Shown: one piece after another, positions 1-64,000 of the stretch
Position numbering within the stretch: position 1 is the stretch's first letter
Layout of the letters: each line of letters starts with the position of its first letter
Origin: Arthrobacter yangruifuii
GTDB taxonomy: Bacteria; Actinomycetota; Actinomycetes; Actinomycetales; Micrococcaceae
Length of the DNA stretch: 64,000 nucleotides
Assembly (NCBI RefSeq): GCF_009192775.1
Contig: NZ_VTFX01000002.1
Span: 1 to 64,000, forward strand
Direction: 5' to 3'
Position numbers and translations under genes: made by a program
Notes under the pieces: model-generated
What the model was told of the DNA's origin: nothing
What the model saw: only the letters and a program-made list of their open reading frames with translations
Databases searched by the model: none

Positions 1-218
1 CAGCACCTGGACGGACACGACTTCAAACGGTCCGTCAAAGTATAAAGGGTGTTGTGATCATGCTGCTTGCGTCCACTATGTGGTTCCCGGACAACAACCC
101 GTTGTTGCCGTGGAACGAAACACTATATTTGAATATCACTTCGTCTTGACGACGTGTTGTGACCATTGTTTTCCCCACGCATGCCCTGGGTTTTTGGGTG
201 TGTGGTGCGGGTGGAAGG
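1..218 (+). other. 23S-5S rRNA intergenic spacer (3' part)
   Basis: This stretch lies directly upstream of a 5S rRNA gene and carries no convincing coding frame. Its layout fits the spacer between 23S and 5S genes of an actinobacterial rRNA operon, so the window starts inside an rrn operon. The 23S gene itself is not in the window as far as I can see. The assignment is inferred from position and general resemblance to Arthrobacter spacers. Confidence 0.55.
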
Positions 219-337
219 GTTACGGCGGTCATAGCGTGGGGGAAACGCCCGGTCCCATTCCGAACCCGGAAGCTAAGACCCACAGCGCCGATGGTACTGC
301 ATCCGGGAGGATGTGGGAGAGTAGGTCACCGCCGGAC
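219..337 (+). rRNA. rrf: 5S ribosomal RNA
   Basis: The sequence has the standard bacterial 5S architecture: a 5' strand with ggcggt (224-229) pairing with accgcc (328-333), the conserved internal segment CCGAACCCGGAAGCTAAG, and the GATGGTACTGC and GGGAGAGTAGG blocks. Length is about 119 nt, normal for the family. The ends are set from the terminal helix and may be off by one or two bases. A perfect terminator hairpin follows at 353. Confidence 0.97.
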
Positions 338-352
338 AATTTTTGTTGAGAG

Positions 353-387
353 GGTCAGGCCCCGCACCATGTGTGCGGGGCCTGACC
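353..387 (+). terminator. rRNA operon terminator
   Basis: A perfect 15-bp inverted repeat (353-367 with 373-387) encloses a 5-nt loop, catgt. The downstream T-run is weak (tgttt), as is common in high-GC actinobacteria. It ends the rRNA operon. The roughly 350 nt from here to 740 hold no credible gene and no further feature that I can support. Confidence 0.9.
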
Positions 388-740
388 TGTTTAACCCACA
401 CTGTTCTTCTACCCGCAGTGGGGGGGAGGCCGGCAGTCCGCTCTCTGCGCGCCCGCGGTTCCAGGCCAGGAGACCCGGGGCTGCCAAGCGGTCCGGAGGG
501 ACACCGCAGTCGAGACAAATATCACCCGCGGGCGGAGAGCGGGGTCTTACCCCGGCTGGGGAACAGGCCGGGGGAGAGCAAAAACGCTGGCTAGCCGGCG
601 TCCTCCACAACGATCCCTCCGCTGCGGGGCCGGGCCGCCGCCGTCGTTGTTCTCCCGGCAGTATTCGTTCGGCTTCCGGTAGTTGGAGGGGCGATTGCGG
701 CGCTGCAGCCCTCACCGGCGTACCTCTGCGGTTTCTCTAC

Positions 741-746
741 TAGGCT
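741..746 (+). promoter_or_regulatory. -10 box of a leaderless transcript
   Basis: TAGGCT is followed by 7 nt and then the ATG at 754, so transcription is expected to begin at or beside the start codon. No Shine-Dalgarno sequence precedes that ATG. No strong -35 is visible, which is usual for actinobacterial TANNNT promoters. Confidence 0.55.
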
Positions 747-753
747 TAGACCC

Positions 754-1527
754 ATGCGTATTGCTCGATTTGTACAGGACAGCGACCCCGCCTTCGGCGT
801 GGTCGGCGGAGAAGAAGGCAGCGAAGAAATCGCCGTCATTAAGGGCGACCCGTTCTTTTCGGGCGTCCAGCTGACGGGGGAGCGGCACAAACTGGAGGAC
901 GTCCGGCTGCTGGCCCCGATCATCCCGCGAAGCAAAGTGGTCGGCATCGGCCGCAACTATGCGGATCATGCCAGCGAAATGGGAAACGAGGTGCCGCCGG
1001 CGCCGCTGATGTTCCTCAAGCCCAACACCTCGGTGATCGGCCCGAATGATCCCGTGGTGCTGCCCTCCTTCTCGGACGAGGTCTCCTACGAAGCTGAACT
1101 CGCCGTCGTCATTGGCCGTATCTGCAAGGATGTCCCGATCGAACGCGTGGACGAAGTCATCTTCGGCTACACCTGTGCGAATGACCTGACGGCCCGCGAT
1201 GCCCAGCGCACCGATGGCCAGTGGGCCCGTGCCAAGGGCTTTGACACCTCCTGCCCGCTTGGACCGTGGATTGAAACCGAGCTGGATCCCGAGAACACCG
1301 CGGTGCGCGGCTACCTCAACGGCGAGCTGGTCCAGGACGGCAACACGAACTCGATGATCTGGGGCGTCAAGGAACTTGTGTCCTACGTGTCGCAGGCGTT
1401 CACCCTGCTGCCCGGCGACGTCATCCTTACCGGAACCCCGGCCGGCGTGGGCATCATCAGCGACGGCGAACGCTTCGAGGTCGACATTGAAGGCATTGGC
1501 CGGCTGACCAACACCGTCCGCAGCTGA
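754..1527 (+). CDS. Fumarylacetoacetate hydrolase family protein
   Basis: The 257-residue product matches the single-domain FAH family (2-hydroxyhepta-2,4-diene-1,7-dioate isomerase, acylpyruvase and oxaloacetate decarboxylase relatives). These are metal-dependent cytosolic enzymes acting on 2-oxo diacids or acylpyruvates. Visible signatures are GIGRNYADHASE after about residue 65, the metal-ligand segment YEAELAVVIG, and the CANDLTARDAQ motif. The C-terminal GTPAGVG segment is also typical. The N-terminal 60 residues form the short lid domain. The exact substrate cannot be read from sequence. The gene overlaps the next one by one base (TGATG), so the pair is probably cotranscribed. Confidence 0.9.
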   Translation: MRIARFVQDSDPAFGVVGGEEGSEEIAVIKGDPFFSGVQLTGERHKLEDVRLLAPIIPRSKVVGIGRNYADHASEMGNEVPPAPLMFLKPNTSVIGPNDPVVLPSFSDEVSYEAELAVVIGRICKDVPIERVDEVIFGYTCANDLTARDAQRTDGQWARAKGFDTSCPLGPWIETELDPENTAVRGYLNGELVQDGNTNSMIWGVKELVSYVSQAFTLLPGDVILTGTPAGVGIISDGERFEVDIEGIGRLTNTVRS

Positions 1528-2129
1528 TGCCGCACGGAGCGGTCCGGGAGACCGCACGGACAATGGTGGGGGCAGCGCTCATCTGGTCCCTGGTTCTCCT
1601 GGCCGCTCCGTTTCTCAGCTTTGCACCCGGCGCCGCCCTGCCGTGGGGAGTGGGTGCTGCCCTGCTGATGGGAGTGTTCCCGGCGGTCCTGGTGTTCTGG
1701 CTGGAGCGGCGCAATGACCTGCGCCGGCTGCCGCCGTCATCCCTTCCGCCCACGGTGCTGGGCACGGCGGCACTGGCCTTTATGTTCCAGCGGATCATTC
1801 TCTGGCTGCAGGGACCGCTGGCGCTCTCGGCGGCGGTTTTCGCCCTGTTGGCCGCCGCCGTCGTCCTGCTCATCGCCAATGCCTTCACCTCCTGGTCCTG
1901 GCTGGACCTCAGCCTGGGGGCGGGTGCGGTGATCCTGGGGGTGACGACGGCGCTGCTGCTCCCGGGACTGTGGGGCAGCCTTGCCGGGATCCTCGCCGGA
2001 GCTGTTCCCGCGGTGTCCCTCGCGGTGAGGCTGCGGCACGGGAGCCCGCGAACCCGGCTTGCCGCCGGCGCGGCCGGAGCGGCAGCAGGCGGGGGAATCT
2101 TCCTCTGGCTGCTGGCCTACGCGTCCTAA
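1527..2129 (+). CDS. Hypothetical multi-pass membrane protein
   Basis: This 200-residue protein is dominated by hydrophobic segments: about six or seven predicted membrane helices from residue 13 to the C-terminus, separated by short loops such as ERRNDLRR and RLRHGSPRTR. I recognise no family motif, so no function is given. The start codon overlaps the upstream stop (TGATG at 1525-1529), which suggests translational coupling to the FAH-family gene. A later ATG at 1563, just before the first helix, is an alternative start. The minus-strand frames here are lower quality. Confidence 0.75.
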   Translation: MPHGAVRETARTMVGAALIWSLVLLAAPFLSFAPGAALPWGVGAALLMGVFPAVLVFWLERRNDLRRLPPSSLPPTVLGTAALAFMFQRIILWLQGPLALSAAVFALLAAAVVLLIANAFTSWSWLDLSLGAGAVILGVTTALLLPGLWGSLAGILAGAVPAVSLAVRLRHGSPRTRLAAGAAGAAAGGGIFLWLLAYAS

Positions 2130-2152
2130 GGCGGCCGGCGGACGGAAGAGTC

Positions 2153-2158
2153 TAAACT
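2153..2158 (+). promoter_or_regulatory. -10 box for gltX
   Basis: TAAACT lies 9 nt before the gltX ATG at 2168. Transcription would begin only a few bases upstream of the ATG, leaving little or no leader. Confidence 0.5.
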
Positions 2159-2167
2159 GGAAGCATC

Positions 2168-3685
2168 ATGACAAACGCTCCCACTCCCTTAGCCGACCTT
2201 CCCACCGTTACCGATGACACACCCGTGCGTGTGCGCTTCTGCCCCTCTCCCACGGGCACCCCGCACGTCGGCCTCATCCGGACAGCCCTCTTCAACTGGG
2301 CCTATGCCAAGCACACCAAGGGCACCATGGTGTTCCGCATCGAGGACACCGACACCGCCCGCGACAGCGAGGAAAGCTACCTCCAGCTCCTCGACGCGCT
2401 GAAATGGCTCGGCATCACGTGGGATGAAGGCGTGGAGGTGGGCGGCCCGCACGAACCGTACCGGCAGTCCCAGCGCGGCGACATCTATCAGGACGTCATC
2501 GCGAAGCTGCGCGAGGCCGGCTACGTCTACGAGTCCTACTCCACCCCGGAGGAAATCGAGGCACGCCACCGCGCCGCCGGCCGTGACATCAAGCTCGGTT
2601 ATGACAACTATGACCGCGACCTGACTCCGGAACAGATCGAAGCCTTCCGGGCCGAAGGCCGCTCACCGGTGCTGCGCGTCCGGATGCCGGATGAAGACAT
2701 CACCTTCACGGACCTGGTCCGCGGCGAGATCACCTTCAAGGCCGGAACCGTTCCCGACTTCGTGGTGGTCCGGGCGAACGGAGCACCGCTCTACACCTTG
2801 GTCAACCCGGTGGACGATGCCCTCATGGGCATCACCCACATCCTGCGCGGCGAGGACCTGCTCTCCTCCACCCCGCGCCAGGTGGCCCTCTACCGGGCCC
2901 TGATCGACGTCGGCGTGGCCAAGTACATGCCCCTGTTCGGACACCTCCCGTACGTGATGGGTGCCGGCAACAAGAAGCTGTCCAAGCGCGATCCGGAGTC
3001 CAGCCTCTTCCTGCACCGGGAACGCGGCTTCATCCCCGAAGGCCTGCTGAATTACCTGTCCCTGCTGGGCTGGTCGCTCTCCGCCGACGAGGACATCTTC
3101 ACGGTGGACCAGCTGGTGGAGAACTTCGACATCCACAACGTGCTGGCCAACCCCGCACGCTTTGACCTGAAGAAGGCCGAGGCCATCAACGGTACCCACG
3201 TCCGGATGCTCGAGGCCGAAGACTTCCGCAACCGCCTGGTCCCGTACCTGCAGCAGGCCGGCCTGGTAGGGGAGGCCCTCACGCCCCGCGAAGAGGAAAT
3301 CCTGACCGAGGCGGCACCGCTGGTGCAGGAACGCATCACCCTGCTGGGCGAGGCACCGGAGATGCTCGGTTTCCTGTTCAAGGCCGACGACGCCGTCGAC
3401 GTTGCCGCTGATGCACGGAAGGGCCTGCCGGCGAACCTGGCCGAGGTGCTGGACGCCGCCCTGGCGGCCCTGGAATCGGTCACCGACTGGACGGCGGAGA
3501 CCATCCAGGCTGCGCTGCGCCAGGCACTGGTGGAGGACATGGGGATCAAGCCGCGGCTGGCCTTCGGTCCGGTCCGCACGGCGGTGTCCGGGCGCCGGAT
3601 CTCGCCGCCCCTGTTCGAATCCATGGTCATCCTCGGCCGGGAATCCTCCCTCGCACGGATCCGCGCCTTCCGCGCCGCAGCGTAA
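2168..3685 (+). CDS. gltX: Glutamyl-tRNA synthetase
   Basis: The 505-residue protein charges tRNA-Glu with glutamate (class I aminoacyl-tRNA synthetase, cytosol). The HIGH-type motif PTGTPHVGL is at about residues 28-36 and the KMSKS-type motif KKLSKRD at about residues 266-272. Length fits bacterial GltX. The C-terminal anticodon-binding helical region runs from about residue 330. The ATG at 2168 starts the protein just before the Rossmann core. A HAD phosphatase gene follows after 9 nt, and tRNA-Gln and tRNA-Glu genes lie about 0.9 kb downstream. Many actinobacteria use a non-discriminating GltX together with GatCAB; I did not try to judge that here. Confidence 0.98.
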
Positions 3686-3694
3686 GGAACCATC

Positions 3695-4420
3695 ATGGGC
3701 AGGTCCGTTGATGCAGTGCTGTTCGATATCGACGAGACACTCATTGACCTGCAGGCCGCCATGGGCAGCACACTGCAGGCAGTCAGTGCCACTGACCTGA
3801 CCCATTTCTCGGCGGCGGACTGGGAGGCGTATACCTCCCTGTTCGCCGCCGACCCGCAGGGGCACTACGACGCTTATCTGGCCGGCCGGGTGGGTTTTGC
3901 CGACCAGCGCGTACTGCGCCTGCAGCACGCCCGTGAAGAGGCCGGCCTGGCGCCGCTGGACAGCGACGCCGCCCGCGCCTGGAATGACGCGTATGAGCAG
4001 ACCCTGCCGCAGTACTTCCAGGCCTTCGACGACGTCGTCCCGCTCCTGGACGCCCTGGAGGCACGCGGTATCGCGTACGGGGCCGTCAGCAACAACGTCC
4101 ACGATTACCAGCGCGCAAAGCTCGACGCCGCGGGGCTGGAGCGGATCAAAGTCCTGGTGGGCATCGACACCGTCGGCGTGGCCAAGCCCGACCCCGCGAT
4201 TTTCCATGAGGGAGTGCGCCTGCTCGGCAGCACACCGCAGCGCAGTGCCTATGTGGGGGACAATCTGGTGGTGGACGGAATCGGGGCGGCCAATGCCGGC
4301 CTGCTGGGCGTCTGGCTGGACCGGGCAGACAACCCTTCTCCGGTGCGGACCGACGGCGCGGTGGTGCCGCCGGAGGTCTCTTCCATCGCTTCCCTGGGGG
4401 AGCTGCTGGACCTGGTGTGA
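3695..4420 (+). CDS. HAD-family hydrolase (phosphatase)
   Basis: This 241-residue protein carries the four HAD motifs: LFDIDETL with nucleophile Asp11 and acid/base Asp13, the Ser of AVSNN (motif II), the Lys of KPDPAIF (motif III), and GDNLVVDG (motif IV). A helical cap lies between motifs I and II, as in subfamily IA phosphatases. Substrate is unknown. It starts 9 nt after gltX and is probably in the same transcript. A tRNA promoter begins 19 nt past its stop codon. Confidence 0.92.
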   Translation: MGRSVDAVLFDIDETLIDLQAAMGSTLQAVSATDLTHFSAADWEAYTSLFAADPQGHYDAYLAGRVGFADQRVLRLQHAREEAGLAPLDSDAARAWNDAYEQTLPQYFQAFDDVVPLLDALEARGIAYGAVSNNVHDYQRAKLDAAGLERIKVLVGIDTVGVAKPDPAIFHEGVRLLGSTPQRSAYVGDNLVVDGIGAANAGLLGVWLDRADNPSPVRTDGAVVPPEVSSIASLGELLDLV

Positions 4421-4438
4421 GGGCGCGCGAAGCCCGTT

Positions 4439-4467
4439 TTGTACTTGGTCCGAAACCCGTGTATAGT
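4439..4467 (+). promoter_or_regulatory. Promoter of the tRNA-Gln/tRNA-Glu unit
   Basis: TTGTAC (-35, 4439-4444) and TATAGT (-10, 4462-4467) are separated by 17 bp, the best sigma-70-type promoter in this region. It sits 65 bp before tRNA-Gln and can drive both tRNAs to the terminator at 4808. Confidence 0.75.
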
Positions 4468-4531
4468 TATATCTCGTGCTGAGGGGCTGCGGCCGAGGAT
4501 AACTCCTCGAGAAGCAGCCGAAAAAGCGCAG

Positions 4532-4603
4532 TGGGATATGGTGTAATTGGCAACACATCGGTTTCTGGTACCGACATTCTAGGTTCGAGTCCTGGTATCC
4601 CAG
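4532..4603 (+). tRNA. tRNA-Gln (anticodon CTG)
   Basis: The acceptor stem tgggata (4532-4538) pairs with tatccca (4596-4602), with discriminator G4603. The anticodon stem tcggt/accga encloses the loop ttctggt, giving anticodon CTG. The T-arm GGTTCGAGTCC is present. CCA is not encoded. Confidence 0.96.
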
Positions 4604-4728
4604 CGGTAATCAATTTGTGGCTTAGCCCGGATTGGTCTCCTTGGAAAGAATGTGAAATACTCTTTCCGCCGGTTCTTCGAAACCGGCAAGGAAGTGCACG
4701 GGGAAGTTCCTCCCGGAGCACTGTACAC

Positions 4729-4801
4729 GGCCCCATCGTATAGCGGCCTAGTACGCTGCCCTCTCACGGCGGTAACGCGGGTTCGAATCCCGCTGGGGTC
4801 A
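4729..4801 (+). tRNA. tRNA-Glu (anticodon CTC)
   Basis: The acceptor stem ggcccca (4729-4735) pairs with tggggtc (4794-4800) with one G-U pair; discriminator is A4801. The anticodon loop is ctctcac, giving CTC, and the T-arm GGGTTCGAATCCC is canonical. It lies 125 nt downstream of tRNA-Gln, in the same transcription unit and close to gltX. Confidence 0.96.
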
Positions 4802-4807
4802 CAACTC

Positions 4808-4847
4808 ACCGGCTCCGGACATTATGTCCGGGGCCGGTTTTGTTTTT
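4808..4847 (+). terminator. Rho-independent terminator after tRNA-Glu
   Basis: A 14-bp stem (4808-4821 with 4825-4838, one G-U pair) closes a tta loop and is followed by the T-rich tail tttgtttttcc. It is a strong intrinsic terminator for the tRNA transcript. Confidence 0.92.
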
Positions 4848-4936
4848 CCCGGGTCTTTTCCGGGCCGGCCGCGCTCCGGCACCGCCACGCGCCGTGCTAA
4901 TTTCGAAAACCGTATCCGCATCATGACCGGAGGAAC

Positions 4937-5947
4937 ATGCCGCTCGACGCCCGAACCGTGGACCAGCTCGATGAGAAGGCTCTCCTGGCCCGGATTTTTC
5001 CGCGTCTGGGTCCGGACACCGCCCTGCTGGGACCCGGAGACGACGCCGCCGTCATCGCGGCGCCGGACGGCCGAACAGTGATTTCCATCGACACCCTCGT
5101 TGAGGATGCCGATTTCCGCCTGCTCTGGCCCTGCGGCTACCGCACCTCCGGGTTCGACGTCGGCTGGAAGTGCGTGGCACAAAACGTCTCCGACATCCGT
5201 GCCATGGGCGCCGTGCCTACTTCGCTGGTGGTCAGCCTGACCCTGCCCGGCACCACGGAAGTGTCCTGGGTGGAGGATCTTGCCGAGGGTCTCGCGGCCG
5301 GAATTGCCTCGCTGGCCTTCGAGAACTGTTCAGTGGTGGGCGGAGACCTGGGCCGCGGCAGCCAGATTGTGGTGACGGCGGCCGTTACGGGTGATCTGCA
5401 GGGCAGGCGGCCGGTTCTGCGGTCAGGAGCACGCCCGGGGGACATCCTGGCACACGTAGGATCGCTGGGCCTCGCAGCGGGCGGCCTGGCGGTGCTGGAG
5501 AGCGGTCTGGAGCTTGCCGACCCCGCCGGAGCGGAAGATGTGGAGCTGGGGAGCCTGGCCCTGGCGCAGCTTCGCCCCCGGCCGCCGTACGCTGCCGCAG
5601 GTCCTGCGGCAGCAGCCGCAGGCGCCACCGCCATGCTGGACGTCTCCGACGGGCTGGTGCGGGATGCCGGACGCATCGCCCGCGCCTCAGGCGTGGCTAT
5701 TGACCTTGACGCCGGCTATCTCAGCTCACGTGCGGAGATGCTGGCTCCGGCGGCAGGCCGGCTGGGGGCCGATCCGCTGGAATGGGTCTTGGGCGGGGGA
5801 GAGGACCACGGTCTGCTGGCCACCTTCGGACCCGAGGCGATCCTGCCGAAGGGGTTTATCCGGCTCGGCGAAGTACACGGCGGCGAGGGCGTCACGTTCG
5901 GCGGCGAGGAGCCGCCTGCCACCGGATGGGACCATTTCGCAGGCTGA
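4937..5947 (+). CDS. thiL: Thiamine-monophosphate kinase
   Basis: The 336-residue product phosphorylates thiamine monophosphate to thiamine pyrophosphate, the last step of thiamine cofactor synthesis. ThiL/PurM-fold signatures are visible: LGPGDDAAV near residue 30, the SIDTLVEDADF metal-site segment at about 52-62, DVSDGLVRDAG near 235, and GGGEDHGLLA near 285. Length is typical. A ggagg Shine-Dalgarno sequence (4929-4933) supports the ATG at 4937. It converges on the IclR-type regulator, with 29 nt between stops. Confidence 0.95.
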   Translation: MPLDARTVDQLDEKALLARIFPRLGPDTALLGPGDDAAVIAAPDGRTVISIDTLVEDADFRLLWPCGYRTSGFDVGWKCVAQNVSDIRAMGAVPTSLVVSLTLPGTTEVSWVEDLAEGLAAGIASLAFENCSVVGGDLGRGSQIVVTAAVTGDLQGRRPVLRSGARPGDILAHVGSLGLAAGGLAVLESGLELADPAGAEDVELGSLALAQLRPRPPYAAAGPAAAAAGATAMLDVSDGLVRDAGRIARASGVAIDLDAGYLSSRAEMLAPAAGRLGADPLEWVLGGGEDHGLLATFGPEAILPKGFIRLGEVHGGEGVTFGGEEPPATGWDHFAG

Positions 5948-5976
5948 CGCCCGCGCCGAAGGCTCCCAATATAGGG

Positions 5977-6696
5977 TTACTCGCCGCCCTTGCGCAGCGC
6001 TTCGGTCAGCTGGGCTGCGGCCTTGGCCACCACTTCGGCATGGACGCGGCCGGGCTGGCGGGTGAGGCGTTCGATGGGTCCGGAGATGGAGACGGCGGCA
6101 ATCACCCGGCCGGAGGGTCCGCGCACCGGAGCGGACACGGAGGCCACCCCCGGCTCGCGTTCGCCCAGGCTCTGCGCCCAGCCACGGCGCCGGACGCCGG
6201 CCAGGACCGTGGGGGTGAACCGGGCGTTGTGCAGGCCCTCGATGAGGCGGTCATGGTCTTCCCAGGCGAGCAGGCACTGCGCCGCGGAGCCGGCCTTCAT
6301 AGACAGCTGGGTGCCCACGGGAATGGTGTCCCGCAGGCCGATGGGGCGTTCCGCCGAGGCCACGCAGACCCGCCATTCGCCCTGGCGTCGGAAGACCTGG
6401 GAACTCTCGCCCGTGGCATCGCGCAGGGATAAAAGCACCGGGCCGGCGGAGGCAATGAGGCGGTCTTCTCCGGCGGCGGAGGCAAGCTCCACCAGGCGGC
6501 TGCCCAGGACAAACCGGCCCTGCATGTCCCGTCCCACCAGGCGGTGGTGCACCAGCGCCAGCGCCAGCCGGTGCACGGTGGGCCGGGCCAGTCCCGTGGC
6601 GGAGACCAGCTGCGCCAGCGTGGTGGGACCGGCCTCCAGTGCGTCCAGCACCATGGCCGCTTTATCGATAACGCCTACCCCGCTTGATGTGTCCAT
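5977..6696 (-). CDS. ndgR: IclR-family transcriptional regulator (NdgR/LtbR type)
   Basis: This 239-residue protein has an N-terminal winged helix (helix-turn-helix around LAQLVSATGLARPTVHRLAL, residues 29-48) and a C-terminal IclR effector domain. It is divergent from leuCD. Regulators of this type next to leuCD are known as LtbR in Corynebacterium and NdgR in Streptomyces, where they repress leucine and tryptophan genes; that role is inferred from synteny. The ATG at 6696 is chosen because the domain starts just after it and the upstream extension covers the intergenic operator. The name is given by analogy. Confidence 0.9.
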   Translation of the reverse strand: MDTSSGVGVIDKAAMVLDALEAGPTTLAQLVSATGLARPTVHRLALALVHHRLVGRDMQGRFVLGSRLVELASAAGEDRLIASAGPVLLSLRDATGESSQVFRRQGEWRVCVASAERPIGLRDTIPVGTQLSMKAGSAAQCLLAWEDHDRLIEGLHNARFTPTVLAGVRRRGWAQSLGEREPGVASVSAPVRGPSGRVIAAVSISGPIERLTRQPGRVHAEVVAKAAAQLTEALRKGGE

Positions 6697-6711
6697 GAAA
6701 TGATACTGCCG

Positions 6712-6726
6712 TCTCACTATCTGAGA
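6712..6726. promoter_or_regulatory. Candidate NdgR/LtbR operator
   Basis: The inverted repeat tctca-N5-tgaga lies in the 110-bp divergent spacer, 16 bp from the regulator start and 80 bp from leuC. Its position suits repression of both genes. Binding is inferred. Confidence 0.45.
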
Positions 6727-6806
6727 TGCAAATTGAAAAGGTGGCGCCGCCGCCCCGCCTGCTGGTTCTCTTAAGGCCAAAGGAAAGACAACGAGGGGTA
6801 CCTGAT

Positions 6807-8258
6807 ATGGGTGAGCATGTGGCTGGCAGGACACTCGCACAGAAGGTGTGGGACGAGCACGTAATCCGCAAGGGGGAGGACGGTGCTCCTGATCTGCTCT
6901 ACATCGATCTCCACCTCGTCCACGAGGTGACCTCACCGCAGGCCTTCGAGGGCCTGCGGCTGTCCGGCCGCGGACTGCGCCGCCCGGACCTGACCATAGC
7001 CACCGAGGACCACAACACGCCTACGCTGGCGATCGACAAGCCGATTGCGGATCCGGTGAGCCGCACCCAGATTGAAACGCTGCGGGCCAACTGCGCCGAG
7101 TTCGGCGTGCGGCTGCATCCGCTCGGCGACGCAGAGCAGGGCATTGTCCATGTGGTCGGCCCGCAGCTGGGGCTGACCCAGCCCGGGCTCACGGTGGTCT
7201 GCGGAGATTCCCACACCTCGACGCACGGGGCCTTCGGGGCACTGGCAATGGGCATCGGAACCTCCGAGGTTGAGCACGTGATGGCCACCCAGACACTGTC
7301 CCTGAAGCCTTTCAAGACCATGGCGATCAACGTCGAAGGCACCCTGCGCCCCGGAGTCACATCCAAGGACATCATCCTCGCGGTGATTGCCCGGATCGGC
7401 ACCGGCGGGGGCCAGGGCTACGTGCTGGAATACCGAGGCTCGGCCATCCGCGCCCTGTCGATGGAAGCACGCATGACCATCTGCAACATGTCCATCGAAG
7501 CCGGCGCGCGGGCCGGGATGGTGGCGCCGGACGAAACCACCTTCGCCTACCTCAAGGACCGCCCGCACGCGCCGCAGGGCCGGGACTGGGACGCCGCCGT
7601 CGAACACTGGAAGTCCCTCGCCACCGATGAGGACGCCGAGTTTGACGCCGAGGTGTTCCTCGACGCCGACACCCTGGAGCCTTTTGTCACCTGGGGAACC
7701 AACCCGGGCCAGGGGGTTCCGCTCTCCGAAGCCGTGCCCGCCCCCGCGGATTTCAGCAATGAGAATGCCCGCGCCGCCGCGGAACGCGCCCTCGCATACA
7801 TGGATCTGGCCCCCGGAACCGCCATGAAGGACATCCGGGTGGACACGGTCTTCCTCGGCTCCTGCACCAACAGCCGGATCGAAGACCTGCGGATAGCGGC
7901 GGACATCATCCGCGGCCGGCAGAAGGATCCGGCGGTCCGGATGATGGTTGTCCCCGGATCCGCGCGGGTACGCCTGGAAGCCGAGGCGGAAGGCCTGGAC
8001 CGGGTCTTCAAGGACTTCGGTGCGGAATGGCGGTTTGCCGGCTGCTCCATGTGCCTGGGCATGAACCCGGACCAGCTTGAACCGGGGGAGCGCTGCGCCT
8101 CCACCTCCAACCGCAACTTTGAAGGCCGGCAGGGCAAGGGCGGCCGGACCCATCTGGTCTCCCCGGTGGTGGCTGCCGCCACGGCCGTGCGTGGAACCCT
8201 CAGCTCGCCCTCGGACCTTGACCCGCTGCCGGACGCCGTCGTCGGCACCGCAGCCTAG
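6807..8258 (+). CDS. leuC: 3-isopropylmalate dehydratase, large subunit
   Basis: LeuC with LeuD isomerises 2-isopropylmalate to 3-isopropylmalate in leucine synthesis. The 483-residue protein has the aconitase-family 4Fe-4S cysteines in FLGSCTNSR and in GCSMCLGMN, plus [14 protein letters not shown] near residue 130. The ATG at 6807 is preferred over one at 6726: it follows a purine-rich acgagggg site, gives the usual length, and the earlier ATG would overlap the operator. leuD follows after 10 nt. Confidence 0.97.
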
Positions 8259-8268
8259 GAGAACCGCT

Positions 8269-8868
8269 ATGGAAAAAATCACTACCCACACCGGCATCGG
8301 CGTCCCGCTGCGCCAAAGCGACGTAGACACGGACCAGATCATTCCGGCCGTTTACCTCAAGCGGATCACCCGCACGGGATTCGAGGATGCGCTCTTCGCC
8401 GGCTGGCGGAAAAACAAGGACTTCATCCTGAACCAGGAACCCTATGACCGGGGATCCGTCCTGGTGGCCGGCCCCGACTTCGGCACTGGGTCCTCCCGCG
8501 AGCATGCCGTCTGGGCCCTGAAGGACTACGGCTTCCGTGCCGTGCTCTCCTCCCGCTTCGCCGATATTTTCCGCGGCAACGCCGGTAAGCAGGGCCTCGT
8601 GGCAGCGCAGGTGGCGCAGGAGGATATCGAGCTCATCTGGAAAGTCCTCGAAGAGTCCCCGGGTACCGCCGTCACCGTAGACCTGCAGGCCCGCACCGCC
8701 GTCTGCGGCAGCGTCACAGCGCCCTTCGAGATTGACGAGTACACCCGCTGGCGCCTGCTGGAGGGGCTGGACGATATCGCCCTGACCCTGCGCCACGAGT
8801 CCGACATCACCTCCTTCGAAGCCGCACGGCCGTCCTATAAGCCGGCAACCCTGCCGGTCCGGACCTAA
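8269..8868 (+). CDS. leuD: 3-isopropylmalate dehydratase, small subunit
   Basis: The 199-residue LeuD supplies the mobile swivel domain that forms the substrate pocket of the heterodimer. Typical segments are [14 protein letters not shown] near residue 20 and [14 protein letters not shown] near residue 72. An aggag site (8257-8261) overlapping the leuC stop codon supports the ATG at 8269. A GC-rich terminator follows at 8967. Confidence 0.97.
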
Positions 8869-8966
8869 GGCGTCCCCGGCAGGGAACACCGGCCCGGAAA
8901 ACCGTCAGCGGACTGCCGGTTTGCGCCCCGGAGGATTTTCTGCCTCCGCCGCGGCCCCGATAGCAT

Positions 8967-8996
8967 GGATGGGCCCCGCTTCGGCGGGGCCCATCC
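8967..8996 (+). terminator. Terminator after leuCD
   Basis: A perfect 13-bp stem (8967-8979 with 8984-8996) is capped by a ttcg tetraloop, an exceptionally stable hairpin. The T-tail is weak (gcgttt). It separates leuCD from murA and rules out starts for murA that lie within it. Confidence 0.88.
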
Positions 8997-9147
8997 GCGT
9001 TTCCGCCGCAGCGGACATGACCGGAATCACACCGGTCCTGCCCTCCCCGGCGGCGAAGTTATTTCAGTAAGCAGACGCTTGCTCATATGCTTGAGTGCAG
9101 TCTCTTCTTGCTCACGGGGCCAAACTATTTTAGGAAATCAGGTGTTC

Positions 9148-10488
9148 ATGGGTAGCGTCCTCACCATCCGAGGCGGTGTTCCTCTCTCCGGGAAGGTACC
9201 GGTCCGCGGGGCGAAAAATCTGGTCCCCAAAGCGATGGTTGCGGCCCTGCTTGGCAACGGCCCGTCCACACTGCGCAACGTTCCGGAAATCAAGGACGTT
9301 GAGGTAGTCACCTCCCTGCTGCAGCTGCACGGCGTCGAGGTCACCAAGGATCCCGTCACCGGCGATCTCACCATGGACCCGAAGAACGCCAAGACGGCTG
9401 CTTCCAAGGACATCGACGCCCACGCCGGCGATTCGCGCATCCCGATCCTGCTCTGCGGGCCCTTGATGCACAGCCTGGGCGAAGCCTTCATTCCGGACCT
9501 GGGCGGCTGCAAGATCGGCGACCGGCCTATCGACTACCACCTGCAGATGCTGCGCAACTTCGGTGCCGTGGTGGAAAAGCGTCCCGGCGGCATTTCCCTG
9601 TCCGCCCCCAAGGGGCTCAGCGGTGCCAAGCTCGAGCTGCCGTACCCCAGCGTGGGAGCCACCGAACAGGTGCTGCTCACCGCTGTGAAGGCCGTGGGCA
9701 TCACCGAACTGCGCGGTGCAGCCGTGGAACCGGAGATCCTGGACCTGATCGCCATCCTGCAGAAGATGGGCGCCATCATTTCCGTGCAGACGGACCGCGT
9801 TATCCGGATCGAGGGCGTGTCCGAACTGACCGGGTACAACCACCGTGCGCTTCCGGACCGCAACGAGGCCGCTTCCTGGGCGTCCGCCGCCCTGGTCACC
9901 AAGGGTGACATCTACGTGGAGGGTGCGGACCAGAAGGACCTCACCGCGTTCCTGAATACCTACCGCAAGATCGGCGGCGCGTTCGACGTCGACGACGGCG
10001 GCATCCGGTTCTACCACCCGGGCGGCCCGCTGAATCCGCTTGTGCTGGAAACCGACGTCCACCCCGGCTTCATGACGGACTGGCAGCAGCCCCTCGTGGT
10101 GGCCCTGACCCAGGCCGAGGGCGTGTCCATCGTGCACGAGACCGTGTATGAGAACCGCTTCGGTTTCACCGAAGCCCTGATCCGGATGGGTGCCAACATC
10201 CAGGTGCACCGTGAGTGCCTGGGCAGCGTTCCGTGCCGTTTCGGCCAGCGCAACTTCCTGCACTCGGCGGTCATCGCCGGCTCCGTGCAGCTGCGCGGCG
10301 CCGAGATCGACATCCCGGACCTGCGCGGCGGCTTCAGCCACCTCATCGCCGCGCTGGCAGCCGAGGGAACCTCCCGGGTGACCGGCATCGAGCTGATCAA
10401 CCGCGGGTATGAGCACTTCCAGGGCAAGCTGGAGGGCCTCGGCGCGGACTTCGACGTCGCTTCCGGCGTATCTGCAGGACTCCGGTAG
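9148..10488 (+). CDS. murA: UDP-N-acetylglucosamine 1-carboxyvinyltransferase
   Basis: MurA transfers enolpyruvate from PEP to UDP-GlcNAc, the first committed step of peptidoglycan synthesis. The 446-residue protein begins MGSVLTIRGG and has the conserved KN pair (Lys23-Asn24) and the active-site loop GGCKIGDRP with Cys121, the position alkylated by fosfomycin in sensitive enzymes; mycobacterial MurA has Asp there. The ATG at 9148 matches the family N-terminus. Further upstream starts run through the leuCD terminator. Genes for lipid and peptidoglycan precursors follow closely. Confidence 0.97.
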   Translation: MGSVLTIRGGVPLSGKVPVRGAKNLVPKAMVAALLGNGPSTLRNVPEIKDVEVVTSLLQLHGVEVTKDPVTGDLTMDPKNAKTAASKDIDAHAGDSRIPILLCGPLMHSLGEAFIPDLGGCKIGDRPIDYHLQMLRNFGAVVEKRPGGISLSAPKGLSGAKLELPYPSVGATEQVLLTAVKAVGITELRGAAVEPEILDLIAILQKMGAIISVQTDRVIRIEGVSELTGYNHRALPDRNEAASWASAALVTKGDIYVEGADQKDLTAFLNTYRKIGGAFDVDDGGIRFYHPGGPLNPLVLETDVHPGFMTDWQQPLVVALTQAEGVSIVHETVYENRFGFTEALIRMGANIQVHRECLGSVPCRFGQRNFLHSAVIAGSVQLRGAEIDIPDLRGGFSHLIAALAAEGTSRVTGIELINRGYEHFQGKLEGLGADFDVASGVSAGLR

Positions 10489-10497
10489 CCTGACGGC

Positions 10498-11292
10498 ATG
10501 ACCGAATCGACTAAGGCACGGGTTGTTTTTGCCCTGCTCGCAGGAACTTTGAGGCCGATATTCAATATCTTCCTCAAGAAGCAGTGGCAAGGGGCCGAGA
10601 ACCTGCCCCGCGACCCGGGCTTTATTGTCTGCCCGAACCACGTGACCGAAATCGATCCGGTGGTGGTGGGGCACTTCCTGTACAACCAGGGCCGCTCACC
10701 GCACTTCCTGGCAAAGGCCTCGCTGTTCAAGGTTCCGGTGCTCGGACCGGCACTGTCCGCAACCAACCAGGTCCCGGTGGAACGCATTACCTCCGGGGCC
10801 GCAGGTTCCCTGGATGCCGCCCGGGCCGCCCTGGAAGCCGGGCGCACCCTGGTGATCTACCCCGAGGGCACCCTTACCCGGGACCCGGACCTGTGGCCCA
10901 TGAAGGGCCGGACCGGGGCGGCGCGGCTGGCGCTGCAGACCGGGGCCCCCGTCATCCCCATCGCCCACTGGGGCGCGCAGGACGCCTTCCCGCGCTACGC
11001 GAAATTCCCCAACCTGTTCCCGCGCAAACGGGTGCGGCTGGTGGTCGGCAAACCGGTGGATCTGTCTGAATTCGCCGGCCTGCCGACCAGCAAGGCGGTG
11101 CTGGATGCCGCCACCGAGCGGATCATGTCCGACCTGACGGATATGGTCTCCAAACTCCGCGGCGCCCAGCCGCCCGCCGAGCGGTGGAACCCGGTGGCCA
11201 AAGGCCAGCGCCAGGTGGGCCGCTCGTTTGAAACCGGATCCGCCGGATCCGGCACAGCAACCACACCAACCGAACCGGAGGCCGGCCAGTGA
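10498..11292 (+). CDS. plsC: 1-acyl-sn-glycerol-3-phosphate acyltransferase
   Basis: This 264-residue membrane-associated acyltransferase makes phosphatidic acid from lysophosphatidic acid. The catalytic HX4D motif is NHVTEIDP (near residue 48) and the substrate-binding motif is YPEGTLTRD (near residue 120). It starts 9 nt after murA and its stop codon overlaps the gpsA GTG start, so murA-plsC-gpsA-ddl look like one operon coupling phospholipid and wall precursor synthesis. The C-terminal 40 residues are low complexity. Confidence 0.93.
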   Translation: MTESTKARVVFALLAGTLRPIFNIFLKKQWQGAENLPRDPGFIVCPNHVTEIDPVVVGHFLYNQGRSPHFLAKASLFKVPVLGPALSATNQVPVERITSGAAGSLDAARAALEAGRTLVIYPEGTLTRDPDLWPMKGRTGAARLALQTGAPVIPIAHWGAQDAFPRYAKFPNLFPRKRVRLVVGKPVDLSEFAGLPTSKAVLDAATERIMSDLTDMVSKLRGAQPPAERWNPVAKGQRQVGRSFETGSAGSGTATTPTEPEAGQ

Positions 11293-12332
11293 CCGCCCGC
11301 AGTGAACACCCCGCCGTCGTCGCCGTCCTGGGCGCCGGAAGCTGGGGCACCGTCTTCGCCAAGATCGCCGCCGATTCGGGCGCCGAACGCGGCACCGACG
11401 TCCGGCTCTGGGCACGCCGTCCCGAGGTGGCCGAGGACATCAACCTCCGGCACCGCAACACCCAGTACCTCAAGGACACTGTCCTGCCCGTCAACCTCCG
11501 CGCCTCCACGGACCTGTCCGAGGTGCTGGCCGGAGCGGAAATTGTGGTGCTGGCCGTTCCTGCACAGTCGCTGCGCGCCCAGCTCCGGGACATAGTGGGA
11601 CTGATTGGCTCCGACGCCGTCGTGGTCTCGCTGATGAAGGGACTGGAGCGCGGCACAGACGCCCGGATGAGCCAGGTGATTGCCGAGGAACTGGGCCTGC
11701 CCGAAGAACGCATTGCCGTGGTGTCCGGTCCGAACCTTGCCATGGAAATTGCCCGCCAGGAGCCCACCGCGTCCGTGGTGGCGTGCACCGATCTGGACAC
11801 CGCCGTCTGGATCGCCGAAGCCTGCACGGCACCCTACTTCCGTCCCTACACCAACGTGGATGTGGTGGGCACGGAAATCGGCGGGATCGTCAAGAACGTC
11901 ATTGCCCTTGCCGTGGGAATCTGCGACGGCAAGAAGATGGGTGACAACACCAAGGCCTCCGTCATGACGCGCGGCCTGGCGGAAACCACCCGCCTGGCAC
12001 TGGCCCTGGGCGGCAATGCCGAGACCATGGCCGGCCTCGCCGGGATGGGTGACCTGATTGCCACCTGCTCCTCGGCCCTGTCCCGCAACCACACCGCCGG
12101 CACGCTGCTGGCCCGGGGCCTGAGCCTCGCGGAGGTCAACGCCTCCATGACGCAGACGGCCGAGGGCATCAAGTCCGCGCAGGCAGTGCTGGACCGTGCC
12201 ACCCAGCTCGGCGTCTACATGCCGATCACCGAAAACGTCGTCGCCGTACTCCAGGGCGTTATTACTGTTGATGAACTGGGCCCGCGGCTGCTGGCCCGCG
12301 AACTGAAATCCGAAGGTGTGTCCGCCCCGTGA
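11289..12332 (+). CDS. gpsA: Glycerol-3-phosphate dehydrogenase [NAD(P)+]
   Basis: The 347-residue enzyme reduces dihydroxyacetone phosphate to sn-glycerol-3-phosphate, the substrate for the acyltransferases and possibly for teichoic-type polymers made by genes downstream. The Rossmann motif VLGAGSWGT is at about residues 13-21; SGPNLAMEIA and the catalytic-Lys region GGIVKNVIAL follow. The GTG start overlaps the plsC stop (GTGA), and its own stop overlaps the ddl start in the same way. Confidence 0.96.
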   Translation: MTARSEHPAVVAVLGAGSWGTVFAKIAADSGAERGTDVRLWARRPEVAEDINLRHRNTQYLKDTVLPVNLRASTDLSEVLAGAEIVVLAVPAQSLRAQLRDIVGLIGSDAVVVSLMKGLERGTDARMSQVIAEELGLPEERIAVVSGPNLAMEIARQEPTASVVACTDLDTAVWIAEACTAPYFRPYTNVDVVGTEIGGIVKNVIALAVGICDGKKMGDNTKASVMTRGLAETTRLALALGGNAETMAGLAGMGDLIATCSSALSRNHTAGTLLARGLSLAEVNASMTQTAEGIKSAQAVLDRATQLGVYMPITENVVAVLQGVITVDELGPRLLARELKSEGVSAP

Positions 12333-13486
12333 CTGTTGAACCCCTGCCCGCCCCCGCCGCAACGGACCGTCCCGGAGGCACCCGCCCCCGGGTGGCCGTA
12401 CTGTTCGGCGGACGTTCCAGCGAGCATGCCGTGAGCTGTGTGACTGCCGCAGGAGTGCTGCAGGCCATCGACACGACAAAGTACGACGTCGTTCCCATCG
12501 GCATTGCGAAGAACGGCCAGTGGAGCCTGGTGTCCGCCAATCCGGCCGAATGGTCCCTGCGCGCCGCCACCCTGCCCGAGGTTCCCGTTTCGGAGGAATC
12601 CGTGGTCCTCTCGTCGCAGGACGGCAGCCGGGAACTGGTGGCCCACGCTGCCGGCAGCCTGCCCCGCAGCCTGGGCCGGGTGGACGTGGTCCTGCCGCTG
12701 CTGCACGGGCCCTTCGGCGAGGACGGCACCCTGCAGGGCCTGCTGGAAATGGCCGATGTCCGGTACGTGGGGGCTGGGGTTCTGGCCTCCGCCGTGGGCA
12801 TGGACAAGCACTATATGAAGGTGGTTTTCGAAGCCGCCGGCCTCACCGTGGGCCCTTACGAGGTCATTACCGCCCGGCAGTGGCTGCGGGATCCGCAGGC
12901 CTGCCTGGACCGCGCCGGAGCCCTGGATTTCCCGCTGTTCGTGAAGCCGGCCCGCGCCGGGTCCTCCATGGGCATCACCCGGGTCACCGACCCCGCGGAC
13001 CTGCCGGCTGCCATTGAAGCGGCACGCCTGCATGATCCCAAGGTTGTGGTGGAAGCAGGAATCACCGGCCGGGAAATCGAAGTGGCCGTCCTGCAGGGCC
13101 GCGGCACCGAGGACCCGCGCACCAGCCAGCCCGGCGAAGTTGCCGTTCAGGACGGCGGCCACGAGTGGTATGACTTCGAAGCCAAGTACGTGGACGGTGC
13201 GGCCGCTGAACTCAGCTGCCCGGCGGACCTGCCGGCGGATGTTTCCGCCCGGGTCCGCAGCCTGGCCGGCACGGCCTTTGACTCCGTCGGCGGAGAGGGC
13301 CTGTCCCGGGTGGATTTCTTCTACACCCCGGACGGACAGCTGATCATTAACGAGATCAACACCATGCCCGGCTTCACCCCCATCAGCATGTACCCGCAGA
13401 TGTGGGCCAAGTCCGGCCTGCCGTACAGCGAGCTGATCGACGAACTGATCAGCCTCGCCCTGGACCGGAAGACCGGGCTGCGCTAG
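12329..13486 (+). CDS. ddl: D-alanine--D-alanine ligase
   Basis: This 385-residue ATP-grasp enzyme joins two D-Ala for the peptidoglycan stem peptide. Signatures are LFGGRSSEHAVS near residue 28, the ATP-grasp segment FVKPARAGSSMG near 208, and the C-terminal NEINTMPGFTPISMYP. The GTG start overlaps the gpsA stop. The stop codon shares the tetranucleotide CTAG with the stop of the convergent DUF3515 gene. Confidence 0.96.
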   Translation: MTVEPLPAPAATDRPGGTRPRVAVLFGGRSSEHAVSCVTAAGVLQAIDTTKYDVVPIGIAKNGQWSLVSANPAEWSLRAATLPEVPVSEESVVLSSQDGSRELVAHAAGSLPRSLGRVDVVLPLLHGPFGEDGTLQGLLEMADVRYVGAGVLASAVGMDKHYMKVVFEAAGLTVGPYEVITARQWLRDPQACLDRAGALDFPLFVKPARAGSSMGITRVTDPADLPAAIEAARLHDPKVVVEAGITGREIEVAVLQGRGTEDPRTSQPGEVAVQDGGHEWYDFEAKYVDGAAAELSCPADLPADVSARVRSLAGTAFDSVGGEGLSRVDFFYTPDGQLIINEINTMPGFTPISMYPQMWAKSGLPYSELIDELISLALDRKTGLR

Positions 13487-13959
13487 CCCTGCTGGTCCAG
13501 CTCCAGGGTGTCCGCGGGGCTCAGGCACTGGCGGGTCGGTTCGATTTTGGACACGGCGTTCTGCAGCTGGACCAGGACGGTGGACGAGGCCACCTCGTTG
13601 GGATCGAAGATGACCTCCACAGCCGGCTCCCGGCCGTAGGTGGTAGCGGTCCAGGTGTCGTCGCCTTCCCGAAGGATCCAGTCCACGCCGTTCACTTCGG
13701 CGCAGGGATCCGTGGTGGGACCGGGCACGGGGACGCCGCACTTGAGGATCGCCCGCGAGGGATCCCCCCAGGCAGCCGTCGACTGGCTGTCCGTCTCCCG
13801 CAGCGGGTAATCCGCCAGCTTGTCCGGCAGCGACACCATCACGGCAGCGCAGTCCGGGTTGCCAGCATCCGGAGCCGATTCGATACTGGCCACCGGGCTG
13901 CAGCCGGTGGCGGCAACTGCACAAAGTGCGAGTACTGCGGGTAATGCGTAGAACTTCAT
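13483..13959 (-). CDS. DUF3515 family lipoprotein
   Basis: The 158-residue protein begins MKFYALPAVLALCAVAATGC, a lipoprotein signal with lipobox ATGC and lipidation on Cys20, so it should sit on the outer face of the membrane. DUF3515 proteins are commonly found next to ddl in actinobacteria, which supports the call; their function is not established. A frame extension upstream to 14055 has no good start and would bury the signal peptide. It converges with ddl with overlapping stop codons. Confidence 0.85.
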   Translation of the reverse strand: MKFYALPAVLALCAVAATGCSPVASIESAPDAGNPDCAAVMVSLPDKLADYPLRETDSQSTAAWGDPSRAILKCGVPVPGPTTDPCAEVNGVDWILREGDDTWTATTYGREPAVEVIFDPNEVASSTVLVQLQNAVSKIEPTRQCLSPADTLELDQQG

Positions 13960-14109
13960 GATTCCAGCGTATCCGCCGCCGTGCCCCGGTCCTGAATCGG
14001 TCCGTACCGGCGGGACTGTATAGACTCGTACCGCTAAGTGACATCGCCGCCGCATTCAACGGCGGAAACATGCCGGCCTGTCCGGCTGCCGACCGGGGGA
14101 ACAAACACC

Positions 14110-14862
14110 ATGCAACAGAAATCCGCTCCCCGAGCCGTGGGCATCCTTGCGGGTGCCCTGGTGGCAGCAACGGTGTTTGCCGCCCCGGCCCTGGCCGTGG
14201 GGGAGACTCCTGCCGTTCCGCGGGTTACCGTGCCCTCGCCGACGGATCCCGTGCCGACCGTCCCCGTGCCCGAACCCGCGCCGGCCCCGGCACCGGCCCC
14301 TGTTCCGGTGCCGGCCCCAGCCCCGGCCCCCGCGCCAGCCCCTGCGCCGGCCCCGTCTCCTGCGCCGCCCGCACCGGAACCTACCCCTGAACCGGCTCCT
14401 GATCCCGGCCCCCAGTATGATCCGGTGACGGGGTACGTTGTGGACCCAGGCACCGGGTACCTGATCCATCCGGGAACCGGGCTGCTCATCGAGCCGGGCA
14501 CCGGCAGCCTCATCGATCCGGTCACCATGTTCTATACGGGGACTGTCTGGGATCCCGTCACCATGGAGATTGTGGACCCGGACGCGGAACCCACCCCCAC
14601 ACCGACCCCGACGCCGTCTCCCACCGCCTCCGCGAAGCCCTCTGCTTCCCCCACTCCCACGGCCACCACCTCCTCACCCGAACCGTCGGCGACGCCGTCC
14701 GCACTCGCGGCCGAGAGCGTGAAATCCGGTTCCAGCGGTTCCGACTGGCTGGTGCGGGGCGGAGTCATCCTGTTACTTGTGGGCGGCGGAGTGCTTTATT
14801 ATCTGAAACTCCGGGGATCCGCCGGATCGCTTCCGTTCAAGGCCGGCGGAAACGGAGTATAG
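14110..14862 (+). CDS. Secreted proline-rich, octapeptide-repeat surface protein
   Basis: I recognise no family. The 250-residue product has a Sec signal peptide (residues 1-29, ending APALA), a Pro-Ala-rich rod (about 45-100), a block of octapeptide repeats of the form PGTGxLIx (about 105-157), a Thr/Pro/Ser linker, and a C-terminal membrane helix WLVRGGVILLLVGGGVLYYL followed by a short basic tail. No LPXTG motif is seen, so it is probably membrane-anchored with a wall-spanning rod. A ggggaac site supports the ATG at 14110. A -10-like TAGACT lies at 14021-14026. It precedes the glycopolymer locus on the same strand. Confidence 0.75.
   Translation: MQQKSAPRAVGILAGALVAATVFAAPALAVGETPAVPRVTVPSPTDPVPTVPVPEPAPAPAPAPVPVPAPAPAPAPAPAPAPSPAPPAPEPTPEPAPDPGPQYDPVTGYVVDPGTGYLIHPGTGLLIEPGTGSLIDPVTMFYTGTVWDPVTMEIVDPDAEPTPTPTPTPSPTASAKPSASPTPTATTSSPEPSATPSALAAESVKSGSSGSDWLVRGGVILLLVGGGVLYYLKLRGSAGSLPFKAGGNGV
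14422..14577 (+). repeat. 24-bp coding repeats (octapeptide PGTGxLIx)
   Basis: Units begin at 14422, 14446, 14470 and 14494, each 24 bp, giving PVTGYVVD, PGTGYLIH, PGTGLLIE and PGTGSLID. A 36-bp unit starting PVTM (14518) and a last PVTMEIVD (14554) close the block. The period is exact and in frame. Confidence 0.85.
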
Positions 14863-14935
14863 AATAAATCAGTTATGCTGCCTAAATACATGGCGGGTAT
14901 TCTTTAACGGCTTTTAGTAATGGGGGATATGGGAG

Positions 14936-16135
14936 ATGCGGCTTCAGTTGCTGACGCATTCCTATTCGCCGGAGCACAGCCCTCCCCAGCGCCGCTGGAC
15001 ACAGTTCAACCGGTATTTCCGCAGCCTTGGCTGGGACATTGATGTCATCACCCCCGTGGCCCACGCCCCGCACGGGCGGCGCACCCTGCCGAAACGCGAA
15101 GCCGGGCGCCCCTTCCGCCGGGACACCGGCCGGTTCGGCGAACGCATCCTCCGGGTCCCTTATCTCTGGCACCGCACCACCCGGCTCGGGCGGCTGCTTG
15201 ACCACTGCTTCAGCGCAGCAGCCTCCGTGGCGGCGGGAGTGATGACGCGCCGCCCCGACGCCGTGATCGTCACGGTTCCGAGCCTTCCCATCCTGGGGGC
15301 CGGGTACCTGGTGTCGCGGCTGCGGCGCGTTCCGTTTGTGGTGGATATGCGCGATGCCTGGCCCGATATCGCCCGCGACGCCCGGATAGTCAGGGGGAGC
15401 GCCAAGAGCGTGACGGAACGCGCCGTGGTGACGTTCCAGGAACGGGCGGACCTGGTGGTGACGGTCACGTACGGCTTCGCCGCCACTCTGCGCGACCGCG
15501 GGTTGAAAAACGTGGCCACGGTGGTGAACGGCGTGGATATTTCCGTGCGGGAGCTGCTGCCTCCGCCGCCCGAAGACCGGGACCGGCTGAACGTGCTGTA
15601 TCTGGGCAACCACGGCGAAAGCCAGCGGCTGGACCTGGTGGTGCGGGCTGCCGCCCTGGCCCGTGACTACGTACGGCTGACCATGGTGGGGCACGGCGTG
15701 CAGCGGCGGGAACTCATGGCACTGGCCAAGGAACTGGACGCGCCGGTCACCTTCCACGGCCCGGCACGCCGCCGCGAAGTCATGGAGCACTACCGGGAAG
15801 CGGATACCTGTGTCATTTCCCTGCGGGATGACTGGAAATCCTTTGAAACCACCATTCCGTCCAAAACGTATGAGGTATTGGCGGTAGGCCGGCATGTCAC
15901 TGGCATTGTCCGCGGCGAAGCCCGCACCATTATTGAAGAAGCGAATGCCGGCGACGTCGTTGATTCCTCGGCCGGAGCCATTGCCCAGCTGTGGAAGGAG
16001 CTGCACGCGGACCGCTCGCGGCTGCTGACCGGTACCAACGGCAGGGACTGGGTGCAGGACAACGCCAACCTCGACGCACTCTCCGCGGCATACGCGGACC
16101 TCCTGCGGAGCGTGGCGGCGGGACCGGCCGCGTGA
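14936..16135 (+). CDS. Glycosyltransferase family 4 protein
   Basis: This 399-residue GT-B enzyme has an N-terminal GT4 domain starting MRLQLLTHSYSPEHSPP and the acceptor-side segment VVDMRDAWPD (about 136-145). A C-terminal donor-binding domain has YLGNHGESQRLDLVV near residue 222. Donor and acceptor sugars cannot be read from sequence. A gggag site lies just upstream of the ATG. It is the first gene of the glycopolymer locus and overlaps the next by GTGA at 16132-16135. Confidence 0.88.
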   Translation: MRLQLLTHSYSPEHSPPQRRWTQFNRYFRSLGWDIDVITPVAHAPHGRRTLPKREAGRPFRRDTGRFGERILRVPYLWHRTTRLGRLLDHCFSAAASVAAGVMTRRPDAVIVTVPSLPILGAGYLVSRLRRVPFVVDMRDAWPDIARDARIVRGSAKSVTERAVVTFQERADLVVTVTYGFAATLRDRGLKNVATVVNGVDISVRELLPPPPEDRDRLNVLYLGNHGESQRLDLVVRAAALARDYVRLTMVGHGVQRRELMALAKELDAPVTFHGPARRREVMEHYREADTCVISLRDDWKSFETTIPSKTYEVLAVGRHVTGIVRGEARTIIEEANAGDVVDSSAGAIAQLWKELHADRSRLLTGTNGRDWVQDNANLDALSAAYADLLRSVAAGPAA

Positions 16136-17886
16136 GCGCCCTGAGATACGTCCGCAGTGCTGCCCTTGCCGCCGGCACCGTCCTGGAACACCTGGGTGAT
16201 GACCCCGTGGTCCTGACGCTTCAGGTGTCCCGGCGGCTGCCTGCGCGGGTGGTGCATCCGCTGGCGGCCGGTGCCGGGCGAATCGCCGGGCAAAGCTTCC
16301 TGGGCCCGCTGGCAGCATTCGTCCGCGGCGATGCCCCGGCCCTGTCCGGCGCCCTGGCCGCAGCTGCTGCGCCGGGCGGGACTCCCGGCAGCCGGCAGGC
16401 ACTCCGCCTGGCGGACGTTGCCGTTGCGGCAGGTTTTCCCCAGGAAGCCCGGCAACTGCTTGCGCAGGTACGCCCCGGAACCAAAGGGTTGCCGGGCACC
16501 GTGGCCCGCAGCCGGTGGCACGCCGGGGACATGAGCGGCGCCGTCGATGCCCTCTCCAACACGCGCGGTGCCGAGCGGCGGCAGCAGCGGCGGCTGGCAT
16601 CCGAGCTGGCCGTGTTCCAGGGCTGGCGGCCCCGGCTCGATCCCGTCCAGGCCTACACCGCGGATCCCGCAACGGTGCTGCACGTGCTCACCAATTCCCT
16701 GCCCCACACCGGCAGCGGCTACGCGCAGCGGAGCCATTCCATCCTGAAGGCGCAGCACGAGCTGGGCTGGAACGTCCATGCCGTCACCCGCCCCGGATAT
16801 CCCGTCCAGGTGGGGCGGCTCCTCGCCGGGGACCGGGACCGGATTGACGGCGTGACTTACCACCGGATCCTGCCGGCACGGCTTCCTTTCGGCATGCAGG
16901 GACGGCTGCAGCTGCAGGCGGAACGGACACTGGCCCTGGCCCTGGAGGTGCGGCCGGCGGTTCTGCATACCACCACGCACTTCGTCAACGGGCTGGTGAC
17001 CGCCGCCGTCGCCGAAGCCCTTGGTATTCCATGGATCTATGAGGTCCGCGGGCAGCTGGCGGATACATGGGCCTCGACCCGCCCCGCGGAGGCCCGGCAG
17101 AGTGAGAGGTACCTGCTCTTCCGGGAACGGGAAGCCGACGTCATGAAGCGGGCGGCCCTGGTGCCCACCCTCGGAACCGTGATGGCCGAACAGATTGCCG
17201 GCAGCGGGGTACCGCGGGACCGGATCCGCCTGCTCCCGAACGCCGTAGGGGAGGGATACCTCGACACGCCGGTGGCGGCAGCACAGGCCCGCCGCGCGCT
17301 TGGACTGGACCCGGACACTGAAATGATCGGAACGGTCAGCAGTCTGGTTGACTATGAGGGGCTGGATGACCTCATCACAGCCTTCGGTCTGGTCGCTGGC
17401 CGGCAGCGGCACCTCAAGTGCCTGATTGTGGGGGACGGGGCAGCGGCGCCCCGGTTGAAAGCGCTGGCTGCAGAGCTGGGAGTGGCGGACCGGGTAATCT
17501 TCACCGGCCGCGTTCCCCGTGCGCAGGCCCATTTGTACCATCAGGCAATCGACGTTTTTGTTGTGCCTCGGAAGGATTTAGACGTGACACGAGCGGTAAC
17601 CCCGCTGAAACCGGTGGAGGCCATGGCTTCCGCCCGGCCCGTAATAGCGAGCGACCTCCCTGCCCTGGGGGAACTGGTCCGGCACGGCGGGAACGGGCTT
17701 TTGGTCCGGCCTTCGGACCCGGAGCATCTCGCCGAGGCAATTACTTCACTGATGTCCGACGCCGGCCGGCGGGCCCGGCTCGGGTCCAACGGCCGCACCC
17801 ATGTGCTCGCCACCCGCACCTGGGGATCCGCGGCTGAACAGACCGTCCGGTGGTACCGAAGCCTCGCGTCATCAGGAGCAGCCTAA
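16132..17886 (+). CDS. Glycosyltransferase family 4 protein with N-terminal extension
   Basis: The 584-residue protein has about 180 N-terminal residues without a domain I recognise (Ala/Arg-rich, helical). A complete GT4 enzyme follows: TNSLPHTGSGYAQRSH near 187, IPWIYEVRGQLADTW near 300, a donor domain with VSSLVDYEGLDDLI near 403, and VPRKDLDVTRAVTPLKPVEA near 480. The GTG at 16132 is chosen because it overlaps the previous stop; the frame stays open upstream, but inside the preceding gene. It precedes the ABC exporter, whose start overlaps its stop codon (TAATG). Confidence 0.87.
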   Translation: MSALRYVRSAALAAGTVLEHLGDDPVVLTLQVSRRLPARVVHPLAAGAGRIAGQSFLGPLAAFVRGDAPALSGALAAAAAPGGTPGSRQALRLADVAVAAGFPQEARQLLAQVRPGTKGLPGTVARSRWHAGDMSGAVDALSNTRGAERRQQRRLASELAVFQGWRPRLDPVQAYTADPATVLHVLTNSLPHTGSGYAQRSHSILKAQHELGWNVHAVTRPGYPVQVGRLLAGDRDRIDGVTYHRILPARLPFGMQGRLQLQAERTLALALEVRPAVLHTTTHFVNGLVTAAVAEALGIPWIYEVRGQLADTWASTRPAEARQSERYLLFREREADVMKRAALVPTLGTVMAEQIAGSGVPRDRIRLLPNAVGEGYLDTPVAAAQARRALGLDPDTEMIGTVSSLVDYEGLDDLITAFGLVAGRQRHLKCLIVGDGAAAPRLKALAAELGVADRVIFTGRVPRAQAHLYHQAIDVFVVPRKDLDVTRAVTPLKPVEAMASARPVIASDLPALGELVRHGGNGLLVRPSDPEHLAEAITSLMSDAGRRARLGSNGRTHVLATRTWGSAAEQTVRWYRSLASSGAA

Positions 17887-18767
17887 TGGCCCGGACCAGG
17901 GAGGACACGTCTGCCGCGGTCCAGCCCCTTTCCGTGGACATCAGGGGACTGCAGCGCGTGGGCGCACGTCCGGGCTTTGTCGACTACCTCGTCCAGGTGT
18001 GGAACTACCGGCATTTCATCGCCTATGACGCTCGGTCACGGGTGCAGAGCGGGAACCGCAGGGACCGACTGGGCAGCGCCTGGCTGGTCCTGAACCCGAT
18101 CCTGAACGGATTGACCTATTTCCTGATCTTCGGCCTGCTGTTGAAAACCGGCAACGGGATCGACAATTTCATCGGCTACCTGGTCATCGGCGTTTTCCTC
18201 TTCCAGTTCAGCTCCCGGGCCATCACCAACGGCGCCCGGTCCATCCAGCAGAACCGTGCCGTGATCCAGGCCTTCAGTTTCCCGCGGGCCACCCTGCCCA
18301 TTTCGGTGAACCTGCGCGAGCTCCTGGCCAACATTCCCGTGCTGATTGTGATGATGCTGCTGGTCCTCCTCGTGCCGCCCACCGAGGAGATCACCTGGTG
18401 CTGGCTGCTGGTCATCCCCGCGCTGGCCCTGCAGTGGATCTTCAACCTGGGGGTGGGACTGATCCTGGCCCGGGTGATTTCCAAGGTCAATGACGTAGTC
18501 CACCTGCTGAGTTTCACCCTGCGGGCCTGGATGTACGCCAGTGCCGTGTTCTACAGCTATGACCGTTTCATCGACCAGCCGGTCATGCTGAAGATCCTCG
18601 AACTGAACCCCCTGTTCCAGGTCCTGGACATTGTGCGGGACTGCCTGCTCTACGCAACTGTTCCCTCCTGGCAGTCCTGGGCCGTCCTGAGCTGCTGGGC
18701 GTTGGGTGCGCTCGCCGTGGGCGCCGTGTACTTCTGGCGGGCGGAGGAAACCTATGGACGCGCCTGA
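17886..18767 (+). CDS. ABC-2 polysaccharide/teichoic acid export permease
   Basis: This 293-residue integral membrane protein resembles the Wzm/TagG permeases that move finished glycopolymers across the membrane. About six hydrophobic helices are visible, beginning with WLVLNPILNGLTYFLIFGLL after an amphipathic segment, and ending at GALAVGAVYFW. The pairing with a TagH-like ATPase directly downstream (overlapping genes) supports the role. The ATG at 17886 overlaps the upstream stop. Confidence 0.9.
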   Translation: MARTREDTSAAVQPLSVDIRGLQRVGARPGFVDYLVQVWNYRHFIAYDARSRVQSGNRRDRLGSAWLVLNPILNGLTYFLIFGLLLKTGNGIDNFIGYLVIGVFLFQFSSRAITNGARSIQQNRAVIQAFSFPRATLPISVNLRELLANIPVLIVMMLLVLLVPPTEEITWCWLLVIPALALQWIFNLGVGLILARVISKVNDVVHLLSFTLRAWMYASAVFYSYDRFIDQPVMLKILELNPLFQVLDIVRDCLLYATVPSWQSWAVLSCWALGALAVGAVYFWRAEETYGRA

Positions 18768-19635
18768 ACACTGCCTCGCAGAGGATCCCTGCGTCGTCAT
18801 CGACAAAGTGAGTATGAGTTACCGGGTGGCGTCAAGCGAAGCCGTCCCGGGCAGCGGTGCCGGCGGCTTGCTGCGCCGCATCATGGGCAAACCCAACCTG
18901 GTGACGGTCCACGCCCTGAACCCGATGTCGCTGGTGGCGGTCCGGGGCGAGTCCGTCGGCATTGTCGGACGCAACGGTTCCGGCAAAAGCACCCTGATGA
19001 AATTGATCAACGGCCAGGTCACACCGGACACCGGGGCTGTCTACGCCTCCAGCACGCCCATCATGCTCGGAGTCAACGCCGCCCTTGTCCCCGAACTTCC
19101 GGGGGACCACAACGTGGTGCTGGGTTGCCTGGCGATGGGGCTGACCTATGACGAGATTGCCGAGCGGTATGAGTCCATTGTGGAACTCTCCGGCCTGGAA
19201 AAAGCCATCCACCTGCCCATGCGCTCGTATTCCTCCGGAATGTCCTCCCGCCTCCGTTTTGCCATCGCGGCCAGCATCGACCCGGAGATCCTGCTTATTG
19301 ATGAAGCACTCAACACGGGCGACGCCCAGTTTGCGGACCGCAGCCGGAGGCGGATGGACGAACTGCGGGAGAACGCCGGCTGTGTTTTCCTCGTCAGCCA
19401 CAGCCTCGAAACTATCCTGGATATGTGTTCACGGGTGGTGTGGATGGATAAGGGGGATCTCCTGATGGACGGAGACCCCCGGGAAGTGGTGACGGCCTAC
19501 AAGGACTTCACCCGCCACCTGTCCAAGGGAAACAACATCAGCGCGGAGAAAATCCGTGAAGAGGCCATGCTCGCCCTCACGGTCACGCGTATCCGGGAAC
19601 GGTCCACCGGACGCCGCAGCGTAAGGGTCCAGTAA
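18754..19635 (+). CDS. ABC transporter ATPase for glycopolymer export (TagH/Wzt-like)
   Basis: The 293-residue ATPase has Walker A GRNGSGKST, an ABC signature YSSGMSSRLRFAIA and Walker B ILLIDEALNTGD, as in the TagH/Wzt clade. It ends soon after the ATPase core, with no long C-terminal carbohydrate-recognition domain of the Wzt type. Substrate recognition probably lies elsewhere. The ATG at 18754 follows gcggagga and overlaps the permease gene by 14 bp. Confidence 0.92.
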   Translation: MDAPEHCLAEDPCVVIDKVSMSYRVASSEAVPGSGAGGLLRRIMGKPNLVTVHALNPMSLVAVRGESVGIVGRNGSGKSTLMKLINGQVTPDTGAVYASSTPIMLGVNAALVPELPGDHNVVLGCLAMGLTYDEIAERYESIVELSGLEKAIHLPMRSYSSGMSSRLRFAIAASIDPEILLIDEALNTGDAQFADRSRRRMDELRENAGCVFLVSHSLETILDMCSRVVWMDKGDLLMDGDPREVVTAYKDFTRHLSKGNNISAEKIREEAMLALTVTRIRERSTGRRSVRVQ

Positions 19636-21537
19636 ATGGCGTCCCTGCAGGATCTTCGTACCGGTCTCTGGCACCTGCGTGCGGGCGGGCCGGCGGAGTT
19701 GCGCGAATGGAAAGTGCGGCGGGCGGCCGAACGGGGGTTCGCCGACCCCGCAAACGCCCGCGGCGTGGAAGCCGGCTGGATAGGCCGCGGTGCGAAACGG
19801 CGCCTGTCCATTCCCGCGGCCGCCGTTCCAGGCCGTCCGCCGCGGCGCAGCGACCTGAAAGTCGGTGTCATTCTCGACGAGTTTTCCGCCGCAGCCTTCG
19901 CCTTCGAGTGGCACACCGTGGCGCTGGATCCGGAGAGCTGGCAGCAGCAGCTCACCGACCAGGCCGTGGACCTGGTTTTCGTGGAGTCCTCCTGGGCCGG
20001 CAACAGCCGGCTCTGGCGCGGAAAACTGGCCGGCCCCGCCGGCCCCGCCGCCGCCCTCGTGGACCTATTGGCCTACAGCCGCAGCCAGGGCATCCCCACC
20101 GTCTTCTGGAATAAGGAGGATCCGCCGCACTACGAGGATTTCCTCCCTGCCGCGGCGCTGTTTGATCATGTGTTCACCTCCGATGTCCGCCGGGTGGAGC
20201 ACTACCGGCGGGACCTGGGCCATGACAATATCGGCGTCCTCCCGTTTGCTGCCCAGCCGGCCATTCACAACCCGGCACGGCCCAAGCACGGCCGCCATTC
20301 CCGGGACGTTGGTTTCGCCGGGATGTATTTCGCGCACAAATACCCGGAGCGGCGTCAGCAGATGGACATGCTCCTGGGCGGGGCGATGGACGCGAAGCTG
20401 CCCCTTGGCCTGGAAATCTTCTCCCGCAAGCTCGGCGGGGACCCCAACTACCAGTTCCCGGCACCGCTGGACTCCAGGGTGGTCGGCTCGCTGTCCTATC
20501 CGCAGATGCTCTCTGCCTATAAGGCCTACAAAGTATTCCTGAACGTCAACTCGGTGGTGGATTCCCCCAGCATGTGTGCCCGGAGGATCTTCGAGATCAG
20601 CGCGGCCGGCACCCCCGTGATCAGCACGCCCAGCGACGCGGTGGAGCAGTTCTTCACACCGGATGAGGTTCCCGTTGCCTCCACCCGGGAAGAAGCGGCG
20701 GCACTAACCGGCGGCCTGGTCCGCAATGCCGAATTCAATGACCGCACCGTTCACCGGGCCCAGCGCAGAATCTGGTCCGCCCATACCTATACCCACCGGG
20801 CGGAAACCATTGTGGCCGCCGCGGTGCCGCTGAAGTCCCGTCCCGTGACCCGTCCCACGGTGTCAGCCCTGGTGCCGACCATCCGCCCGCACCAGCTGGA
20901 GAACGTCTTCCGGACCCTCGCCGCCCAGCAGGACGTGGACGTGGAGCTGGTCCTGCTGACACACGGTTTTGTCCTCGCGCCGGAACGGCTGCAGGAGCTC
21001 CAGGCTGCCTCCGGTCTGCGGAAGGTCCGGCTGCTGACGGCCGGCGCCGAGGTGTCCCTGGGGGAGTGCCTGAACCGCTGCGTCCGGGCGGCGTCCGGCG
21101 AGGTGGTTGCCAAGATGGACGACGACGACCATTACGGTCCGCGCTACCTCAGCGACCAGCTGTACGCCCTGGAGTATTCCGGGGCCGATGTGGTGGGCAA
21201 ACAGGCCCACTACATGCATCTGCGCAGTTCCAACGCCGTCCTCCTGCGCTTCGGCCACCGCGAACACCGGTACACGGACTTCGTGATGGGACCGACCATC
21301 GTCACCCGCCGCACCCTTGCCCTGGACCTGCCTTTCCCGTCACTGGGGCTGGGCGAGGACACGGGCTTCCTGAAGCAGGCCGCCGCCGCCGGAAAACGGA
21401 TCTACTCGGCGGACCGCTTCAACTATTACCAGGTCCGTGAAGCAGACGGACATACGTGGAAGGTCGATGATGCCACTTTGCTGGCGTCGGGCGACCTTCG
21501 ATTCTATGGGGAACCAAATGAACACACAGACATATAG
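19636..21537 (+). CDS. Two-domain glycosyltransferase (CgeB-like GT + GT2)
   Basis: The 633-residue protein joins two catalytic modules. Residues about 70-395 resemble the DUF3880/CgeB-type GT-B family, with HSRDVGFAGMYFAHKYPERR and FEISAAGTPVISTPSDAVEQF. Residues about 415-633 form a GT2 domain (TVSALVPTIRPHQLENVF) with a DxD-like KMDDDDHYGP metal site. The start codon follows the ABC ATPase stop with no gap, so it is probably cotranscribed with the exporter. Linked sugar additions in one polypeptide are inferred. Confidence 0.85.
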   Translation: MASLQDLRTGLWHLRAGGPAELREWKVRRAAERGFADPANARGVEAGWIGRGAKRRLSIPAAAVPGRPPRRSDLKVGVILDEFSAAAFAFEWHTVALDPESWQQQLTDQAVDLVFVESSWAGNSRLWRGKLAGPAGPAAALVDLLAYSRSQGIPTVFWNKEDPPHYEDFLPAAALFDHVFTSDVRRVEHYRRDLGHDNIGVLPFAAQPAIHNPARPKHGRHSRDVGFAGMYFAHKYPERRQQMDMLLGGAMDAKLPLGLEIFSRKLGGDPNYQFPAPLDSRVVGSLSYPQMLSAYKAYKVFLNVNSVVDSPSMCARRIFEISAAGTPVISTPSDAVEQFFTPDEVPVASTREEAAALTGGLVRNAEFNDRTVHRAQRRIWSAHTYTHRAETIVAAAVPLKSRPVTRPTVSALVPTIRPHQLENVFRTLAAQQDVDVELVLLTHGFVLAPERLQELQAASGLRKVRLLTAGAEVSLGECLNRCVRAASGEVVAKMDDDDHYGPRYLSDQLYALEYSGADVVGKQAHYMHLRSSNAVLLRFGHREHRYTDFVMGPTIVTRRTLALDLPFPSLGLGEDTGFLKQAAAAGKRIYSADRFNYYQVREADGHTWKVDDATLLASGDLRFYGEPNEHTDI

Positions 21538-22804
21538 TCCCGGAGGAACCACCACGGGAATCTCGACCGTCGCCGTCATCGGCCTGGGCTACATCGGCCT
21601 GCCGACCGCCGCCATCCTCGCGGGTAAAGGGCTGCACGTGATCGGCGTCGACGTTAATCCGTACACCGTGGAGGCCGTGAACGAAGGCCGCGTGCCGTTT
21701 GTGGAACCGGATCTGGGAGTCCAGGTGGCCGGCGCCGTTAGCCAGGGGCACTTGGTTGCCCAGTCGGCCACCCCTCGCGCCGACGCGTACATTGTGGCCG
21801 TCCCCACCCCCTTCAAAGCCGACAAGAGCGCCGACCTGGTCTATGTGGAGCAGGCAGCACGGAACATCGCCCCCCGGATCCAGCCGGGCAACCTGGTGAT
21901 CCTGGAATCCACCTCGCCCCCCGGAACCACCCAGCGGCTGGCGGACGTCATCCTGTCCCTGCGCCCCGACCTGGCGGCGGAGGCCAACGGCGGCAAGGCA
22001 GCAGTGCTCTTCGCCCACTGTCCCGAGCGGGTACTGCCCGGCCGCATCATGATCGAGCTGGTCACCAATGACCGCATCATCGGCGGACTGACTCCCGAAG
22101 CCGCGACGGCGGCCGCCGCCCTCTACAGCACCTTCTGCCAGGGCGGCATCCACCTGACCGACGCTGCCACCGCCGAAATGGCCAAACTGGTGGAAAACGC
22201 GTACCGGGACGTCAATATTGCCTTCGCCAACGAACTGTCCGTGATCAGCGGCAACCTCGGCATCGACGTGTGGAACCTGATCGACCTGGCCAACCACCAC
22301 CCGCGCGTGAACATCCTGCAGCCGGGGCCCGGGGTTGGGGGACACTGCATTGCGGTGGATCCCTGGTTCATCGTGTCCGCCGACCCGGAAAACTCCAAGC
22401 TCATCCGCACCGCACGTGAAGTCAATGACGCCAAGCCGGACCACGTGGTGGCCGCCGTGGAGTCCGCGATCGCTGGACAGACAGCACCCACCATCACTGC
22501 CCTGGGCCTGGCGTTCAAAGCCAACGTGGATGACGTGCGTGAGTCACCCGCTGTGGAGATTGTGCGGCGGCTCGCGGACCGCAACCCGGGTGCCCGGATC
22601 ATGGTGGGCACTCCGTTCCACGAGCCAAACCTGCCGGACGCACTGGCGGGCCTGGGGAACGTGTCCCTGACCGGCACCGATGCCGCGTTGGAGGCTGCCG
22701 ACGTCGTTGTCCTCTTGGTGGATCACGATGCGTTCCGGGAGATTACCCCCGCGCAGCTGAGCGGCAAGAAGATTGTGGACACCCGGGGATTCTGGCGGAG
22801 CTGA
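21518..22804 (+). CDS. wecC: UDP-N-acetyl-D-mannosamine dehydrogenase
   Basis: This 428-residue NAD-dependent enzyme oxidises UDP-ManNAc to UDP-ManNAcA. The Rossmann motif VIGLGYIGLPTA is near residue 20, and the catalytic Cys lies in GVGGHCIAVDPWF. ALGLAFKANVDDVRESPA marks the C-terminal UDP-binding domain. The ATG at 21518 lies inside the end of the previous gene (20-bp overlap); an ATG at 21506 is an alternative. Its partner epimerase, wecB, is on the opposite strand 17 kb away. Confidence 0.93.
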   Translation: MNTQTYSPGGTTTGISTVAVIGLGYIGLPTAAILAGKGLHVIGVDVNPYTVEAVNEGRVPFVEPDLGVQVAGAVSQGHLVAQSATPRADAYIVAVPTPFKADKSADLVYVEQAARNIAPRIQPGNLVILESTSPPGTTQRLADVILSLRPDLAAEANGGKAAVLFAHCPERVLPGRIMIELVTNDRIIGGLTPEAATAAAALYSTFCQGGIHLTDAATAEMAKLVENAYRDVNIAFANELSVISGNLGIDVWNLIDLANHHPRVNILQPGPGVGGHCIAVDPWFIVSADPENSKLIRTAREVNDAKPDHVVAAVESAIAGQTAPTITALGLAFKANVDDVRESPAVEIVRRLADRNPGARIMVGTPFHEPNLPDALAGLGNVSLTGTDAALEAADVVVLLVDHDAFREITPAQLSGKKIVDTRGFWRS

Positions 22805-22805
22805 T

Positions 22806-25800
22806 ATGCCGAAAGCTTCCGCCCGTGCCCGGAACGGCCTGGCCGGTGCCCTGCACCCGGCGCTGCGGGCACGGCTCCGCCGCCTTGCCGCGCCGGGGGC
22901 CGGTGCAGCGGGGGCCGGGCTGCTGAGCGTTGTGGTGCCCATGTACAACGTTGCTCCGTACCTGGAGCGTTGCCTGAACAGCCTCGTGACGCAGAGCTAC
23001 CGGGACCTGGAAATTCTCCTGGTGGATGACGGATCCACGGACGGGACGGCGGCCCTTGCCGCCGGTTACGCCCGGCATGACCGCCGGATCCGGCTGCTGA
23101 AGCTTCCGCACGGCGGCAACGGGCGGGCACGCAACGAGGGAATCCGAGCGGCCACGGGCCGGTTCCTCACCTTCGCTGACGCGGACGACGTCGTACCCTC
23201 CGACGCCTATGCCGCCATGGTGGCGTCCCTGGCCCGCAGCGGGTCGGAGTTCTGCGTGGGGTCCTACGGCCGGATCCGCGGGAGCAAACGCACACCCGTC
23301 CGCTTGGCCGAGCGGATCCATTCCGAGCCGCGCACGGGAATCCGCCTGGCTGAGTGCCCCGGGGCGATCGATGATGTGTTCCTGTGGAACAAGGTGTTTG
23401 TCCGGGACTTCTGGAACCGCTGCGTCGGCTCCATCCCTGAAGGCATCCGGTACGAGGACCAGGAAACCACCGCCCGCGCCTACCTGCGCGCTTCCGCTTT
23501 CGACATCCTGAGCCCGGTGGTCTACTGGTGGCGGATTCGGGAGGACGGCTCCTCCCTCACGCAGGCAAAGCACCTGCTCGAAGACCTACAGGACAGGCTG
23601 AGCGTGGCCCGGGACGTCACCGCACTGTTTTCCGCCGAAGGATCGGACCCGGTGCGCGAACACTGGTACCGGCGGCTGCTGGGGGCTGACCTGATCCCGT
23701 ATATCGAACAGGTGCCCGATGCGTCGGACGCGTTCTGGGACCTGCTGCGCGACGGGATGCGGGAGCTCTACCCGGCCGGGGAGGCGCACCTGTCCCGGAT
23801 CGATCCGCAGTCCCGGGTGCTGCTGTACCTGGCCGCGGGCGGCCACCGCGAGGATATCCGGCGTGCCGTGGTGGACCGGATCAACAACGGCACCGCCAGC
23901 CCGCTGGCCTTCGACGGCGGACGGATCTTCGCGGAGCCGCCGCTGCTTTCCGCTCTGGAGACGGCTGTGCCGCGGGACCTGCTGGAGGTTCATCCCGGCG
24001 ACCTCGAGCTGGTTGCCGTACTGAAGAAACCGGTGCTGACGTTATCCGAAACGGATCAGCTGCCGGGCCAGGGCACCGCCACCGTGCGCGGCCATGCCCA
24101 TATCCGCAATGCGGATCTGCGTACCAGCACTATGACGCTGACCGTTCAGACACCCGCCGGCCCCGCAGCGGTGCGCCGGTCTTCCGATCCGGAGATTGAT
24201 CTGCTGTCAGGGGACCGGAACTGCAGCTACGCGGACTCGGCCTTTGCCGTGGAGCTGCCGCTGCCGCTGCCGGAGGAGTTGACCCTGCGGGCCGAGATCG
24301 CCGGCCACGTGGTGGAGCAGGCGCTGCGGGTTCCGGGCGCTGCCCGCGAAGGCGCCGGTCCGTCGGCGTCGCCCGGCACGCCGGTGGTCACCGGGTTTGC
24401 CGCCCGGCCCGACGACGGCGGCGCCCTGCAGATCGATGTGGCAGGTGCCCCGGCCGGTGCTTCCTTTGCACTCGCAACCGCACGGTTCCGGCTTCCTGCC
24501 GACGTCACCCCTCAGCCCGGCGGGATGCTGCGGCTCCGGTTGCCGCTGGCAACCACCCGGTGGGGCAACGCCCTGCCCGCGCCGCCGTCGGGCTCCTACA
24601 CCCTGCGCTGGCGTGCCGACGGGGGAGAGGCAGGCCCCGGAGACCCGGCGGTGGCGGTGACCGCCGATGCCGCCGGCCGGTTTGTCTCCGGCCTGCTGCC
24701 GTCCGCGCGCGTCCGCGGCCTGCGCACGGACGCCGGCGCCATGGCCGTCAGTATCGGTGCACCGCTGGCCGATACCGAAACCGGTACGTTCCACCAGTAC
24801 CGGCTCCGGCGGGAAGCATTCGGCTCCGGGACCGCACCAGCCCTGACGCCGGGCATCTTCTTTGAGAGCTTCGGCGGGACTGGCTGCACCGACAGCCCCC
24901 GGGCCGTCTCCGACTATCTGGCTTCCACCGGCTTCGGGGAACCGCTGTACTGGTCCGTGGCAGACCGGTCCGTGCCGGTGCCGGATTATGCCGTGCCGCT
25001 GCTGCAGGGATCGGCCGAGTGGTACGCGCGGCTTGCCTCGACGCGGATCCTGGTGAACAACAACAACTTTCCCTGGTACTTCCGTAAGACCCCGGGCCAG
25101 TTCTATCTGCAGACCTGGCACGGGACCCCGCTGAAGAAGATCGGCGTAGACATACCCCAGCATCTGCTTGCGCTCTCCTACCGGGACCTGATGGCCCGCG
25201 AAGCCCAGTGGTGGGACCTGTTGCTGGCACAGAACGACTTTGCGGCGGGCGTGCTTCCGAAAGCGCTGGGGTACACGGGCGAGGTGCTGACGGCCGGATA
25301 TCCGCGCAATGACGCGCTGCAGCACCCGGATGCGGGGGAGACCCGGAACCGTGTGCGGACCCTGCTCGGGGTGGCACCGCATCAGAAAGTGCTGCTGTAC
25401 GCGCCCACCTGGCGGGACCGTGCGCGGGACGGCGCCGGGCGGTCCGATTGGGTGGGGTTCCTGGACGTGGCCGAGGCCAGCCGCCGGCTGGGCCCGGACT
25501 ACGTATTCCTGATCCGCGGGCACCACAACGTGGCCGGCCAGCGCCGGATCGACGAGCACTCCGCGGCGATTGACGTCACCGACTACCCGGAGGTCAACGA
25601 CTTGTACCTTGCGTCCGACGCGCTGGTGACCGACTATTCGTCGGCAGTCTTCGACTACGGGGTGCTGGGCAGGCCCATCTATCTGCTGGCTCCGGACCTG
25701 GCGGACTACCGGAGAACCCGGGGACTGTATCTGGAGCCGGACAGTGTTCCGCACATTGCTGCATGGGTGACGACGACGGCGGACCTCGCAGCTGCGGTGA

Positions 25801-25991
25801 AGCGCGCTCAACCGGCGGCCGGCGCTCAGCCGGCGGTATCTTCCGAGCAGTTTGTAGCTGCCTATCCGGGAACGTCGGCTGAAGTGACCGCCGGCGCGCT
25901 CCGGGCAGCTGCCCCCGTCCATTCAAACAATGCACCAGGAGAAACACCTGCCGAGTCGGTGTCTTCAATCTGTCACCGCCACCGCAATTAG
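22806..25991 (+). CDS. GT2-CDP-glycerol glycerophosphotransferase fusion (teichoic-acid-type polymerase)
   Basis: The 1061-residue protein starts with a GT2 domain (LLSVVVPMYNVAPYLERC, about 39-56, then VDDGSTDG and an ADADD metal site). A beta-rich linker (about 400-640) follows, then a TagB/TagF-type CDP-glycerol glycerophosphotransferase domain (about 690-1030). The latter shows NNNNFPWYFRK, LQTWHGTPLKKIG, YAPTWRD and LVTDYSSAVFDYG. Such enzymes add polyol-phosphate units from CDP-alditols. The ATG at 22806 follows the wecC stop by one base. The last 30 residues (NNAPGETPAESVSSICHRHR) look unrelated to the family and lie where the sequence turns AT-richer. Confidence 0.88.
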   Translation: MPKASARARNGLAGALHPALRARLRRLAAPGAGAAGAGLLSVVVPMYNVAPYLERCLNSLVTQSYRDLEILLVDDGSTDGTAALAAGYARHDRRIRLLKLPHGGNGRARNEGIRAATGRFLTFADADDVVPSDAYAAMVASLARSGSEFCVGSYGRIRGSKRTPVRLAERIHSEPRTGIRLAECPGAIDDVFLWNKVFVRDFWNRCVGSIPEGIRYEDQETTARAYLRASAFDILSPVVYWWRIREDGSSLTQAKHLLEDLQDRLSVARDVTALFSAEGSDPVREHWYRRLLGADLIPYIEQVPDASDAFWDLLRDGMRELYPAGEAHLSRIDPQSRVLLYLAAGGHREDIRRAVVDRINNGTASPLAFDGGRIFAEPPLLSALETAVPRDLLEVHPGDLELVAVLKKPVLTLSETDQLPGQGTATVRGHAHIRNADLRTSTMTLTVQTPAGPAAVRRSSDPEIDLLSGDRNCSYADSAFAVELPLPLPEELTLRAEIAGHVVEQALRVPGAAREGAGPSASPGTPVVTGFAARPDDGGALQIDVAGAPAGASFALATARFRLPADVTPQPGGMLRLRLPLATTRWGNALPAPPSGSYTLRWRADGGEAGPGDPAVAVTADAAGRFVSGLLPSARVRGLRTDAGAMAVSIGAPLADTETGTFHQYRLRREAFGSGTAPALTPGIFFESFGGTGCTDSPRAVSDYLASTGFGEPLYWSVADRSVPVPDYAVPLLQGSAEWYARLASTRILVNNNNFPWYFRKTPGQFYLQTWHGTPLKKIGVDIPQHLLALSYRDLMAREAQWWDLLLAQNDFAAGVLPKALGYTGEVLTAGYPRNDALQHPDAGETRNRVRTLLGVAPHQKVLLYAPTWRDRARDGAGRSDWVGFLDVAEASRRLGPDYVFLIRGHHNVAGQRRIDEHSAAIDVTDYPEVNDLYLASDALVTDYSSAVFDYGVLGRPIYLLAPDLADYRRTRGLYLEPDSVPHIAAWVTTTADLAAAVKRAQPAAGAQPAVSSEQFVAAYPGTSAEVTAGALRAAAPVHSNNAPGETPAESVSSICHRHRN

Positions 25992-26111
25992 TCAGAGCAA
26001 AGCGTGTCCCAGATTCCATGGGGCGGCGGACACCAACGGCATCCCCAGTCCCATCGCACTTTTCGATCTTCAAGCAATTCATGTATGCACTTTTGTTAGT
26101 TGGTTTCTGGG

Positions 26112-26117
26112 TAAGAT
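26112..26117 (+). promoter_or_regulatory. -10 box before the acyltransferase gene
   Basis: TAAGAT touches an ATG at 26118 and lies 6 nt before a second in-frame ATG at 26124. If this is the promoter, the transcript starts at the 26124 ATG. The 120 bp upstream are AT-rich and contain no gene. Confidence 0.45.
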
Positions 26118-26897
26118 ATGTCTATGAGGATTGCGATGAAACATATCAGGCCCATGCTGGTGGAACACCGAATATTTCTCGGCGGCCCCGGAGTGACGAC
26201 GTTCGAGGAGAGTGGGAGAACGTATAAGGATGATGTGATGATCGACATTCCATCGGGCGTAATTATGGAGCCTTACTCGACCTATTATGCGGGCAGTGCC
26301 GTGCAGATGGTCACCATGGGGTCCTTCTCGTATATTCTCAGTCGCATGCACGCATCGGTAAGCATCGGACGTTACACGTCCATCGCACTTGGTGTACGGG
26401 TTATGGGAAACAGGCACCCTTTGGAAAGGGTTTCCACGAGCCCCTCGTTTTACAAGAATGGTCTTGTGATGAAAACGTATCAAGCTGATAACGGTGTCAC
26501 CTCGACCTTTGAACCGTTTGACGAGAAGATTGATCCAATTACTATTGGTAATGATGTGTGGATTGGGGAAAATGTAACGTTGGCCCACGGTGTAACTATC
26601 GGCGATGGTGCCGTGGTAGCCGCCAACTCCGTAGTCACAAAAGATGTGGCGCCGTTTGCTGTTGTCGGGGGCGTTCCTGCGCGGAAGATAAAAGACCGTT
26701 TCTCACATTCGATAATCGCCAAACTTGAAGAACTCCAATGGTGGCGGTATTCTCCAGAGTCATTGTCGGGTCTCGATTTAATAGATCCTGAGAACTTTTG
26801 CGTGAAATTGGCTGATGGCATTGCTTCGGATCAAATCATTCCCTATGTTCCGCCCGGCGTTCTTACTTATGAAGACTTCGAAAGTTTACGGCCGTGA
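26118..26897 (+). CDS. Hexapeptide-repeat acyltransferase (CatB/VatD-like)
   Basis: The 259-residue protein belongs to the left-handed beta-helix acyltransferases, probably an O-acetyltransferase acting on a sugar. It has a catalytic-His-like [10 protein letters not shown] segment and clear hexapeptide repeats ([20 protein letters not shown] and following), then [12 protein letters not shown]. Its codon use is more AT-rich than the flanking glycosyltransferases, suggesting separate acquisition. The true start may be the ATG at 26124. A role in decorating the polymer is inferred. Confidence 0.85.
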
Positions 26898-27182
26898 ATC
26901 GGATACCGTTGCGGCGTGTTTCGGAGGGGCCGAACTCGTTGCTTGCGGCAGCGATACGCCGGTTGACGTACGGCCGGGGTGCGGTCCGACAGATTAGCGC
27001 TGTCTATTGGCGGCACGCCTTGGCCTCACATGACAAACTGCGATGAGGTGGGTTTCCTGGATACGGGCTCTTGCGAGTACGACCATTCCGGAGCAGGCAT
27101 GATTCCATCGTTCAGCGCACGATTGTAGCGGTGTCACGCTGATCCCGCTGCGGTCCACCGTCCTACTAACTGGAGACCCATT

Positions 27183-29936
27183 GTGGCTAAGGGCCAATTT
27201 TCCCTCGTCGTCGCTCTGTACAACGTAGCTGAGTACGTGCCGACGTTTCTGAAGTCCCTGGAAGCGCAGACGTATCCGGTGCAGGATCTGGACATTGTGG
27301 TGATTGACGACGGCTCTACCGACGAGTCGCCTGCCCTCGTGGCGCAGTGGGCTCAGGGACGGGCGAATGTTCGTTTGGTCAGGAAAACCAACGGCGGACC
27401 CGGATCCGCGCGTAACGCCGGCCTGGATCTGGTGACCAATGCCTGGGTGACTTTCTGCGACCCGGATGATGCCTTCCACCCCCGGTATTTTGAACGGATC
27501 GCGGACTTTATCACCCGTGACACGCAGCAGTCGGCGCAGATGCTTGCCGGACGGTTGGTCCAGTTCAATGACGTGTCCCTGAAGACGTCACAGGGGCACC
27601 TGCTCAACCGGAAATTCCGTCTCGGGGATCAGCTGGTGGACCTGGACCTCAACCCGGAAAACATCCACATGCATGGGCCCACGACCTTCCTTCGCCGAGA
27701 GGTCATTGAGGCGCACAACCTTCGCTTTGATGAACGGATCCGGCCGAAGTTTGAAGACGCCAACCTGATCGGCCGGTACCTCGCGGCGGTCGAACGCCCT
27801 GTCCTTGGGCTGGTAGCGTCTGCCAGCTACTACTACCGCCGCCAGCGCAGCAGCGGTGCGTCACTGGTGCAGGGCACCTGGGGTGATCCGCGGGCCTACA
27901 GCGACCTGCCGGAACACGGCTGGCTGGGAATGCTGGAAGCAACCCGCCGCAGCAGAGGCCGGGTTCCGCATTGGGCACAGTACATGGTGCTTTACGACCT
28001 GGTGTGGTTCTACATAGATGACAAACGGATGCACAGTGACACCGGCTCTGCCACACCGGATCAGCAGGCGAACATGCACCGTCTGCTGGAGAAGATCGTC
28101 GCGCTGATCGACCAGGAGGTTATCGATACCTTCAGCGTGGTGAGCCAGGGATGGCTGTTCCACAACATCCTGCGCTCGTACTACAAAGGTCTGCGGGATG
28201 CTGAACTGCCGGTCCTGGAGGGAATCACCGAGCCGGAACAGCGGGTAACCACTTACCACTACCTCTTTCAGGGCCCCGTTCCGGTGGAGGAGTTTGCGGT
28301 GGACGGTGTTCCCCTGGCGCCCGTCTCCGCAAAGGTCATGGAACACCGGGTGCTGGGGCGGGTGCTTATCCGCGAACGGATCCTCGTGCTGCCCGCGGGA
28401 GAAGAAACCCGGATTCGGCTCGACGGAAAGCCTGCGCTCATCACCACGGACCGGGGTGTTCCGTTGCAGGCCGGGCGCACACCCGAACCTGCACCGTACC
28501 TTCAGCTGGAGGCCAGCCGGGCGGCGCGCCGTCGGACGTTGCCGGTCCGAGCCGGCAGGGTAACCGGGCGACTGTCCAAGGCACGTGCCGGCCTCACGGT
28601 GCGGCGGGTTCTGACAGGGCAATCGCGTTCCCGGACGGCTGCTGAGGCGGCAACCCGGGTCCTCCGGCGTCGGATCAACAGTGTCAAAGCCAGGCGGTCA
28701 ACTGCGGCAGACCAGGCGTTGATCCGCGCGGCACAGACTGAAGAAATCCGGTCGCGGTATAAGGATGCCTGGCTGCTCATGGACCGGATTGACCGGGCCG
28801 ATGATAATGCCGAGCACCTCTACCGGTACCTGATGAAGCACCGCCCGGAGATCAATGCCTTCTTCGTCATCAGCAAGGAGTGTCCGGACTGGGCTCGGCT
28901 GGAAGCCGAAGGGTTCCGCCTGGTCCCGTACGGTTCGGACGAATCGGTACTTCTCTTCCTGAACTCCGCCTACAAACTGTCCTCGCACGCCAACTGGAAT
29001 GTCGAATACCCAGTGAGCCGTAAACGCTTCGGTGATGGTACGGCGAAATTCGTTTATCTTCAGCACGGTGTCATCAAGGACGATATGTCCCGTTGGATCA
29101 ACGGCAAGAATGTCGCCGTGATGGTGACCAGCACCCGGGGGGAACACGAATCCATTGCCGGGGACAACAGCGTTTACCGGCTCTCGAACCAGCAGGCCAA
29201 GCTCACCGGCCTGCCCCGCTTCGATGCACTCCACTCGGCTTCGCTTCGGAATCCTGTAGCGGAGCGCTGCAATGTCCTGATCGCCCCCACGTGGCGCCAG
29301 TATGTGAAGAAGGTCATCGAGGTCTGTCCAAGCCCCGCGGAAGCCGCCGAGGCCTTTGAATCGACCGAGTTCGGGTCGACCTGGATGGCGTTGCTGCGGT
29401 CCCCGGAGTTGAAGGAACTCTGCCTCAGCCAGGGCCTCAACGTTCTCTTTATGCCCCATCCGGAGTTCGAATTCGTGGTGCCGTATCTGGATCTCCCGGA
29501 TTACGTGCAGGCTGTCAGGTACAGGGATGTGAGTGTCCAGGACGAACTGGTCAGGGCGCACACCATGATCACGGACCATTCCTCAATTGCCTTTGACGCC
29601 GCCTATGCCGGCAGCAACCTCATTTACATGCAGTTCGACGGCGATGAGATCTTCCGCGGCAAGCATGTGTACCGCAAGGGTTACTTTGACTACGCCCAGC
29701 AGGGTTTCGGGCCGGTGACAGAGGATGTCAGCGGGGCATTGCAGGAACTCGAACGCGTGATTGCCCGAGGCATGGTGCGCGAACAACGCTACGAGGACCG
29801 GGTGCGGAACACCTTTCCGTTCTGGGATTCCCAATCGTGTGCGCGGATTACCGCGGCTGTTGAGAATCTGGGACGCCCCTGGAACGAGCAGGTGTCCCTG
29901 GAGGAACTGCAAGGCGCGGACGGTCAGACCACATGA
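27183..29936 (+). CDS. GT2-CDP-glycerol glycerophosphotransferase fusion, divergent TagB-like
   Basis: The 917-residue protein opens with a GT2 domain (SLVVALYNVAEYVPTFLKSL, VIDDGSTDES, TFCDPDDAFHP). A middle region (about 230-500) follows that I do not recognise. The C-terminal module (about 525-895) has TagB-type landmarks: VYLQHGVIKDDM, LIAPTWRQY, FMPHPEFE and MITDHSSIAFDAAY. The HG and DHSS motifs match the CDP-glycerol transferase fold but differ from the WHGTP/TDYSS form of its neighbours, so its acceptor or role (for example priming) may differ. A GTG start follows ctggaga. The next gene overlaps it by ATGA. Confidence 0.86.
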   Translation: MAKGQFSLVVALYNVAEYVPTFLKSLEAQTYPVQDLDIVVIDDGSTDESPALVAQWAQGRANVRLVRKTNGGPGSARNAGLDLVTNAWVTFCDPDDAFHPRYFERIADFITRDTQQSAQMLAGRLVQFNDVSLKTSQGHLLNRKFRLGDQLVDLDLNPENIHMHGPTTFLRREVIEAHNLRFDERIRPKFEDANLIGRYLAAVERPVLGLVASASYYYRRQRSSGASLVQGTWGDPRAYSDLPEHGWLGMLEATRRSRGRVPHWAQYMVLYDLVWFYIDDKRMHSDTGSATPDQQANMHRLLEKIVALIDQEVIDTFSVVSQGWLFHNILRSYYKGLRDAELPVLEGITEPEQRVTTYHYLFQGPVPVEEFAVDGVPLAPVSAKVMEHRVLGRVLIRERILVLPAGEETRIRLDGKPALITTDRGVPLQAGRTPEPAPYLQLEASRAARRRTLPVRAGRVTGRLSKARAGLTVRRVLTGQSRSRTAAEAATRVLRRRINSVKARRSTAADQALIRAAQTEEIRSRYKDAWLLMDRIDRADDNAEHLYRYLMKHRPEINAFFVISKECPDWARLEAEGFRLVPYGSDESVLLFLNSAYKLSSHANWNVEYPVSRKRFGDGTAKFVYLQHGVIKDDMSRWINGKNVAVMVTSTRGEHESIAGDNSVYRLSNQQAKLTGLPRFDALHSASLRNPVAERCNVLIAPTWRQYVKKVIEVCPSPAEAAEAFESTEFGSTWMALLRSPELKELCLSQGLNVLFMPHPEFEFVVPYLDLPDYVQAVRYRDVSVQDELVRAHTMITDHSSIAFDAAYAGSNLIYMQFDGDEIFRGKHVYRKGYFDYAQQGFGPVTEDVSGALQELERVIARGMVREQRYEDRVRNTFPFWDSQSCARITAAVENLGRPWNEQVSLEELQGADGQTT

Positions 29937-32896
29937 AGAGCACGCGTTGGCTTAAGCGCGGAATGAAAGGGCTGCTGCAGCGGGCTGAGGCGACAGCAGC
30001 GGCAGGGCCGGCACCGGTGGTGGACCTGGGGGAGCCGGCACCTGCAGTATGGCCCGCTCCGGAGGCGGTGCCCGCCCCGGTTCGGGATCCCGCAGCGCTG
30101 GGCAGGTGGTTGGAGGAACTGCGGTCTCATGCCGCTGTCGTCGACTCCGATGCTCCCGAAACGGCGGCGAGGCAGTGGTACGCACAGCGCCTAATCGAGC
30201 TGATGCCCCATGTCGAAGCCCTGCAGCACAGCGGCGATGAGCATTTTGCGCTCCTGCAGAAGTTCGTTTCCACAGTGGTCCAGGGGACGGACGGGCAGGA
30301 GGTCCTGGCGGCAGTCGGCGTTCACGAACGGGTGATGCTCGCGTTGACGGCCGAGGGACGGCGCAGTGATCTCCTGGTGGTTCTCGCGGATCTGCAGGAT
30401 CACGGCAGGAGTTATCCAACGGCACCGACAACCGACGCAACGGCGGCCGGCCAGCTGGCAGCAGAGCCGGGGTATCTTCCGTTGCTGCCAGGACCCGTTG
30501 AACCCGGGCTGCTGAGCCTGGCCCCGGTTGACCTGCCGGTCACTGCGCGGTTGACCCGGTTCGAATGGGCAGGAGACGGAATCCTGATTATCGGGGGATG
30601 GGCCTTTCTTCCGGGCCTTGATCCAGAAGAGTGTGACCTGGACCTGGAACTCCGGCAGCAAGGGGCGGGAGCTGTCACAGCGCTCGCCGTTCGCAGGGAG
30701 CAGGACCCGGGCATCGACACCGCTGCCGCGGACCGCTGGCGTTCCTACGCCGCGGCGGGGTTCAGCGTTTCGGTGGATACACGTACTCTTGCCGGCCTGG
30801 GACAGCCGGGTGGAGCAGGGGAATGGTCGCTGCAGGTGACCCTGCGGACGGGTGGCGGATTCTCCGCCTCCGATGTGGTCCGGATCCGCGACATCGATCG
30901 GGTGCCGCGACGCTTTCCGGTGGGGCCGCCGGTGAGTACCCGCACCCGGGTGATCGGATTGATGGATGCGGCCCAAGGGCTTCGGCTCAAAACCGTCCGG
31001 TATTCGTGCGCTGCGTCCATCTGTGAAGTTGAGGGGTCTACGGTGACGGTGGGTTTCGCCGACCCGGACGACGTCCTGCCCTTGGCGCTGTACCTGGAGG
31101 CACCCGGCGAATCCCGGCTGGAGTTCCGGCGGGAAACTTCCGGAACGCGGTTTACCGTCGATGCGTCCCCCCTGACGGCAGCCGTTCCCGCCGGAGGCAA
31201 GGAGAAACGCTGGACACTTCAGGCACTGCTGCCCAACGGGAGGACGGAGCCGGTGGGATGGGCCGGGTCGGGAACGGGGCTGGCAGACGTCTCCGATCCG
31301 TCGGCAGCCCTGCGTGCGGAGTGCACCGGGTACGGGTACCTCCAGTTGTCGCTGCGCACGGAGCGCGTGACGCTGAGCCAGGCCCGGACGGACGGCGCCG
31401 CCCTCATCCTGGAAGGGTGGGTGGACCGGCTCCCCGGCTCCCCGGCTCCGGTGCTGCCTGAACTGATGCTGAGGACCGCCCGCAATGAGGTCCTGCCGTC
31501 TTCCACGTGCTGGCTGGATGAGTCCGGCCGCTTCCAAACGGTGTTTCCCCTTCTGCAGGACAAATGGGGATACGGTGTCTCCGCGTTAGAGCAAGGGCAT
31601 TACCGGGTGCTCCGCTATACAGGCGGCGCCGCGACGGCACGGGTACCCGCACTTGGGCACTTGCTCACGGACCTGCCGCTGCACTTCCAGCACGAGCTGT
31701 TGAGTCTCGAAATGGTGGGGGAGGGCAACGAGCAGGACCTGGTGCTGCGTGTGGGTGTCCCTCGAACAACGGCCGAACAAACCGTCCTGGCCCGGAGCAG
31801 GGCCGTTGCGGCCTACTCCCAAACCGCTGAGCCCGTGGACTCCGGCGTTGTTCTGTTTGAGACCTTCGACGGCAAATCCTGTTCCGACAGCGGACGGGGC
31901 ATCAGTGACTGCCTCGGAGACCGGGCCCCGGAACTGCAGCGCTTCTGGACTGTTGCGGACTTCTCTGTACCGGTCCCCGCGGGCTGCATCCCCGTATTGA
32001 GGGAAAGCGCGGCATGGTTTCGGCTGCTCGCAACCGCTGGGTATCTGGTCAACAACAACAACTTTCCGCACTACTTCCGCAAACGCCCGGGGCAGTTCTA
32101 CCTGCAGACCTGGCACGGAACACCGTTGAAACGCGTCGGTGCTGACACCCCCATTGCCGGCACAACCGCCTCTTACCGGGCACTCATTGCACGGGAAGCG
32201 GCCAGCTGGGACATACTGCTCACACAGAATGAATTCGCTGCCGAGACTTTGGCCGCTGCCTTCAGCTATTGGGGCGAGCCTGCGGTTTTTGGGTATCCGC
32301 GCAACGATGCCTTGGCAGCGGCGACAGCATTCACCCGGAGGGCAGAGGCACGGCAGAGGCTGGGAATCGCGGACGGCCGCCAGGTGCTGCTCTACGTTCC
32401 CACCTGGCGGGACAACGGAGGGTCAGCGAATCCCTATCTGGATTTCGAGACCGCCACGGCAGGGCTGGGAGAGGATTATGTGTTGCTCTACCGGGGGCAC
32501 CACAAGTTTGCTGCCCGGCGGAAAACTACCGGGCAGAACCATTATGTGGACGTCACCGCATATCCGGAGATCAATGACCTCTATCTTGCAGCCGACCTGC
32601 TGGTCACTGACTACTCCTCGGCCATGTTCGATTTTTGCGTCACAGGTAAACCGATGTATTTCCTGACTCCGGACCTTACCCAGTACCGCGACTCCGAACG
32701 GGGTTTCTACTTTGATTTCGAGAGCCAGGCGCCCGGCCCCTTGGTTGTGACCACGGAGGATCTGGTGACCGCAATTCTGGACAATGCGGCTGCCCGGACC
32801 TCGTATGCAGGCCGATACCGGGATTTTGTCCACCGATATGCGCCGGCGGATGACGGCGCTGCGGCTGCCCGCGTTGTTGATGCGGTATGGGGCTAA
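29933..32896 (+). CDS. Large CDP-glycerol glycerophosphotransferase family protein with beta-rich N-terminal region
   Basis: The 987-residue protein lacks an N-terminal GT2 domain. Residues 1-170 are helical and Ala/Pro-rich. Residues about 190-620 look like repeated beta-sandwich modules (for example FEWAGDGILIIGGWAF and, later, GAALILEGWVDRL), resembling linker/trimerisation regions of teichoic acid glycosyltransferases. The C-terminal TagF-type domain (about 660-985) has NNNNFPHYFRK, LQTWHGTPLKRVG, YVPTWRDNGG and LVTDYSSAMFDFC. The ATG overlaps the upstream stop, so it is translated with its neighbour. The predicted role is polyol-phosphate polymerisation at the membrane. Confidence 0.86.
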   Translation: MKSTRWLKRGMKGLLQRAEATAAAGPAPVVDLGEPAPAVWPAPEAVPAPVRDPAALGRWLEELRSHAAVVDSDAPETAARQWYAQRLIELMPHVEALQHSGDEHFALLQKFVSTVVQGTDGQEVLAAVGVHERVMLALTAEGRRSDLLVVLADLQDHGRSYPTAPTTDATAAGQLAAEPGYLPLLPGPVEPGLLSLAPVDLPVTARLTRFEWAGDGILIIGGWAFLPGLDPEECDLDLELRQQGAGAVTALAVRREQDPGIDTAAADRWRSYAAAGFSVSVDTRTLAGLGQPGGAGEWSLQVTLRTGGGFSASDVVRIRDIDRVPRRFPVGPPVSTRTRVIGLMDAAQGLRLKTVRYSCAASICEVEGSTVTVGFADPDDVLPLALYLEAPGESRLEFRRETSGTRFTVDASPLTAAVPAGGKEKRWTLQALLPNGRTEPVGWAGSGTGLADVSDPSAALRAECTGYGYLQLSLRTERVTLSQARTDGAALILEGWVDRLPGSPAPVLPELMLRTARNEVLPSSTCWLDESGRFQTVFPLLQDKWGYGVSALEQGHYRVLRYTGGAATARVPALGHLLTDLPLHFQHELLSLEMVGEGNEQDLVLRVGVPRTTAEQTVLARSRAVAAYSQTAEPVDSGVVLFETFDGKSCSDSGRGISDCLGDRAPELQRFWTVADFSVPVPAGCIPVLRESAAWFRLLATAGYLVNNNNFPHYFRKRPGQFYLQTWHGTPLKRVGADTPIAGTTASYRALIAREAASWDILLTQNEFAAETLAAAFSYWGEPAVFGYPRNDALAAATAFTRRAEARQRLGIADGRQVLLYVPTWRDNGGSANPYLDFETATAGLGEDYVLLYRGHHKFAARRKTTGQNHYVDVTAYPEINDLYLAADLLVTDYSSAMFDFCVTGKPMYFLTPDLTQYRDSERGFYFDFESQAPGPLVVTTEDLVTAILDNAAARTSYAGRYRDFVHRYAPADDGAAAARVVDAVWG

Positions 32897-33121
32897 GCGG
32901 AAGGATCGACGGTGTTTGACACTTGACCAGGCCATGGCCCGAGAGATGTGTGCTGCGGTGCCCTTACGAAACTGATGCCTGTGATTCACCCTTTGTTCAT
33001 ATTCCGCGTATCCTGTAGCCGGGGGACCGCTGGATTGATAATTGGCGGCGTGCAGCAGGGGAGCTGCAAGTACTTGTAGGGTATTTCCCTCAAGACGTAT
33101 CTCCGACTGACAGGACATCAA

Positions 33122-33838
33122 ATGACCGTGCAAGCCGTTATTCTCGCCGCCGGAATGGGAACCAGGCTTGCCCGGCCGCATCCCAAATCCCTGACTCAGT
33201 TGGACGATGGACGGACCATCATGACGCAGCAGGTGGAGAACCTCCGGGCTGCCTTCGGGGAAGAACTCCGGCTAACAATCGTTGTGGGCTATAAGCTCGA
33301 GCAGATTTTGGAACATGTCCCTGATGCTTCCTTCGTTTACAACGAAGCCTTTGACCAGACCAACACGTCGAAGAGTCTGCTGAAAGCCCTGCGGAATTCT
33401 GCTGACGGCGGCGTGCTTTGGATGAACGGGGACGTGGTCTTCGATCCAGCCATATTGGACTTTCTTCGTTCCCATATTGAAGCGGATCGTTCCTTCGTCT
33501 CTGTTGATACTTCGTCCGTCTCCGATGAGGAAGTGAAGTACACCGTCGATGGCGATGGATACGTAGCTCAGCTTTCGAAAACCGTACCTGCAGCTCTTGG
33601 TGAAGCCGTCGGGATCAACTTTGTTTCCTCGCACGACAAGAGGAAGCTCATCGAGCGCCTCTTTGAGGTTGACGATCAGGACTACTTCGAACGGGCCATG
33701 GAGAAGACGATTGAGGCTGACGGCTCCAAATATTTACCTGCAGATATTGGTCAGTATTACGCCGTTGAGGTCGATTTTGCCGCCGATTTAGTACGCGCCA
33801 ACGAAGAGTTGACGAATGCTTCCATAGCCGTACGCTAA
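33122..33838 (+). CDS. LicC-like nucleotidyltransferase
   Basis: This 238-residue protein is a GT-A fold NTP transferase. It has the nucleotide-binding start AVILAAGMGTRLARPHPKSL and a metal-site aspartate in WMNGDVVF (near residue 103). Size and layout fit LicC-type phosphocholine cytidylyltransferases and small sugar-phosphate nucleotidyltransferases, so it may make the CDP- or UDP-activated precursor used by the nearby polymerases. The product is not determinable by eye. A caggac site precedes the ATG. It lies in the AT-richer part of the locus. Confidence 0.82.
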   Translation: MTVQAVILAAGMGTRLARPHPKSLTQLDDGRTIMTQQVENLRAAFGEELRLTIVVGYKLEQILEHVPDASFVYNEAFDQTNTSKSLLKALRNSADGGVLWMNGDVVFDPAILDFLRSHIEADRSFVSVDTSSVSDEEVKYTVDGDGYVAQLSKTVPAALGEAVGINFVSSHDKRKLIERLFEVDDQDYFERAMEKTIEADGSKYLPADIGQYYAVEVDFAADLVRANEELTNASIAVR

Positions 33839-33913
33839 GTGCCAAAAGTTGTGTTCACCTAAATACGCGGAATACAGACTGCAATCGATTTATCTATATT
33901 TACTAGGAGTACC

Positions 33914-36900
33914 ATGCTCGGATGGCAGGCCGCCTACGCGAAAGCACGAAGTGATGAGAAAAAGGGTAAGTGGGACTCTGCCATCCAGATATACTCCTCA
34001 CTCATCCGCCATGGAGAAGATGAGAACCCTAGGGTCGTATTTCGCCTCGGGCATGCCTTGTTTCGGCGCGATCGGTTAGAGGAAGCTGCCCAGTACCTGG
34101 AGCGCGCCGTCTCCTTGGAACCGGGGAACGCCAACTGGCACTATCGGTTGGGATTCGTCCTAGAGCGACAAAAAAGTTATGCCAGTGCGATTCTTCATTA
34201 CGACGCAGCGCTCGAAATCGACCCTACACAGACCAAGTGGCAAGATCGCAAGCTGAAGTGTGCTGCGCACATTGACAACCAGCAACGTGCTGTGCGTACA
34301 TCGGAACTCAATGACGTGATGGGTAGTAACGGGCCCGATTGGGAACGATTGGACCTGTTGGAAGCCGGCTATGACGTCCACCAATCGGATAAGAACTGGT
34401 TGAAGAGTCTGGCCGCGGCACGTTTCCGCATGCTGCGGTATGAAGGGGCTGCAGAGCTGTACACAGAGGTAGTAGAGCTCGACCCTTTGGACGCCGAGTC
34501 CCACTTCATGCGGGGATGGGCGTGGCAGAAGTGCGGGCGTACCGTGATAGCTGATAAATGCTTCGCTCGTGCCTCGGAGCTCGATACCCGGCATGACGCA
34601 AAAAGCTTTGGTGTTGGCGGTTTCTATCAGAGCAGAGGCCAATGGCGGCTTGCAGCGGAGGCATATGTTAGTGAATTGAGGGTCCAACCCGAGAATCCGG
34701 AACTCAACTTTCGGGCGGGAATGGCCCTGCAAAAAATTTACGCTTGGAAAGAATCCGAACGGTATCTAGCCCGGGCAGTGGTGCTGAATCCCGCAGTTCC
34801 ACAGTGGCACTACCGCCGCGGTTTGTCCTTCGAGCGCCTCGGCGAGATGCACCAGGCCGCCGCCAGTTACGCCGAGGCTGCGAGTAGATCGAATGGCAAG
34901 AATCCCTACTGGTCTTACCGCCTAGGCGAGGTGCGAGCGGCTATGGGAGATTACGAGGGCGCTTGCGATGCCTATCGGGAGTCGTACACACCTCCTAAGG
35001 CCTCTGACCTGGACCAAATGAGCGACGCAGGTAATGCTCGGAACGATTATGACGAGAACCTGCTGCATCAGACATTGCTGGAAGCCCTATCCAGCCAATC
35101 GGGGAGCCTCTGCTATATTCTCGGGCGTAAAGCCGAAGCCCTAGGGAAGTTGACAGTGGCTGAAGACGCATACAGAGCAGCGCTTGCTAGGCTGGAAGAA
35201 CACTCTTCAGAAGTCCATTACCGCCTCGGACGGGTCTTGGATGGGCAACATAAATGGCGCGAAGGTGCGGAAGTCTATTCAAATGTCAGGATATTCAAGC
35301 GACCCTTCGGTGTGGATGTAGCGCCATACTTAAAGTCGGCAAGTTCCAAAAAATCCATGACATATTTGGAGTACGCCGAAACCGTTCGGATTGAAGACCG
35401 TGTTGTTCTATACGAGAGCAGCCACGGTGTATCCGTCTCGTGTAACCCGCTGGCGATTTACAGACAACTGATTGCGGACCCTCGCTTCGAGGGATTCACC
35501 CATGTTTGGGTTTTGAACGAAAAGCGCCGTATACCCGCGGAAATGCGCGATCGGCCGGACGTCATATTCATATCGAGAGAATCTGATTTATATCTCCGCT
35601 ATATCGCATCAGCAAAATATCTTATCAACAACAACACATTCCCTCCGTACTTCGTTCGCCGTGTTGGGCAGTACTACCTGAACACCTGGCATGGGACTCC
35701 GATTAAGACACTCGGGCGTGATATCAAGAGCGGCGTAATGGACCACAAAAACGCTGCGCGGAATTTTCTCCAGGCAACGCACATGGTATTCCCAAACAAG
35801 TTCACTGCCGACTGCCAAATGGATAAATACGATGTTGCGAACCTCTATGCCGGCGAGTTAGCGCTAACCGGGTATCCGCGGAATGATGTACTTGCGGTAC
35901 CCGATATAGTCGCCAATGAGGGTCTCCGTGAACGCCTAGGTATTCCTTTTGACAAAAAGGTTGTCCTCTATGCCCCGACTTGGCGCGGAACTCTCGCCAG
36001 TAAGAACTTGGACGAGACGCGGTTGGCCGAGGATCTAGATTCCTTTAGCAGTGATGAATGGCATTTTCTGTATCGAGGACATTCGGTTAACGATGGCTCA
36101 ATTTCGGGATCCTATACCGACCTCTACAGCGTTCCCGGGGATATTGATACCAACGACCTTTTGGCGATCGTTGACGTCCTTGTGACGGATTACTCGAGCA
36201 TTATGTTCGACTTCATGGCTACCCACAAACCTATCGTTTACTATGCCTATGACCTCGAGCAGTATCAATCGGAACGGGGCCTGTACTTCGACTTGAACGA
36301 CATGGGCGGTTTCCTGTGCGAGGACGTGGATAGCGCGCTTTCCGCGATTCGCTCTGCAGTACTTGGCGTCTCTGCCCGCAGCGTTAGTGCTCCATTCGTA
36401 CAGGAACTGGTTCGACTGGAGCAGGGCCAGTCCGCACGACGTGCAGTCGAGTTCTTCTTCTTCGGGAGCACCGAGTTTAAGCTTGCGGCGAGTGGTGACG
36501 GCCGGGCAAATGCGCTCTTCTATGCGGGATCATTCATTCCAAACGGCGTGACGGCTTCATATCTGAACTTAGTAAGTCAGTTGCCGGATGATAAATGGAA
36601 CTTCCATACCGTGGTTGATCCCGTCGCTGTCGCGTCCGAACCAGGTCGGCAAGCCAAATTCAATGCCAATCCGGCCCATATCCGAGCCATCGGAAGAGTG
36701 GGGACCCATCTTGTGACTCCAGAGGAGCGGTGGGTTATAGACAAGTTCAATACACAGCACGATCTTGATAGCGAAGAGTTATGGGATATATACCACCGTG
36801 CCCATCGCCGGGAATTTGTGCGAATATTTGGCCATGCAGAGTTTGATGCCATAATCTGCTTCGAGGGATATGCCAGATTCTGGGCATCCCTTTTAGGGGC

Positions 36901-37702
36901 ACCTTATATTGCGCCAAAAGTATCTTCTATATACCTGCACAGTGTGATGGGCCAAGAATGGAAACAGCGTTTCCCCTACCTTGAAGGCGTATTCCGGATT
37001 TATGACCGGTATGACCAACTTCTCTCGGTTAGCGAGAGCGCTTCCGAGGTGAATGAACGCGATCTGGTTCGGCGTTTTGATCTTCACACGAAGACATTCA
37101 AGTATGTTAACAATCTTCTTAACCCAACCGAGGTTATTCACGCTGCCGCAGATCCTTTGGATGAGGACATTGAACGGTGGATGCACCCGGACTACAAAAC
37201 TTTTGTATCCGTGGGGAGACTGTCGCCGGAGAAGGGACACCTGAAACTTCTGGAGGCATTTGCTGTTGTTGTCCGCAAATGTCCAGAAGCTAGGCTGATC
37301 ATAGTGGGCGATGGTCCCATGAAGACCAGGATCGTAGACGCGATCGAGCGGCTTGCTATATCGGACAATGTATTGATGGCCGGAATGCGCACGAATCCGT
37401 ATCCTATCGTTGACAGGGGCGACTTCTTCGTCTTTGCATCAGAGTATGAAGGTCAGGGAATTGCAGTTCTGGAAGCACTTATTCTCGGCAAGCCTGTAAT
37501 TTCCACCGATGTCGTCGGTCCCAAAAGCATCTTGAAAGGCGATTACGGACTCCTCGTTGAGAACACCCGTGATGGCCTAGCTCGGGGAATGATTCAATTT
37601 ATCGAAAACAATCCCGTGTACCGTGCGTTTGACTACGAGACATACCTGAAGGAAGGGATTGGAAAGTTCACCAGGCTGGCTCTGGGGGAATTGGAACGCT
37701 AA
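33914..37702 (+). CDS. TPR-CDP-glycerol glycerophosphotransferase-GT4 trimodular protein
   Basis: The 1262-residue protein has three modules. Residues 1-460 carry roughly nine TPR-like units with repeated WHYRxGxxxER segments, followed by a short linker. Residues about 490-840 form a TagF-type transferase with INNNTFPPYF, LNTWHGTPIKTLG, YAPTWRG and VLVTDYSSIMFDFM. Residues about 865-1262 form a GT4 enzyme with YAGSFIPNGVTASYLNL, VSVGRLSPEKGH and SEYEGQGIAVLEALI. An aggag site (33904-33908) supports the ATG. The whole gene is AT-richer than the flanks: 26 G or C in 60 bases at 36541-36600, against 39 in 60 at 21241-21300. It ends 9 bp before a bidirectional hairpin. Confidence 0.88.
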   Translation: MLGWQAAYAKARSDEKKGKWDSAIQIYSSLIRHGEDENPRVVFRLGHALFRRDRLEEAAQYLERAVSLEPGNANWHYRLGFVLERQKSYASAILHYDAALEIDPTQTKWQDRKLKCAAHIDNQQRAVRTSELNDVMGSNGPDWERLDLLEAGYDVHQSDKNWLKSLAAARFRMLRYEGAAELYTEVVELDPLDAESHFMRGWAWQKCGRTVIADKCFARASELDTRHDAKSFGVGGFYQSRGQWRLAAEAYVSELRVQPENPELNFRAGMALQKIYAWKESERYLARAVVLNPAVPQWHYRRGLSFERLGEMHQAAASYAEAASRSNGKNPYWSYRLGEVRAAMGDYEGACDAYRESYTPPKASDLDQMSDAGNARNDYDENLLHQTLLEALSSQSGSLCYILGRKAEALGKLTVAEDAYRAALARLEEHSSEVHYRLGRVLDGQHKWREGAEVYSNVRIFKRPFGVDVAPYLKSASSKKSMTYLEYAETVRIEDRVVLYESSHGVSVSCNPLAIYRQLIADPRFEGFTHVWVLNEKRRIPAEMRDRPDVIFISRESDLYLRYIASAKYLINNNTFPPYFVRRVGQYYLNTWHGTPIKTLGRDIKSGVMDHKNAARNFLQATHMVFPNKFTADCQMDKYDVANLYAGELALTGYPRNDVLAVPDIVANEGLRERLGIPFDKKVVLYAPTWRGTLASKNLDETRLAEDLDSFSSDEWHFLYRGHSVNDGSISGSYTDLYSVPGDIDTNDLLAIVDVLVTDYSSIMFDFMATHKPIVYYAYDLEQYQSERGLYFDLNDMGGFLCEDVDSALSAIRSAVLGVSARSVSAPFVQELVRLEQGQSARRAVEFFFFGSTEFKLAASGDGRANALFYAGSFIPNGVTASYLNLVSQLPDDKWNFHTVVDPVAVASEPGRQAKFNANPAHIRAIGRVGTHLVTPEERWVIDKFNTQHDLDSEELWDIYHRAHRREFVRIFGHAEFDAIICFEGYARFWASLLGAPYIAPKVSSIYLHSVMGQEWKQRFPYLEGVFRIYDRYDQLLSVSESASEVNERDLVRRFDLHTKTFKYVNNLLNPTEVIHAAADPLDEDIERWMHPDYKTFVSVGRLSPEKGHLKLLEAFAVVVRKCPEARLIIVGDGPMKTRIVDAIERLAISDNVLMAGMRTNPYPIVDRGDFFVFASEYEGQGIAVLEALILGKPVISTDVVGPKSILKGDYGLLVENTRDGLARGMIQFIENNPVYRAFDYETYLKEGIGKFTRLALGELER

Positions 37703-37710
37703 AATCCATG

Positions 37711-37763
37711 AGCTCCGGTGACGCTGTAGGTTCCGTAAGGCCACCTATAGCGTCACCGGAGCT
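37711..37763. terminator. Bidirectional terminator between convergent genes
   Basis: A 21-bp inverted repeat (37711-37731 with 37743-37763, one G-U pair) with an 11-nt loop lies between the trimodular polymerase gene and the minus-strand acyltransferase gene. Its right arm overlaps the stop codon of the minus-strand gene by two bases. It can stop transcription from both sides. Confidence 0.85.
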
Positions 37764-38472
37764 ATTCGTGGATGCTCTCCTCGTCAACAGTCGGTAGCCA
37801 GTAGGGCGTTTTAGCGACGCTGTCTCCGTCTGGCTTGTAAAAAGGCTTCGCTCGGGATAGGTGAGGGCGCTCCCACGCAATGTCACGACGTACAACTTTT
37901 GCCGGCACGCCAGCTGCTACGCAGTTATTCGGGACTATTCCTTTTAGAACTGCGCCAAAGCCTATGACTGAGCCGCTCCCTATCTTGGAACCTCCCAGAA
38001 CCACGGCTCGCTTTGCAAGCCATACATGGTTTCCGATGATGATGTCACGGGACAAGTTAACTCGCTTTCCGGTATTGACATCGAAGATGGGATGCGCGTC
38101 GTCGGCCCTTATCTCGTTCTCACTTGCTATCATTACGTCGTTACCGATGGTGACGGTTGTTCCCTCTACAGCGGAAATGACGCATGTGGCAGTAGTGGAT
38201 ACGTTGGCTCCCACCTTCACTTCTGAGTCCTGGCCGACCCGTATGAAAGCGGTAAAGGGTGCTACGGACCTGCTGGGCCCGATCTCTAGAATGCCGTTAT
38301 CGCAGTCGAACATAACTGTGAAACGTCCCAATCGGGCTTGATCTGAAACTATTAGCCGGTTGTTTGATCCCGTGAATTCTATGCTAATGCCAGTGCTGAT
38401 TGTCGGACCATTGTATATGATCTGATTCTGACGCTCATCGCTGTAATAGCCAAGCGTCGATATGCGTGTCAT
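37762..38472 (-). CDS. Hexapeptide-repeat acyltransferase (LbH family)
   Basis: The 236-residue protein has left-handed beta-helix repeats, with NDVMIASENEIRADDAHPIF, then IIGNHVWLAKRAVVLGG and the C-terminal GVPAKVVRRD typical of maltose-O-acetyltransferase-like enzymes. It probably acetylates a sugar of the surface polymer. A strong gaggagg site supports the ATG at 38472; an upstream in-frame start at 38502 would put the ribosome site inside the gene. It heads the minus-strand group with the DUF1792 gene and wecB. Confidence 0.86.
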   Translation of the reverse strand: MTRISTLGYYSDERQNQIIYNGPTISTGISIEFTGSNNRLIVSDQARLGRFTVMFDCDNGILEIGPSRSVAPFTAFIRVGQDSEVKVGANVSTTATCVISAVEGTTVTIGNDVMIASENEIRADDAHPIFDVNTGKRVNLSRDIIIGNHVWLAKRAVVLGGSKIGSGSVIGFGAVLKGIVPNNCVAAGVPAKVVRRDIAWERPHLSRAKPFYKPDGDSVAKTPYWLPTVDEESIHE

Positions 38473-38529
38473 GTCGCCTCCTCGAGAACCATGGGTCTGC
38501 ACAGATGTTTCATGGTCATAATTTCCCCT

Positions 38530-39435
38530 TTATACGCTTACAGGCAATTGTTCCGGCTGAGCACCGTTTTTGAAAACGTTCCTGTAGCTCGAGACCAAGT
38601 GGCCGATGTCGATAGCGTGTCGCGCACCCCCGGCCTCGGAGGCAAGGTGGCCCGCAAGAACGGTACCCGTGGGACCTAGGGCAATAAGGTAAACCTGGTT
38701 GTTGTCGGAACGTTTTCCGATGCGATCCTTTAACGCTTCCAGCGTGAAATATGCGTCTGTCGGTTCCGAATCGATTCGTTCGATACTGGCCACGTTGTCA
38801 AATAGTTCGGGTATCGGATCGAACCTAGATCCTCGGCCGGTGATGATGCATACATCCTTGTCCTGCCAAACGCTTCGCCAAGCGGCGACAGCGGCTAGGC
38901 CATGGCGCTGGAAAAAGATAGGACGAGACACGTGGGTATTTCCCCACTGTGCCTTTGAGGACTCAAGCAGAGGTTTCAGCTCATGCCATGTCTCCGCCCA
39001 AATTCCCATCCAAAGGCGAGTGGTGTACACGGTGGGCATAGCCTGGAGAAATGAAGAAGAACTATCGTCATAGGTCAAAAGTAGTTTACGTAAGTCGTCC
39101 GCCAGTGTGGGTGTGTACTTTTGGAATGTAACGTCAAACTCGGGCTGCAGCATAATCTTGATTTCGCCGTCCCCCCATCTACCGAGGGACTTGCCTTCTG
39201 CAACTGCGGCGACCGTTTCCATCATAGTCATCTGTCGGGATTGAATTATCCGATCGACCTCGATCAGCGTCTCTCGCATTGCGATTCGTCCCAAGACGTG
39301 CAGCATATTCGTCTGTTCGACACTTTGAGTGCGAATTTGGGTCAATTCACGTGTTTGTTTCTTCAATTCGATGTTTTGTTCGACCATCAGCTCAGCGAGC
39401 TTCGCGAGCAATGCTGAGTCAGGGTTGGTATTCAT
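38530..39435 (-). CDS. DUF1792 (GT-D type) glycosyltransferase with N-terminal coiled coil
   Basis: The 301-residue protein shows the DUF1792 signature SLGRWGDGEIKIML near residue 86 and later blocks such as CIITGRGSRFD. DUF1792 proteins include the GT-D fold glucosyltransferase of streptococcal Fap1 glycosylation, so sugar transfer is the likely activity. The first 45 residues are Glu/Gln/Lys-rich with heptad spacing and may form a coiled coil. ATG 39435 is favoured with a gggaga site 10 nt away; a TTG at 39441 is possible. wecB lies 29 nt upstream in the same orientation. Confidence 0.8.
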   Translation of the reverse strand: MNTNPDSALLAKLAELMVEQNIELKKQTRELTQIRTQSVEQTNMLHVLGRIAMRETLIEVDRIIQSRQMTMMETVAAVAEGKSLGRWGDGEIKIMLQPEFDVTFQKYTPTLADDLRKLLLTYDDSSSSFLQAMPTVYTTRLWMGIWAETWHELKPLLESSKAQWGNTHVSRPIFFQRHGLAAVAAWRSVWQDKDVCIITGRGSRFDPIPELFDNVASIERIDSEPTDAYFTLEALKDRIGKRSDNNQVYLIALGPTGTVLAGHLASEAGGARHAIDIGHLVSSYRNVFKNGAQPEQLPVSV

Positions 39436-39464
39436 TGACAAGCTATCTCCCTATGTAAATTCGC

Positions 39465-40604
39465 TTAAAGGTATGTTCCATGGCGCTCTAATTTGATCAT
39501 GATCATCTTGAGTGCACTTACGCTTCGTTGTGCGGCGGTGCCGTCCCCGTACGGGGTGATTGCTTCAGCCAGTGATTTGAAGTGTGTTTCGTCGTGCAGC
39601 AGGCGGTCGACTTCGAACACAATCCGGTCCTCGTCCGTCCCGATGAGTTTCACCACGCCGGCCTCGACGGCCTCGGGACGTTCCGTGTTTTCCCGCATCA
39701 CCAACACCGGCTTCCCCAGGCTCGGCGCCTCCTCCTGGACTCCACCGGAATCCGTCAGGATGACGTGCGCCAGGGACAGCAACCGGGTGAACTCCCCGTA
39801 TTCGAGGGGTTCGGTCACCAGGATGTTCCCGGCAGAACCCAGATAGGGGAGAACAGCCTCGCGCACGGCGGGGTTTCGATGGATCGGCAGGACGATGGTC
39901 AGATCCGGTTCGGCCGCGGCAATGCGGGCCAGGGCCCGGCCAATGCCCTGCATCGCCTCGCCTTGATTTTCACGCCGGTGGGTGGTCACCAGCAGGATCC
40001 TTCGGCCTGAAGATGCCAAGGCCTCCAACTGGGGATCCACAAAGGGGAGTTGTTTCTGCACGGTGGTCAGCAGAGCGTCAATGACGGTATTTCCGGTGAC
40101 GACAATGTTCTCGGCTTTAATGTTCTCGGCCAGCAGGTTGGCGCGGCTCGTTTCCGTCGGCGCCAGATGCAGGCTGGCGATCTGGGAGGTGATTTTGCGG
40201 TTGCCCTCTTCCGGGAAGGGGGACAGCGGGTTGCCGCTGCGTAGCCCTGCTTCCACATGGACCACGGGGATTCCGCAATTGAAGGCCGCAAGTGCGGCGG
40301 CAGTGGAGGTGGTGGTGTCGCCCTGAACCACTACAACGTCCGGCCGGTTCACGGCAAAAAGTTTATCCAGCCCGCTGATGGTCCGGATGAGGATCTCATT
40401 GAGTGACTGGCCGGGTTCGAAGATATTCAGGTCATGGTCCGGTGTGATACCGAATAGCTGGTTTACCTGGTCCAGCATTGTGCGGTGCTGCCCCGTCACC
40501 GTGACAAAGCACTCCAGACCGGGGGTCCGCTGCAGCTCAGCGATAATCGGTGCCATCTTGATGGCCTCGGGACGGGTCCCGTAGATAGGCATAATGACTG
40601 GCAA
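39465..40604 (-). CDS. wecB: UDP-N-acetylglucosamine 2-epimerase (non-hydrolysing)
   Basis: This 379-residue enzyme interconverts UDP-GlcNAc and UDP-ManNAc. It has the family start PIYGTRPEAIKMAP, the QGDTTT motif near residue 95, VHVEAGLRSG near 114, PFPEEGNR, and the C-terminal TDSGGVQEEA. The start is read as TTG at 40604: aggggtttct precedes it with good spacing, and the next ATG (40592) would remove the first strand. With WecC it provides UDP-ManNAcA for the polymer. Confidence 0.94.
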   Translation of the reverse strand: MPVIMPIYGTRPEAIKMAPIIAELQRTPGLECFVTVTGQHRTMLDQVNQLFGITPDHDLNIFEPGQSLNEILIRTISGLDKLFAVNRPDVVVVQGDTTTSTAAALAAFNCGIPVVHVEAGLRSGNPLSPFPEEGNRKITSQIASLHLAPTETSRANLLAENIKAENIVVTGNTVIDALLTTVQKQLPFVDPQLEALASSGRRILLVTTHRRENQGEAMQGIGRALARIAAAEPDLTIVLPIHRNPAVREAVLPYLGSAGNILVTEPLEYGEFTRLLSLAHVILTDSGGVQEEAPSLGKPVLVMRENTERPEAVEAGVVKLIGTDEDRIVFEVDRLLHDETHFKSLAEAITPYGDGTAAQRSVSALKMIMIKLERHGTYL

Positions 40605-40680
40605 AAGAAACCCCTAGTAAGACTGTAAAGATGCCGTGAATTCACCTACCCTATGCCAAAACGTCAAATTTTTGTGTGTG

Positions 40681-40692
40681 AACAATATTGTT
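40681..40692. promoter_or_regulatory. Perfect 12-bp palindrome AACAATATTGTT
   Basis: This palindrome lies 77 bp upstream of wecB, just past the end of a small membrane-protein gene. It is AT-rich in a GC-rich genome and could be an operator for the wecB group. No clear promoter could be fixed around it. Confidence 0.35.
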
Positions 40693-40694
40693 TG

Positions 40695-40970
40695 TCAACC
40701 GAACAGGACCAGCAGCGTCACCAAACTAGGTACAACCAGGCAGGTAAAGGCCACCAAAGAGAGGGCGACCCGCCGCTGCCGGCGGTATTCCGCGCTCCGG
40801 ACGCCCTTGACCCCCACTGGCCTCCCTCGGCCATCCGAATGCACCCGTAGCGAAGGTTCTGTCCGGCCCGCAGCATGGCCATCTGCCGCCGGCGCGGGAG
40901 CCTTCGTTGGGCCGGCTGCCGGGTTCAGGTGCCGGGCAGCGGCAATATCCGGATAGCGGGAATTGGGCAT
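40695..40970 (-). CDS. Small tail-anchored membrane protein, hypothetical
   Basis: The 91-residue product has a polar, Pro/Ala-rich N-terminal part, a basic YRRQRR patch, and one C-terminal hydrophobic helix (VALSLVAFTCLVVPSLVTLL) ending three residues before the stop. That is the layout of a tail-anchored protein with its N-terminus in the cytoplasm. I recognise no family. The ATG at 40970 has a gaaagg site nearby; an earlier in-frame start at 41021 is less likely. Support is codon periodicity and the clean helix only. Confidence 0.5.
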   Translation of the reverse strand: MPNSRYPDIAAARHLNPAAGPTKAPAPAADGHAAGRTEPSLRVHSDGRGRPVGVKGVRSAEYRRQRRVALSLVAFTCLVVPSLVTLLVLFG

Positions 40971-41055
40971 GACGCAACCTTTCCACACCGGCGCCCGGTC
41001 ACGGTATCCGTAAACCGGCAACGAATTGTTATCTGCTTCTGTCAGTGCCCTGCGG

Positions 41056-41061
41056 TAGGCT
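41056..41061 (+). promoter_or_regulatory. -10 box for the upstream ORF and DAK2 gene
   Basis: TAGGCT lies 5 nt before an ATG at 41067. The same hexamer is used at 741 and at 52085-52090 (minus strand). The predicted transcript would be leaderless for the small ORF and would give the DAK2 gene a leader of about 100 nt. Confidence 0.5.
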
Positions 41062-41066
41062 TCCTA

Positions 41067-41171
41067 ATGACATGGACGGTTAGCGGCAATGACGGCGAAG
41101 ACCGGATGGGACGGGGGCCTAGTGAACGGCACCAGCAGCAAAAACACCTACGTACGCAGGAATCGGGATGA
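41067..41171 (+). CDS. Putative leaderless 34-residue upstream ORF coupled to the DAK2 gene
   Basis: The ATG at 41067 begins right after the predicted promoter, and the frame runs 34 codons to a TGA that overlaps the ATG of the DAK2 gene (ATGA at 41168-41171). The peptide is hydrophilic, with a basic Gln/His-rich end (SERHQQQKHLRTQE). The arrangement suggests translational coupling: ribosomes loading at the leaderless ATG would terminate on the next start. Whether the peptide itself matters is unknown. Confidence 0.45.
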   Translation: MTWTVSGNDGEDRMGRGPSERHQQQKHLRTQESG

Positions 41172-42184
41172 CCTTGCAGACTAAGATCACCGCCAACGCG
41201 CAAGCGCTGAAGCGATGGTTGAGCAACGCTGAAATCTCCCTGGGCAACCACAGCGACCGCCTGAATGCCATCAATATTTTCCCGGTTGCCGACGGAGATA
41301 CAGGCACCAACCTGTACCTGACCCTTTGCGCCGCCTCGAAGGCCGCAGCGGAAGAGGACACCGCTGACATCGGCGAACTGCTGGGCATTGCCGGCCGCGC
41401 CGCCATGGAATCGGCCCGCGGGAACTCCGGAACCCTCTTCTCCGTCTTCCTGACCTCCATGGCAGAACCCCTGGCCGGCGCAACCCGGCTGTCCGCGCCG
41501 CTGCTCGGGGCAGCCCTCCAGCGCGCCCAGCTGCGCTCCTGGTCCGTGCTTAGCGATCCCGTTCCGGGCACCATGCTTTCAGTCCTGGAAGCGGCAGCCC
41601 ATGCCGCTTCGGACAGCGAAGCCGCAGTGACCGGCGATGACAGCAACGCGGGCCTTGCCGTCACCCTGCGGGCGGTGATGGACGCAGCCCTGGCCGCCGT
41701 CATCCGGACCGAAAACCAGCTGGCTGCCCTGACCCAGGCCCATGTGGTCGACGCCGGCGGCGTCGGCTTCCTGCTGGTGCTGGACGCCCTGCGCGCCGCG
41801 GCCCTGGGGGAGGAGCTGCAGGAGGAACTGCTGGACGGACTGCACGGTTACGACGTCCAGGCACCGCACATCCATGCGCACATGCCCCGTATGGAAGGCG
41901 TGGAGGTGATGTGCACCATCACCCTGAGCCCCCTGGATGCCGCCACCCTGCGGCTGCAGCTGGATGAGCTGGGCGACTCCGTGATCATGAGCGCCGTCAG
42001 CCCGGTCGGTGACGGCTACCGCTGGCGGATCCACGTCCACACGCCCGACGCCGGCACCGCTATCGATCTGCTGCGCAGCCTGGGCGACCCCATGAACCTC
42101 ACCATCACCGAGCTGTCCGCGGATGGACACGAAACCAAGGAAATTCCCGAAGGCGGGGAAATCCCCGAGGCCCATGGACTCTAG
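41168..42184 (+). CDS. DAK2 domain protein (FakA/YloV-like)
   Basis: The 338-residue protein has a DhaL/DAK2 nucleotide-binding domain with the metal-binding segment FPVADGDTGTNL (near residue 40). Relatives include fatty-acid kinase FakA and YloV, and more distantly dihydroxyacetone kinase. It is shorter than FakA (about 550 residues), and the C-terminal part (about 240-325) corresponds to a partial second domain. The substrate is therefore uncertain. recG overlaps its 3' end by 11 bp, an arrangement common in this lineage. The start has an aggaa site and an ATGA overlap with an upstream small ORF. Confidence 0.88.
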   Translation: MTLQTKITANAQALKRWLSNAEISLGNHSDRLNAINIFPVADGDTGTNLYLTLCAASKAAAEEDTADIGELLGIAGRAAMESARGNSGTLFSVFLTSMAEPLAGATRLSAPLLGAALQRAQLRSWSVLSDPVPGTMLSVLEAAAHAASDSEAAVTGDDSNAGLAVTLRAVMDAALAAVIRTENQLAALTQAHVVDAGGVGFLLVLDALRAAALGEELQEELLDGLHGYDVQAPHIHAHMPRMEGVEVMCTITLSPLDAATLRLQLDELGDSVIMSAVSPVGDGYRWRIHVHTPDAGTAIDLLRSLGDPMNLTITELSADGHETKEIPEGGEIPEAHGL

Positions 42185-44399
42185 GCTTCCCGAAGAACTG
42201 GACTACCCGCTCGACCGCCGCATCGGCAAGTCCACCGCCAAGGCGATGGAGAAGTACCTCGGACTGAAAACCGTGGGTGACCTGCTCCACCACTTTCCCC
42301 GCCGTTATCTGGAACGCGGCGAGCTGACCCCCATCGCCGACATACCGTTCGACGAGGACGTCACCCTGATCGCCCGGGTGCAGAGCAACAACCGGCGGCA
42401 GATGCGGGCCCGCAAGGGCTCGCTCGTTGAAGTGGTGGTCACGGATGACACCGACGGCAGCCTCGGCCAGCTGCACCTGACATTCTTCAACGGATTCAAT
42501 GCGTTCAAGGAACTCACCGTCGGCACCCGGGCCATGTTCTCCGGCAAAGTGGGTGCCTACAAGGGGCAGCTGCAGCTGACCAATCCCAGTTACGCGCTGC
42601 TGGATGATGACGCCGTGGATGAAGAGGAGGCCAAGCGGCCTATCCCCGTCTACCGCGCCTCCGCCAAAGTGGCCAGCCCCACCATCGCCAAGTCCGTTGG
42701 GATGCTGCTGGATGTTATTCAGGCAGCGCGGCTGCGGGATCCGATCCCGGAACCGATCCGCCGCCGGGAACGCTTCCCCGACATCGTCGAGGCCTACCAG
42801 CGGATCCACCGCCCCGCCACCATGGAGGAGGCCTACGCCGCCCGCCACCGGTTCCGCTACCAGGAAGCGCTGGTTTTGCAGACGGCACTGGCCCGGCGCC
42901 GCGCCTTCACCGCGGAAGAGGAAGCCACCGCCCGCCCCGGCGTCGCCGGCGGCCTGCTGGACCGCTTCGACGCTTCCCTGCCCTTCACCCTGACCAACGG
43001 CCAGACGGAGATCGGCCGGGACCTTTCGGCCGAACTGGCCGGAGACCATCCGATGAACCGGCTGCTGCAGGGCGAGGTGGGTTCGGGCAAGACCCTGGTG
43101 GCCCTGCGTGCCATGCTGCAGGTGATCGACGCCGGGGGACAGGCCGCTCTGCTGGCACCCACCGAGGTCCTGGCGTCCCAGCATTATGAGTCCATCACGG
43201 CCATGCTCGGCCCGCTGGGCCGCGGCGGACAGCTGGACGGTGACCCCGACGGTACCCGTGTGGCCCTGCTGACCGGATCCTTGAACACCGCCGGCCGCCG
43301 CGCCGCACTGCTGGATGCAGCCAGCGGAGCCGCCGGCATCGTCATCGGCACCCACGCCCTGCTCTCCGAAAACGTCTCCTTCGCGGATCTGGGTCTGGTG
43401 GTGGTGGACGAACAGCACCGGTTCGGCGTCGAGCAGCGGGACGTGCTGCGCACCAAGGGCCACAGCACCCCGCACCTGCTCGTGATGACGGCCACCCCCA
43501 TTCCCCGCACCGTGGCCATGACCGTGTTCGGCGACCTGGAAGTCTCCACCCTCACCGAGCTGCCGGCCGGACGGGCCCCCATCTCCACCTTCGTCTCGCC
43601 GCTGGCCGAAAAGCCGCAGTGGGAACCGCGCATCTGGGCCCGCGCCCGGGAAGAGATCGACGCCGGCCGCCAGGTCTACGTGGTCTGCCCCAAGATCGGC
43701 GCCAAGGAGGCTGAACCGGGCACCGACCTGGCCCTGTTCGATAGAGAGGAGGCCGCCGCCGGCCGGGAACGGGCGCAGCGGCAGGAACTGACCTCCGTCA
43801 CGGAGCTCACCGAATACCTCACTACGGTTCCGGCCCTCGAAGGAAAGGTGGTCGCGCCGCTGCACGGCCGGCTGGACCCGAACGACAAGCACGAGACCAT
43901 GGCGGCCTTCAACCGCGGTGACATTGACGTGCTGGTGTCCACCACCGTCATCGAAGTGGGCGTGGACGTCCCTAATGCCTCGCTCATGGTCATCATGGAT
44001 GCGGACCGGTTCGGCATCTCCCAGCTGCACCAGCTGCGCGGCCGGGTGGGCCGCGGCGGGCTGCCCGGCACCTGCCTGCTGGTCACGCAGCTGGAACCGG
44101 GGCATCCCAGCCGGGAACGGCTCGAAGCCGTAGCCGCGACCACCGACGGCTTCGAACTCTCCCGCAAGGACCTGGAACTGCGCCGTGAAGGCGACATCCT
44201 CGGCGCCAGCCAGTCCGGCGGCCGGTCCACGCTGAAGCTGCTGCGTGCGGTCCAGGATGAGAAGCTCATCGAGAAGGCACGGGCCGACGCCGTCGCCCTG
44301 GTGGCCGAGGATCCGGACCTGCGCGACTACCCCGCCCTGAATGAAGCCATCGAGACCTACCTTGACCCCGAGGCGGAAGCGTTCCTGGAACGCGGATAA
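42174..44399 (+). CDS. recG: ATP-dependent DNA helicase RecG
   Basis: RecG remodels stalled replication forks and Holliday junctions. The 741-residue protein has an N-terminal OB-fold wedge (about 50-180), helicase motif I GEVGSGKTLVAL near residue 300, motif II VVDEQHRFG near 412, motif III TATPIPRT near 440, and motif VI QLRGRVGRG near 620. The ATG at 42174 fits the family length and overlaps the DAK2 gene by 11 bp. A frame open to 42123 has no support. Confidence 0.97.
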   Translation: MDSRLPEELDYPLDRRIGKSTAKAMEKYLGLKTVGDLLHHFPRRYLERGELTPIADIPFDEDVTLIARVQSNNRRQMRARKGSLVEVVVTDDTDGSLGQLHLTFFNGFNAFKELTVGTRAMFSGKVGAYKGQLQLTNPSYALLDDDAVDEEEAKRPIPVYRASAKVASPTIAKSVGMLLDVIQAARLRDPIPEPIRRRERFPDIVEAYQRIHRPATMEEAYAARHRFRYQEALVLQTALARRRAFTAEEEATARPGVAGGLLDRFDASLPFTLTNGQTEIGRDLSAELAGDHPMNRLLQGEVGSGKTLVALRAMLQVIDAGGQAALLAPTEVLASQHYESITAMLGPLGRGGQLDGDPDGTRVALLTGSLNTAGRRAALLDAASGAAGIVIGTHALLSENVSFADLGLVVVDEQHRFGVEQRDVLRTKGHSTPHLLVMTATPIPRTVAMTVFGDLEVSTLTELPAGRAPISTFVSPLAEKPQWEPRIWARAREEIDAGRQVYVVCPKIGAKEAEPGTDLALFDREEAAAGRERAQRQELTSVTELTEYLTTVPALEGKVVAPLHGRLDPNDKHETMAAFNRGDIDVLVSTTVIEVGVDVPNASLMVIMDADRFGISQLHQLRGRVGRGGLPGTCLLVTQLEPGHPSRERLEAVAATTDGFELSRKDLELRREGDILGASQSGGRSTLKLLRAVQDEKLIEKARADAVALVAEDPDLRDYPALNEAIETYLDPEAEAFLERG

Positions 44400-44408
44400 A
44401 GTGAAGGC

Positions 44409-45011
44409 ATGAGCCGTATTATTGCCGGGGCTGCCGGCGGAAGCACCTTGTTCAGCGTCCCCGGGGACGGCACGCGCCCCACCACGGACCGGGTGAAGGA
44501 AGCACTCTTCTCCCGGCTGGAGTCCTACGGCATCCTGCAGGAAGCCCGGGTACTGGATCTGTTCGCCGGATCCGGCGCCCTGGGAGTGGAAAGCGCCAGC
44601 CGCGGAGCAACCGCCGTCGACCTGGTGGAGCTCGCCGACAAACCCGCCGCGACCTGCCGGCAGAACGCCGAGCTCGTCAACAAGATCCTGGCCCGCTCCT
44701 GCGTGAACGTGCACCGGGCGAAGGCAGAAACGTTCCTGCTGCGGGTCCCCGCGGACGTGCGCTGGGACGTGGTGTTCATCGACCCGCCCTACGCGTTGAC
44801 CGAAGCCGAGCTGGCCACGGTGCTCACGCCGCTGGCAGGGCACCTCGCCGTCGGTGCGGTAGTGGTGCTGGAACGCTCCACCCGTTCCCCCGAACCGGTC
44901 TGGCCCGAGGGGCTGGAGCGCTTCAGTGAAAAGAAATACGGCGAGACCACCCTGTGGTTCGCCGAACCGGCCTCCGGTGACGAGGATGAAGTGGAAGCCG
45001 CGCAGGCCTAA
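44409..45011 (+). CDS. rsmD: 16S rRNA (guanine(966)-N2)-methyltransferase
   Basis: The 200-residue RsmD methylates G966 of 16S rRNA during 30S assembly. The SAM-binding LDLFAGSGALG and the catalytic FIDPPYAL (near residue 120) are intact, and the N-terminal GTRPTTDRVKEALFS block is characteristic. It starts 9 nt after recG. Its stop codon overlaps that of the convergent downstream gene at CTAA (45008-45011). Confidence 0.95.
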   Translation: MSRIIAGAAGGSTLFSVPGDGTRPTTDRVKEALFSRLESYGILQEARVLDLFAGSGALGVESASRGATAVDLVELADKPAATCRQNAELVNKILARSCVNVHRAKAETFLLRVPADVRWDVVFIDPPYALTEAELATVLTPLAGHLAVGAVVVLERSTRSPEPVWPEGLERFSEKKYGETTLWFAEPASGDEDEVEAAQA

Positions 45012-45784
45012 CCGGCGAACACGTCCAGCTCCTCCCCGGTGAGCACCGCAGCCGGGTGCGGTCCGGCGGCCAGCAGCTGCTGCGTCCACTCGGCAGGCCA
45101 GGGGAACAGCGTTGCCGCGAGCACGATGTTGCCGGGGTACCGGCCCGTGAACATGTCGCGCTGCGCCAGGGCCGCAACCTCGCCGTCCGGTCCGAACGCC
45201 GCCTGCAGTTCGCGCACCTGCCGGCGTGCGAAGGCCAGCGGCGGGTCATCTCCCACGTTGACCAGCAGCACGCCGGCGGGGGAGAGCAGCGTCGCCAGCT
45301 CGGTGTAGAAGTCCGACGTCGTCAGGTGCCCGGGTGCATCGGCGCCGGCGAAGATGTCCAGCACAATGGCGTCGAACTGCTGCCCGGCGAACCGGTCCAG
45401 TGATTCACGTGCGTCGCCGATTACCGTCTCCAGCTCCGTCCCCTCCGGCAGGGGAAGGTGCGCCAGGACAAAGTCCAGCAGCTCGCGCTCCAGTTCCACC
45501 GCCACCTGCGCGGAGCCGGGGCGGGTGGCCTGCAGATAGCGGGTGAGGGTCAGGGCCCCGGCGCCCAGGTGCAGGGCACGCAGCGGTTCCCCGGACGGTG
45601 CCGCCAGATCCAGGACATTGCCGATCCGGCGCAGGTACTCGTAGAAGATTTCCTGCGGGCGGGCCATGTCCACGTGGGACTGCTCCGCGCCGCCGATGCT
45701 AAGCACATAGGCTCCGGGGGTAAAGCCGTCCTCGGTGATGGTGGCGTGGGCGCCGATGCCGCGCAGCAGCCGGGACGCGGTCAC
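45008..45784 (-). CDS. Spermidine synthase-like / SAM-dependent methyltransferase family protein
   Basis: The 258-residue cytosolic protein has the aminopropyltransferase/methyltransferase fold: LHLGAGALTLTRYL (glycine-rich loop), VELERELLDF, and VLDIFAGADAPGHL. It lacks the membrane domain found in fused spermidine synthases and several polyamine-site residues are not obvious, so polyamine synthesis is uncertain. The GTG start overlaps the stop of the upstream aminotransferase gene (GTGA), so the two are probably one operon. Confidence 0.75.
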   Translation of the reverse strand: MTASRLLRGIGAHATITEDGFTPGAYVLSIGGAEQSHVDMARPQEIFYEYLRRIGNVLDLAAPSGEPLRALHLGAGALTLTRYLQATRPGSAQVAVELERELLDFVLAHLPLPEGTELETVIGDARESLDRFAGQQFDAIVLDIFAGADAPGHLTTSDFYTELATLLSPAGVLLVNVGDDPPLAFARRQVRELQAAFGPDGEVAALAQRDMFTGRYPGNIVLAATLFPWPAEWTQQLLAAGPHPAAVLTGEELDVFAG

Positions 45785-47025
45785 AGCACACCGCCCAGCC
45801 GGGCCAGGCGTTCGGAAGCCTGCTCCAGGACGTCAAATTTCTTGCAGAACGCGAACCTCAGCAGCGAACGGGTGCGCCGGGCGCCGTCGTCGTGGCAGAA
45901 CACGGCCACCGGAATGGCGGCCACCCCGATCAGTTCCGGCAGCCGGCGGGCCAGCGCCGTGGCATCGGTAATGCCCAGCGGCGCGGTGTCCGCCGTAACG
46001 AAGTAGGTGCCGGACGAGGGCAGGACGCCCAGCCCCGCGGCCTGCAGCCCGGCGCCCAGCACGTCCCGCTTGGCCTGCAGCGTGGCCGCTGCCCCGGTGA
46101 AGTACTGGTCCGGAAGGCCCAGGCCGACGGCGACGGCGGACTGGAACGGGGTGCCGGAGGTGTAGGTCAGGAATGTTTTGACGGTCCGGACCGCCGAGAC
46201 CAGCGGCGCGGGGCCGGTCAGCCAGCCGACCTTCCAGCCCGTGACCGAGAAGGTTTTCCCGGCCGAGGAAATGGTCAGGGTCCGGTCCGCCGCGCCGGGC
46301 AGCGTGGCGACGGGGATGTGGGCGGGACCGAAGGTCAGGTGTTCGTAGACCTCGTCCGTGACGATCACGGCGTTGTGCTTGTTCGCCAGGTCCACTATCT
46401 GCTGCAGTACGGCCCGCGGGAAGACGGTGCCGGTGGGGTTGTGCGGGTTGTTGACCAGGACCACCCGGGTGCGGTCCGTGAACGCCGCCTCGAGGGCGCC
46501 GTCGGCGGGCAGGAAATGCGGTGCATCCAGGGAGACGGTGGTGTGCGTGGCGCCGCTGAGCCCGATGATGGCGCCGTAGGAATCATAGAACGGCTCGAAG
46601 GTCAGCACCTCGTCGCCGGGGCCGGTCAGGGCCAGCAGGGCCGAGGCGATGGCCTCCGTGGCGCCGGTGCTGGCAATGACCTCGGTGTCCGGGTCCACCT
46701 GCAGGCCGTAGAACCGCTCCTGGTGGGCCGCCACGGCGGAGCGCAGCACCGGCAGGCCCTGCCCGGGTGCGTACTGGTTGGCGCCGGCGGCAATCGCTGC
46801 CCGTGCGGCGTCGAGCATTTCCGCCGGACCGTCTTCATCCGGAAAGCCCTGGCCCAGGTTGATGGCACCGTGCCGTCCGGCCAGCGCGGTGATCTCCTCG
46901 AAAATGGTCAATCCCAGGTTGCCGTCCGGACCCAGCAGGTTCGCTCCGGCGGCGGTGCGCTGCCACGGCTCCCGGGACTGGCCCGGGGACGTGCGGAGCA
47001 GGGACTCGGCTGTGCTGATACTCAT
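45781..47025 (-). CDS. PLP-dependent aminotransferase (class I/II)
   Basis: This 414-residue fold-type I aminotransferase has INLGQGFPDEDGP near residue 55, NNPHNPTGTVF near 190, TDEVYEHL near 222, and the PLP-binding lysine in SSAGKTFSVTGWK near 255. It resembles the methionine/kynurenine and DapC-like subgroup, and the substrate is not assignable by eye. The ATG at 47025 is supported by a -10 box 7 nt upstream, a leaderless arrangement divergent from coaD. The extended frame to 47178 runs across coaD. Confidence 0.9.
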   Translation of the reverse strand: MSISTAESLLRTSPGQSREPWQRTAAGANLLGPDGNLGLTIFEEITALAGRHGAINLGQGFPDEDGPAEMLDAARAAIAAGANQYAPGQGLPVLRSAVAAHQERFYGLQVDPDTEVIASTGATEAIASALLALTGPGDEVLTFEPFYDSYGAIIGLSGATHTTVSLDAPHFLPADGALEAAFTDRTRVVLVNNPHNPTGTVFPRAVLQQIVDLANKHNAVIVTDEVYEHLTFGPAHIPVATLPGAADRTLTISSAGKTFSVTGWKVGWLTGPAPLVSAVRTVKTFLTYTSGTPFQSAVAVGLGLPDQYFTGAAATLQAKRDVLGAGLQAAGLGVLPSSGTYFVTADTAPLGITDATALARRLPELIGVAAIPVAVFCHDDGARRTRSLLRFAFCKKFDVLEQASERLARLGGVL

Positions 47026-47032
47026 GCAACAA

Positions 47033-47038
47033 GTATTA
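47033..47038 (-). promoter_or_regulatory. -10 box of the aminotransferase gene
   Basis: On the minus strand TAATAC is followed by 7 nt and the ATG at 47025, so the transcript should be leaderless. It lies within 16 bp of the divergent coaD -10 box, so the two promoters compete for the same 40-bp spacer. Confidence 0.55.
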
Positions 47039-47053
47039 CCCGCCGGCAGCCGG

Positions 47054-47059
47054 TAGATT
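47054..47059 (+). promoter_or_regulatory. -10 box of coaD
   Basis: TAGATT is followed by 6 nt and the coaD ATG at 47066. No Shine-Dalgarno sequence is present, consistent with a leaderless message. Confidence 0.55.
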
Positions 47060-47065
47060 CGACCT

Positions 47066-47548
47066 ATGCGACGCGCTGTATGCCCCGGTTCCTTTGATCC
47101 CCTCCACAACGGCCACGTGGAGGTGATCGCCCGAGCGGCGGGCCTCTTCGACGAGGTCATTGTGGCGGTGTCCACCAACTATGCGAAGAAGTACCGCTTC
47201 AGCACCGAGGAACGCCTGGAGCTGGCCGCCAAGACGCTGGAGTCCCTGCCCGGGGTGAGCGTGGTTCCGATGGGGGAGGGCCTCCTGGCCGAGTTCTGCC
47301 GGGAGCACGGAGCCGGCGCGATTGTGAAGGGCCTGCGGTCCGTGCAGGACTACCAGTACGAACTGCCGATGGCGGTCATGAACCGCCAGCTCACCGGCGT
47401 TGAAACCGTGTTCCTGGCAGCGGAGAGCAGCTTCACCCATCTCTCCTCCTCCCTGATCAAGGAAGTCGCAGCCCTGGGCGGGGATATCTCCGGATATGTG
47501 CCGGCCGCGGTGCTGGAGCGCCTGACGGAAGGCCGGCAGCGGGCCTAG
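47066..47548 (+). CDS. coaD: Phosphopantetheine adenylyltransferase
   Basis: The 160-residue CoaD transfers AMP to 4'-phosphopantetheine in coenzyme A synthesis. The nucleotidyltransferase motif appears as GSFDPLHNGH near residue 9, with the ISSTxx-like ESSFTHLSSSLIKE at the C-terminal part. Length is normal. Its stop shares CTAG with the stop of the convergent YdcF-like gene. Confidence 0.97.
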   Translation: MRRAVCPGSFDPLHNGHVEVIARAAGLFDEVIVAVSTNYAKKYRFSTEERLELAAKTLESLPGVSVVPMGEGLLAEFCREHGAGAIVKGLRSVQDYQYELPMAVMNRQLTGVETVFLAAESSFTHLSSSLIKEVAALGGDISGYVPAAVLERLTEGRQRA

Positions 47549-48126
47549 ACCGGGTTGGCGCAGGCCGGCCGGATCAGCCCGGCCGCCACGCCGCCGGTCT
47601 CTTCGACGAAGCGGCCCAGCCACTGCCCGGGTCCCAGCTGAGGAGCGGATTCCACCATGGTGATGTGCACCGAGCTGCACTGTTCCAGGTTCAGCTCCGC
47701 GCGCGTGACGTGATAGCGGGAGGTCACCACAATGATGTCCGTCCAGCCGCGGTCCCGGGCCAGGCGGGCGACGGCGCGTGCCTCGCCCCGGGTGGTCATC
47801 GGATCCGGCGAAAAGCAGACGATGCGCGGATTGAGGTTCCGGGCGCAGACGGAATCGGTGTCCTTGTTTCCGGGCGTGTACGTGGCGGACAGGGCCAGCA
47901 CCGGCGCATAGCCCTGCCGCACCAGGTCCCGTCCCACCGGCAACCGTTCGCTGCTGGCCCCGGCCAGGACAACGACGGCGTCCGCCCGGGCGGGCTCGGC
48001 GGCACTGGCCGAAGGATAGACAAACAGGATCGACGCGACCAGCAGCCAGACCGCAAGAAGGCACGCGGCCGCCGTCGTACTGCGCCGAAGCAGCCGGTGC
48101 CCCAGGAACCAGCGGAGGATTCTCAC
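47545..48126 (-). CDS. YdcF/DUF218 family membrane-anchored protein
   Basis: The 193-residue protein has one N-terminal membrane helix (AAACLLAVWLLVASILFVYP) and an extracytoplasmic DUF218 domain with DAVVVLAGASSERLPVG and RGEARAVARLA, as in SanA/YdcF proteins linked to envelope integrity. Biochemical function is not established. The GTG at 48126 is supported by a -10 box 6 nt upstream (leaderless) and by being immediately before the helix; the frame remains open well upstream without support. Confidence 0.82.
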   Translation of the reverse strand: MRILRWFLGHRLLRRSTTAAACLLAVWLLVASILFVYPSASAAEPARADAVVVLAGASSERLPVGRDLVRQGYAPVLALSATYTPGNKDTDSVCARNLNPRIVCFSPDPMTTRGEARAVARLARDRGWTDIIVVTSRYHVTRAELNLEQCSSVHITMVESAPQLGPGQWLGRFVEETGGVAAGLIRPACANPV

Positions 48127-48132
48127 GTTCCC

Positions 48133-48138
48133 ACAGTA
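48133..48138 (-). promoter_or_regulatory. -10 box of the YdcF-like gene
   Basis: TACTGT on the minus strand is followed by gggaac and the GTG start at 48126, a leaderless layout. Confidence 0.45.
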
Positions 48139-48184
48139 GGGGACGGGTCCGCGTCTGCTGCGGAGGCACCGCCCGGGTGCCCGA

Positions 48185-48213
48185 TTAGCCGGATGCCCGT
48201 TGGCGGGTAAACT
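48185..48213 (+). promoter_or_regulatory. Distal promoter candidate upstream of DUF177-rpmF
   Basis: TTAGCC (48185-48190), a 17-bp spacer and TAAACT (48208-48213) would start a transcript near 48220, at the first base of a 12-bp hairpin. The -35 is weak. Confidence 0.35.
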
Positions 48214-48219
48214 GGTTGT

Positions 48220-48265
48220 TGAAGCACGTGCCCGCACGTGCTTCACGGCTGCGGTGCAGCCGCAG
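48220..48265 (+). repeat. Two adjacent inverted repeats before the DUF177 promoter
   Basis: The first is a 12-bp inverted repeat (48220-48231 with 48234-48245) with a 2-nt centre; the second is ctgcgg-N5-ccgcag (48249-48265). Both lie between divergent genes, so they are not ordinary terminators of a flanking gene. They could be an operator or a 5' leader structure. Confidence 0.55.
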
Positions 48266-48266
48266 T

Positions 48267-48296
48267 TTGAGAGATTCCGGCAAGTCAGGCTAAGAT
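48267..48296 (+). promoter_or_regulatory. Proximal promoter of DUF177-rpmF-rnc
   Basis: TTGAGA (48267-48272) and TAAGAT (48291-48296) with an 18-bp spacer give a good promoter about 30 bp before the gene, leaving a short leader with the acaggag ribosome site. Confidence 0.6.
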
Positions 48297-48328
48297 GATA
48301 TGTCGGTCTATGTTCTACAGGAGTTCTC

Positions 48329-48931
48329 ATTAGCGAATTTTCGCGGTCCAATCCGGATACTCCCCTGGCTATAAACGTCAGGGATCTCGGGCGCAGCCCG
48401 GGAACGATGCGGACCTTGCATGAACATGTACCGGCACCGAAAGACTTCGGTGTTGCGCTTATCGGCGTTCCGGAAGGATCCGAGCTCGAGGTTGACTTGA
48501 GGTTGGAGGCCGTGCACGAAGGGATTCTGGTATCCGGCGTTGTGATCGCTCCCATAAAGGGCGAATGCGGCCGCTGCCTGAAGCCACTCGCGTATGACCA
48601 AGAAGTCGATGTGCAGGAACTCTTCTACTACGAGGACGCTGAGTCCTTCGAAGAAGAAGATGAAGAAGAGCAGCACCGGATCGAGCGCGATGTCATCGAT
48701 CTTGAACCGGTATTGCGGGACGCAGTGGTTCTTACCCTGCCGTTCCAGCCGGTGTGCCGGGAAGACTGCGAAGGCCTTTGCTCCGAATGCGGAGCGCGCC
48801 TTGAGGAGGATCCGGGTCACCACCATGAAGCAGTGGATCCTCGCTGGGCAGCCCTCGCCGGGCTGACCGGCACGGCCGCAGAAGATACTGCGGCACCAAG
48901 TACAGAGTCAGACGAGAGAGAAGAGAGTTAG
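48329..48931 (+). CDS. yceD: DUF177 (YceD) family metal-binding protein, apparent ATT start
   Basis: YceD/DUF177 proteins sit before rpmF in many bacteria and have been tied to 23S rRNA and ribosome metabolism. The 200-residue protein has the Cys pairs CGRCLKP and [12 protein letters not shown] expected of a zinc site, with an acidic stretch between. The first ATG (48407) would drop the conserved [13 protein letters not shown] segment. Continuing the same frame upstream, the only initiation-like codon with a ribosome site is ATT at 48329, preceded by acaggag with a 5-nt gap. It is followed by rpmF after 2 nt. Confidence 0.82.
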
Positions 48932-48933
48932 CC

Positions 48934-49137
48934 GTGGCTGTTCCGAAGCGGAAAATGTCCCGCGCGAATACACGTGCACGCCGGTCCCAGTGGAAGGCGA
49001 CCGCGCCCAACCTGGTGAAGACCGTGGAGAACGGCCGCGTCACCTATAGCCTGCCGCACCAGGCCAAGGTCGTTACCGACTCCGCCGGCACCGCGCTGTT
49101 CCTTGAATACAAGGGCCGCAAGGTCGCGGACGTCTAA
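48934..49137 (+). CDS. rpmF: 50S ribosomal protein L32
   Basis: The 67-residue bL32 begins [20 protein letters not shown], the family signature. It lacks the two CxxC zinc pairs, so it is the zinc-independent form. The GTG start lies 2 nt after the DUF177 stop codon and is probably translationally coupled to it. Confidence 0.97.
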
Positions 49138-49221
49138 GACCAGTATTCGGCCCGGTTACGCGCATCCCTGGCGGTGCCGCGGACGGGACCATGAATACTG
49201 CTTTTCGGGTTGTATCCAAAA

Positions 49222-49929
49222 GTGAAGAATACTGAAGAGCTTATGAAGCGTCTCGGTGTCGATATCGACGCCGGGACGCTTCGTCTTGCACTCACGCACC
49301 GCTCCTACGCCTACGAGCAGGGCGGCATCCCCACGAACGAGCGCCTGGAATTCCTGGGCGACTCCATTCTGGGGTTCTCGGTAACGGATGCGCTTTACCG
49401 GGATAATCCTGACCTTTCCGAGGGTGAGCTGGCCAAGCGCCGCTCCGCCGTCGTCAGTACCCGTGCCCTCGCCGGCATTGCCCGGGACCTGGGCCTGGGG
49501 GAGTACATCCTGCTGGGCCAGGGTGAGAAGCTCACCAACGGGCGGGACAAGTCCTCCATCCTGGCCGACACCACCGAAGCGATCATCGGCGCCGTCTATC
49601 TGGACCACGGCATCGAAACCGCCCGGAGCATGGTCATGCGCCTCGTGGGGCCGCTGCTGTCCAACGCCGAAGCCCTCGGCGCCGGAACGGACTGGAAGAC
49701 GAGCATCCAGGAGATCGCTGCCGGCCGGAAAATGGGCGACATCGAATACCGGGTCTCCGGGTCCGGTCCCGACCACTCCCGCAGCTTCGTGGCCGTCCTC
49801 CACATCGGAGACAAGCCCTTCGGCACCGGCACCGGCCATTCCAAGAAGGAAGCCGAGCAGGAAGCCGCCGCTGCCACCTGGAAGATGATCAACGCTAAGA
49901 AATCCGGCTCCCCGGCTGCCGGTTCCTAG
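49222..49929 (+). CDS. rnc: Ribonuclease III
   Basis: The 235-residue dsRNA endonuclease processes rRNA and structured mRNA. The signature [13 protein letters not shown] is near residue 37, and the dsRNA-binding domain occupies the last 75 residues ([12 protein letters not shown] onward). The N-terminus is uncertain: GTG 49222 begins at the conserved [12 protein letters not shown] segment, while TTG 49210 and ATG 49243 are in frame too. None has a convincing ribosome site. It follows rpmF and precedes mutM, a common actinobacterial order. Confidence 0.96.
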
Positions 49930-49940
49930 GGGCTCCTGCC

Positions 49941-50921
49941 ATGCCTGAGCTTCCCGAGGTGGAGGTGGTCCGCCGCGGCCTGGCCTCCTGGGTCCGCGGA
50001 CGGACCATCACCGGCGCTGAGGTGCTGGATCCGCGCTCGGTGCGGCGCCACGCACCCGGGCCGGCCGATCTCATCGGCAACCTTGAAGGCGCGGTGGTGG
50101 CCGACGTCGTGCGCCGCGGCAAGTTCCTCTGGCTGCCGCTGCTCGAATCCGCTCCTGCGCACTCCGGGGCGGCCGACGACGTCGTGCCCTCCTTCGCGCT
50201 GATGGCCCACCTGGGCATGAGCGGCCAGCTCCTGATGGAGGACTCCGCGTTGCCGGACGAAAAGCACCTCAAGGTCCGGTTCACGCTCAGCCCAGCCCGG
50301 GACTCCTCCGGCACCGAGATGCCGGATGAACTGCGCTTTGTGGACCAGCGGATTTTCGGCGGCATGTTCCTCACCGACCTGGTTCCAACGCCGGACGGCG
50401 CCCCCGGCGGGCTGTCCGAAACCGGCCTGCCGCTGGTGGCTGCCGAGGCCGCCCACATTGCCCGGGACCCCCTGGATCCCGCCTTCTCCTTCGACGAGTT
50501 CTACCGGCGGCTGCGGCTGCGGCGCACCGGAATCAAACGGGCGCTGCTGGACCAGGGCCTGATTTCCGGGGTCGGAAACATTTACGCCGACGAGTCCCTG
50601 TGGGCGGCACGCATGCACTTTGCCCGTCCCACGGACACCATGCGCCGGGCCGACGCGCTGCGGCTGGTGGAGGCTGCCCGGGAGGTCATGACCCGCGCCC
50701 TCGCTGCGGGCGGCACCAGCTTCGATTCGCTGTACGTCAACGTCAACGGCGCCTCCGGGTACTTCTCCCGGTCCCTGAACGCGTACGGACGCGAGGGCCT
50801 GCCGTGTCCGCGCTGCGAGGAGTTGGGACTGCACACCCTGATCCGGCGCGATTCGTTTATGAACCGGTCCTCGTACAGCTGTCCGGTCTGCCAGCCGCGG
50901 CCTAGGAACGGCCGCTGGTAG
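49941..50921 (+). CDS. mutM: Formamidopyrimidine-DNA glycosylase
   Basis: This 326-residue bifunctional glycosylase/lyase removes oxidised purines such as 8-oxoG. The catalytic Pro2-Glu3 follow Met1 ([10 protein letters not shown]). The helix-two-turn-helix region has [17 protein letters not shown] near 205, and the zinc finger has CPRC and CPVC near the end. It lies 11 nt after rnc. Its 3' end overlaps the convergent glyoxalase gene by 20 bp. Confidence 0.97.
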
Positions 50922-51309
50922 GTTCCCGTTCCACGAGCTGGATCGGATGCCCGTCGAAGTCCTCGACGAAGGCAACCCGCAGTCTTCCGTCCAGGAACGG
51001 GTGCGGTCCTTGAAGGTCTCTTGCTCCGGCGTCGAGCGCTGCGGCGTAGGCGGCTGCGACGTCGTCCGTCCAGAGCGTGAGGCACGCGCGGTGTCCGGCT
51101 GTGACCGGGGTGAGCCCGTGGGCTTCCGCCGCCGGTCCAGGCAGCGCGAGCCCGAGTTCGAAGCCGTCCAATGACAGTTCGATTTTGACCGGTGCCGCCC
51201 CCGCTCCGGTTGCGCGGAATTCTTCAGTGAAGCCGAGGGCCGCGTAGAAGCGAGCCGCCCGCGAGACGTCGGCGACGAACAGGATGACCTGCGGATTGTA
51301 GATTTTCAT
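50902..51309 (-). CDS. Glyoxalase/bleomycin-resistance (VOC) family protein
   Basis: The 135-residue protein has the paired beta-alpha-beta-beta-beta modules of the VOC superfamily, with [20 protein letters not shown] at the start and [14 protein letters not shown] at the end. Metal ligands are incomplete by eye, so an enzymatic or binding role is open. It is the last gene of the minus-strand group headed by the membrane protein and winged-helix gene, overlapping the latter by 4 bp. Confidence 0.85.
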
Positions 51310-51608
51310 GGCTCGAGCAGGTCTCCGGCGGCAGCGAGCTTGCGGAGCTCCTCGATGTGGGCCTTGAATGCCTTCTGCCCGATCTTGTTCAGGGCCACCC
51401 AGGTACGGGTGCGGCCGTTCACGGAACCTTTGCGCACGGTGACAAACCCGGCCTGTTCGAGCACCTTGACGTGTTTGCTTAGTACCGAGTCGCTCAGGTC
51501 CAGCGCGTCCCGGAGCACGCCGAATTCGGCTTCGCCCACTTCGGCAAGGATCGAACAGATCCGCAGCCGGGTGGGTACGTGGATGACCTCACTGAATCCC
51601 TCGCCCAT
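51306..51608 (-). CDS. Winged-helix transcriptional regulator (ArsR/MarR-like, HTH_27)
   Basis: The 100-residue DNA-binding protein has a winged helix with the recognition region LDLSDSVLSKHVKVLEQAGF (about 36-55) and a basic wing, VRKGSVNGRTRTW. It has no extra ligand domain. The ATG at 51608 overlaps the stop of the upstream membrane-protein gene (TGATG). Two 15-bp dyads lie just upstream of the operon, making autoregulation likely; that link is inferred. Confidence 0.86.
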   Translation of the reverse strand: MGEGFSEVIHVPTRLRICSILAEVGEAEFGVLRDALDLSDSVLSKHVKVLEQAGFVTVRKGSVNGRTRTWVALNKIGQKAFKAHIEELRKLAAAGDLLEP

Positions 51609-52078
51609 CAGGCGGCGTTCCGCAGCGCGCGTGCCAGCCGGGCATCCATGGCCGGTCCCATCACCAGCGTGAGCATCAGGACAAACACGGCAGCGCCGTA
51701 ACCTATCCATGCCAGCTTGAAGGTCAAGTACAGCACGACGGCCGCAACGGCGATGAGCGCGAACGCGGCGACATACGTCCAGGCCAGTCCGCGGCTGCCG
51801 GGATGGGTGTAGACATCAATGACCAGGCGGCTGCGCGACTGGAGAATCGGCAGGACGCAAAAGATCACTGCCGATACCGCAATGAGGGCGGACGCCCATC
51901 CGGCGTCCTTGGAGAAGACCAGGCCGATGACGAACACCCCCATGCCTATGCCCTGGACGGGATAGAGCCATGCGGGCGACCTGACGTGCGGAGCCAGAGC
52001 CTCCTTTGACTGGGAGACGGATTTCAGTGCCTGGCGTGCTTCTTCGGCGGAGGGACGGGCGGCATGATTTTGCGTCAT
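51608..52078 (-). CDS. Hypothetical four-helix membrane protein
   Basis: The 156-residue protein has a soluble N-terminal 35 residues rich in Ala, Ser, Gln and Glu, then four hydrophobic helices in two pairs (about 37-58, 62-80, 98-118, 121-142). I recognise no family. It is first in a three-gene operon with the winged-helix regulator and the VOC-family gene, so the regulator probably controls it, a layout typical of small regulator-plus-membrane-protein pairs. Confidence 0.8.
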   Translation of the reverse strand: MTQNHAARPSAEEARQALKSVSQSKEALAPHVRSPAWLYPVQGIGMGVFVIGLVFSKDAGWASALIAVSAVIFCVLPILQSRSRLVIDVYTHPGSRGLAWTYVAAFALIAVAAVVLYLTFKLAWIGYGAAVFVLMLTLVMGPAMDARLARALRNAA

Positions 52079-52084
52079 GCCGGC

Positions 52085-52090
52085 AGCCTA
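52085..52090 (-). promoter_or_regulatory. -10 box of the membrane protein/regulator operon
   Basis: TAGGCT on the minus strand is followed by 6 nt and the ATG at 52078 (leaderless). It abuts the operator pair at 52091-52134, so a bound repressor would cover the promoter spacer. Confidence 0.6.
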
Positions 52091-52134
52091 GACTTTCCGC
52101 AACGGAAAGGGAAGGGTTTCCGTTGCGGAAAGTC
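52091..52134. promoter_or_regulatory. Twin operator TTTCCGNNNCGGAAA
   Basis: Two 15-bp dyads TTTCCG-N3-CGGAAA occur at 52094-52108 and 52117-52131, 23 bp centre to centre. Together with flanking bases they also form a perfect 18-bp inverted repeat (52091-52108 with 52117-52134). Position next to the -10 box of the operon that encodes a winged-helix regulator makes an autoregulatory operator very likely. Confidence 0.75.
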
Positions 52135-52152
52135 ACGGGTCGGCAAAAGAGT

Positions 52153-52192
52153 AATTACGTAAGTCTTGTATTTATTCTGGAATTACGTAATT
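52153..52192. promoter_or_regulatory. Twin TTACGTAA operators over the second regulator's promoter
   Basis: TTACGTAA occurs at 52155-52162 and again at 52183-52190 inside a perfect 12-bp palindrome, 28 bp apart. A candidate promoter, TTGTAT (52166-52171) and TAATTC (52188-52193) with a 16-bp spacer, starts at the ATG 52201. The second palindrome covers the -10 box, as expected for repression. Confidence 0.65.
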
Positions 52193-52200
52193 CTGTAGCC

Positions 52201-52713
52201 ATGCCCATTGACGACGACGCCCGGCTTCAGGCCCTGGAGGCACGTATCGCAGCGCTGGAACAGCGCGCGGAAGCCGCGGGTCCGGCGTCGTCCGCTGATG
52301 ATGCGGACGTGTTCTGGGCCCTTGAAGGGGTGAGGAAGCGCCACCCCGAGCCGGGTGCGGTGCTGTTCACCGGCACCGCCACAACGGCCGCCGGCGCCCA
52401 CTACGAGTACCAGTACGGGCTGGAGACCGAGCATCTGCTCGACGTCGACTGGACGCAGTTCGCTGACTCCCTTGCCTCTCTGGGCCATCCCGTCCGCCTG
52501 GCTGTGCTGCGTGCGGTGCTCGGCGGAACCGAGACCGTGGCCGGGCTGGTGGAGGAACTGGGGTCCGGAACGTCCGGGCAGATCTACCACCACGTTCACC
52601 AGTTGACGGCTGCGGGCTGGCTCGCGCCGCATGCCCGGTCCCGCTACCGGATTCCGCCCGCCCGCGTCATTCCGCTGCTCGCCATTCTGACCGCTGCCTC
52701 CGGAGGTAACTGA
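52201..52713 (+). CDS. ArsR-like winged-helix transcriptional regulator
   Basis: The 170-residue protein has an N-terminal coiled coil (ARLQALEARIAALEQRAEAA) and a C-terminal winged helix around LASLGHPVRLAVLRAVLGG, with recognition helix near TSGQIYHHVHQL. The extended sequence upstream of ATG 52201 contains the operators and is not coding. The start is leaderless. The serine hydrolase gene follows after 1 nt, so it is the probable target together with the regulator. Confidence 0.87.
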   Translation: MPIDDDARLQALEARIAALEQRAEAAGPASSADDADVFWALEGVRKRHPEPGAVLFTGTATTAAGAHYEYQYGLETEHLLDVDWTQFADSLASLGHPVRLAVLRAVLGGTETVAGLVEELGSGTSGQIYHHVHQLTAAGWLAPHARSRYRIPPARVIPLLAILTAASGGN

Positions 52714-52714
52714 T

Positions 52715-53806
52715 ATGAACAAGCGCAGACGTATTACCGTCGCCGCCCTTTCCGCCTCCGCGGTGCTGGCCTGCGGGCTGCTGGCCGCACCATGGGCGCC
52801 GCGCCTGTCGACGCAGGTTTCCGGTGATGCGGCACTGGCGGAAACTGTTAGGCCCCTGCTGCAGAAACCGGCCGACAAGGTCAGCGTGGCCTACCTGGAA
52901 GACGGCACCGTGCGGATCGCCGGTTTCGGTGCCGATGAACGGACTGAGTTCGAGATCGGGTCGGTGTCCAAAACGTTCACGGCAGCCCTGCTGGCGGACG
53001 CCGTCGAGCGCGGCGAGGTGACTCTGGAGACCACCGTTGCCGAGATCCTCGGGCCGGACCTGAAGGACCCGGAGGCCGAAATCGGCACCGTCACCTTGGC
53101 GGAGCTGGCCAGCCACCGGTCGGGACTGCCCCGGCTTGCCACCGATCCCGGTGCGTTGGTTTCGTCGTTTCTGAATTCCGCTCTCCGCCGCGACCCCTAC
53201 ACTGCCCCGCCCGCCGAGGTGATCGAACATGCACAGTCCGCGTCATTGGGAGGGCGGGGCACCGTGGCGTACTCCAACCTCGGTTATGCCTTCCTGGGGC
53301 AGCTGCTCGCCAAGGAAGCCGGGATGGACTACGCCGATCTGCTGCAGGAGCGGATCCTGGAACCCCTGGGAATGAAGGACACGTATGTGCCGGTCACCGC
53401 AGGGAACCTGCGACCCGATGCTCCGACCGGGCGGGCTGCAAGCGGACTGCGGCACGCTGCCTGGACCGCCGGTGGCGGGGCGCCGATGGGTGGGATCCGG
53501 TCTACCGCGGCGGATATGTCGGTTTACCTCCAGGCGTTGCTGGCGGAGACGGCACCGGGTTCCGCGGCCCTGGAGCCGCGCTGGGACACGGGTGAGGGCG
53601 GCGGCGGCGAGCAGGTGGGTCTGGGGTGGTTTACGCAGGTCTCCTCAGCCAGCGGTCGGGCTGCGACGTGGCACAACGGCCAAACCGGAGGCTTTGCCGC
53701 CATGGTGGCAATGGACCGTGAGGCGGGCACAGCGGTGCTGATCCTCTCCAACGTGGCTGCCGGGCAGGAAGAGGCCGCCTTGGCCCTGCTGAAGGAAGGC
53801 CTCTGA
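52715..53806 (+). CDS. Secreted serine hydrolase (class C beta-lactamase / PBP-like fold)
   Basis: The 363-residue protein begins with a Sec signal peptide (residues 1-28). It shows the serine-active-site motif SVSK (near residue 84), the YSN motif (near 190) and a C-terminal HNGQTGG motif. These are typical of the beta-lactamase/D-Ala-D-Ala carboxypeptidase (DUF/AmpC-like) superfamily, which also includes esterases. A cggagg site (52701-52706) supports the ATG. It is in an apparent operon behind the regulator, overlapping the next gene by 1 base. Antibiotic hydrolysis is not implied. Confidence 0.86.
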   Translation: MNKRRRITVAALSASAVLACGLLAAPWAPRLSTQVSGDAALAETVRPLLQKPADKVSVAYLEDGTVRIAGFGADERTEFEIGSVSKTFTAALLADAVERGEVTLETTVAEILGPDLKDPEAEIGTVTLAELASHRSGLPRLATDPGALVSSFLNSALRRDPYTAPPAEVIEHAQSASLGGRGTVAYSNLGYAFLGQLLAKEAGMDYADLLQERILEPLGMKDTYVPVTAGNLRPDAPTGRAASGLRHAAWTAGGGAPMGGIRSTAADMSVYLQALLAETAPGSAALEPRWDTGEGGGGEQVGLGWFTQVSSASGRAATWHNGQTGGFAAMVAMDREAGTAVLILSNVAAGQEEAALALLKEGL

Positions 53807-54432
53807 TGGCGCTGAACCTGGTGTCCTGGGCGCTCGCCGTCTGGCTGGTCGTGCTCTCTTTGTCGGTGGCGGTTCCTGTCTGGAAGCAGGCAGGGACGCT
53901 CTCCGGTCCGAGCCGGAGGTCCCTGCTGGCGGGTTTGTTGGAAACGGCTTCGATTGCGGGAATTCTGCGTCTGATCTCCCCGTGGAGTTCCGGATCGGTG
54001 GTCCTTTGGGTGGTGGCCGTCGTCGCCTTGGCGGCGGCTGTTGCCGGAGCAGTTCTGCGCTGGCCGGACCTGCCGCGGCGGACGTCGAAGCCGGCGCGTG
54101 CGGCGGGGGAAGCTGCAGAGACCGAGGTTGCTGAGCCGGCGGAAGTGGCGGCGGAGGTGGCGACGGCAGCGCCGGCGAACGTGGCGACGGCGAGAGCGCC
54201 GGCGAACGTGGCGACGGCGAACGTAGCGACGGCGACGGAGCCACCGGCGGCGGAGCAAACCCGGCGGCCGTCCCTTGCGGCGCGGGAAGCGCGAGTTGTG
54301 CCTATTCCTGGTAAGCCGCGTCGAAAGTCCAAGGCAGGGAAGAAATTGAAGAAGGAGCCGGGAAATCTCGCCCTGGCTGGTCAGGTAGCACTGCTGGCCG
54401 CCGTCGTCGTATTTTCCTTTCTAGGTGGGTAG
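53806..54432 (+). CDS. Hypothetical membrane protein with Ala/Thr repeat and basic tail
   Basis: This 208-residue protein starts in a hydrophobic segment and has about three N-terminal membrane helices. An Ala/Glu/Val-rich segment with repeated ANVATA and then a Lys/Arg-rich stretch (KPRRKSKAGKKLKK) follow. A last hydrophobic helix precedes FLGG at the end. I recognise no family. The start overlaps the serine hydrolase stop (TGATG), so it belongs to that operon. The repeat region comes from a 25-bp tandem duplication. Confidence 0.72.
   Translation: MALNLVSWALAVWLVVLSLSVAVPVWKQAGTLSGPSRRSLLAGLLETASIAGILRLISPWSSGSVVLWVVAVVALAAAVAGAVLRWPDLPRRTSKPARAAGEAAETEVAEPAEVAAEVATAAPANVATARAPANVATANVATATEPPAAEQTRRPSLAAREARVVPIPGKPRRKSKAGKKLKKEPGNLALAGQVALLAAVVVFSFLGG
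54169..54235 (+). repeat. 25-bp direct repeat inside a coding region
   Basis: An exact 25-bp unit occurs at 54169-54193 and 54196-54220, and a shorter 19-bp copy with one change ends at 54235. The unit encodes the repeated ANVATA peptide in the membrane protein. Confidence 0.8.
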
Positions 54433-54475
54433 GGGCATGGGAGCTAGGTGGGGAGGGTTCATGCCCCCTAGGTGG
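54421..54475 (+). repeat. Three phased CTAGGTGG direct repeats
   Basis: CTAGGTGG starts at 54421, 54444 and 54468, with spacings of 23 and 24 bp. The first copy is inside the 3' end of the preceding gene; the other two lie upstream of the HNH gene promoter at 54580. Regular spacing and the rarity of CTAG suggest protein-binding sites or slippage repeats. Confidence 0.65.
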
Positions 54476-54579
54476 CCAACTCATCCCACGGGAGCAGAGA
54501 CAAGAGGACGGAGAAAGGAGCCGCAAAAACGGGTAGTGGAACAGGTATTTTTTCCCTGGAGCGGAGTCCGCGGCCCCGA

Positions 54580-54585
54580 TAGACT
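54580..54585 (+). promoter_or_regulatory. -10 box of the DUF222-HNH gene
   Basis: TAGACT is followed by 7 nt and the ATG at 54593, a leaderless arrangement. It lies 105 bp after the last of the phased CTAGGTGG repeats. Confidence 0.5.
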
Positions 54586-54592
54586 CGAATAC

Positions 54593-56263
54593 ATGTTCGA
54601 ATATTCTCCGTCTGGAAGTCATCAGCGGACCGGCAGATTGACTGCCGGCACCGCGCTGGTGAATGCGTGGGTTGAGGAACTCGCAGAGGACGCGGAGGGT
54701 CTTCCCGGCGGTGATGGAGAGCAGGCGGGGGAGCAGGACGGCGGCCTCATTGACCACATCCGAGCCCTGGAGGAACTCAAGGCCGCAGCTGCTGCGGCAC
54801 AGGCTCGAGCAACTGCCGTCTTTGATGCTTCGCAACGCCGGAAGCAGGCCGAGGCCGGAGTGCTTCGCGAGGAACTGGGCCGCGGTGTTGCCTCCCAGAT
54901 TGCCTTGGCACGGAGGGAATCATCTAATCGCGGCGGGCGGCTGCTGGGCTTCGCGAAGGTGCTGACCTCCGAGATGCCGTGCACTCTGCAGGCCCTGACC
55001 TTGGGGAGGATCAGCGAGTGGCGGGCAACGCTGCTGGTTCGCGAGACCGCCTGTCTGAGCCTGGAGGACCGGCGGCGGGTGGATGAAGAAGTCGCCGGAG
55101 ATCCCGACGTCCTGGAAAGCCTGGGAGACCGACAGGTCATCGCCCGAGCTAGAGCCGCCGCCTACCGGCTCGATCCGCAGGCCGCGGTCAAGCGTGCAGC
55201 CAAGGCCGAATCGGAGCGTTTTGTCTCCTGCCGGCCCGCGCCGGACACCATGACCTATCTGACCGGACTGCTGCCCGTAGCCCAAGGGGTGGGCGTCTAT
55301 GCGGCGTTGTCACGTGAAGCGGACCGGCTGCGTGCGTCCGGGGATGGACGGGGCCGGGGACAGATTATGGCGGACACCCTCGTCGAACGCGTGACGGGGC
55401 AGTCCGAGGCTGGTGGGATGAAGGTGGAGGTGCAGCTGGTGATGTCGGACCGGACCCTGCTGGGCGGGGACTCAGAACCCGCCCTGGTCCCCGGGTACGG
55501 TCCTGTCCCGGCACAGTGGGCGAGGGATCTGGTCAGGGGGCGGCGCCGGGAACAGGGAGCCTCGAATACTGGGCGGCACGCAGAGTCCGGACGGAAAACC
55601 AAGCGGAACAGACAGGACGAACGCTGGATCCGCCGGCTCTACGCCGAACCGGACACCGGTCAGCTAGTGGCCATGGATTCCCGGTCGCGGTTGTTCCCGC
55701 CCTCACTCGGACGGTTTATCGCGGCACGGGACCAGACCTGCCGAATGCCGTGGTGCGGGGCACCGATCCGGCATCTTGACCATATTCGCCCGCATCAGGA
55801 CGGCGGTCCCACCAGCTTGGTAAATGGGCAGGGACTCTGCGAGGCGTGCAACCAGGCGAAGGAAGCACCTGATTGGAAGGCGCGAACGGTCGGCTCTTCC
55901 AGGCAACCCGGACTGCATATCGTCGAGACCACCACCCCGACGGGGCACACCTATCGGTCTACTGCGCCGCCGCTGCCTGGGGCCAGAGCCGTAGCAGCAG
56001 CCCGGGATGGGGCGGGAACCGGAACTGGAACCGGAGTTGGAGATGGGGCGGGTACCGGAACCGGAAGATCAATCGTGCGCAGGAACACGGCCGGTCAAAC
56101 GCCCAGAGTCTCCGCCTGCGTTCCTGGAAGGCTGCATAGTGGACCTGATCCGGGCGGCGTGATGGACCCGCGTGATGGGCGCCGTGGCGCAGGGAGTATT
56201 CCGGCAGCCGTGCCGAAGCGGGACCCTACCGTGCGGCCAGCTCGGCCAGAATCCCGTCGGTGA
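54593..56263 (+). CDS. DUF222 and HNH endonuclease domain protein
   Basis: The 556-residue protein has an N-terminal DUF222 domain (helical, about 30-330) and a C-terminal HNH domain with CRMPWCGAPIRHLDHIRPHQ and LCEACNQAKE. Such proteins are abundant in high-GC actinobacteria, where their function is unclear and mobile-element links are suspected. A Gly-Thr repeat (GTGTGTG) and a Pro/Arg-rich tail follow the HNH domain. The 3' end overlaps the convergent serine hydrolase by 38 bp. The longer frame upstream to 54425 is noncoding. Confidence 0.85.
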   Translation: MFEYSPSGSHQRTGRLTAGTALVNAWVEELAEDAEGLPGGDGEQAGEQDGGLIDHIRALEELKAAAAAAQARATAVFDASQRRKQAEAGVLREELGRGVASQIALARRESSNRGGRLLGFAKVLTSEMPCTLQALTLGRISEWRATLLVRETACLSLEDRRRVDEEVAGDPDVLESLGDRQVIARARAAAYRLDPQAAVKRAAKAESERFVSCRPAPDTMTYLTGLLPVAQGVGVYAALSREADRLRASGDGRGRGQIMADTLVERVTGQSEAGGMKVEVQLVMSDRTLLGGDSEPALVPGYGPVPAQWARDLVRGRRREQGASNTGRHAESGRKTKRNRQDERWIRRLYAEPDTGQLVAMDSRSRLFPPSLGRFIAARDQTCRMPWCGAPIRHLDHIRPHQDGGPTSLVNGQGLCEACNQAKEAPDWKARTVGSSRQPGLHIVETTTPTGHTYRSTAPPLPGARAVAAARDGAGTGTGTGVGDGAGTGTGRSIVRRNTAGQTPRVSACVPGRLHSGPDPGGVMDPRDGRRGAGSIPAAVPKRDPTVRPARPESRR

Positions 56264-57053
56264 AGGGAGGCCAGACGTCCGCAGCCCAAGGGCCGAAATC
56301 GCGGTCGGTGAGGCAGACGGCAGCAGCACGGGCTTCCGGATCCACCCAGAGGAAGGTGCCGGACTGACCGAAATGGCCGAACGTGGCCGGAGAGCTATGG
56401 GCGCCGGTCCAATGCGGAGACTTATGGGCACGGATCTCGAAGCCGAGACCCCAATCGTTCTCCTTCTGCCGGCCGAAACCGGGAAGCACTCCGGCGAGAC
56501 CGGGGAAGACCACCTGCGTGGCCTCAGTGAGCCGGCCTGGATCCGTGAGCGTGGGAGCCTGCAGTTCGGCGGCAAACCGGCACAGGTCCCCGGCGGTCGA
56601 AACGCCGCCGGCAGCGGGGGAGCCCTCCAGCGCCGTCGAGGACATGCCCAACGGCACCAGCACGCCTTCACGCAGATATTCACCGAAGGCCATGCCGGTG
56701 GCTTCCTCCAGGGTTTCCCCCAGAACCTCGAAGCCCGCGTTGGAATACAGGCGGCGGGTACCGGGGGGATAGCGGACGGTGCGCTCGCCGAAATCGTAGC
56801 CGCCGGAATGGGCCAGCAGGTGCCGGACGGTGGATCCCTCGGGTCCCGCAGGCTGATCCAGTTCCAGGGCACCCTCATCCAGGGACACCAGCACGGCGTA
56901 GGCACTCAGCAGCTTCGTGACGGAAGCCAGCGGAAAACGGCGGTCCTGGTCACCGGCTGTGCCCAGCACCCCGCCGTCGGCGGACACGACCGCGGCGGCA
57001 GCATTGCCAACCGGCCAGGACTCGATCTTCTGCAGGCTCTTCACTGGCATCAT
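56226..57053 (-). CDS. Serine hydrolase (beta-lactamase/PBP-like fold), no signal peptide
   Basis: The 275-residue protein has SVTK in the active-site Ser region, YSN near residue 105 and HFGQSGTF near residue 230. These match the class C beta-lactamase superfamily of esterases and carboxypeptidases. Unlike the gene at 52715 it has no signal peptide in the Met start used here, so it is probably cytoplasmic. Two consecutive ATGs (57053 and 57050) are the start candidates; a longer frame continues to 57146 without support. It lies next to oleD. Confidence 0.83.
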   Translation of the reverse strand: MMPVKSLQKIESWPVGNAAAAVVSADGGVLGTAGDQDRRFPLASVTKLLSAYAVLVSLDEGALELDQPAGPEGSTVRHLLAHSGGYDFGERTVRYPPGTRRLYSNAGFEVLGETLEEATGMAFGEYLREGVLVPLGMSSTALEGSPAAGGVSTAGDLCRFAAELQAPTLTDPGRLTEATQVVFPGLAGVLPGFGRQKENDWGLGFEIRAHKSPHWTGAHSSPATFGHFGQSGTFLWVDPEARAAAVCLTDRDFGPWAADVWPPFTDGILAELAAR

Positions 57054-57054
57054 C

Positions 57055-58056
57055 CTAGGACGTGGGGGAGTAGTGCCGGGCCAGGCGGGACATGCCCTCT
57101 TCGATGGACACTTCCGGAGTCCAGTCCAGGACTTCGCGGGTTTCACGCTGGTCGAACCAGTGCGACGTCGAAAGCTGCTCGGCCAGGAAACGCGTCATGG
57201 GCGGTTCGTCATGGACCAGACCGCGGCGGCCCGCCTTCAGCCAGACCCGTTCGATCAGGCTTCCCGCACCGCGGGCAACCTTTCCCGGAACGCTCCATCC
57301 CGGTGCGGCCACGCCTGCGGCCGCACAGATACCGGCAATGAGTTCCCCGACCGGACGCGGCTGCCCGTTCGTCACCACCAGGGCGCGGCCGGCGGCGGCA
57401 TCCATCCGTTCCAGACCGCGGACAATCGCGGCTGCCGCGTTATCGATATACGTGGTGTCGATCAGGGCCGCTCCGGCATCCAGCAGCGGCAGGCGGCCGG
57501 ACCGGGCACGGTCAATGACGCGTTCCACCAGCTGCGTGTCGCCCGGACCCCAGACTATGTGCGGCCGGATGGCCGCAACCCGGAAGTCGGGGGAATTCTG
57601 TCCCAGCGCAAGCAGCTCGGCCTCCGCTTTGGAGGCGGCGTAGAAGCCGCGGGCACGGGCAGGGTCCGCCGTGCCGGCACCTGAGCCGGCAATCGGCTCA
57701 CCGAAGTGGGCCACGGACGGAGAGGACACAAAAACGACGTCGCGCACCCCGGCAGCCCGTGCAGCCCGCAGCAGGACCTGTGTGCCGAGGATGTTGGTTT
57801 CCTCGAACTCGTGCCATTCGCCGGTAAAGGAGACCTTCGCCGCGAGATGGATGACGGCATCCATTCCGTCGACAGCGCGGGCAGCGGCGGCAGGATCGGC
57901 AACGGACCCGGCGACGGAGTCCCGGCCCGGGATCCCCGGCCGGCGCTGGAAGGTGCGGACCTTGTGGCCCTTGGCCTCCAGCAGATCGGCTACGGCGCCG
58001 CCCAGCAGGCCGCTCGCTCCGGTGACCAGGACATTGCGCGGAGTCAGGGCGCTCAT
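57055..58056 (-). CDS. oleD: OleD, NAD(P)H-dependent 2-alkyl-3-ketoalkanoic acid reductase
   Basis: The 333-residue short-chain dehydrogenase/epimerase-fold protein reduces the beta-keto acid made by OleA to a beta-hydroxy acid in long-chain olefin synthesis. It has the NAD(P) motif VTGASGLLGG at the N-terminus and catalytic YAASK (FYAASKAEAE) near residue 140. The start overlaps the oleBC stop (ATGA), and the gene order oleA-oleBC-oleD matches known actinobacterial olefin clusters, which supports the assignment. Confidence 0.88.
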   Translation of the reverse strand: MSALTPRNVLVTGASGLLGGAVADLLEAKGHKVRTFQRRPGIPGRDSVAGSVADPAAAARAVDGMDAVIHLAAKVSFTGEWHEFEETNILGTQVLLRAARAAGVRDVVFVSSPSVAHFGEPIAGSGAGTADPARARGFYAASKAEAELLALGQNSPDFRVAAIRPHIVWGPGDTQLVERVIDRARSGRLPLLDAGAALIDTTYIDNAAAAIVRGLERMDAAAGRALVVTNGQPRPVGELIAGICAAAGVAAPGWSVPGKVARGAGSLIERVWLKAGRRGLVHDEPPMTRFLAEQLSTSHWFDQRETREVLDWTPEVSIEEGMSRLARHYSPTS

Positions 58057-60680
58057 CGCTTGCCCCTGCCCAGGCTCGGCACTGGACCGCCGGCCAGCAG
58101 GCGCGACGCCCAGCCGGCCAGTGCCGTGCGGTCAATCTTGGAATTGTGCCGGATATCGGTGGGCATCTGCGGCAGCACCAACACCGCGGCGACGTCGAAC
58201 CCGCACTGCTCCCGTACCCGGTCCCGCACGGCCGCGGTGAGTGCCGCCGGAGCAACTCCGGCCTTTCGGGAGGGAGGATCGGTTTCCACCACGGCCACGG
58301 GAACCTGCGCCCCCGCGGGTCCGACGCCCGCCAGTGCGGCCCGCCGCACGCCGTCGACAGCCTCGGCTGCCTGCTCGGCAGCGACCGGAGTCCGGACCCC
58401 GCCGGCGGTGGTGAGGATATGCCCGAGGCGTCCTTCCACCCACAGCCTGCCCTCGTCGTCGAAATGTCCGACGTCGCCGGTGCGGTGCCAGCCGTCAATG
58501 GACGAACTGCCGCTTTCGGTGATCCAGAGCCTGTCGTAGCGGTCCTTGACGTGCGGGGCGCTGACCAGGATTTCGCCGGTGCGGTTCGGCACGGTGAGCG
58601 GCTCGGTGCCGACGGAGCCGTCCGGGAAGACTTCGGCGATGGCCACATCGGCCCGGGAGACGGCAGTACCGACGCAGACGCCGTTGCCGGACCCTGCCGC
58701 GCGGATGCCTTCGAGGCTGATGTCGGTGACGGGAAGTGCTTCGGTCATGCCGTACGGGGTGTGCAGGGAGGCCTTGGGGACCAGGTCCTGCACCTGGGCC
58801 AGCAGCGGCTCGGCAATGGGTGCACCGGCCGAAAGCAGCAGCTCGACCTGTGCCAGTGCCGCCCGCTGCGGAGCGTCCAGCTCCCCGGACGTCGCGATCA
58901 CGTTCGTCAATGCTGCCGGGGACGCGAAGATGGTGGTGGCGTTCACGGCCACCGCCGCATCCGCCAGTGCCGCCGCGGTGAGGGTGCGCGGCGACGTGAC
59001 GTCCATGTCCGGTGTCACCGACGTCGCCCCCAGTGCCGGACCGAGCAGGGCGAACGGCGCGAAGCCGGCCACCAGCGAGGTCCCGGCACGCAGGTTGTAG
59101 GTGTCCTTGATGGCATCGCGCATCGCGGCCAGCTGCCGGTGCGTGTAGACCACGCCCTTGGCCGGTCCGGTGGAGCCGGAGGTGAAGAGGACGGCGGCGT
59201 CGGCGTCGGGATCCGCGGGGTACCAGGGCACCTCGGATCCGGCGCCGTCGGCAATGAGCTCCTCCACGGAGTGCTGAACGCCGAGCAGGCGTTTGCGCGC
59301 CGGTGACAGTTCGGACACGCTGATCCGCGTACCCGGCCAGCCGAAGGCCCGGGCACCGATGAGGGCGCGGTCGATGCCGATGAGGAACGCCGGCCCGGCG
59401 CCCTTGATGGCCCGGCCCAGTCCCTTGGCGCCCAGCCCGGCGTCGGCCACCACAATCACGGCGTTCAGGCGCAGGCAGGCGTAGATCAGCGACGTCAGTT
59501 CAATGCCGGGCGGAACCAGCAGGTTCACCCGGGTGCCGGGACGCACACCGGCCGCGGCGAGTCCCGCCGCGAGGGCATTCACCCGTTCGGCGAGTCCGGA
59601 CCAGGACAGGGTGCGCGGTTCGGCGTCTGCGCCGCCGCCGTCCAGCGGTGCCATGTCGACGACGGCCGGCGTGGTGTCCGCGGCGCGTTCATCCAGTTCC
59701 GCGAGCATGGGGCGGAACGGCTCGCTGCGCCGCAGCGAGGTATCCGCAGGGGTTTCCACGGCTCCCTGCAGCCAGCTGAATACAGGCGAGGCGATATCCA
59801 CGTCTTCGGCCAGCAGATGGCTTGCCCCTTCGAACCGGTGCACGGAGGAGGCCGGCATCCGTTCCAGCAGGTCACGCAGGTAGCGGTCGGAGAAAACGGG
59901 GTCCTTGGGCCCCCAGAGGACCAGGGACGGAACGTCCAGGCGGCGGATGCCGTCCGCGACGGTGTTGAGGGCACGCCAGCTGGGATGGGTTTCATCGGCG
60001 GGAATGTCAGCCACGAAGTTCGCCACACCGTGCCGGCGGGCCGCGCCGCGGTACGGCAGCGCGAACGCCTCGCGCACCGGAGCCGGCAGTGCGGGCTGTG
60101 CCAGGGAATGCGTCACCCGGATAAACGCGTCGGTGCTGCGGGTACCCCACGGATGAACCGCGGGATGCAGGGCCAGTTTCAGGGCCGGCGGCAGGGAGAA
60201 ACCTGCCGGATGCACGGCGGTGTTGGTCAGCACCACGCCCGCGAGCTGGCGGCGGTGCCGCAGTGCCCAGCCCAGGGAAATCACGCCGCCCCAGTCATGG
60301 CCGACGGTCACCACGGGACCGGTGATCCCCAGCGTGTCCGTCAGGTTGCCGAGGTCGGTGATCCGGTCCTCCAGCCGCCGGAACGCGCCGGTGCGCTCGG
60401 AAAAGCCCATGTCCAGCTGGTCCACGGCCACCACGCGCCACGGCTTCTCCGCCGCGGACCCGGCGGCAAGGAGGCTGCGCCAGAGGTAGGACCAGGTGGG
60501 GTTGCCATGCACGCAGAGCAGGGTGCCGGCGGGTTCGATGCCGGCCTCGGCCAGATCAGGTCCGTTGTCGAGGACATGCCACTTGCGGACCGTTCCCGGA
60601 GCGTCGACGGCGGCGGTGGAGGGAACATGGACGAACGCGGACCAGGCGGAGGAAACGCCGGGCCAAAGCTCCTCTACCAC
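58053..60680 (-). CDS. oleBC: OleBC fusion: beta-lactone decarboxylase plus beta-lactone synthetase
   Basis: The 875-residue protein combines an alpha/beta hydrolase (OleB, about residues 1-330; nucleophile Asp129 in VGHDWGG, His in GASHLLAED) with an AMP-forming ligase-fold enzyme (OleC, about 345-875; LFTSGSTGPAKGV near 497, PYGMTEALPV). OleC forms the beta-lactone and OleB removes CO2 to give the olefin. A natural fusion of this kind is known in Micrococcus and relatives. GTG 60680 follows a ggag site and overlaps the oleA stop by 7 bp; an upstream extension would overlap it further. Confidence 0.9.
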   Translation of the reverse strand: MVEELWPGVSSAWSAFVHVPSTAAVDAPGTVRKWHVLDNGPDLAEAGIEPAGTLLCVHGNPTWSYLWRSLLAAGSAAEKPWRVVAVDQLDMGFSERTGAFRRLEDRITDLGNLTDTLGITGPVVTVGHDWGGVISLGWALRHRRQLAGVVLTNTAVHPAGFSLPPALKLALHPAVHPWGTRSTDAFIRVTHSLAQPALPAPVREAFALPYRGAARRHGVANFVADIPADETHPSWRALNTVADGIRRLDVPSLVLWGPKDPVFSDRYLRDLLERMPASSVHRFEGASHLLAEDVDIASPVFSWLQGAVETPADTSLRRSEPFRPMLAELDERAADTTPAVVDMAPLDGGGADAEPRTLSWSGLAERVNALAAGLAAAGVRPGTRVNLLVPPGIELTSLIYACLRLNAVIVVADAGLGAKGLGRAIKGAGPAFLIGIDRALIGARAFGWPGTRISVSELSPARKRLLGVQHSVEELIADGAGSEVPWYPADPDADAAVLFTSGSTGPAKGVVYTHRQLAAMRDAIKDTYNLRAGTSLVAGFAPFALLGPALGATSVTPDMDVTSPRTLTAAALADAAVAVNATTIFASPAALTNVIATSGELDAPQRAALAQVELLLSAGAPIAEPLLAQVQDLVPKASLHTPYGMTEALPVTDISLEGIRAAGSGNGVCVGTAVSRADVAIAEVFPDGSVGTEPLTVPNRTGEILVSAPHVKDRYDRLWITESGSSSIDGWHRTGDVGHFDDEGRLWVEGRLGHILTTAGGVRTPVAAEQAAEAVDGVRRAALAGVGPAGAQVPVAVVETDPPSRKAGVAPAALTAAVRDRVREQCGFDVAAVLVLPQMPTDIRHNSKIDRTALAGWASRLLAGGPVPSLGRGKR

Positions 60681-61699
60681 GCAATCTCCATCATGGTGGT
60701 GTTCAGGCCGGAGCCCACGCCCATGCACAGGACCCGGTCACCCGGGTTCAGGGAGCGTGATTCCTGGGCCAGGGTCATCGGCAGCGAGGCCGGCCCCACA
60801 TTGCCCCAGTTCGGGAACGTCATGGGCACCTTTTTACGGTCCAGGTCCACCGCCTTGATGATGGCGTTGGTGTAGGAATTGGACACCTGGTGGGTGACGT
60901 AGCGGTCCATCCCGGACCAGTCCCAGCCGTTGCCGTGGGCTTCATGCCAGGCATCGACCACCAGTTCCAGTCCGCCGTCGAGCAGGCCCTTGGTGTCGGT
61001 GTACATGCCGTCGATGCCGCCCACGCACAGTTCATGGTGCTGGGTGCCGGCACGGGAGACGCCGCCGAGGATGCGGTGCGAGCCCGGGTGCCGGTCGGCA
61101 CGGCCGATGACGGCCGCTGCGGCACCGGAGCCGAGGGTCAGCGTGGCGAATTCGCGCAGGTAGTCGTCGCGGGTGGAGTCGGGCGCGTTCAGCCGCTCGA
61201 AGGTGGCTTCCTGCACGCCCTGGGAGTCCTCGCCCGCCACGATCAGGGCATAGTTGATCTGTCCCGAGTCGATCATGTTGGAGGCCAGGGTGACGCCGTT
61301 GACGAAGCCCAGGCAGGCGTTGGCCAGATCGAAGTTCAGGGCGGAGGAAGGAAGCCCCAGACCGTTGTGGATCTTCACGGCCACGGACGGTTCCAGATTG
61401 CGCCGTGTCACCGAGGTGTTGATGAGCAGCCCGATTTCGGACGCCTCGACGCCGGCTTCGGCCAGCGCCTTGGCTCCGGCCTCGGTGGCGCCGTCGTCGA
61501 ACGCAGTGCCGGGAGCCCACCACCGCCTCTCGGTGACGCCTGCCACCCGCTCCAGCAGGCGCTTGGAGAGGCGCAGCCGTTTAAGCGAGGGCTCAAGGCG
61601 CTCGTCGAATTCACGTGAACTCATGACCACCGGAGCTTCAACGCTGTTCACGCTGAGGATGGCGGAGTTGGAGTGCTGGAAGTTGAAGTTCCCGGTCAA
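60674..61699 (-). CDS. oleA: OleA, long-chain acyl-CoA condensing enzyme
   Basis: The thiolase-fold enzyme joins two fatty acyl-CoAs head to head, the first step of long-chain olefin synthesis. The catalytic Cys is in LANACLGF (Cys129), with the His and Asn residues in THQVSNS and FPNWGNVGPAS. TTG 61699 is used because TGNFNFQHSNSAILSV is where OleA family proteins begin. A GTG at 61762 with a TATGAT box 8 nt upstream is an alternative and would add 21 residues. oleBC begins inside its last codons. Confidence 0.88.
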   Translation of the reverse strand: MTGNFNFQHSNSAILSVNSVEAPVVMSSREFDERLEPSLKRLRLSKRLLERVAGVTERRWWAPGTAFDDGATEAGAKALAEAGVEASEIGLLINTSVTRRNLEPSVAVKIHNGLGLPSSALNFDLANACLGFVNGVTLASNMIDSGQINYALIVAGEDSQGVQEATFERLNAPDSTRDDYLREFATLTLGSGAAAAVIGRADRHPGSHRILGGVSRAGTQHHELCVGGIDGMYTDTKGLLDGGLELVVDAWHEAHGNGWDWSGMDRYVTHQVSNSYTNAIIKAVDLDRKKVPMTFPNWGNVGPASLPMTLAQESRSLNPGDRVLCMGVGSGLNTTMMEIAW

Positions 61700-61914
61700 A
61701 ATGCCTGCCTTGTCTGCTGCTGAACCTATCGCGCTGGCGGCCGCCGTGAAGCCTGCATCCACGCCCTAAAATCATATGACTCTTTCAAGAAGCCTACTGA
61801 CCGGCCCGGCAATTCCGGGGGGAAAGGCCCGATTACGCTCTCCGAGTAGAGCGGAATTTTGACGGTAACCGCGTAGATTTAATGAATCAACCCCGGTAGG
61901 AGAGATTAACCCCC

Positions 61915-64000
61915 GTGCATCTGAAGACCCTGACCATGCGAGGATTCAAGTCCTTCGCATCGGCCACCACCTTTGAATTCGAGCCAGGTGTCACGGCGGT
62001 GGTGGGACCCAACGGGTCCGGAAAGTCCAACGTGGTGGATGCCCTGGCCTGGGTGATGGGCGAGCAGGGCGCCAAGACCCTGCGCGGCGGCAAGATGGAA
62101 GACGTGATTTTCGCCGGCACGTCCGGCGCCTCGGGCCGGCAGGCGCTTGGTCGGGCGCAGGTATCCCTGACCATCGACAACGCCGACGGCGCCCTGCCGA
62201 TCGAATACTCCGAAGTCACCATCTCCCGCACGCTGTTCCGTGCCGGCGGGTCGGAGTACGCCATCAACGGCAGCCCGTGCCGGTTGCTGGACATCCAGGA
62301 GCTCCTGTCGGATTCGGGGCTGGGCCGCGAGATGCATGTCATCGTCGGCCAGGGACAGCTGGACAAGGTGCTGCACGCAACACCCGAGGAACGCCGCGGG
62401 TTTATCGAAGAGGCCGCCGGCATCCTCAAACACCGCCGGCGCAAGGAAAAAACCCTGCGCAAGCTCGACGCCATGCAGGCCAACCTGGCGCGGGTGACTG
62501 ATCTCACGGCAGAACTGCGCCGCCAGCTCGGACCGCTGGGCAAGCAGGCCGCCGTCGCCCGCCGGGCCAAGACGGTGCAGCAGGACGCCCGGGACGCCCG
62601 GTCGCGCCTGCTCGCCGATGACCTGGCCACGCTGACCGCTGCCTGGCTGAAGGAAACCGCGGATGAGGACGCCCTGAAGGTGCGCCGCGCCGAGGCGGAG
62701 GCCGCCGTCGCCGCGGGGCGGCAGCGCCAGGCGGCCCTGGAAACCCTGGCCGCGGACGCGGCACCGCAGCTGAACGCCGCCCGGGACACCTGGTACGAAC
62801 TGTCCTCGCTGCAGGAGAGATTCCGGTCCCTCGCCGCGCTCGCCGCCGAACGCGCCCGCCTGCTGGGCACGGCGGAACCCGCTGCGGGCAGCGGCCGGGA
62901 TCCGGACCAGCTGCAGGCCTCCGCGGACCGGGTCCGGGCGGAAGCCGCAGCCCTGGAAGCCGATATTGAGGGCCGGCGGGCACTGCTTCAGGACGCCGTG
63001 AAGACCCGCGAGGCTGCCGAAGCCGACGCCGCAGCCGAGGAGAAGCGGTATGCCTCCCTCCTGCGTGCCGCCGCGGACCGGCGTGAGGGCCTGGCGCGGC
63101 TGGCCGGTTCGGTGGAAGCAGCCCGCTCCCGGGTGGCCTCATCCCGGTCCGAAGCGGACAGGCTGCGCGCATCGATCAGCGCTGCCGAGGAACGCCGCAT
63201 CCGGGCGCAGGAGGAGTTCGGGCAGCTGGAAGGCTCCGCTGCCGGTGCCGAAGCGGGCGAAGCGGACCTGGACGCCGAGTACGAGGACGCGCAGGCAGCT
63301 GCGGAGGAAGCCGAAGAATCCCTGCGGCAGCTGCAGCAGGCGCGCCAAGACGCGGTCCGGGAAGCGGAGAACCTGGCCGCCCGCCGGGAGGCACTCGCCG
63401 TCGGGCTGGACCGGCGCGACGGCAGTGCCTTCCTGCGGGAAGCCGGGCTGCCCGGGGTGCTGGCGCCGCTGGCGGATCTGATCAGCATCAAGCCCGGCTA
63501 TGAACGTACGGTGACGGCAGCCCTGGGAACGGCAGCCGATGCCCTGGCTGTCCGGGACCTCGACGCCGCCGCGCAGGCCCTGCAGCACCTCAAGGACACC
63601 GGAGAGGGGCAGGCCGCACTGCTGCTCGGCGGGACGACCGCTCCGGACCGGACTCTGCCGGCCGATCTTCCGTCCGGCGCAGTCCCGGTGCTGTCCCTGG
63701 TGAGCGTGTCCCTGGTGAGCGCCGACGCCGGAGTGCAGGAGGCGCTGGACGCCCTGCTGGGCCATGCCGTAGCGGTGGCGGACCTGGACGCGGCCGTGAG
63801 CGTGGTGTCGGCCGTCCCCGCAGCCACGGCCGTGACGGCGGACGGTGATGTCCTGACCGCCTACAGTGTCCGCGGCGGATCGGCCTCGGCCCCGGGACTG
63901 CTCGAAATCTCCGCAGCGGTGGAGGACACGGATGCCCGGCTGGCCGCGGCACGTGCCCGCGCGGAGGAAGCCGGCGCGGGAATCGAGGCTGCCGCCGCAA
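61915..64000 (+). CDS. smc: Chromosome segregation protein SMC, 5' part
   Basis: SMC forms the condensin complex with ScpAB and organises the chromosome. The visible 695 codons, cut by the window end, cover the N-terminal head with Walker A VGPNGSGKSNVVDALAW and the R-loop and Q-loop region LHATPEERRG. The first coiled-coil arm (about 170-500) and the hinge (about 510-680) follow. No Walker B or second arm is in the window. GTG 61915 is the chosen start, with aggaga 12 nt upstream. smc follows rnc-mutM in many actinobacteria; here an accessory block of about 11 kb separates them. Confidence 0.96.
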   Translation, partial: MHLKTLTMRGFKSFASATTFEFEPGVTAVVGPNGSGKSNVVDALAWVMGEQGAKTLRGGKMEDVIFAGTSGASGRQALGRAQVSLTIDNADGALPIEYSEVTISRTLFRAGGSEYAINGSPCRLLDIQELLSDSGLGREMHVIVGQGQLDKVLHATPEERRGFIEEAAGILKHRRRKEKTLRKLDAMQANLARVTDLTAELRRQLGPLGKQAAVARRAKTVQQDARDARSRLLADDLATLTAAWLKETADEDALKVRRAEAEAAVAAGRQRQAALETLAADAAPQLNAARDTWYELSSLQERFRSLAALAAERARLLGTAEPAAGSGRDPDQLQASADRVRAEAAALEADIEGRRALLQDAVKTREAAEADAAAEEKRYASLLRAAADRREGLARLAGSVEAARSRVASSRSEADRLRASISAAEERRIRAQEEFGQLEGSAAGAEAGEADLDAEYEDAQAAAEEAEESLRQLQQARQDAVREAENLAARREALAVGLDRRDGSAFLREAGLPGVLAPLADLISIKPGYERTVTAALGTAADALAVRDLDAAAQALQHLKDTGEGQAALLLGGTTAPDRTLPADLPSGAVPVLSLVSVSLVSADAGVQEALDALLGHAVAVADLDAAVSVVSAVPAATAVTADGDVLTAYSVRGGSASAPGLLEISAAVEDTDARLAAARARAEEAGAGIEAAAA

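What the first reader, a model, noticed from the sequence alone, without database searches (positions are those of the whole stretch)
14936..40604. A 26-kb surface glycopolymer locus with both teichoic-acid-type and ManNAcA-type enzymes
One locus holds an ABC-2 export pair, several GT4/GT2 enzymes, WecB and WecC for UDP-ManNAcA, a LicC-like nucleotidyltransferase, O-acyltransferases and four proteins with a CDP-glycerol glycerophosphotransferase domain. Teichuronic acids of related Micrococcus contain ManNAcA, while TagF-type domains imply polyol phosphate. The combination suggests a mixed uronic acid and alditol-phosphate polymer, which I have not seen described for this lineage. Its position between ddl-DUF3515 and DAK2-recG suggests a variable insertion.
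Basis: partly seen in the sequence, partly recalled or inferred. Interest (0 to 1): 0.72.

Follow-up and report, generated by a model that had tools for sequence, protein, structure and literature searches.

The report
Swappable wall-polymer gene cassette in Arthrobacter
This stretch of an Arthrobacter genome looks like a swappable gene cassette for making a phosphate-containing sugar polymer of the cell wall, with a main enzyme resembling one known from animal-pathogen capsules and an unexpected enzyme in the place where relatives keep the usual building-block supplier.

Summary
In detail: 14,936-40,604 encodes an ABC-2 pair, GT4/GT2 enzymes, WecC, WecB, a LicC/PntC-like nucleotidyltransferase (NTPt), two hexapeptide acetyltransferases and four TagF-domain proteins, the only four found in the genome. 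The interval is variable. Of 25 same-genus genomes with both flanks on one contig, 9 have it empty and 16 carry 17-44 kb. The 17 filled loci read fall into a TagF class (10), a TagF-less class (5) and tandem carriers of both (2); WecB and WecC occur in all 17. ManNAcA therefore belongs to what both classes share, and the alditol-phosphate part is a swapped module. The 1,262-aa protein is a homologue of Cps3D, the TPR-TagF-GT-B capsule polymerase of Actinobacillus pleuropneumoniae. I propose an ABC-exported wall polymer: a ManNAcA-containing inner part extended as poly(glycosyl-alditol phosphate). Most interesting is NTPt: in 12 of 12 TagF-bearing loci and 0 of 5 TagF-less ones, in the slot where Phaeobacter and Paracoccus relatives have tagD, and with a 43% relative overlapping a TagF-family gene in Solidesulfovibrio. 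It may be a non-TagD alditol-phosphate cytidylyltransferase. Uronic/teichoic conjugates have a Streptomyces precedent (2025). New variant of a known kind; no chemistry is known.

The parts
12329..13486 (+). ddl, D-Ala-D-Ala ligase, left flank
13483..13956 (-). DUF3515 protein, left flank; the LCP-type gene found beside it in 23 of 25 relatives' loci is missing here
   Evidence: start chosen by me
14107..14862 (+). Pro-rich, secreted-looking protein, first gene of the locus (start chosen by me)
   Evidence: no Pfam family; in 16 of 17 filled and 0 of 9 empty loci
14936..16135 (+). GT4a glycosyltransferase
   Evidence: PF13692/PF13579
16141..17886 (+). GT4b glycosyltransferase (start chosen by me)
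   Evidence: PF00534
17850..18767 (+). Wzm/TagG-like ABC-2 permease
   Evidence: PF01061, NF050109 (below cut-off)
18757..19635 (+). Wzt/TagH-like ATPase (start chosen by me)
   Evidence: PF00005, NF010065/NF010066 (below cut-off)
19636..21537 (+). GT-B-like (PF13524) plus GT2 fusion
21503..22804 (+). WecC, UDP-ManNAc dehydrogenase (start chosen by me)
   Evidence: NF008286 above cut-off
22806..25991 (+). TagF1: GT2 + TagF domain (start chosen by me)
   Evidence: both catalytic His present
26118..26897 (+). AcT1: hexapeptide acetyltransferase
27183..29936 (+). TagF2: GT2 + divergent TagF domain
   Evidence: both His present
29933..32896 (+). TagF3: about 600 aa without a family match + TagF domain
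33122..33838 (+). NTPt: LicC/PntC-like nucleotidyltransferase, proposed CDP-alditol synthase
33914..37702 (+). TPR + TagF + GT4 polymerase, Cps3D homologue
   Evidence: 8qoy_A E 5.7e-218
37762..38502 (-). AcT2: hexapeptide acetyltransferase
38530..39441 (-). GT-D fold glycosyltransferase (SP_1767-like)
   Evidence: PF08759, TIGR03728 below cut-off
39465..40604 (-). WecB, UDP-GlcNAc 2-epimerase
   Evidence: TIGR00236 above cut-off
41024..41244 (.). right junction: stretch homologous to the empty site of G010
   Evidence: 87.6% over 226 columns
41168..42184 (+). DAK2, right flank

Best explanation
A serotype-like, exchangeable wall-glycopolymer locus. Inferred route: a WecA/TagO-type enzyme elsewhere loads GlcNAc-P on undecaprenyl phosphate; GT4a, GT4b and the GT-GT2 protein build a ManNAcA-containing inner oligosaccharide from UDP-ManNAcA (WecB, WecC), doing the job that TagA does in Bacillus. 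NTPt makes a CDP-alditol, most simply CDP-glycerol. TagF2, TagF3 and TagF1 act as priming/transition transferases, and the Cps3D-type protein alternately adds alditol phosphate (TagF domain) and an alpha-hexose (GT4 domain). The acetyltransferases and the GT-D enzyme decorate, Wzm/Wzt export, and an LCP ligase anchors the chain to peptidoglycan. Shown here: gene content, homologies, conserved catalytic residues, locus exchange. Inferred: every substrate, linkage and step order.
For: Cps3D homology over 436-1255 plus part of the TPR region, with the residues matching TagF H444 and H584 present. Both catalytic His in the four window TagF domains and in 44 of 44 relatives' TagF proteins whose alignment covers both sites. 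Empty and filled alleles with a clean junction. WecB/WecC in 17 of 17 filled loci, with or without TagF; a WecC orthologue of 62% or more in 20 of 29 genomes, none of them among the 9 empty ones. No WecG/TagA-family match in the genome. Two WecA/MraY-family genes, not told apart. LCP-type gene at the left edge in 23 of 25 relatives' loci by similarity, one of them scanned and PF03816; two LCP genes elsewhere in the own genome. Cps3D mechanism: PMC11666461 (sections 12, 14, 15 read).
Against: No chemistry. In M. luteus ManNAcA is in the repeating unit (PMC3005890, section 3 read), so it could be in the repeat here too. The own strain lacks the locus-side LCP gene. A TagD-like gene exists elsewhere in the genome and in 10 of the 12 TagF-bearing genomes, own included. 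Wzm, Wzt, GT-GT2 and WecC also differ by polymer class, so the shared part is not invariant, and TagF1 follows the flanks rather than being freely exchanged (r 0.77).
Confidence: 0.62

Rival explanations
1. ManNAcA is a backbone sugar: one mixed repeating unit holds ManNAcA and alditol phosphate.
For: WecB and WecC are inside the locus, and the WecC alleles differ by polymer class. M. luteus teichuronic acid has ManNAcA in its repeat (PMC3005890, section 3).
Against: WecB/WecC are equally present in the 5 TagF-less loci, and only one WecC copy was found beside both blocks in tandem G015 and G027. The polymerase resembles Cps3D, which uses Gal and Gro3P and no uronic acid (PMC11666461, section 12).
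Confidence: 0.25
2. Two separate polymers share one locus: a teichuronic-acid-like one from the core genes and a teichoic acid from the TagF block, possibly joined as in S. griseus.
For: G015 and G027 carry a TagF-less and a TagF block side by side, and G027 has two Wzm/Wzt pairs. S. griseus has a TUA-WTA conjugate (PMC13274773, sections 8 and 9).
Against: 16 of 17 filled loci have a single Wzm/Wzt pair. The large GT fusion (1,469-1,495 aa) of 3 of 5 TagF-less and both tandem loci is in none of the 10 TagF-class loci.
Confidence: 0.2
3. NTPt is a true phosphocholine or phosphonate cytidylyltransferase that decorates the polymer, and CDP-glycerol comes from the unlinked TagD-like enzyme.
For: Its nearest solved structures by sequence are PntC and LicC, and PntC by fold. 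A TagD-like gene lies at C5:525519-525974, and 10 of 12 TagF-bearing genomes, own included, have it.
Against: No LicD domain was found among the locus genes. The TagD-like gene has no close orthologue in TagF genomes G008 and G017 and is present in all 9 empty genomes at 57-88%. It has Tyr where Phaeobacter TagD has the Arg of the TagD signature (that Arg is essential in B. subtilis TagD per PMC8262930, section 5). NTPt sits in the tagD slot.
Confidence: 0.3
4. Exported, unanchored capsule or exopolysaccharide rather than a wall polymer.
For: The polymerase is capsule-type, and the own strain lacks the locus-side LCP gene.
Against: An LCP-type gene borders the locus in 23 of 25 relatives' loci, although it does so at empty sites too, and the own genome has two others.
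Confidence: 0.2

Closest known systems
TagF-like capsule polymerase Cps3D and the CpsA/CpsC/CpsD pathway of Actinobacillus pleuropneumoniae (PMC5974469, PMC11666461)
   Same: TPR-TagF-GT-B polymerase homologous over about 820 residues; priming by separate TagF-family enzymes (shown there, proposed here)
   Different: Gram-positive host; no poly-Kdo anchor expected; no LicD domain (the CpsC family) found among the locus genes; NTPt where other relatives have TagD
Classical wall teichoic acid pathway (TagO/TagA/TagB/TagF/TagGH + LCP)
   Same: ABC-2 export, TagF-type transferases, UDP-ManNAc supply, LCP-type gene beside the locus in relatives
   Different: no TagA/WecG match in the genome; WecC added; three of the four TagF domains are fused to glycosyltransferase domains
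Teichuronic acid of Micrococcus luteus (PMC3005890)
   Different: a Glc-ManNAcA polymer whose repeat holds no phosphate; its genes were not compared here
TUA-WTA conjugate and variable utr loci of Streptomyces griseus (PMC13274773)
   Same: uronic-acid polymer combined with alditol-phosphate polymer; species-variable gene cluster, absent from some species
   Different: ManNAc3NAcA/GalNAc polymer on ribitol WTA; the utr proteins were not compared here
Cytidylyltransferases grouped as COG1213 in PMC12275187 (LicC, IMPCT, CpgD, phosphoglutamine enzyme), and PntC
   Same: NTPt has LicC, PntC and IMPCT among its sequence or fold relatives
   Different: COG membership of NTPt not tested; substrate untested; genetic linkage to TagF-type transferases

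Membership tests
Group 2 TagF-like polymerase (Cps3D type) | TagF domain with catalytic His residues, flanked C-terminally by GT-B and N-terminally by TPR | tested here: met
Group 2 TagF-like polymerase (Cps3D type) | alternating glycerol-P and hexose transfer | not testable with these tools
   needs enzyme assay
Wall teichoic acid locus, classical | TagA/WecG-family ManNAc transferase | tested here: not met
   PF03808: 0 matches in the own genome; the same search rings in 7 of 14 control genomes
Wall teichoic acid locus, classical | ABC-2 exporter of TagGH type | tested here: inconclusive
   TagH and galactan-ATPase models match below cut-off
Wall teichoic acid locus, classical | LCP ligase available | tested here: met
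   two in the own genome; LCP-type gene beside the locus in 23 of 25 relatives' loci
Teichuronic acid of M. luteus type | UDP-ManNAcA synthesis genes | tested here: met
Teichuronic acid of M. luteus type | repeating unit of Glc and ManNAcA without phosphate | not testable with these tools
   needs chemistry; TagF enzymes argue against it for this locus
TagD-type glycerol-3-phosphate cytidylyltransferase, in the locus | HxGH nucleotidyltransferase (PF01467) in the cluster | tested here: not met
   3 PF01467 hits in the genome, none in the locus: NadD, a 163-aa frame at window 47078-47464 (not identified further), and the unlinked TagD-like gene
LicC/PntC-like cytidylyltransferase | GxGTRL...PK signature and similarity to LicC/PntC | tested here: met
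LicC/PntC-like cytidylyltransferase | CTP specificity and acceptor identity | not testable with these tools
   assay needed

The most novel reading that the evidence does not exclude
NTPt founds a second, TagD-unrelated kind of alditol-phosphate cytidylyltransferase that feeds TagF-type transferases, displacing TagD beside a Cps3D-type polymerase. Arthrobacter species swap whole teichoic and teichuronic modules onto a common ManNAcA-based foundation, as pathogens swap capsule serotypes.
Probability: 0.4. Interest if true: 0.65.

Novelty: new variant of a known kind. Interest (0 to 1): 0.52.

Why it matters
It gives environmental actinobacteria a capsule-like, exchangeable wall polymer whose main polymerase is shared with Gram-negative capsules, and it makes two questions directly testable: which enzyme supplies CDP-alditol where TagD is missing from the locus, and whether one ManNAcA-based foundation can carry either a teichuronic or a teichoic chain. 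By analogy, variable surface glycans of Streptomyces are receptors for interbacterial toxins (PMC13274773, sections 8 and 9 read).

Tried and rejected
Phosphonate decoration was considered because NTPt resembles PntC and AcT1 resembles a phosphonate-associated acetyltransferase family (TIGR03308, below cut-off). No phosphonate-synthesis family turned up among the locus genes; the genome was not searched for PEP mutase. Choline decoration is unlikely: no LicD domain; LicD was not sought elsewhere in the genome. The unlinked TagD-like gene as CDP-glycerol source was weighed and ranked lower. The named genome-contig scan gave one hit, 26% over query residues 5-104 (TPR part), and was not used. 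The order-level search for the polymerase never ran, so distribution outside the genus rests on (120 of 1,857 matches listed; only the 7,997 candidates sharing most words were scored; 12 plasmid records at E 1e-60; 3 of the 12 opened). Micrococcus itself was not examined. Loci of G002, G012 and G013 (split over contigs) were not read. The Prevotella NTPt relative (28.7%) has no listed genes and was left. Pairwise identities for the polymerase include cross-hits in the four TagF loci without a full orthologue; I quote own-versus-relative values instead. In one search the relatives' TagF domains had been cut out around a [WQ]HG motif, so the first His column was conserved by construction; I repeated the count from unanchored pairwise alignments: 50 relative proteins had a TagF-bearing window protein as best match, 6 (501-627 aa, all matching the TPR-TagF-GT4 protein) did not cover the sites and were dropped, 44 of 44 keep both His.
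Full report
What is there. The window is contig C2 of a 3.54-Mb, 99.55%-complete genome. The genus is inferred: most named relatives of its NTPt and the nearest named relatives of its polymerase are Arthrobacter. Between ddl-DUF3515 and DAK2-recG lie 16 genes, listed under parts. WecC (NF008286) and WecB (TIGR00236) pass the curated NCBIfam cut-offs, so UDP-ManNAcA synthesis is well supported. Four proteins hold a PF04464 domain above cut-off, and no other was found in the genome. The four window domains have both catalytic histidines, and so do 44 of 44 relatives' TagF proteins whose pairwise alignment covers both sites (an earlier count was partly conserved by construction, see Tried and rejected). 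None of the four looks dead.

The polymerase. The 1,262-aa protein (33914-37702) has TPR, TagF and GT4 domains. It aligns with Cps3D of A. pleuropneumoniae (8qoy) over residues 436-1255, whole-sequence E 5.7e-218, with further TPR matches, and its His593 and His723 line up with H444 and H584 of S. epidermidis TagF (residue roles from PMC5974469, section 13 read). Cps3D alternately adds Gro3P and alpha-galactose, and the N-terminal TPR part is needed to elongate primed poly(Gro3P) (PMC11666461, sections 12, 14, 15 read). Among the polymerases surveyed there, the TagF-GT-B order went with alpha linkages and GT-A-TagF with beta linkages (PMC5974469, section 6 read). TagF1 and TagF2 here have the GT2(GT-A)-TagF order. 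The best listed named relatives are from Arthrobacter, Paenarthrobacter and Pseudarthrobacter, with Gram-negative Aquabacterium and Comamonas at 42-44% (120 of 1,857 listed).

The locus is exchangeable. In 29 genomes of the genus, own included, ddl and DAK2 were located. In 25 both lie on one contig: 9 have them 1.7-2.9 kb apart (G004, G006, G009, G010, G016, G018, G020, G021, G022) and 16, own included, 17-44 kb apart. G002, G012, G013 and G024 are split. I read own plus 25 relatives; 17 are filled, G024 included. Ten are TagF class, five TagF-less (G001, G003, G007, G011, G023), and two (G015, G027) carry both blocks in tandem. WecB, WecC, GT4a, GT4b, Wzm, Wzt and GT-GT2 are in all 17. Relatives of NTPt, TagF1, TagF2 and TagF3 are in 12 of 12 TagF-bearing loci and 0 of 5 TagF-less ones. 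A full TPR-TagF-GT4 protein is in 8 of 12; of the other four, G014, G017 and G025 have a longer TagF3-type protein (1,208-1,227 aa) and G024 a second one of 1,239 aa, although G005, G015 and G027 have both a long TagF3-type protein (1,159-1,199 aa) and the polymerase. A close WecC orthologue (62% or more) exists in 20 of 29 genomes and in none of the 9 empty ones, and the 9 empty genomes have no PF04464 match: the locus is absent, not moved. G003, G007 and G023 have one stray TagF2-like gene outside the interval, without NTPt in the stretch held around it (about 1.5 kb each side). In the empty site of G010 the LCP-type gene stops at 2906, and homology to the right end of filled loci begins at 2909-2926.

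Where exchange happens. Mean pairwise identity (TagF pairs / TagF-less pairs / between classes): GT4a 78/73/72, GT4b 68/59/58, Wzm 84/72/59, Wzt 84/72/59, GT-GT2 81/61/55, WecC 81/75/64, WecB 81/90/76, ddl 85/89/87, DAK2 86/89/87. Correlation with DAK2 identity is 0.83 (DUF3515), 0.62 (ddl), 0.57 (GT4a), 0.46 (GT4b), 0.45 (WecB), but 0.09-0.21 for Wzm, Wzt, GT-GT2 and WecC. So a main exchange boundary probably lies between GT4b and Wzm; in G027 GT4b is 86% and the adjacent Wzm 62% identical to the own genes. Among the TagF genes the picture is uneven: TagF3, NTPt and the polymerase correlate weakly (0.16-0.17), TagF2 0.38, but TagF1 0.77, so TagF1 follows the flanks and the most exchanged part lies downstream of it. 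Own versus relatives, the polymerase is only 36-50% identical in the seven full orthologues, while in G028 ddl is 95%, GT4a 96% and WecC 90%. The low-GC3 genes (0.54-0.61 for AcT1, NTPt, polymerase, AcT2, GT-D, against 0.72-0.86 for the other locus genes) point to foreign origin. Wall teichoic acid cassettes are swapped similarly in B. subtilis (PMC8753576, abstract read).

ManNAcA and the inner part. Since WecB/WecC are in every filled locus read, whatever the chain genes, ManNAcA most likely belongs to something both classes need. The own genome has no match to the TagA/WecG family; TagA helps make the usual ManNAc-GlcNAc linkage unit (PMC7831098, passages seen). It has two WecA/MraY-family genes, which I did not tell apart. 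M. luteus starts teichuronic acid with GlcNAc and needs UDP-ManNAcA (PMC3005890, section 3 read). From memory, without a call, its linkage region carries ManNAcA residues next to GlcNAc. I infer a ManNAcA-containing inner oligosaccharide built by GT4a, GT4b and GT-GT2. This is the weakest step; ManNAcA in the repeat is the main rival.

Anchoring. A 338-aa protein of the LCP family in G003 (PF03816) has relatives at this place in 23 of 25 relatives' loci, G003 itself counted and empty ones included (the others were found by similarity, not scanned with Pfam). It is missing in G014 and the own window, and the G024 contig begins after it. Against G028 the own sequence lacks about 950 bases spanning most of that gene. 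The own genome has two other LCP genes, so wall anchoring remains possible. Because the gene is also beside empty sites, its neighbourhood alone does not prove that it serves this polymer.

NTPt. The 238-aa enzyme matches PntC (7.5e-8) and LicC (4.6e-5) by profile; its model (mean pLDDT 87.7, below 50 at residues 13-15) is nearest to PntC by Foldseek, with inositol-phosphate cytidylyltransferase and LicC among the matches. Enzymes grouped with LicC use choline phosphate, inositol phosphate, phosphoglutamine or phosphoglycerate (PMC12275187, passages seen). Three observations tie NTPt to TagF enzymes. First, co-occurrence in 12 of 12 versus 0 of 5 loci. Second, among 72,556 plasmid records its only relative above 40% is in Solidesulfovibrio carbinolicus (43%), where its gene overlaps a TagF-family gene by 4 bases, with no tagD among the 13 genes shown. 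Third, Phaeobacter and Paracoccus relatives of the polymerase have tagD as the next annotated gene upstream, the slot NTPt fills here. These gene tables are incomplete by the tool's own statement. Not in favour: S. nepalensis shows neither gene among the 11 listed; Phaeobacter also has a separate NTP-transferase-domain gene in the cluster, which gave no match to NTPt at E 1e-3; 9 of the 12 polymerase-bearing plasmid records were not opened. The genome's unlinked TagD-like gene is found in 10 of 12 TagF-bearing genomes, own included, but not as a close orthologue in G008 and G017; it is present in all 9 empty genomes, and it has Tyr where Phaeobacter TagD has the Arg of its RTPEISST motif. Non-TagD glycerol-phosphate cytidylyltransferases are mentioned as two exceptions in PMC8262930 (section 5 read; the cited source was not held), so the idea of an alternative enzyme is not wholly new.

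Novelty. A uronic-acid polymer joined to wall teichoic acid, from variable loci absent in some species, is reported for Streptomyces (PMC13274773, sections 8 and 9 read). The listings of my paper searches showed no description of this Arthrobacter locus, of a Cps3D-type polymerase in actinobacteria, or of a LicC-type enzyme serving TagF. They cover only openly licensed papers; as I recall, much of the older work on actinobacterial wall polymers is outside them. I rate it a new variant of a known kind.

Noticed in passing
window 14034-14037: Against G028 about 950 bases are missing here, removing most of an LCP-type gene that 23 of 25 relatives' loci keep.
   Followed up: partly
window 14107-14862: Pro-rich, secreted-looking protein with repeated DPVTG/DPGTG-like motifs; tracks the locus in 16 of 17 filled and 0 of 9 empty sites. 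Function unknown.
   Followed up: partly
G000:C5:525519-535910: TagD-like cytidylyltransferase about 9 kb from a second UDP-sugar dehydrogenase (35% to WecC): perhaps another surface-polysaccharide locus.
   Followed up: no
G014 locus (L069, beyond recG): An extra TagF2-like gene and a partial NTPt relative (59% over 118 aa) lie on the far side of recG.
   Followed up: no
G016 and G026 loci (L056, L055): Two LCP-type genes, one on each side of DUF3515.
   Followed up: no
G023 locus (L077, L078): Several genes split into pieces, DAK2 included; sequencing error seems likelier than decay.
   Followed up: no
L044:16471-18906, L071:1919-3577: DUF6270 proteins, one with an Asp2-like part, occur in relatives' loci beside the glycosyltransferases.
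   Followed up: no
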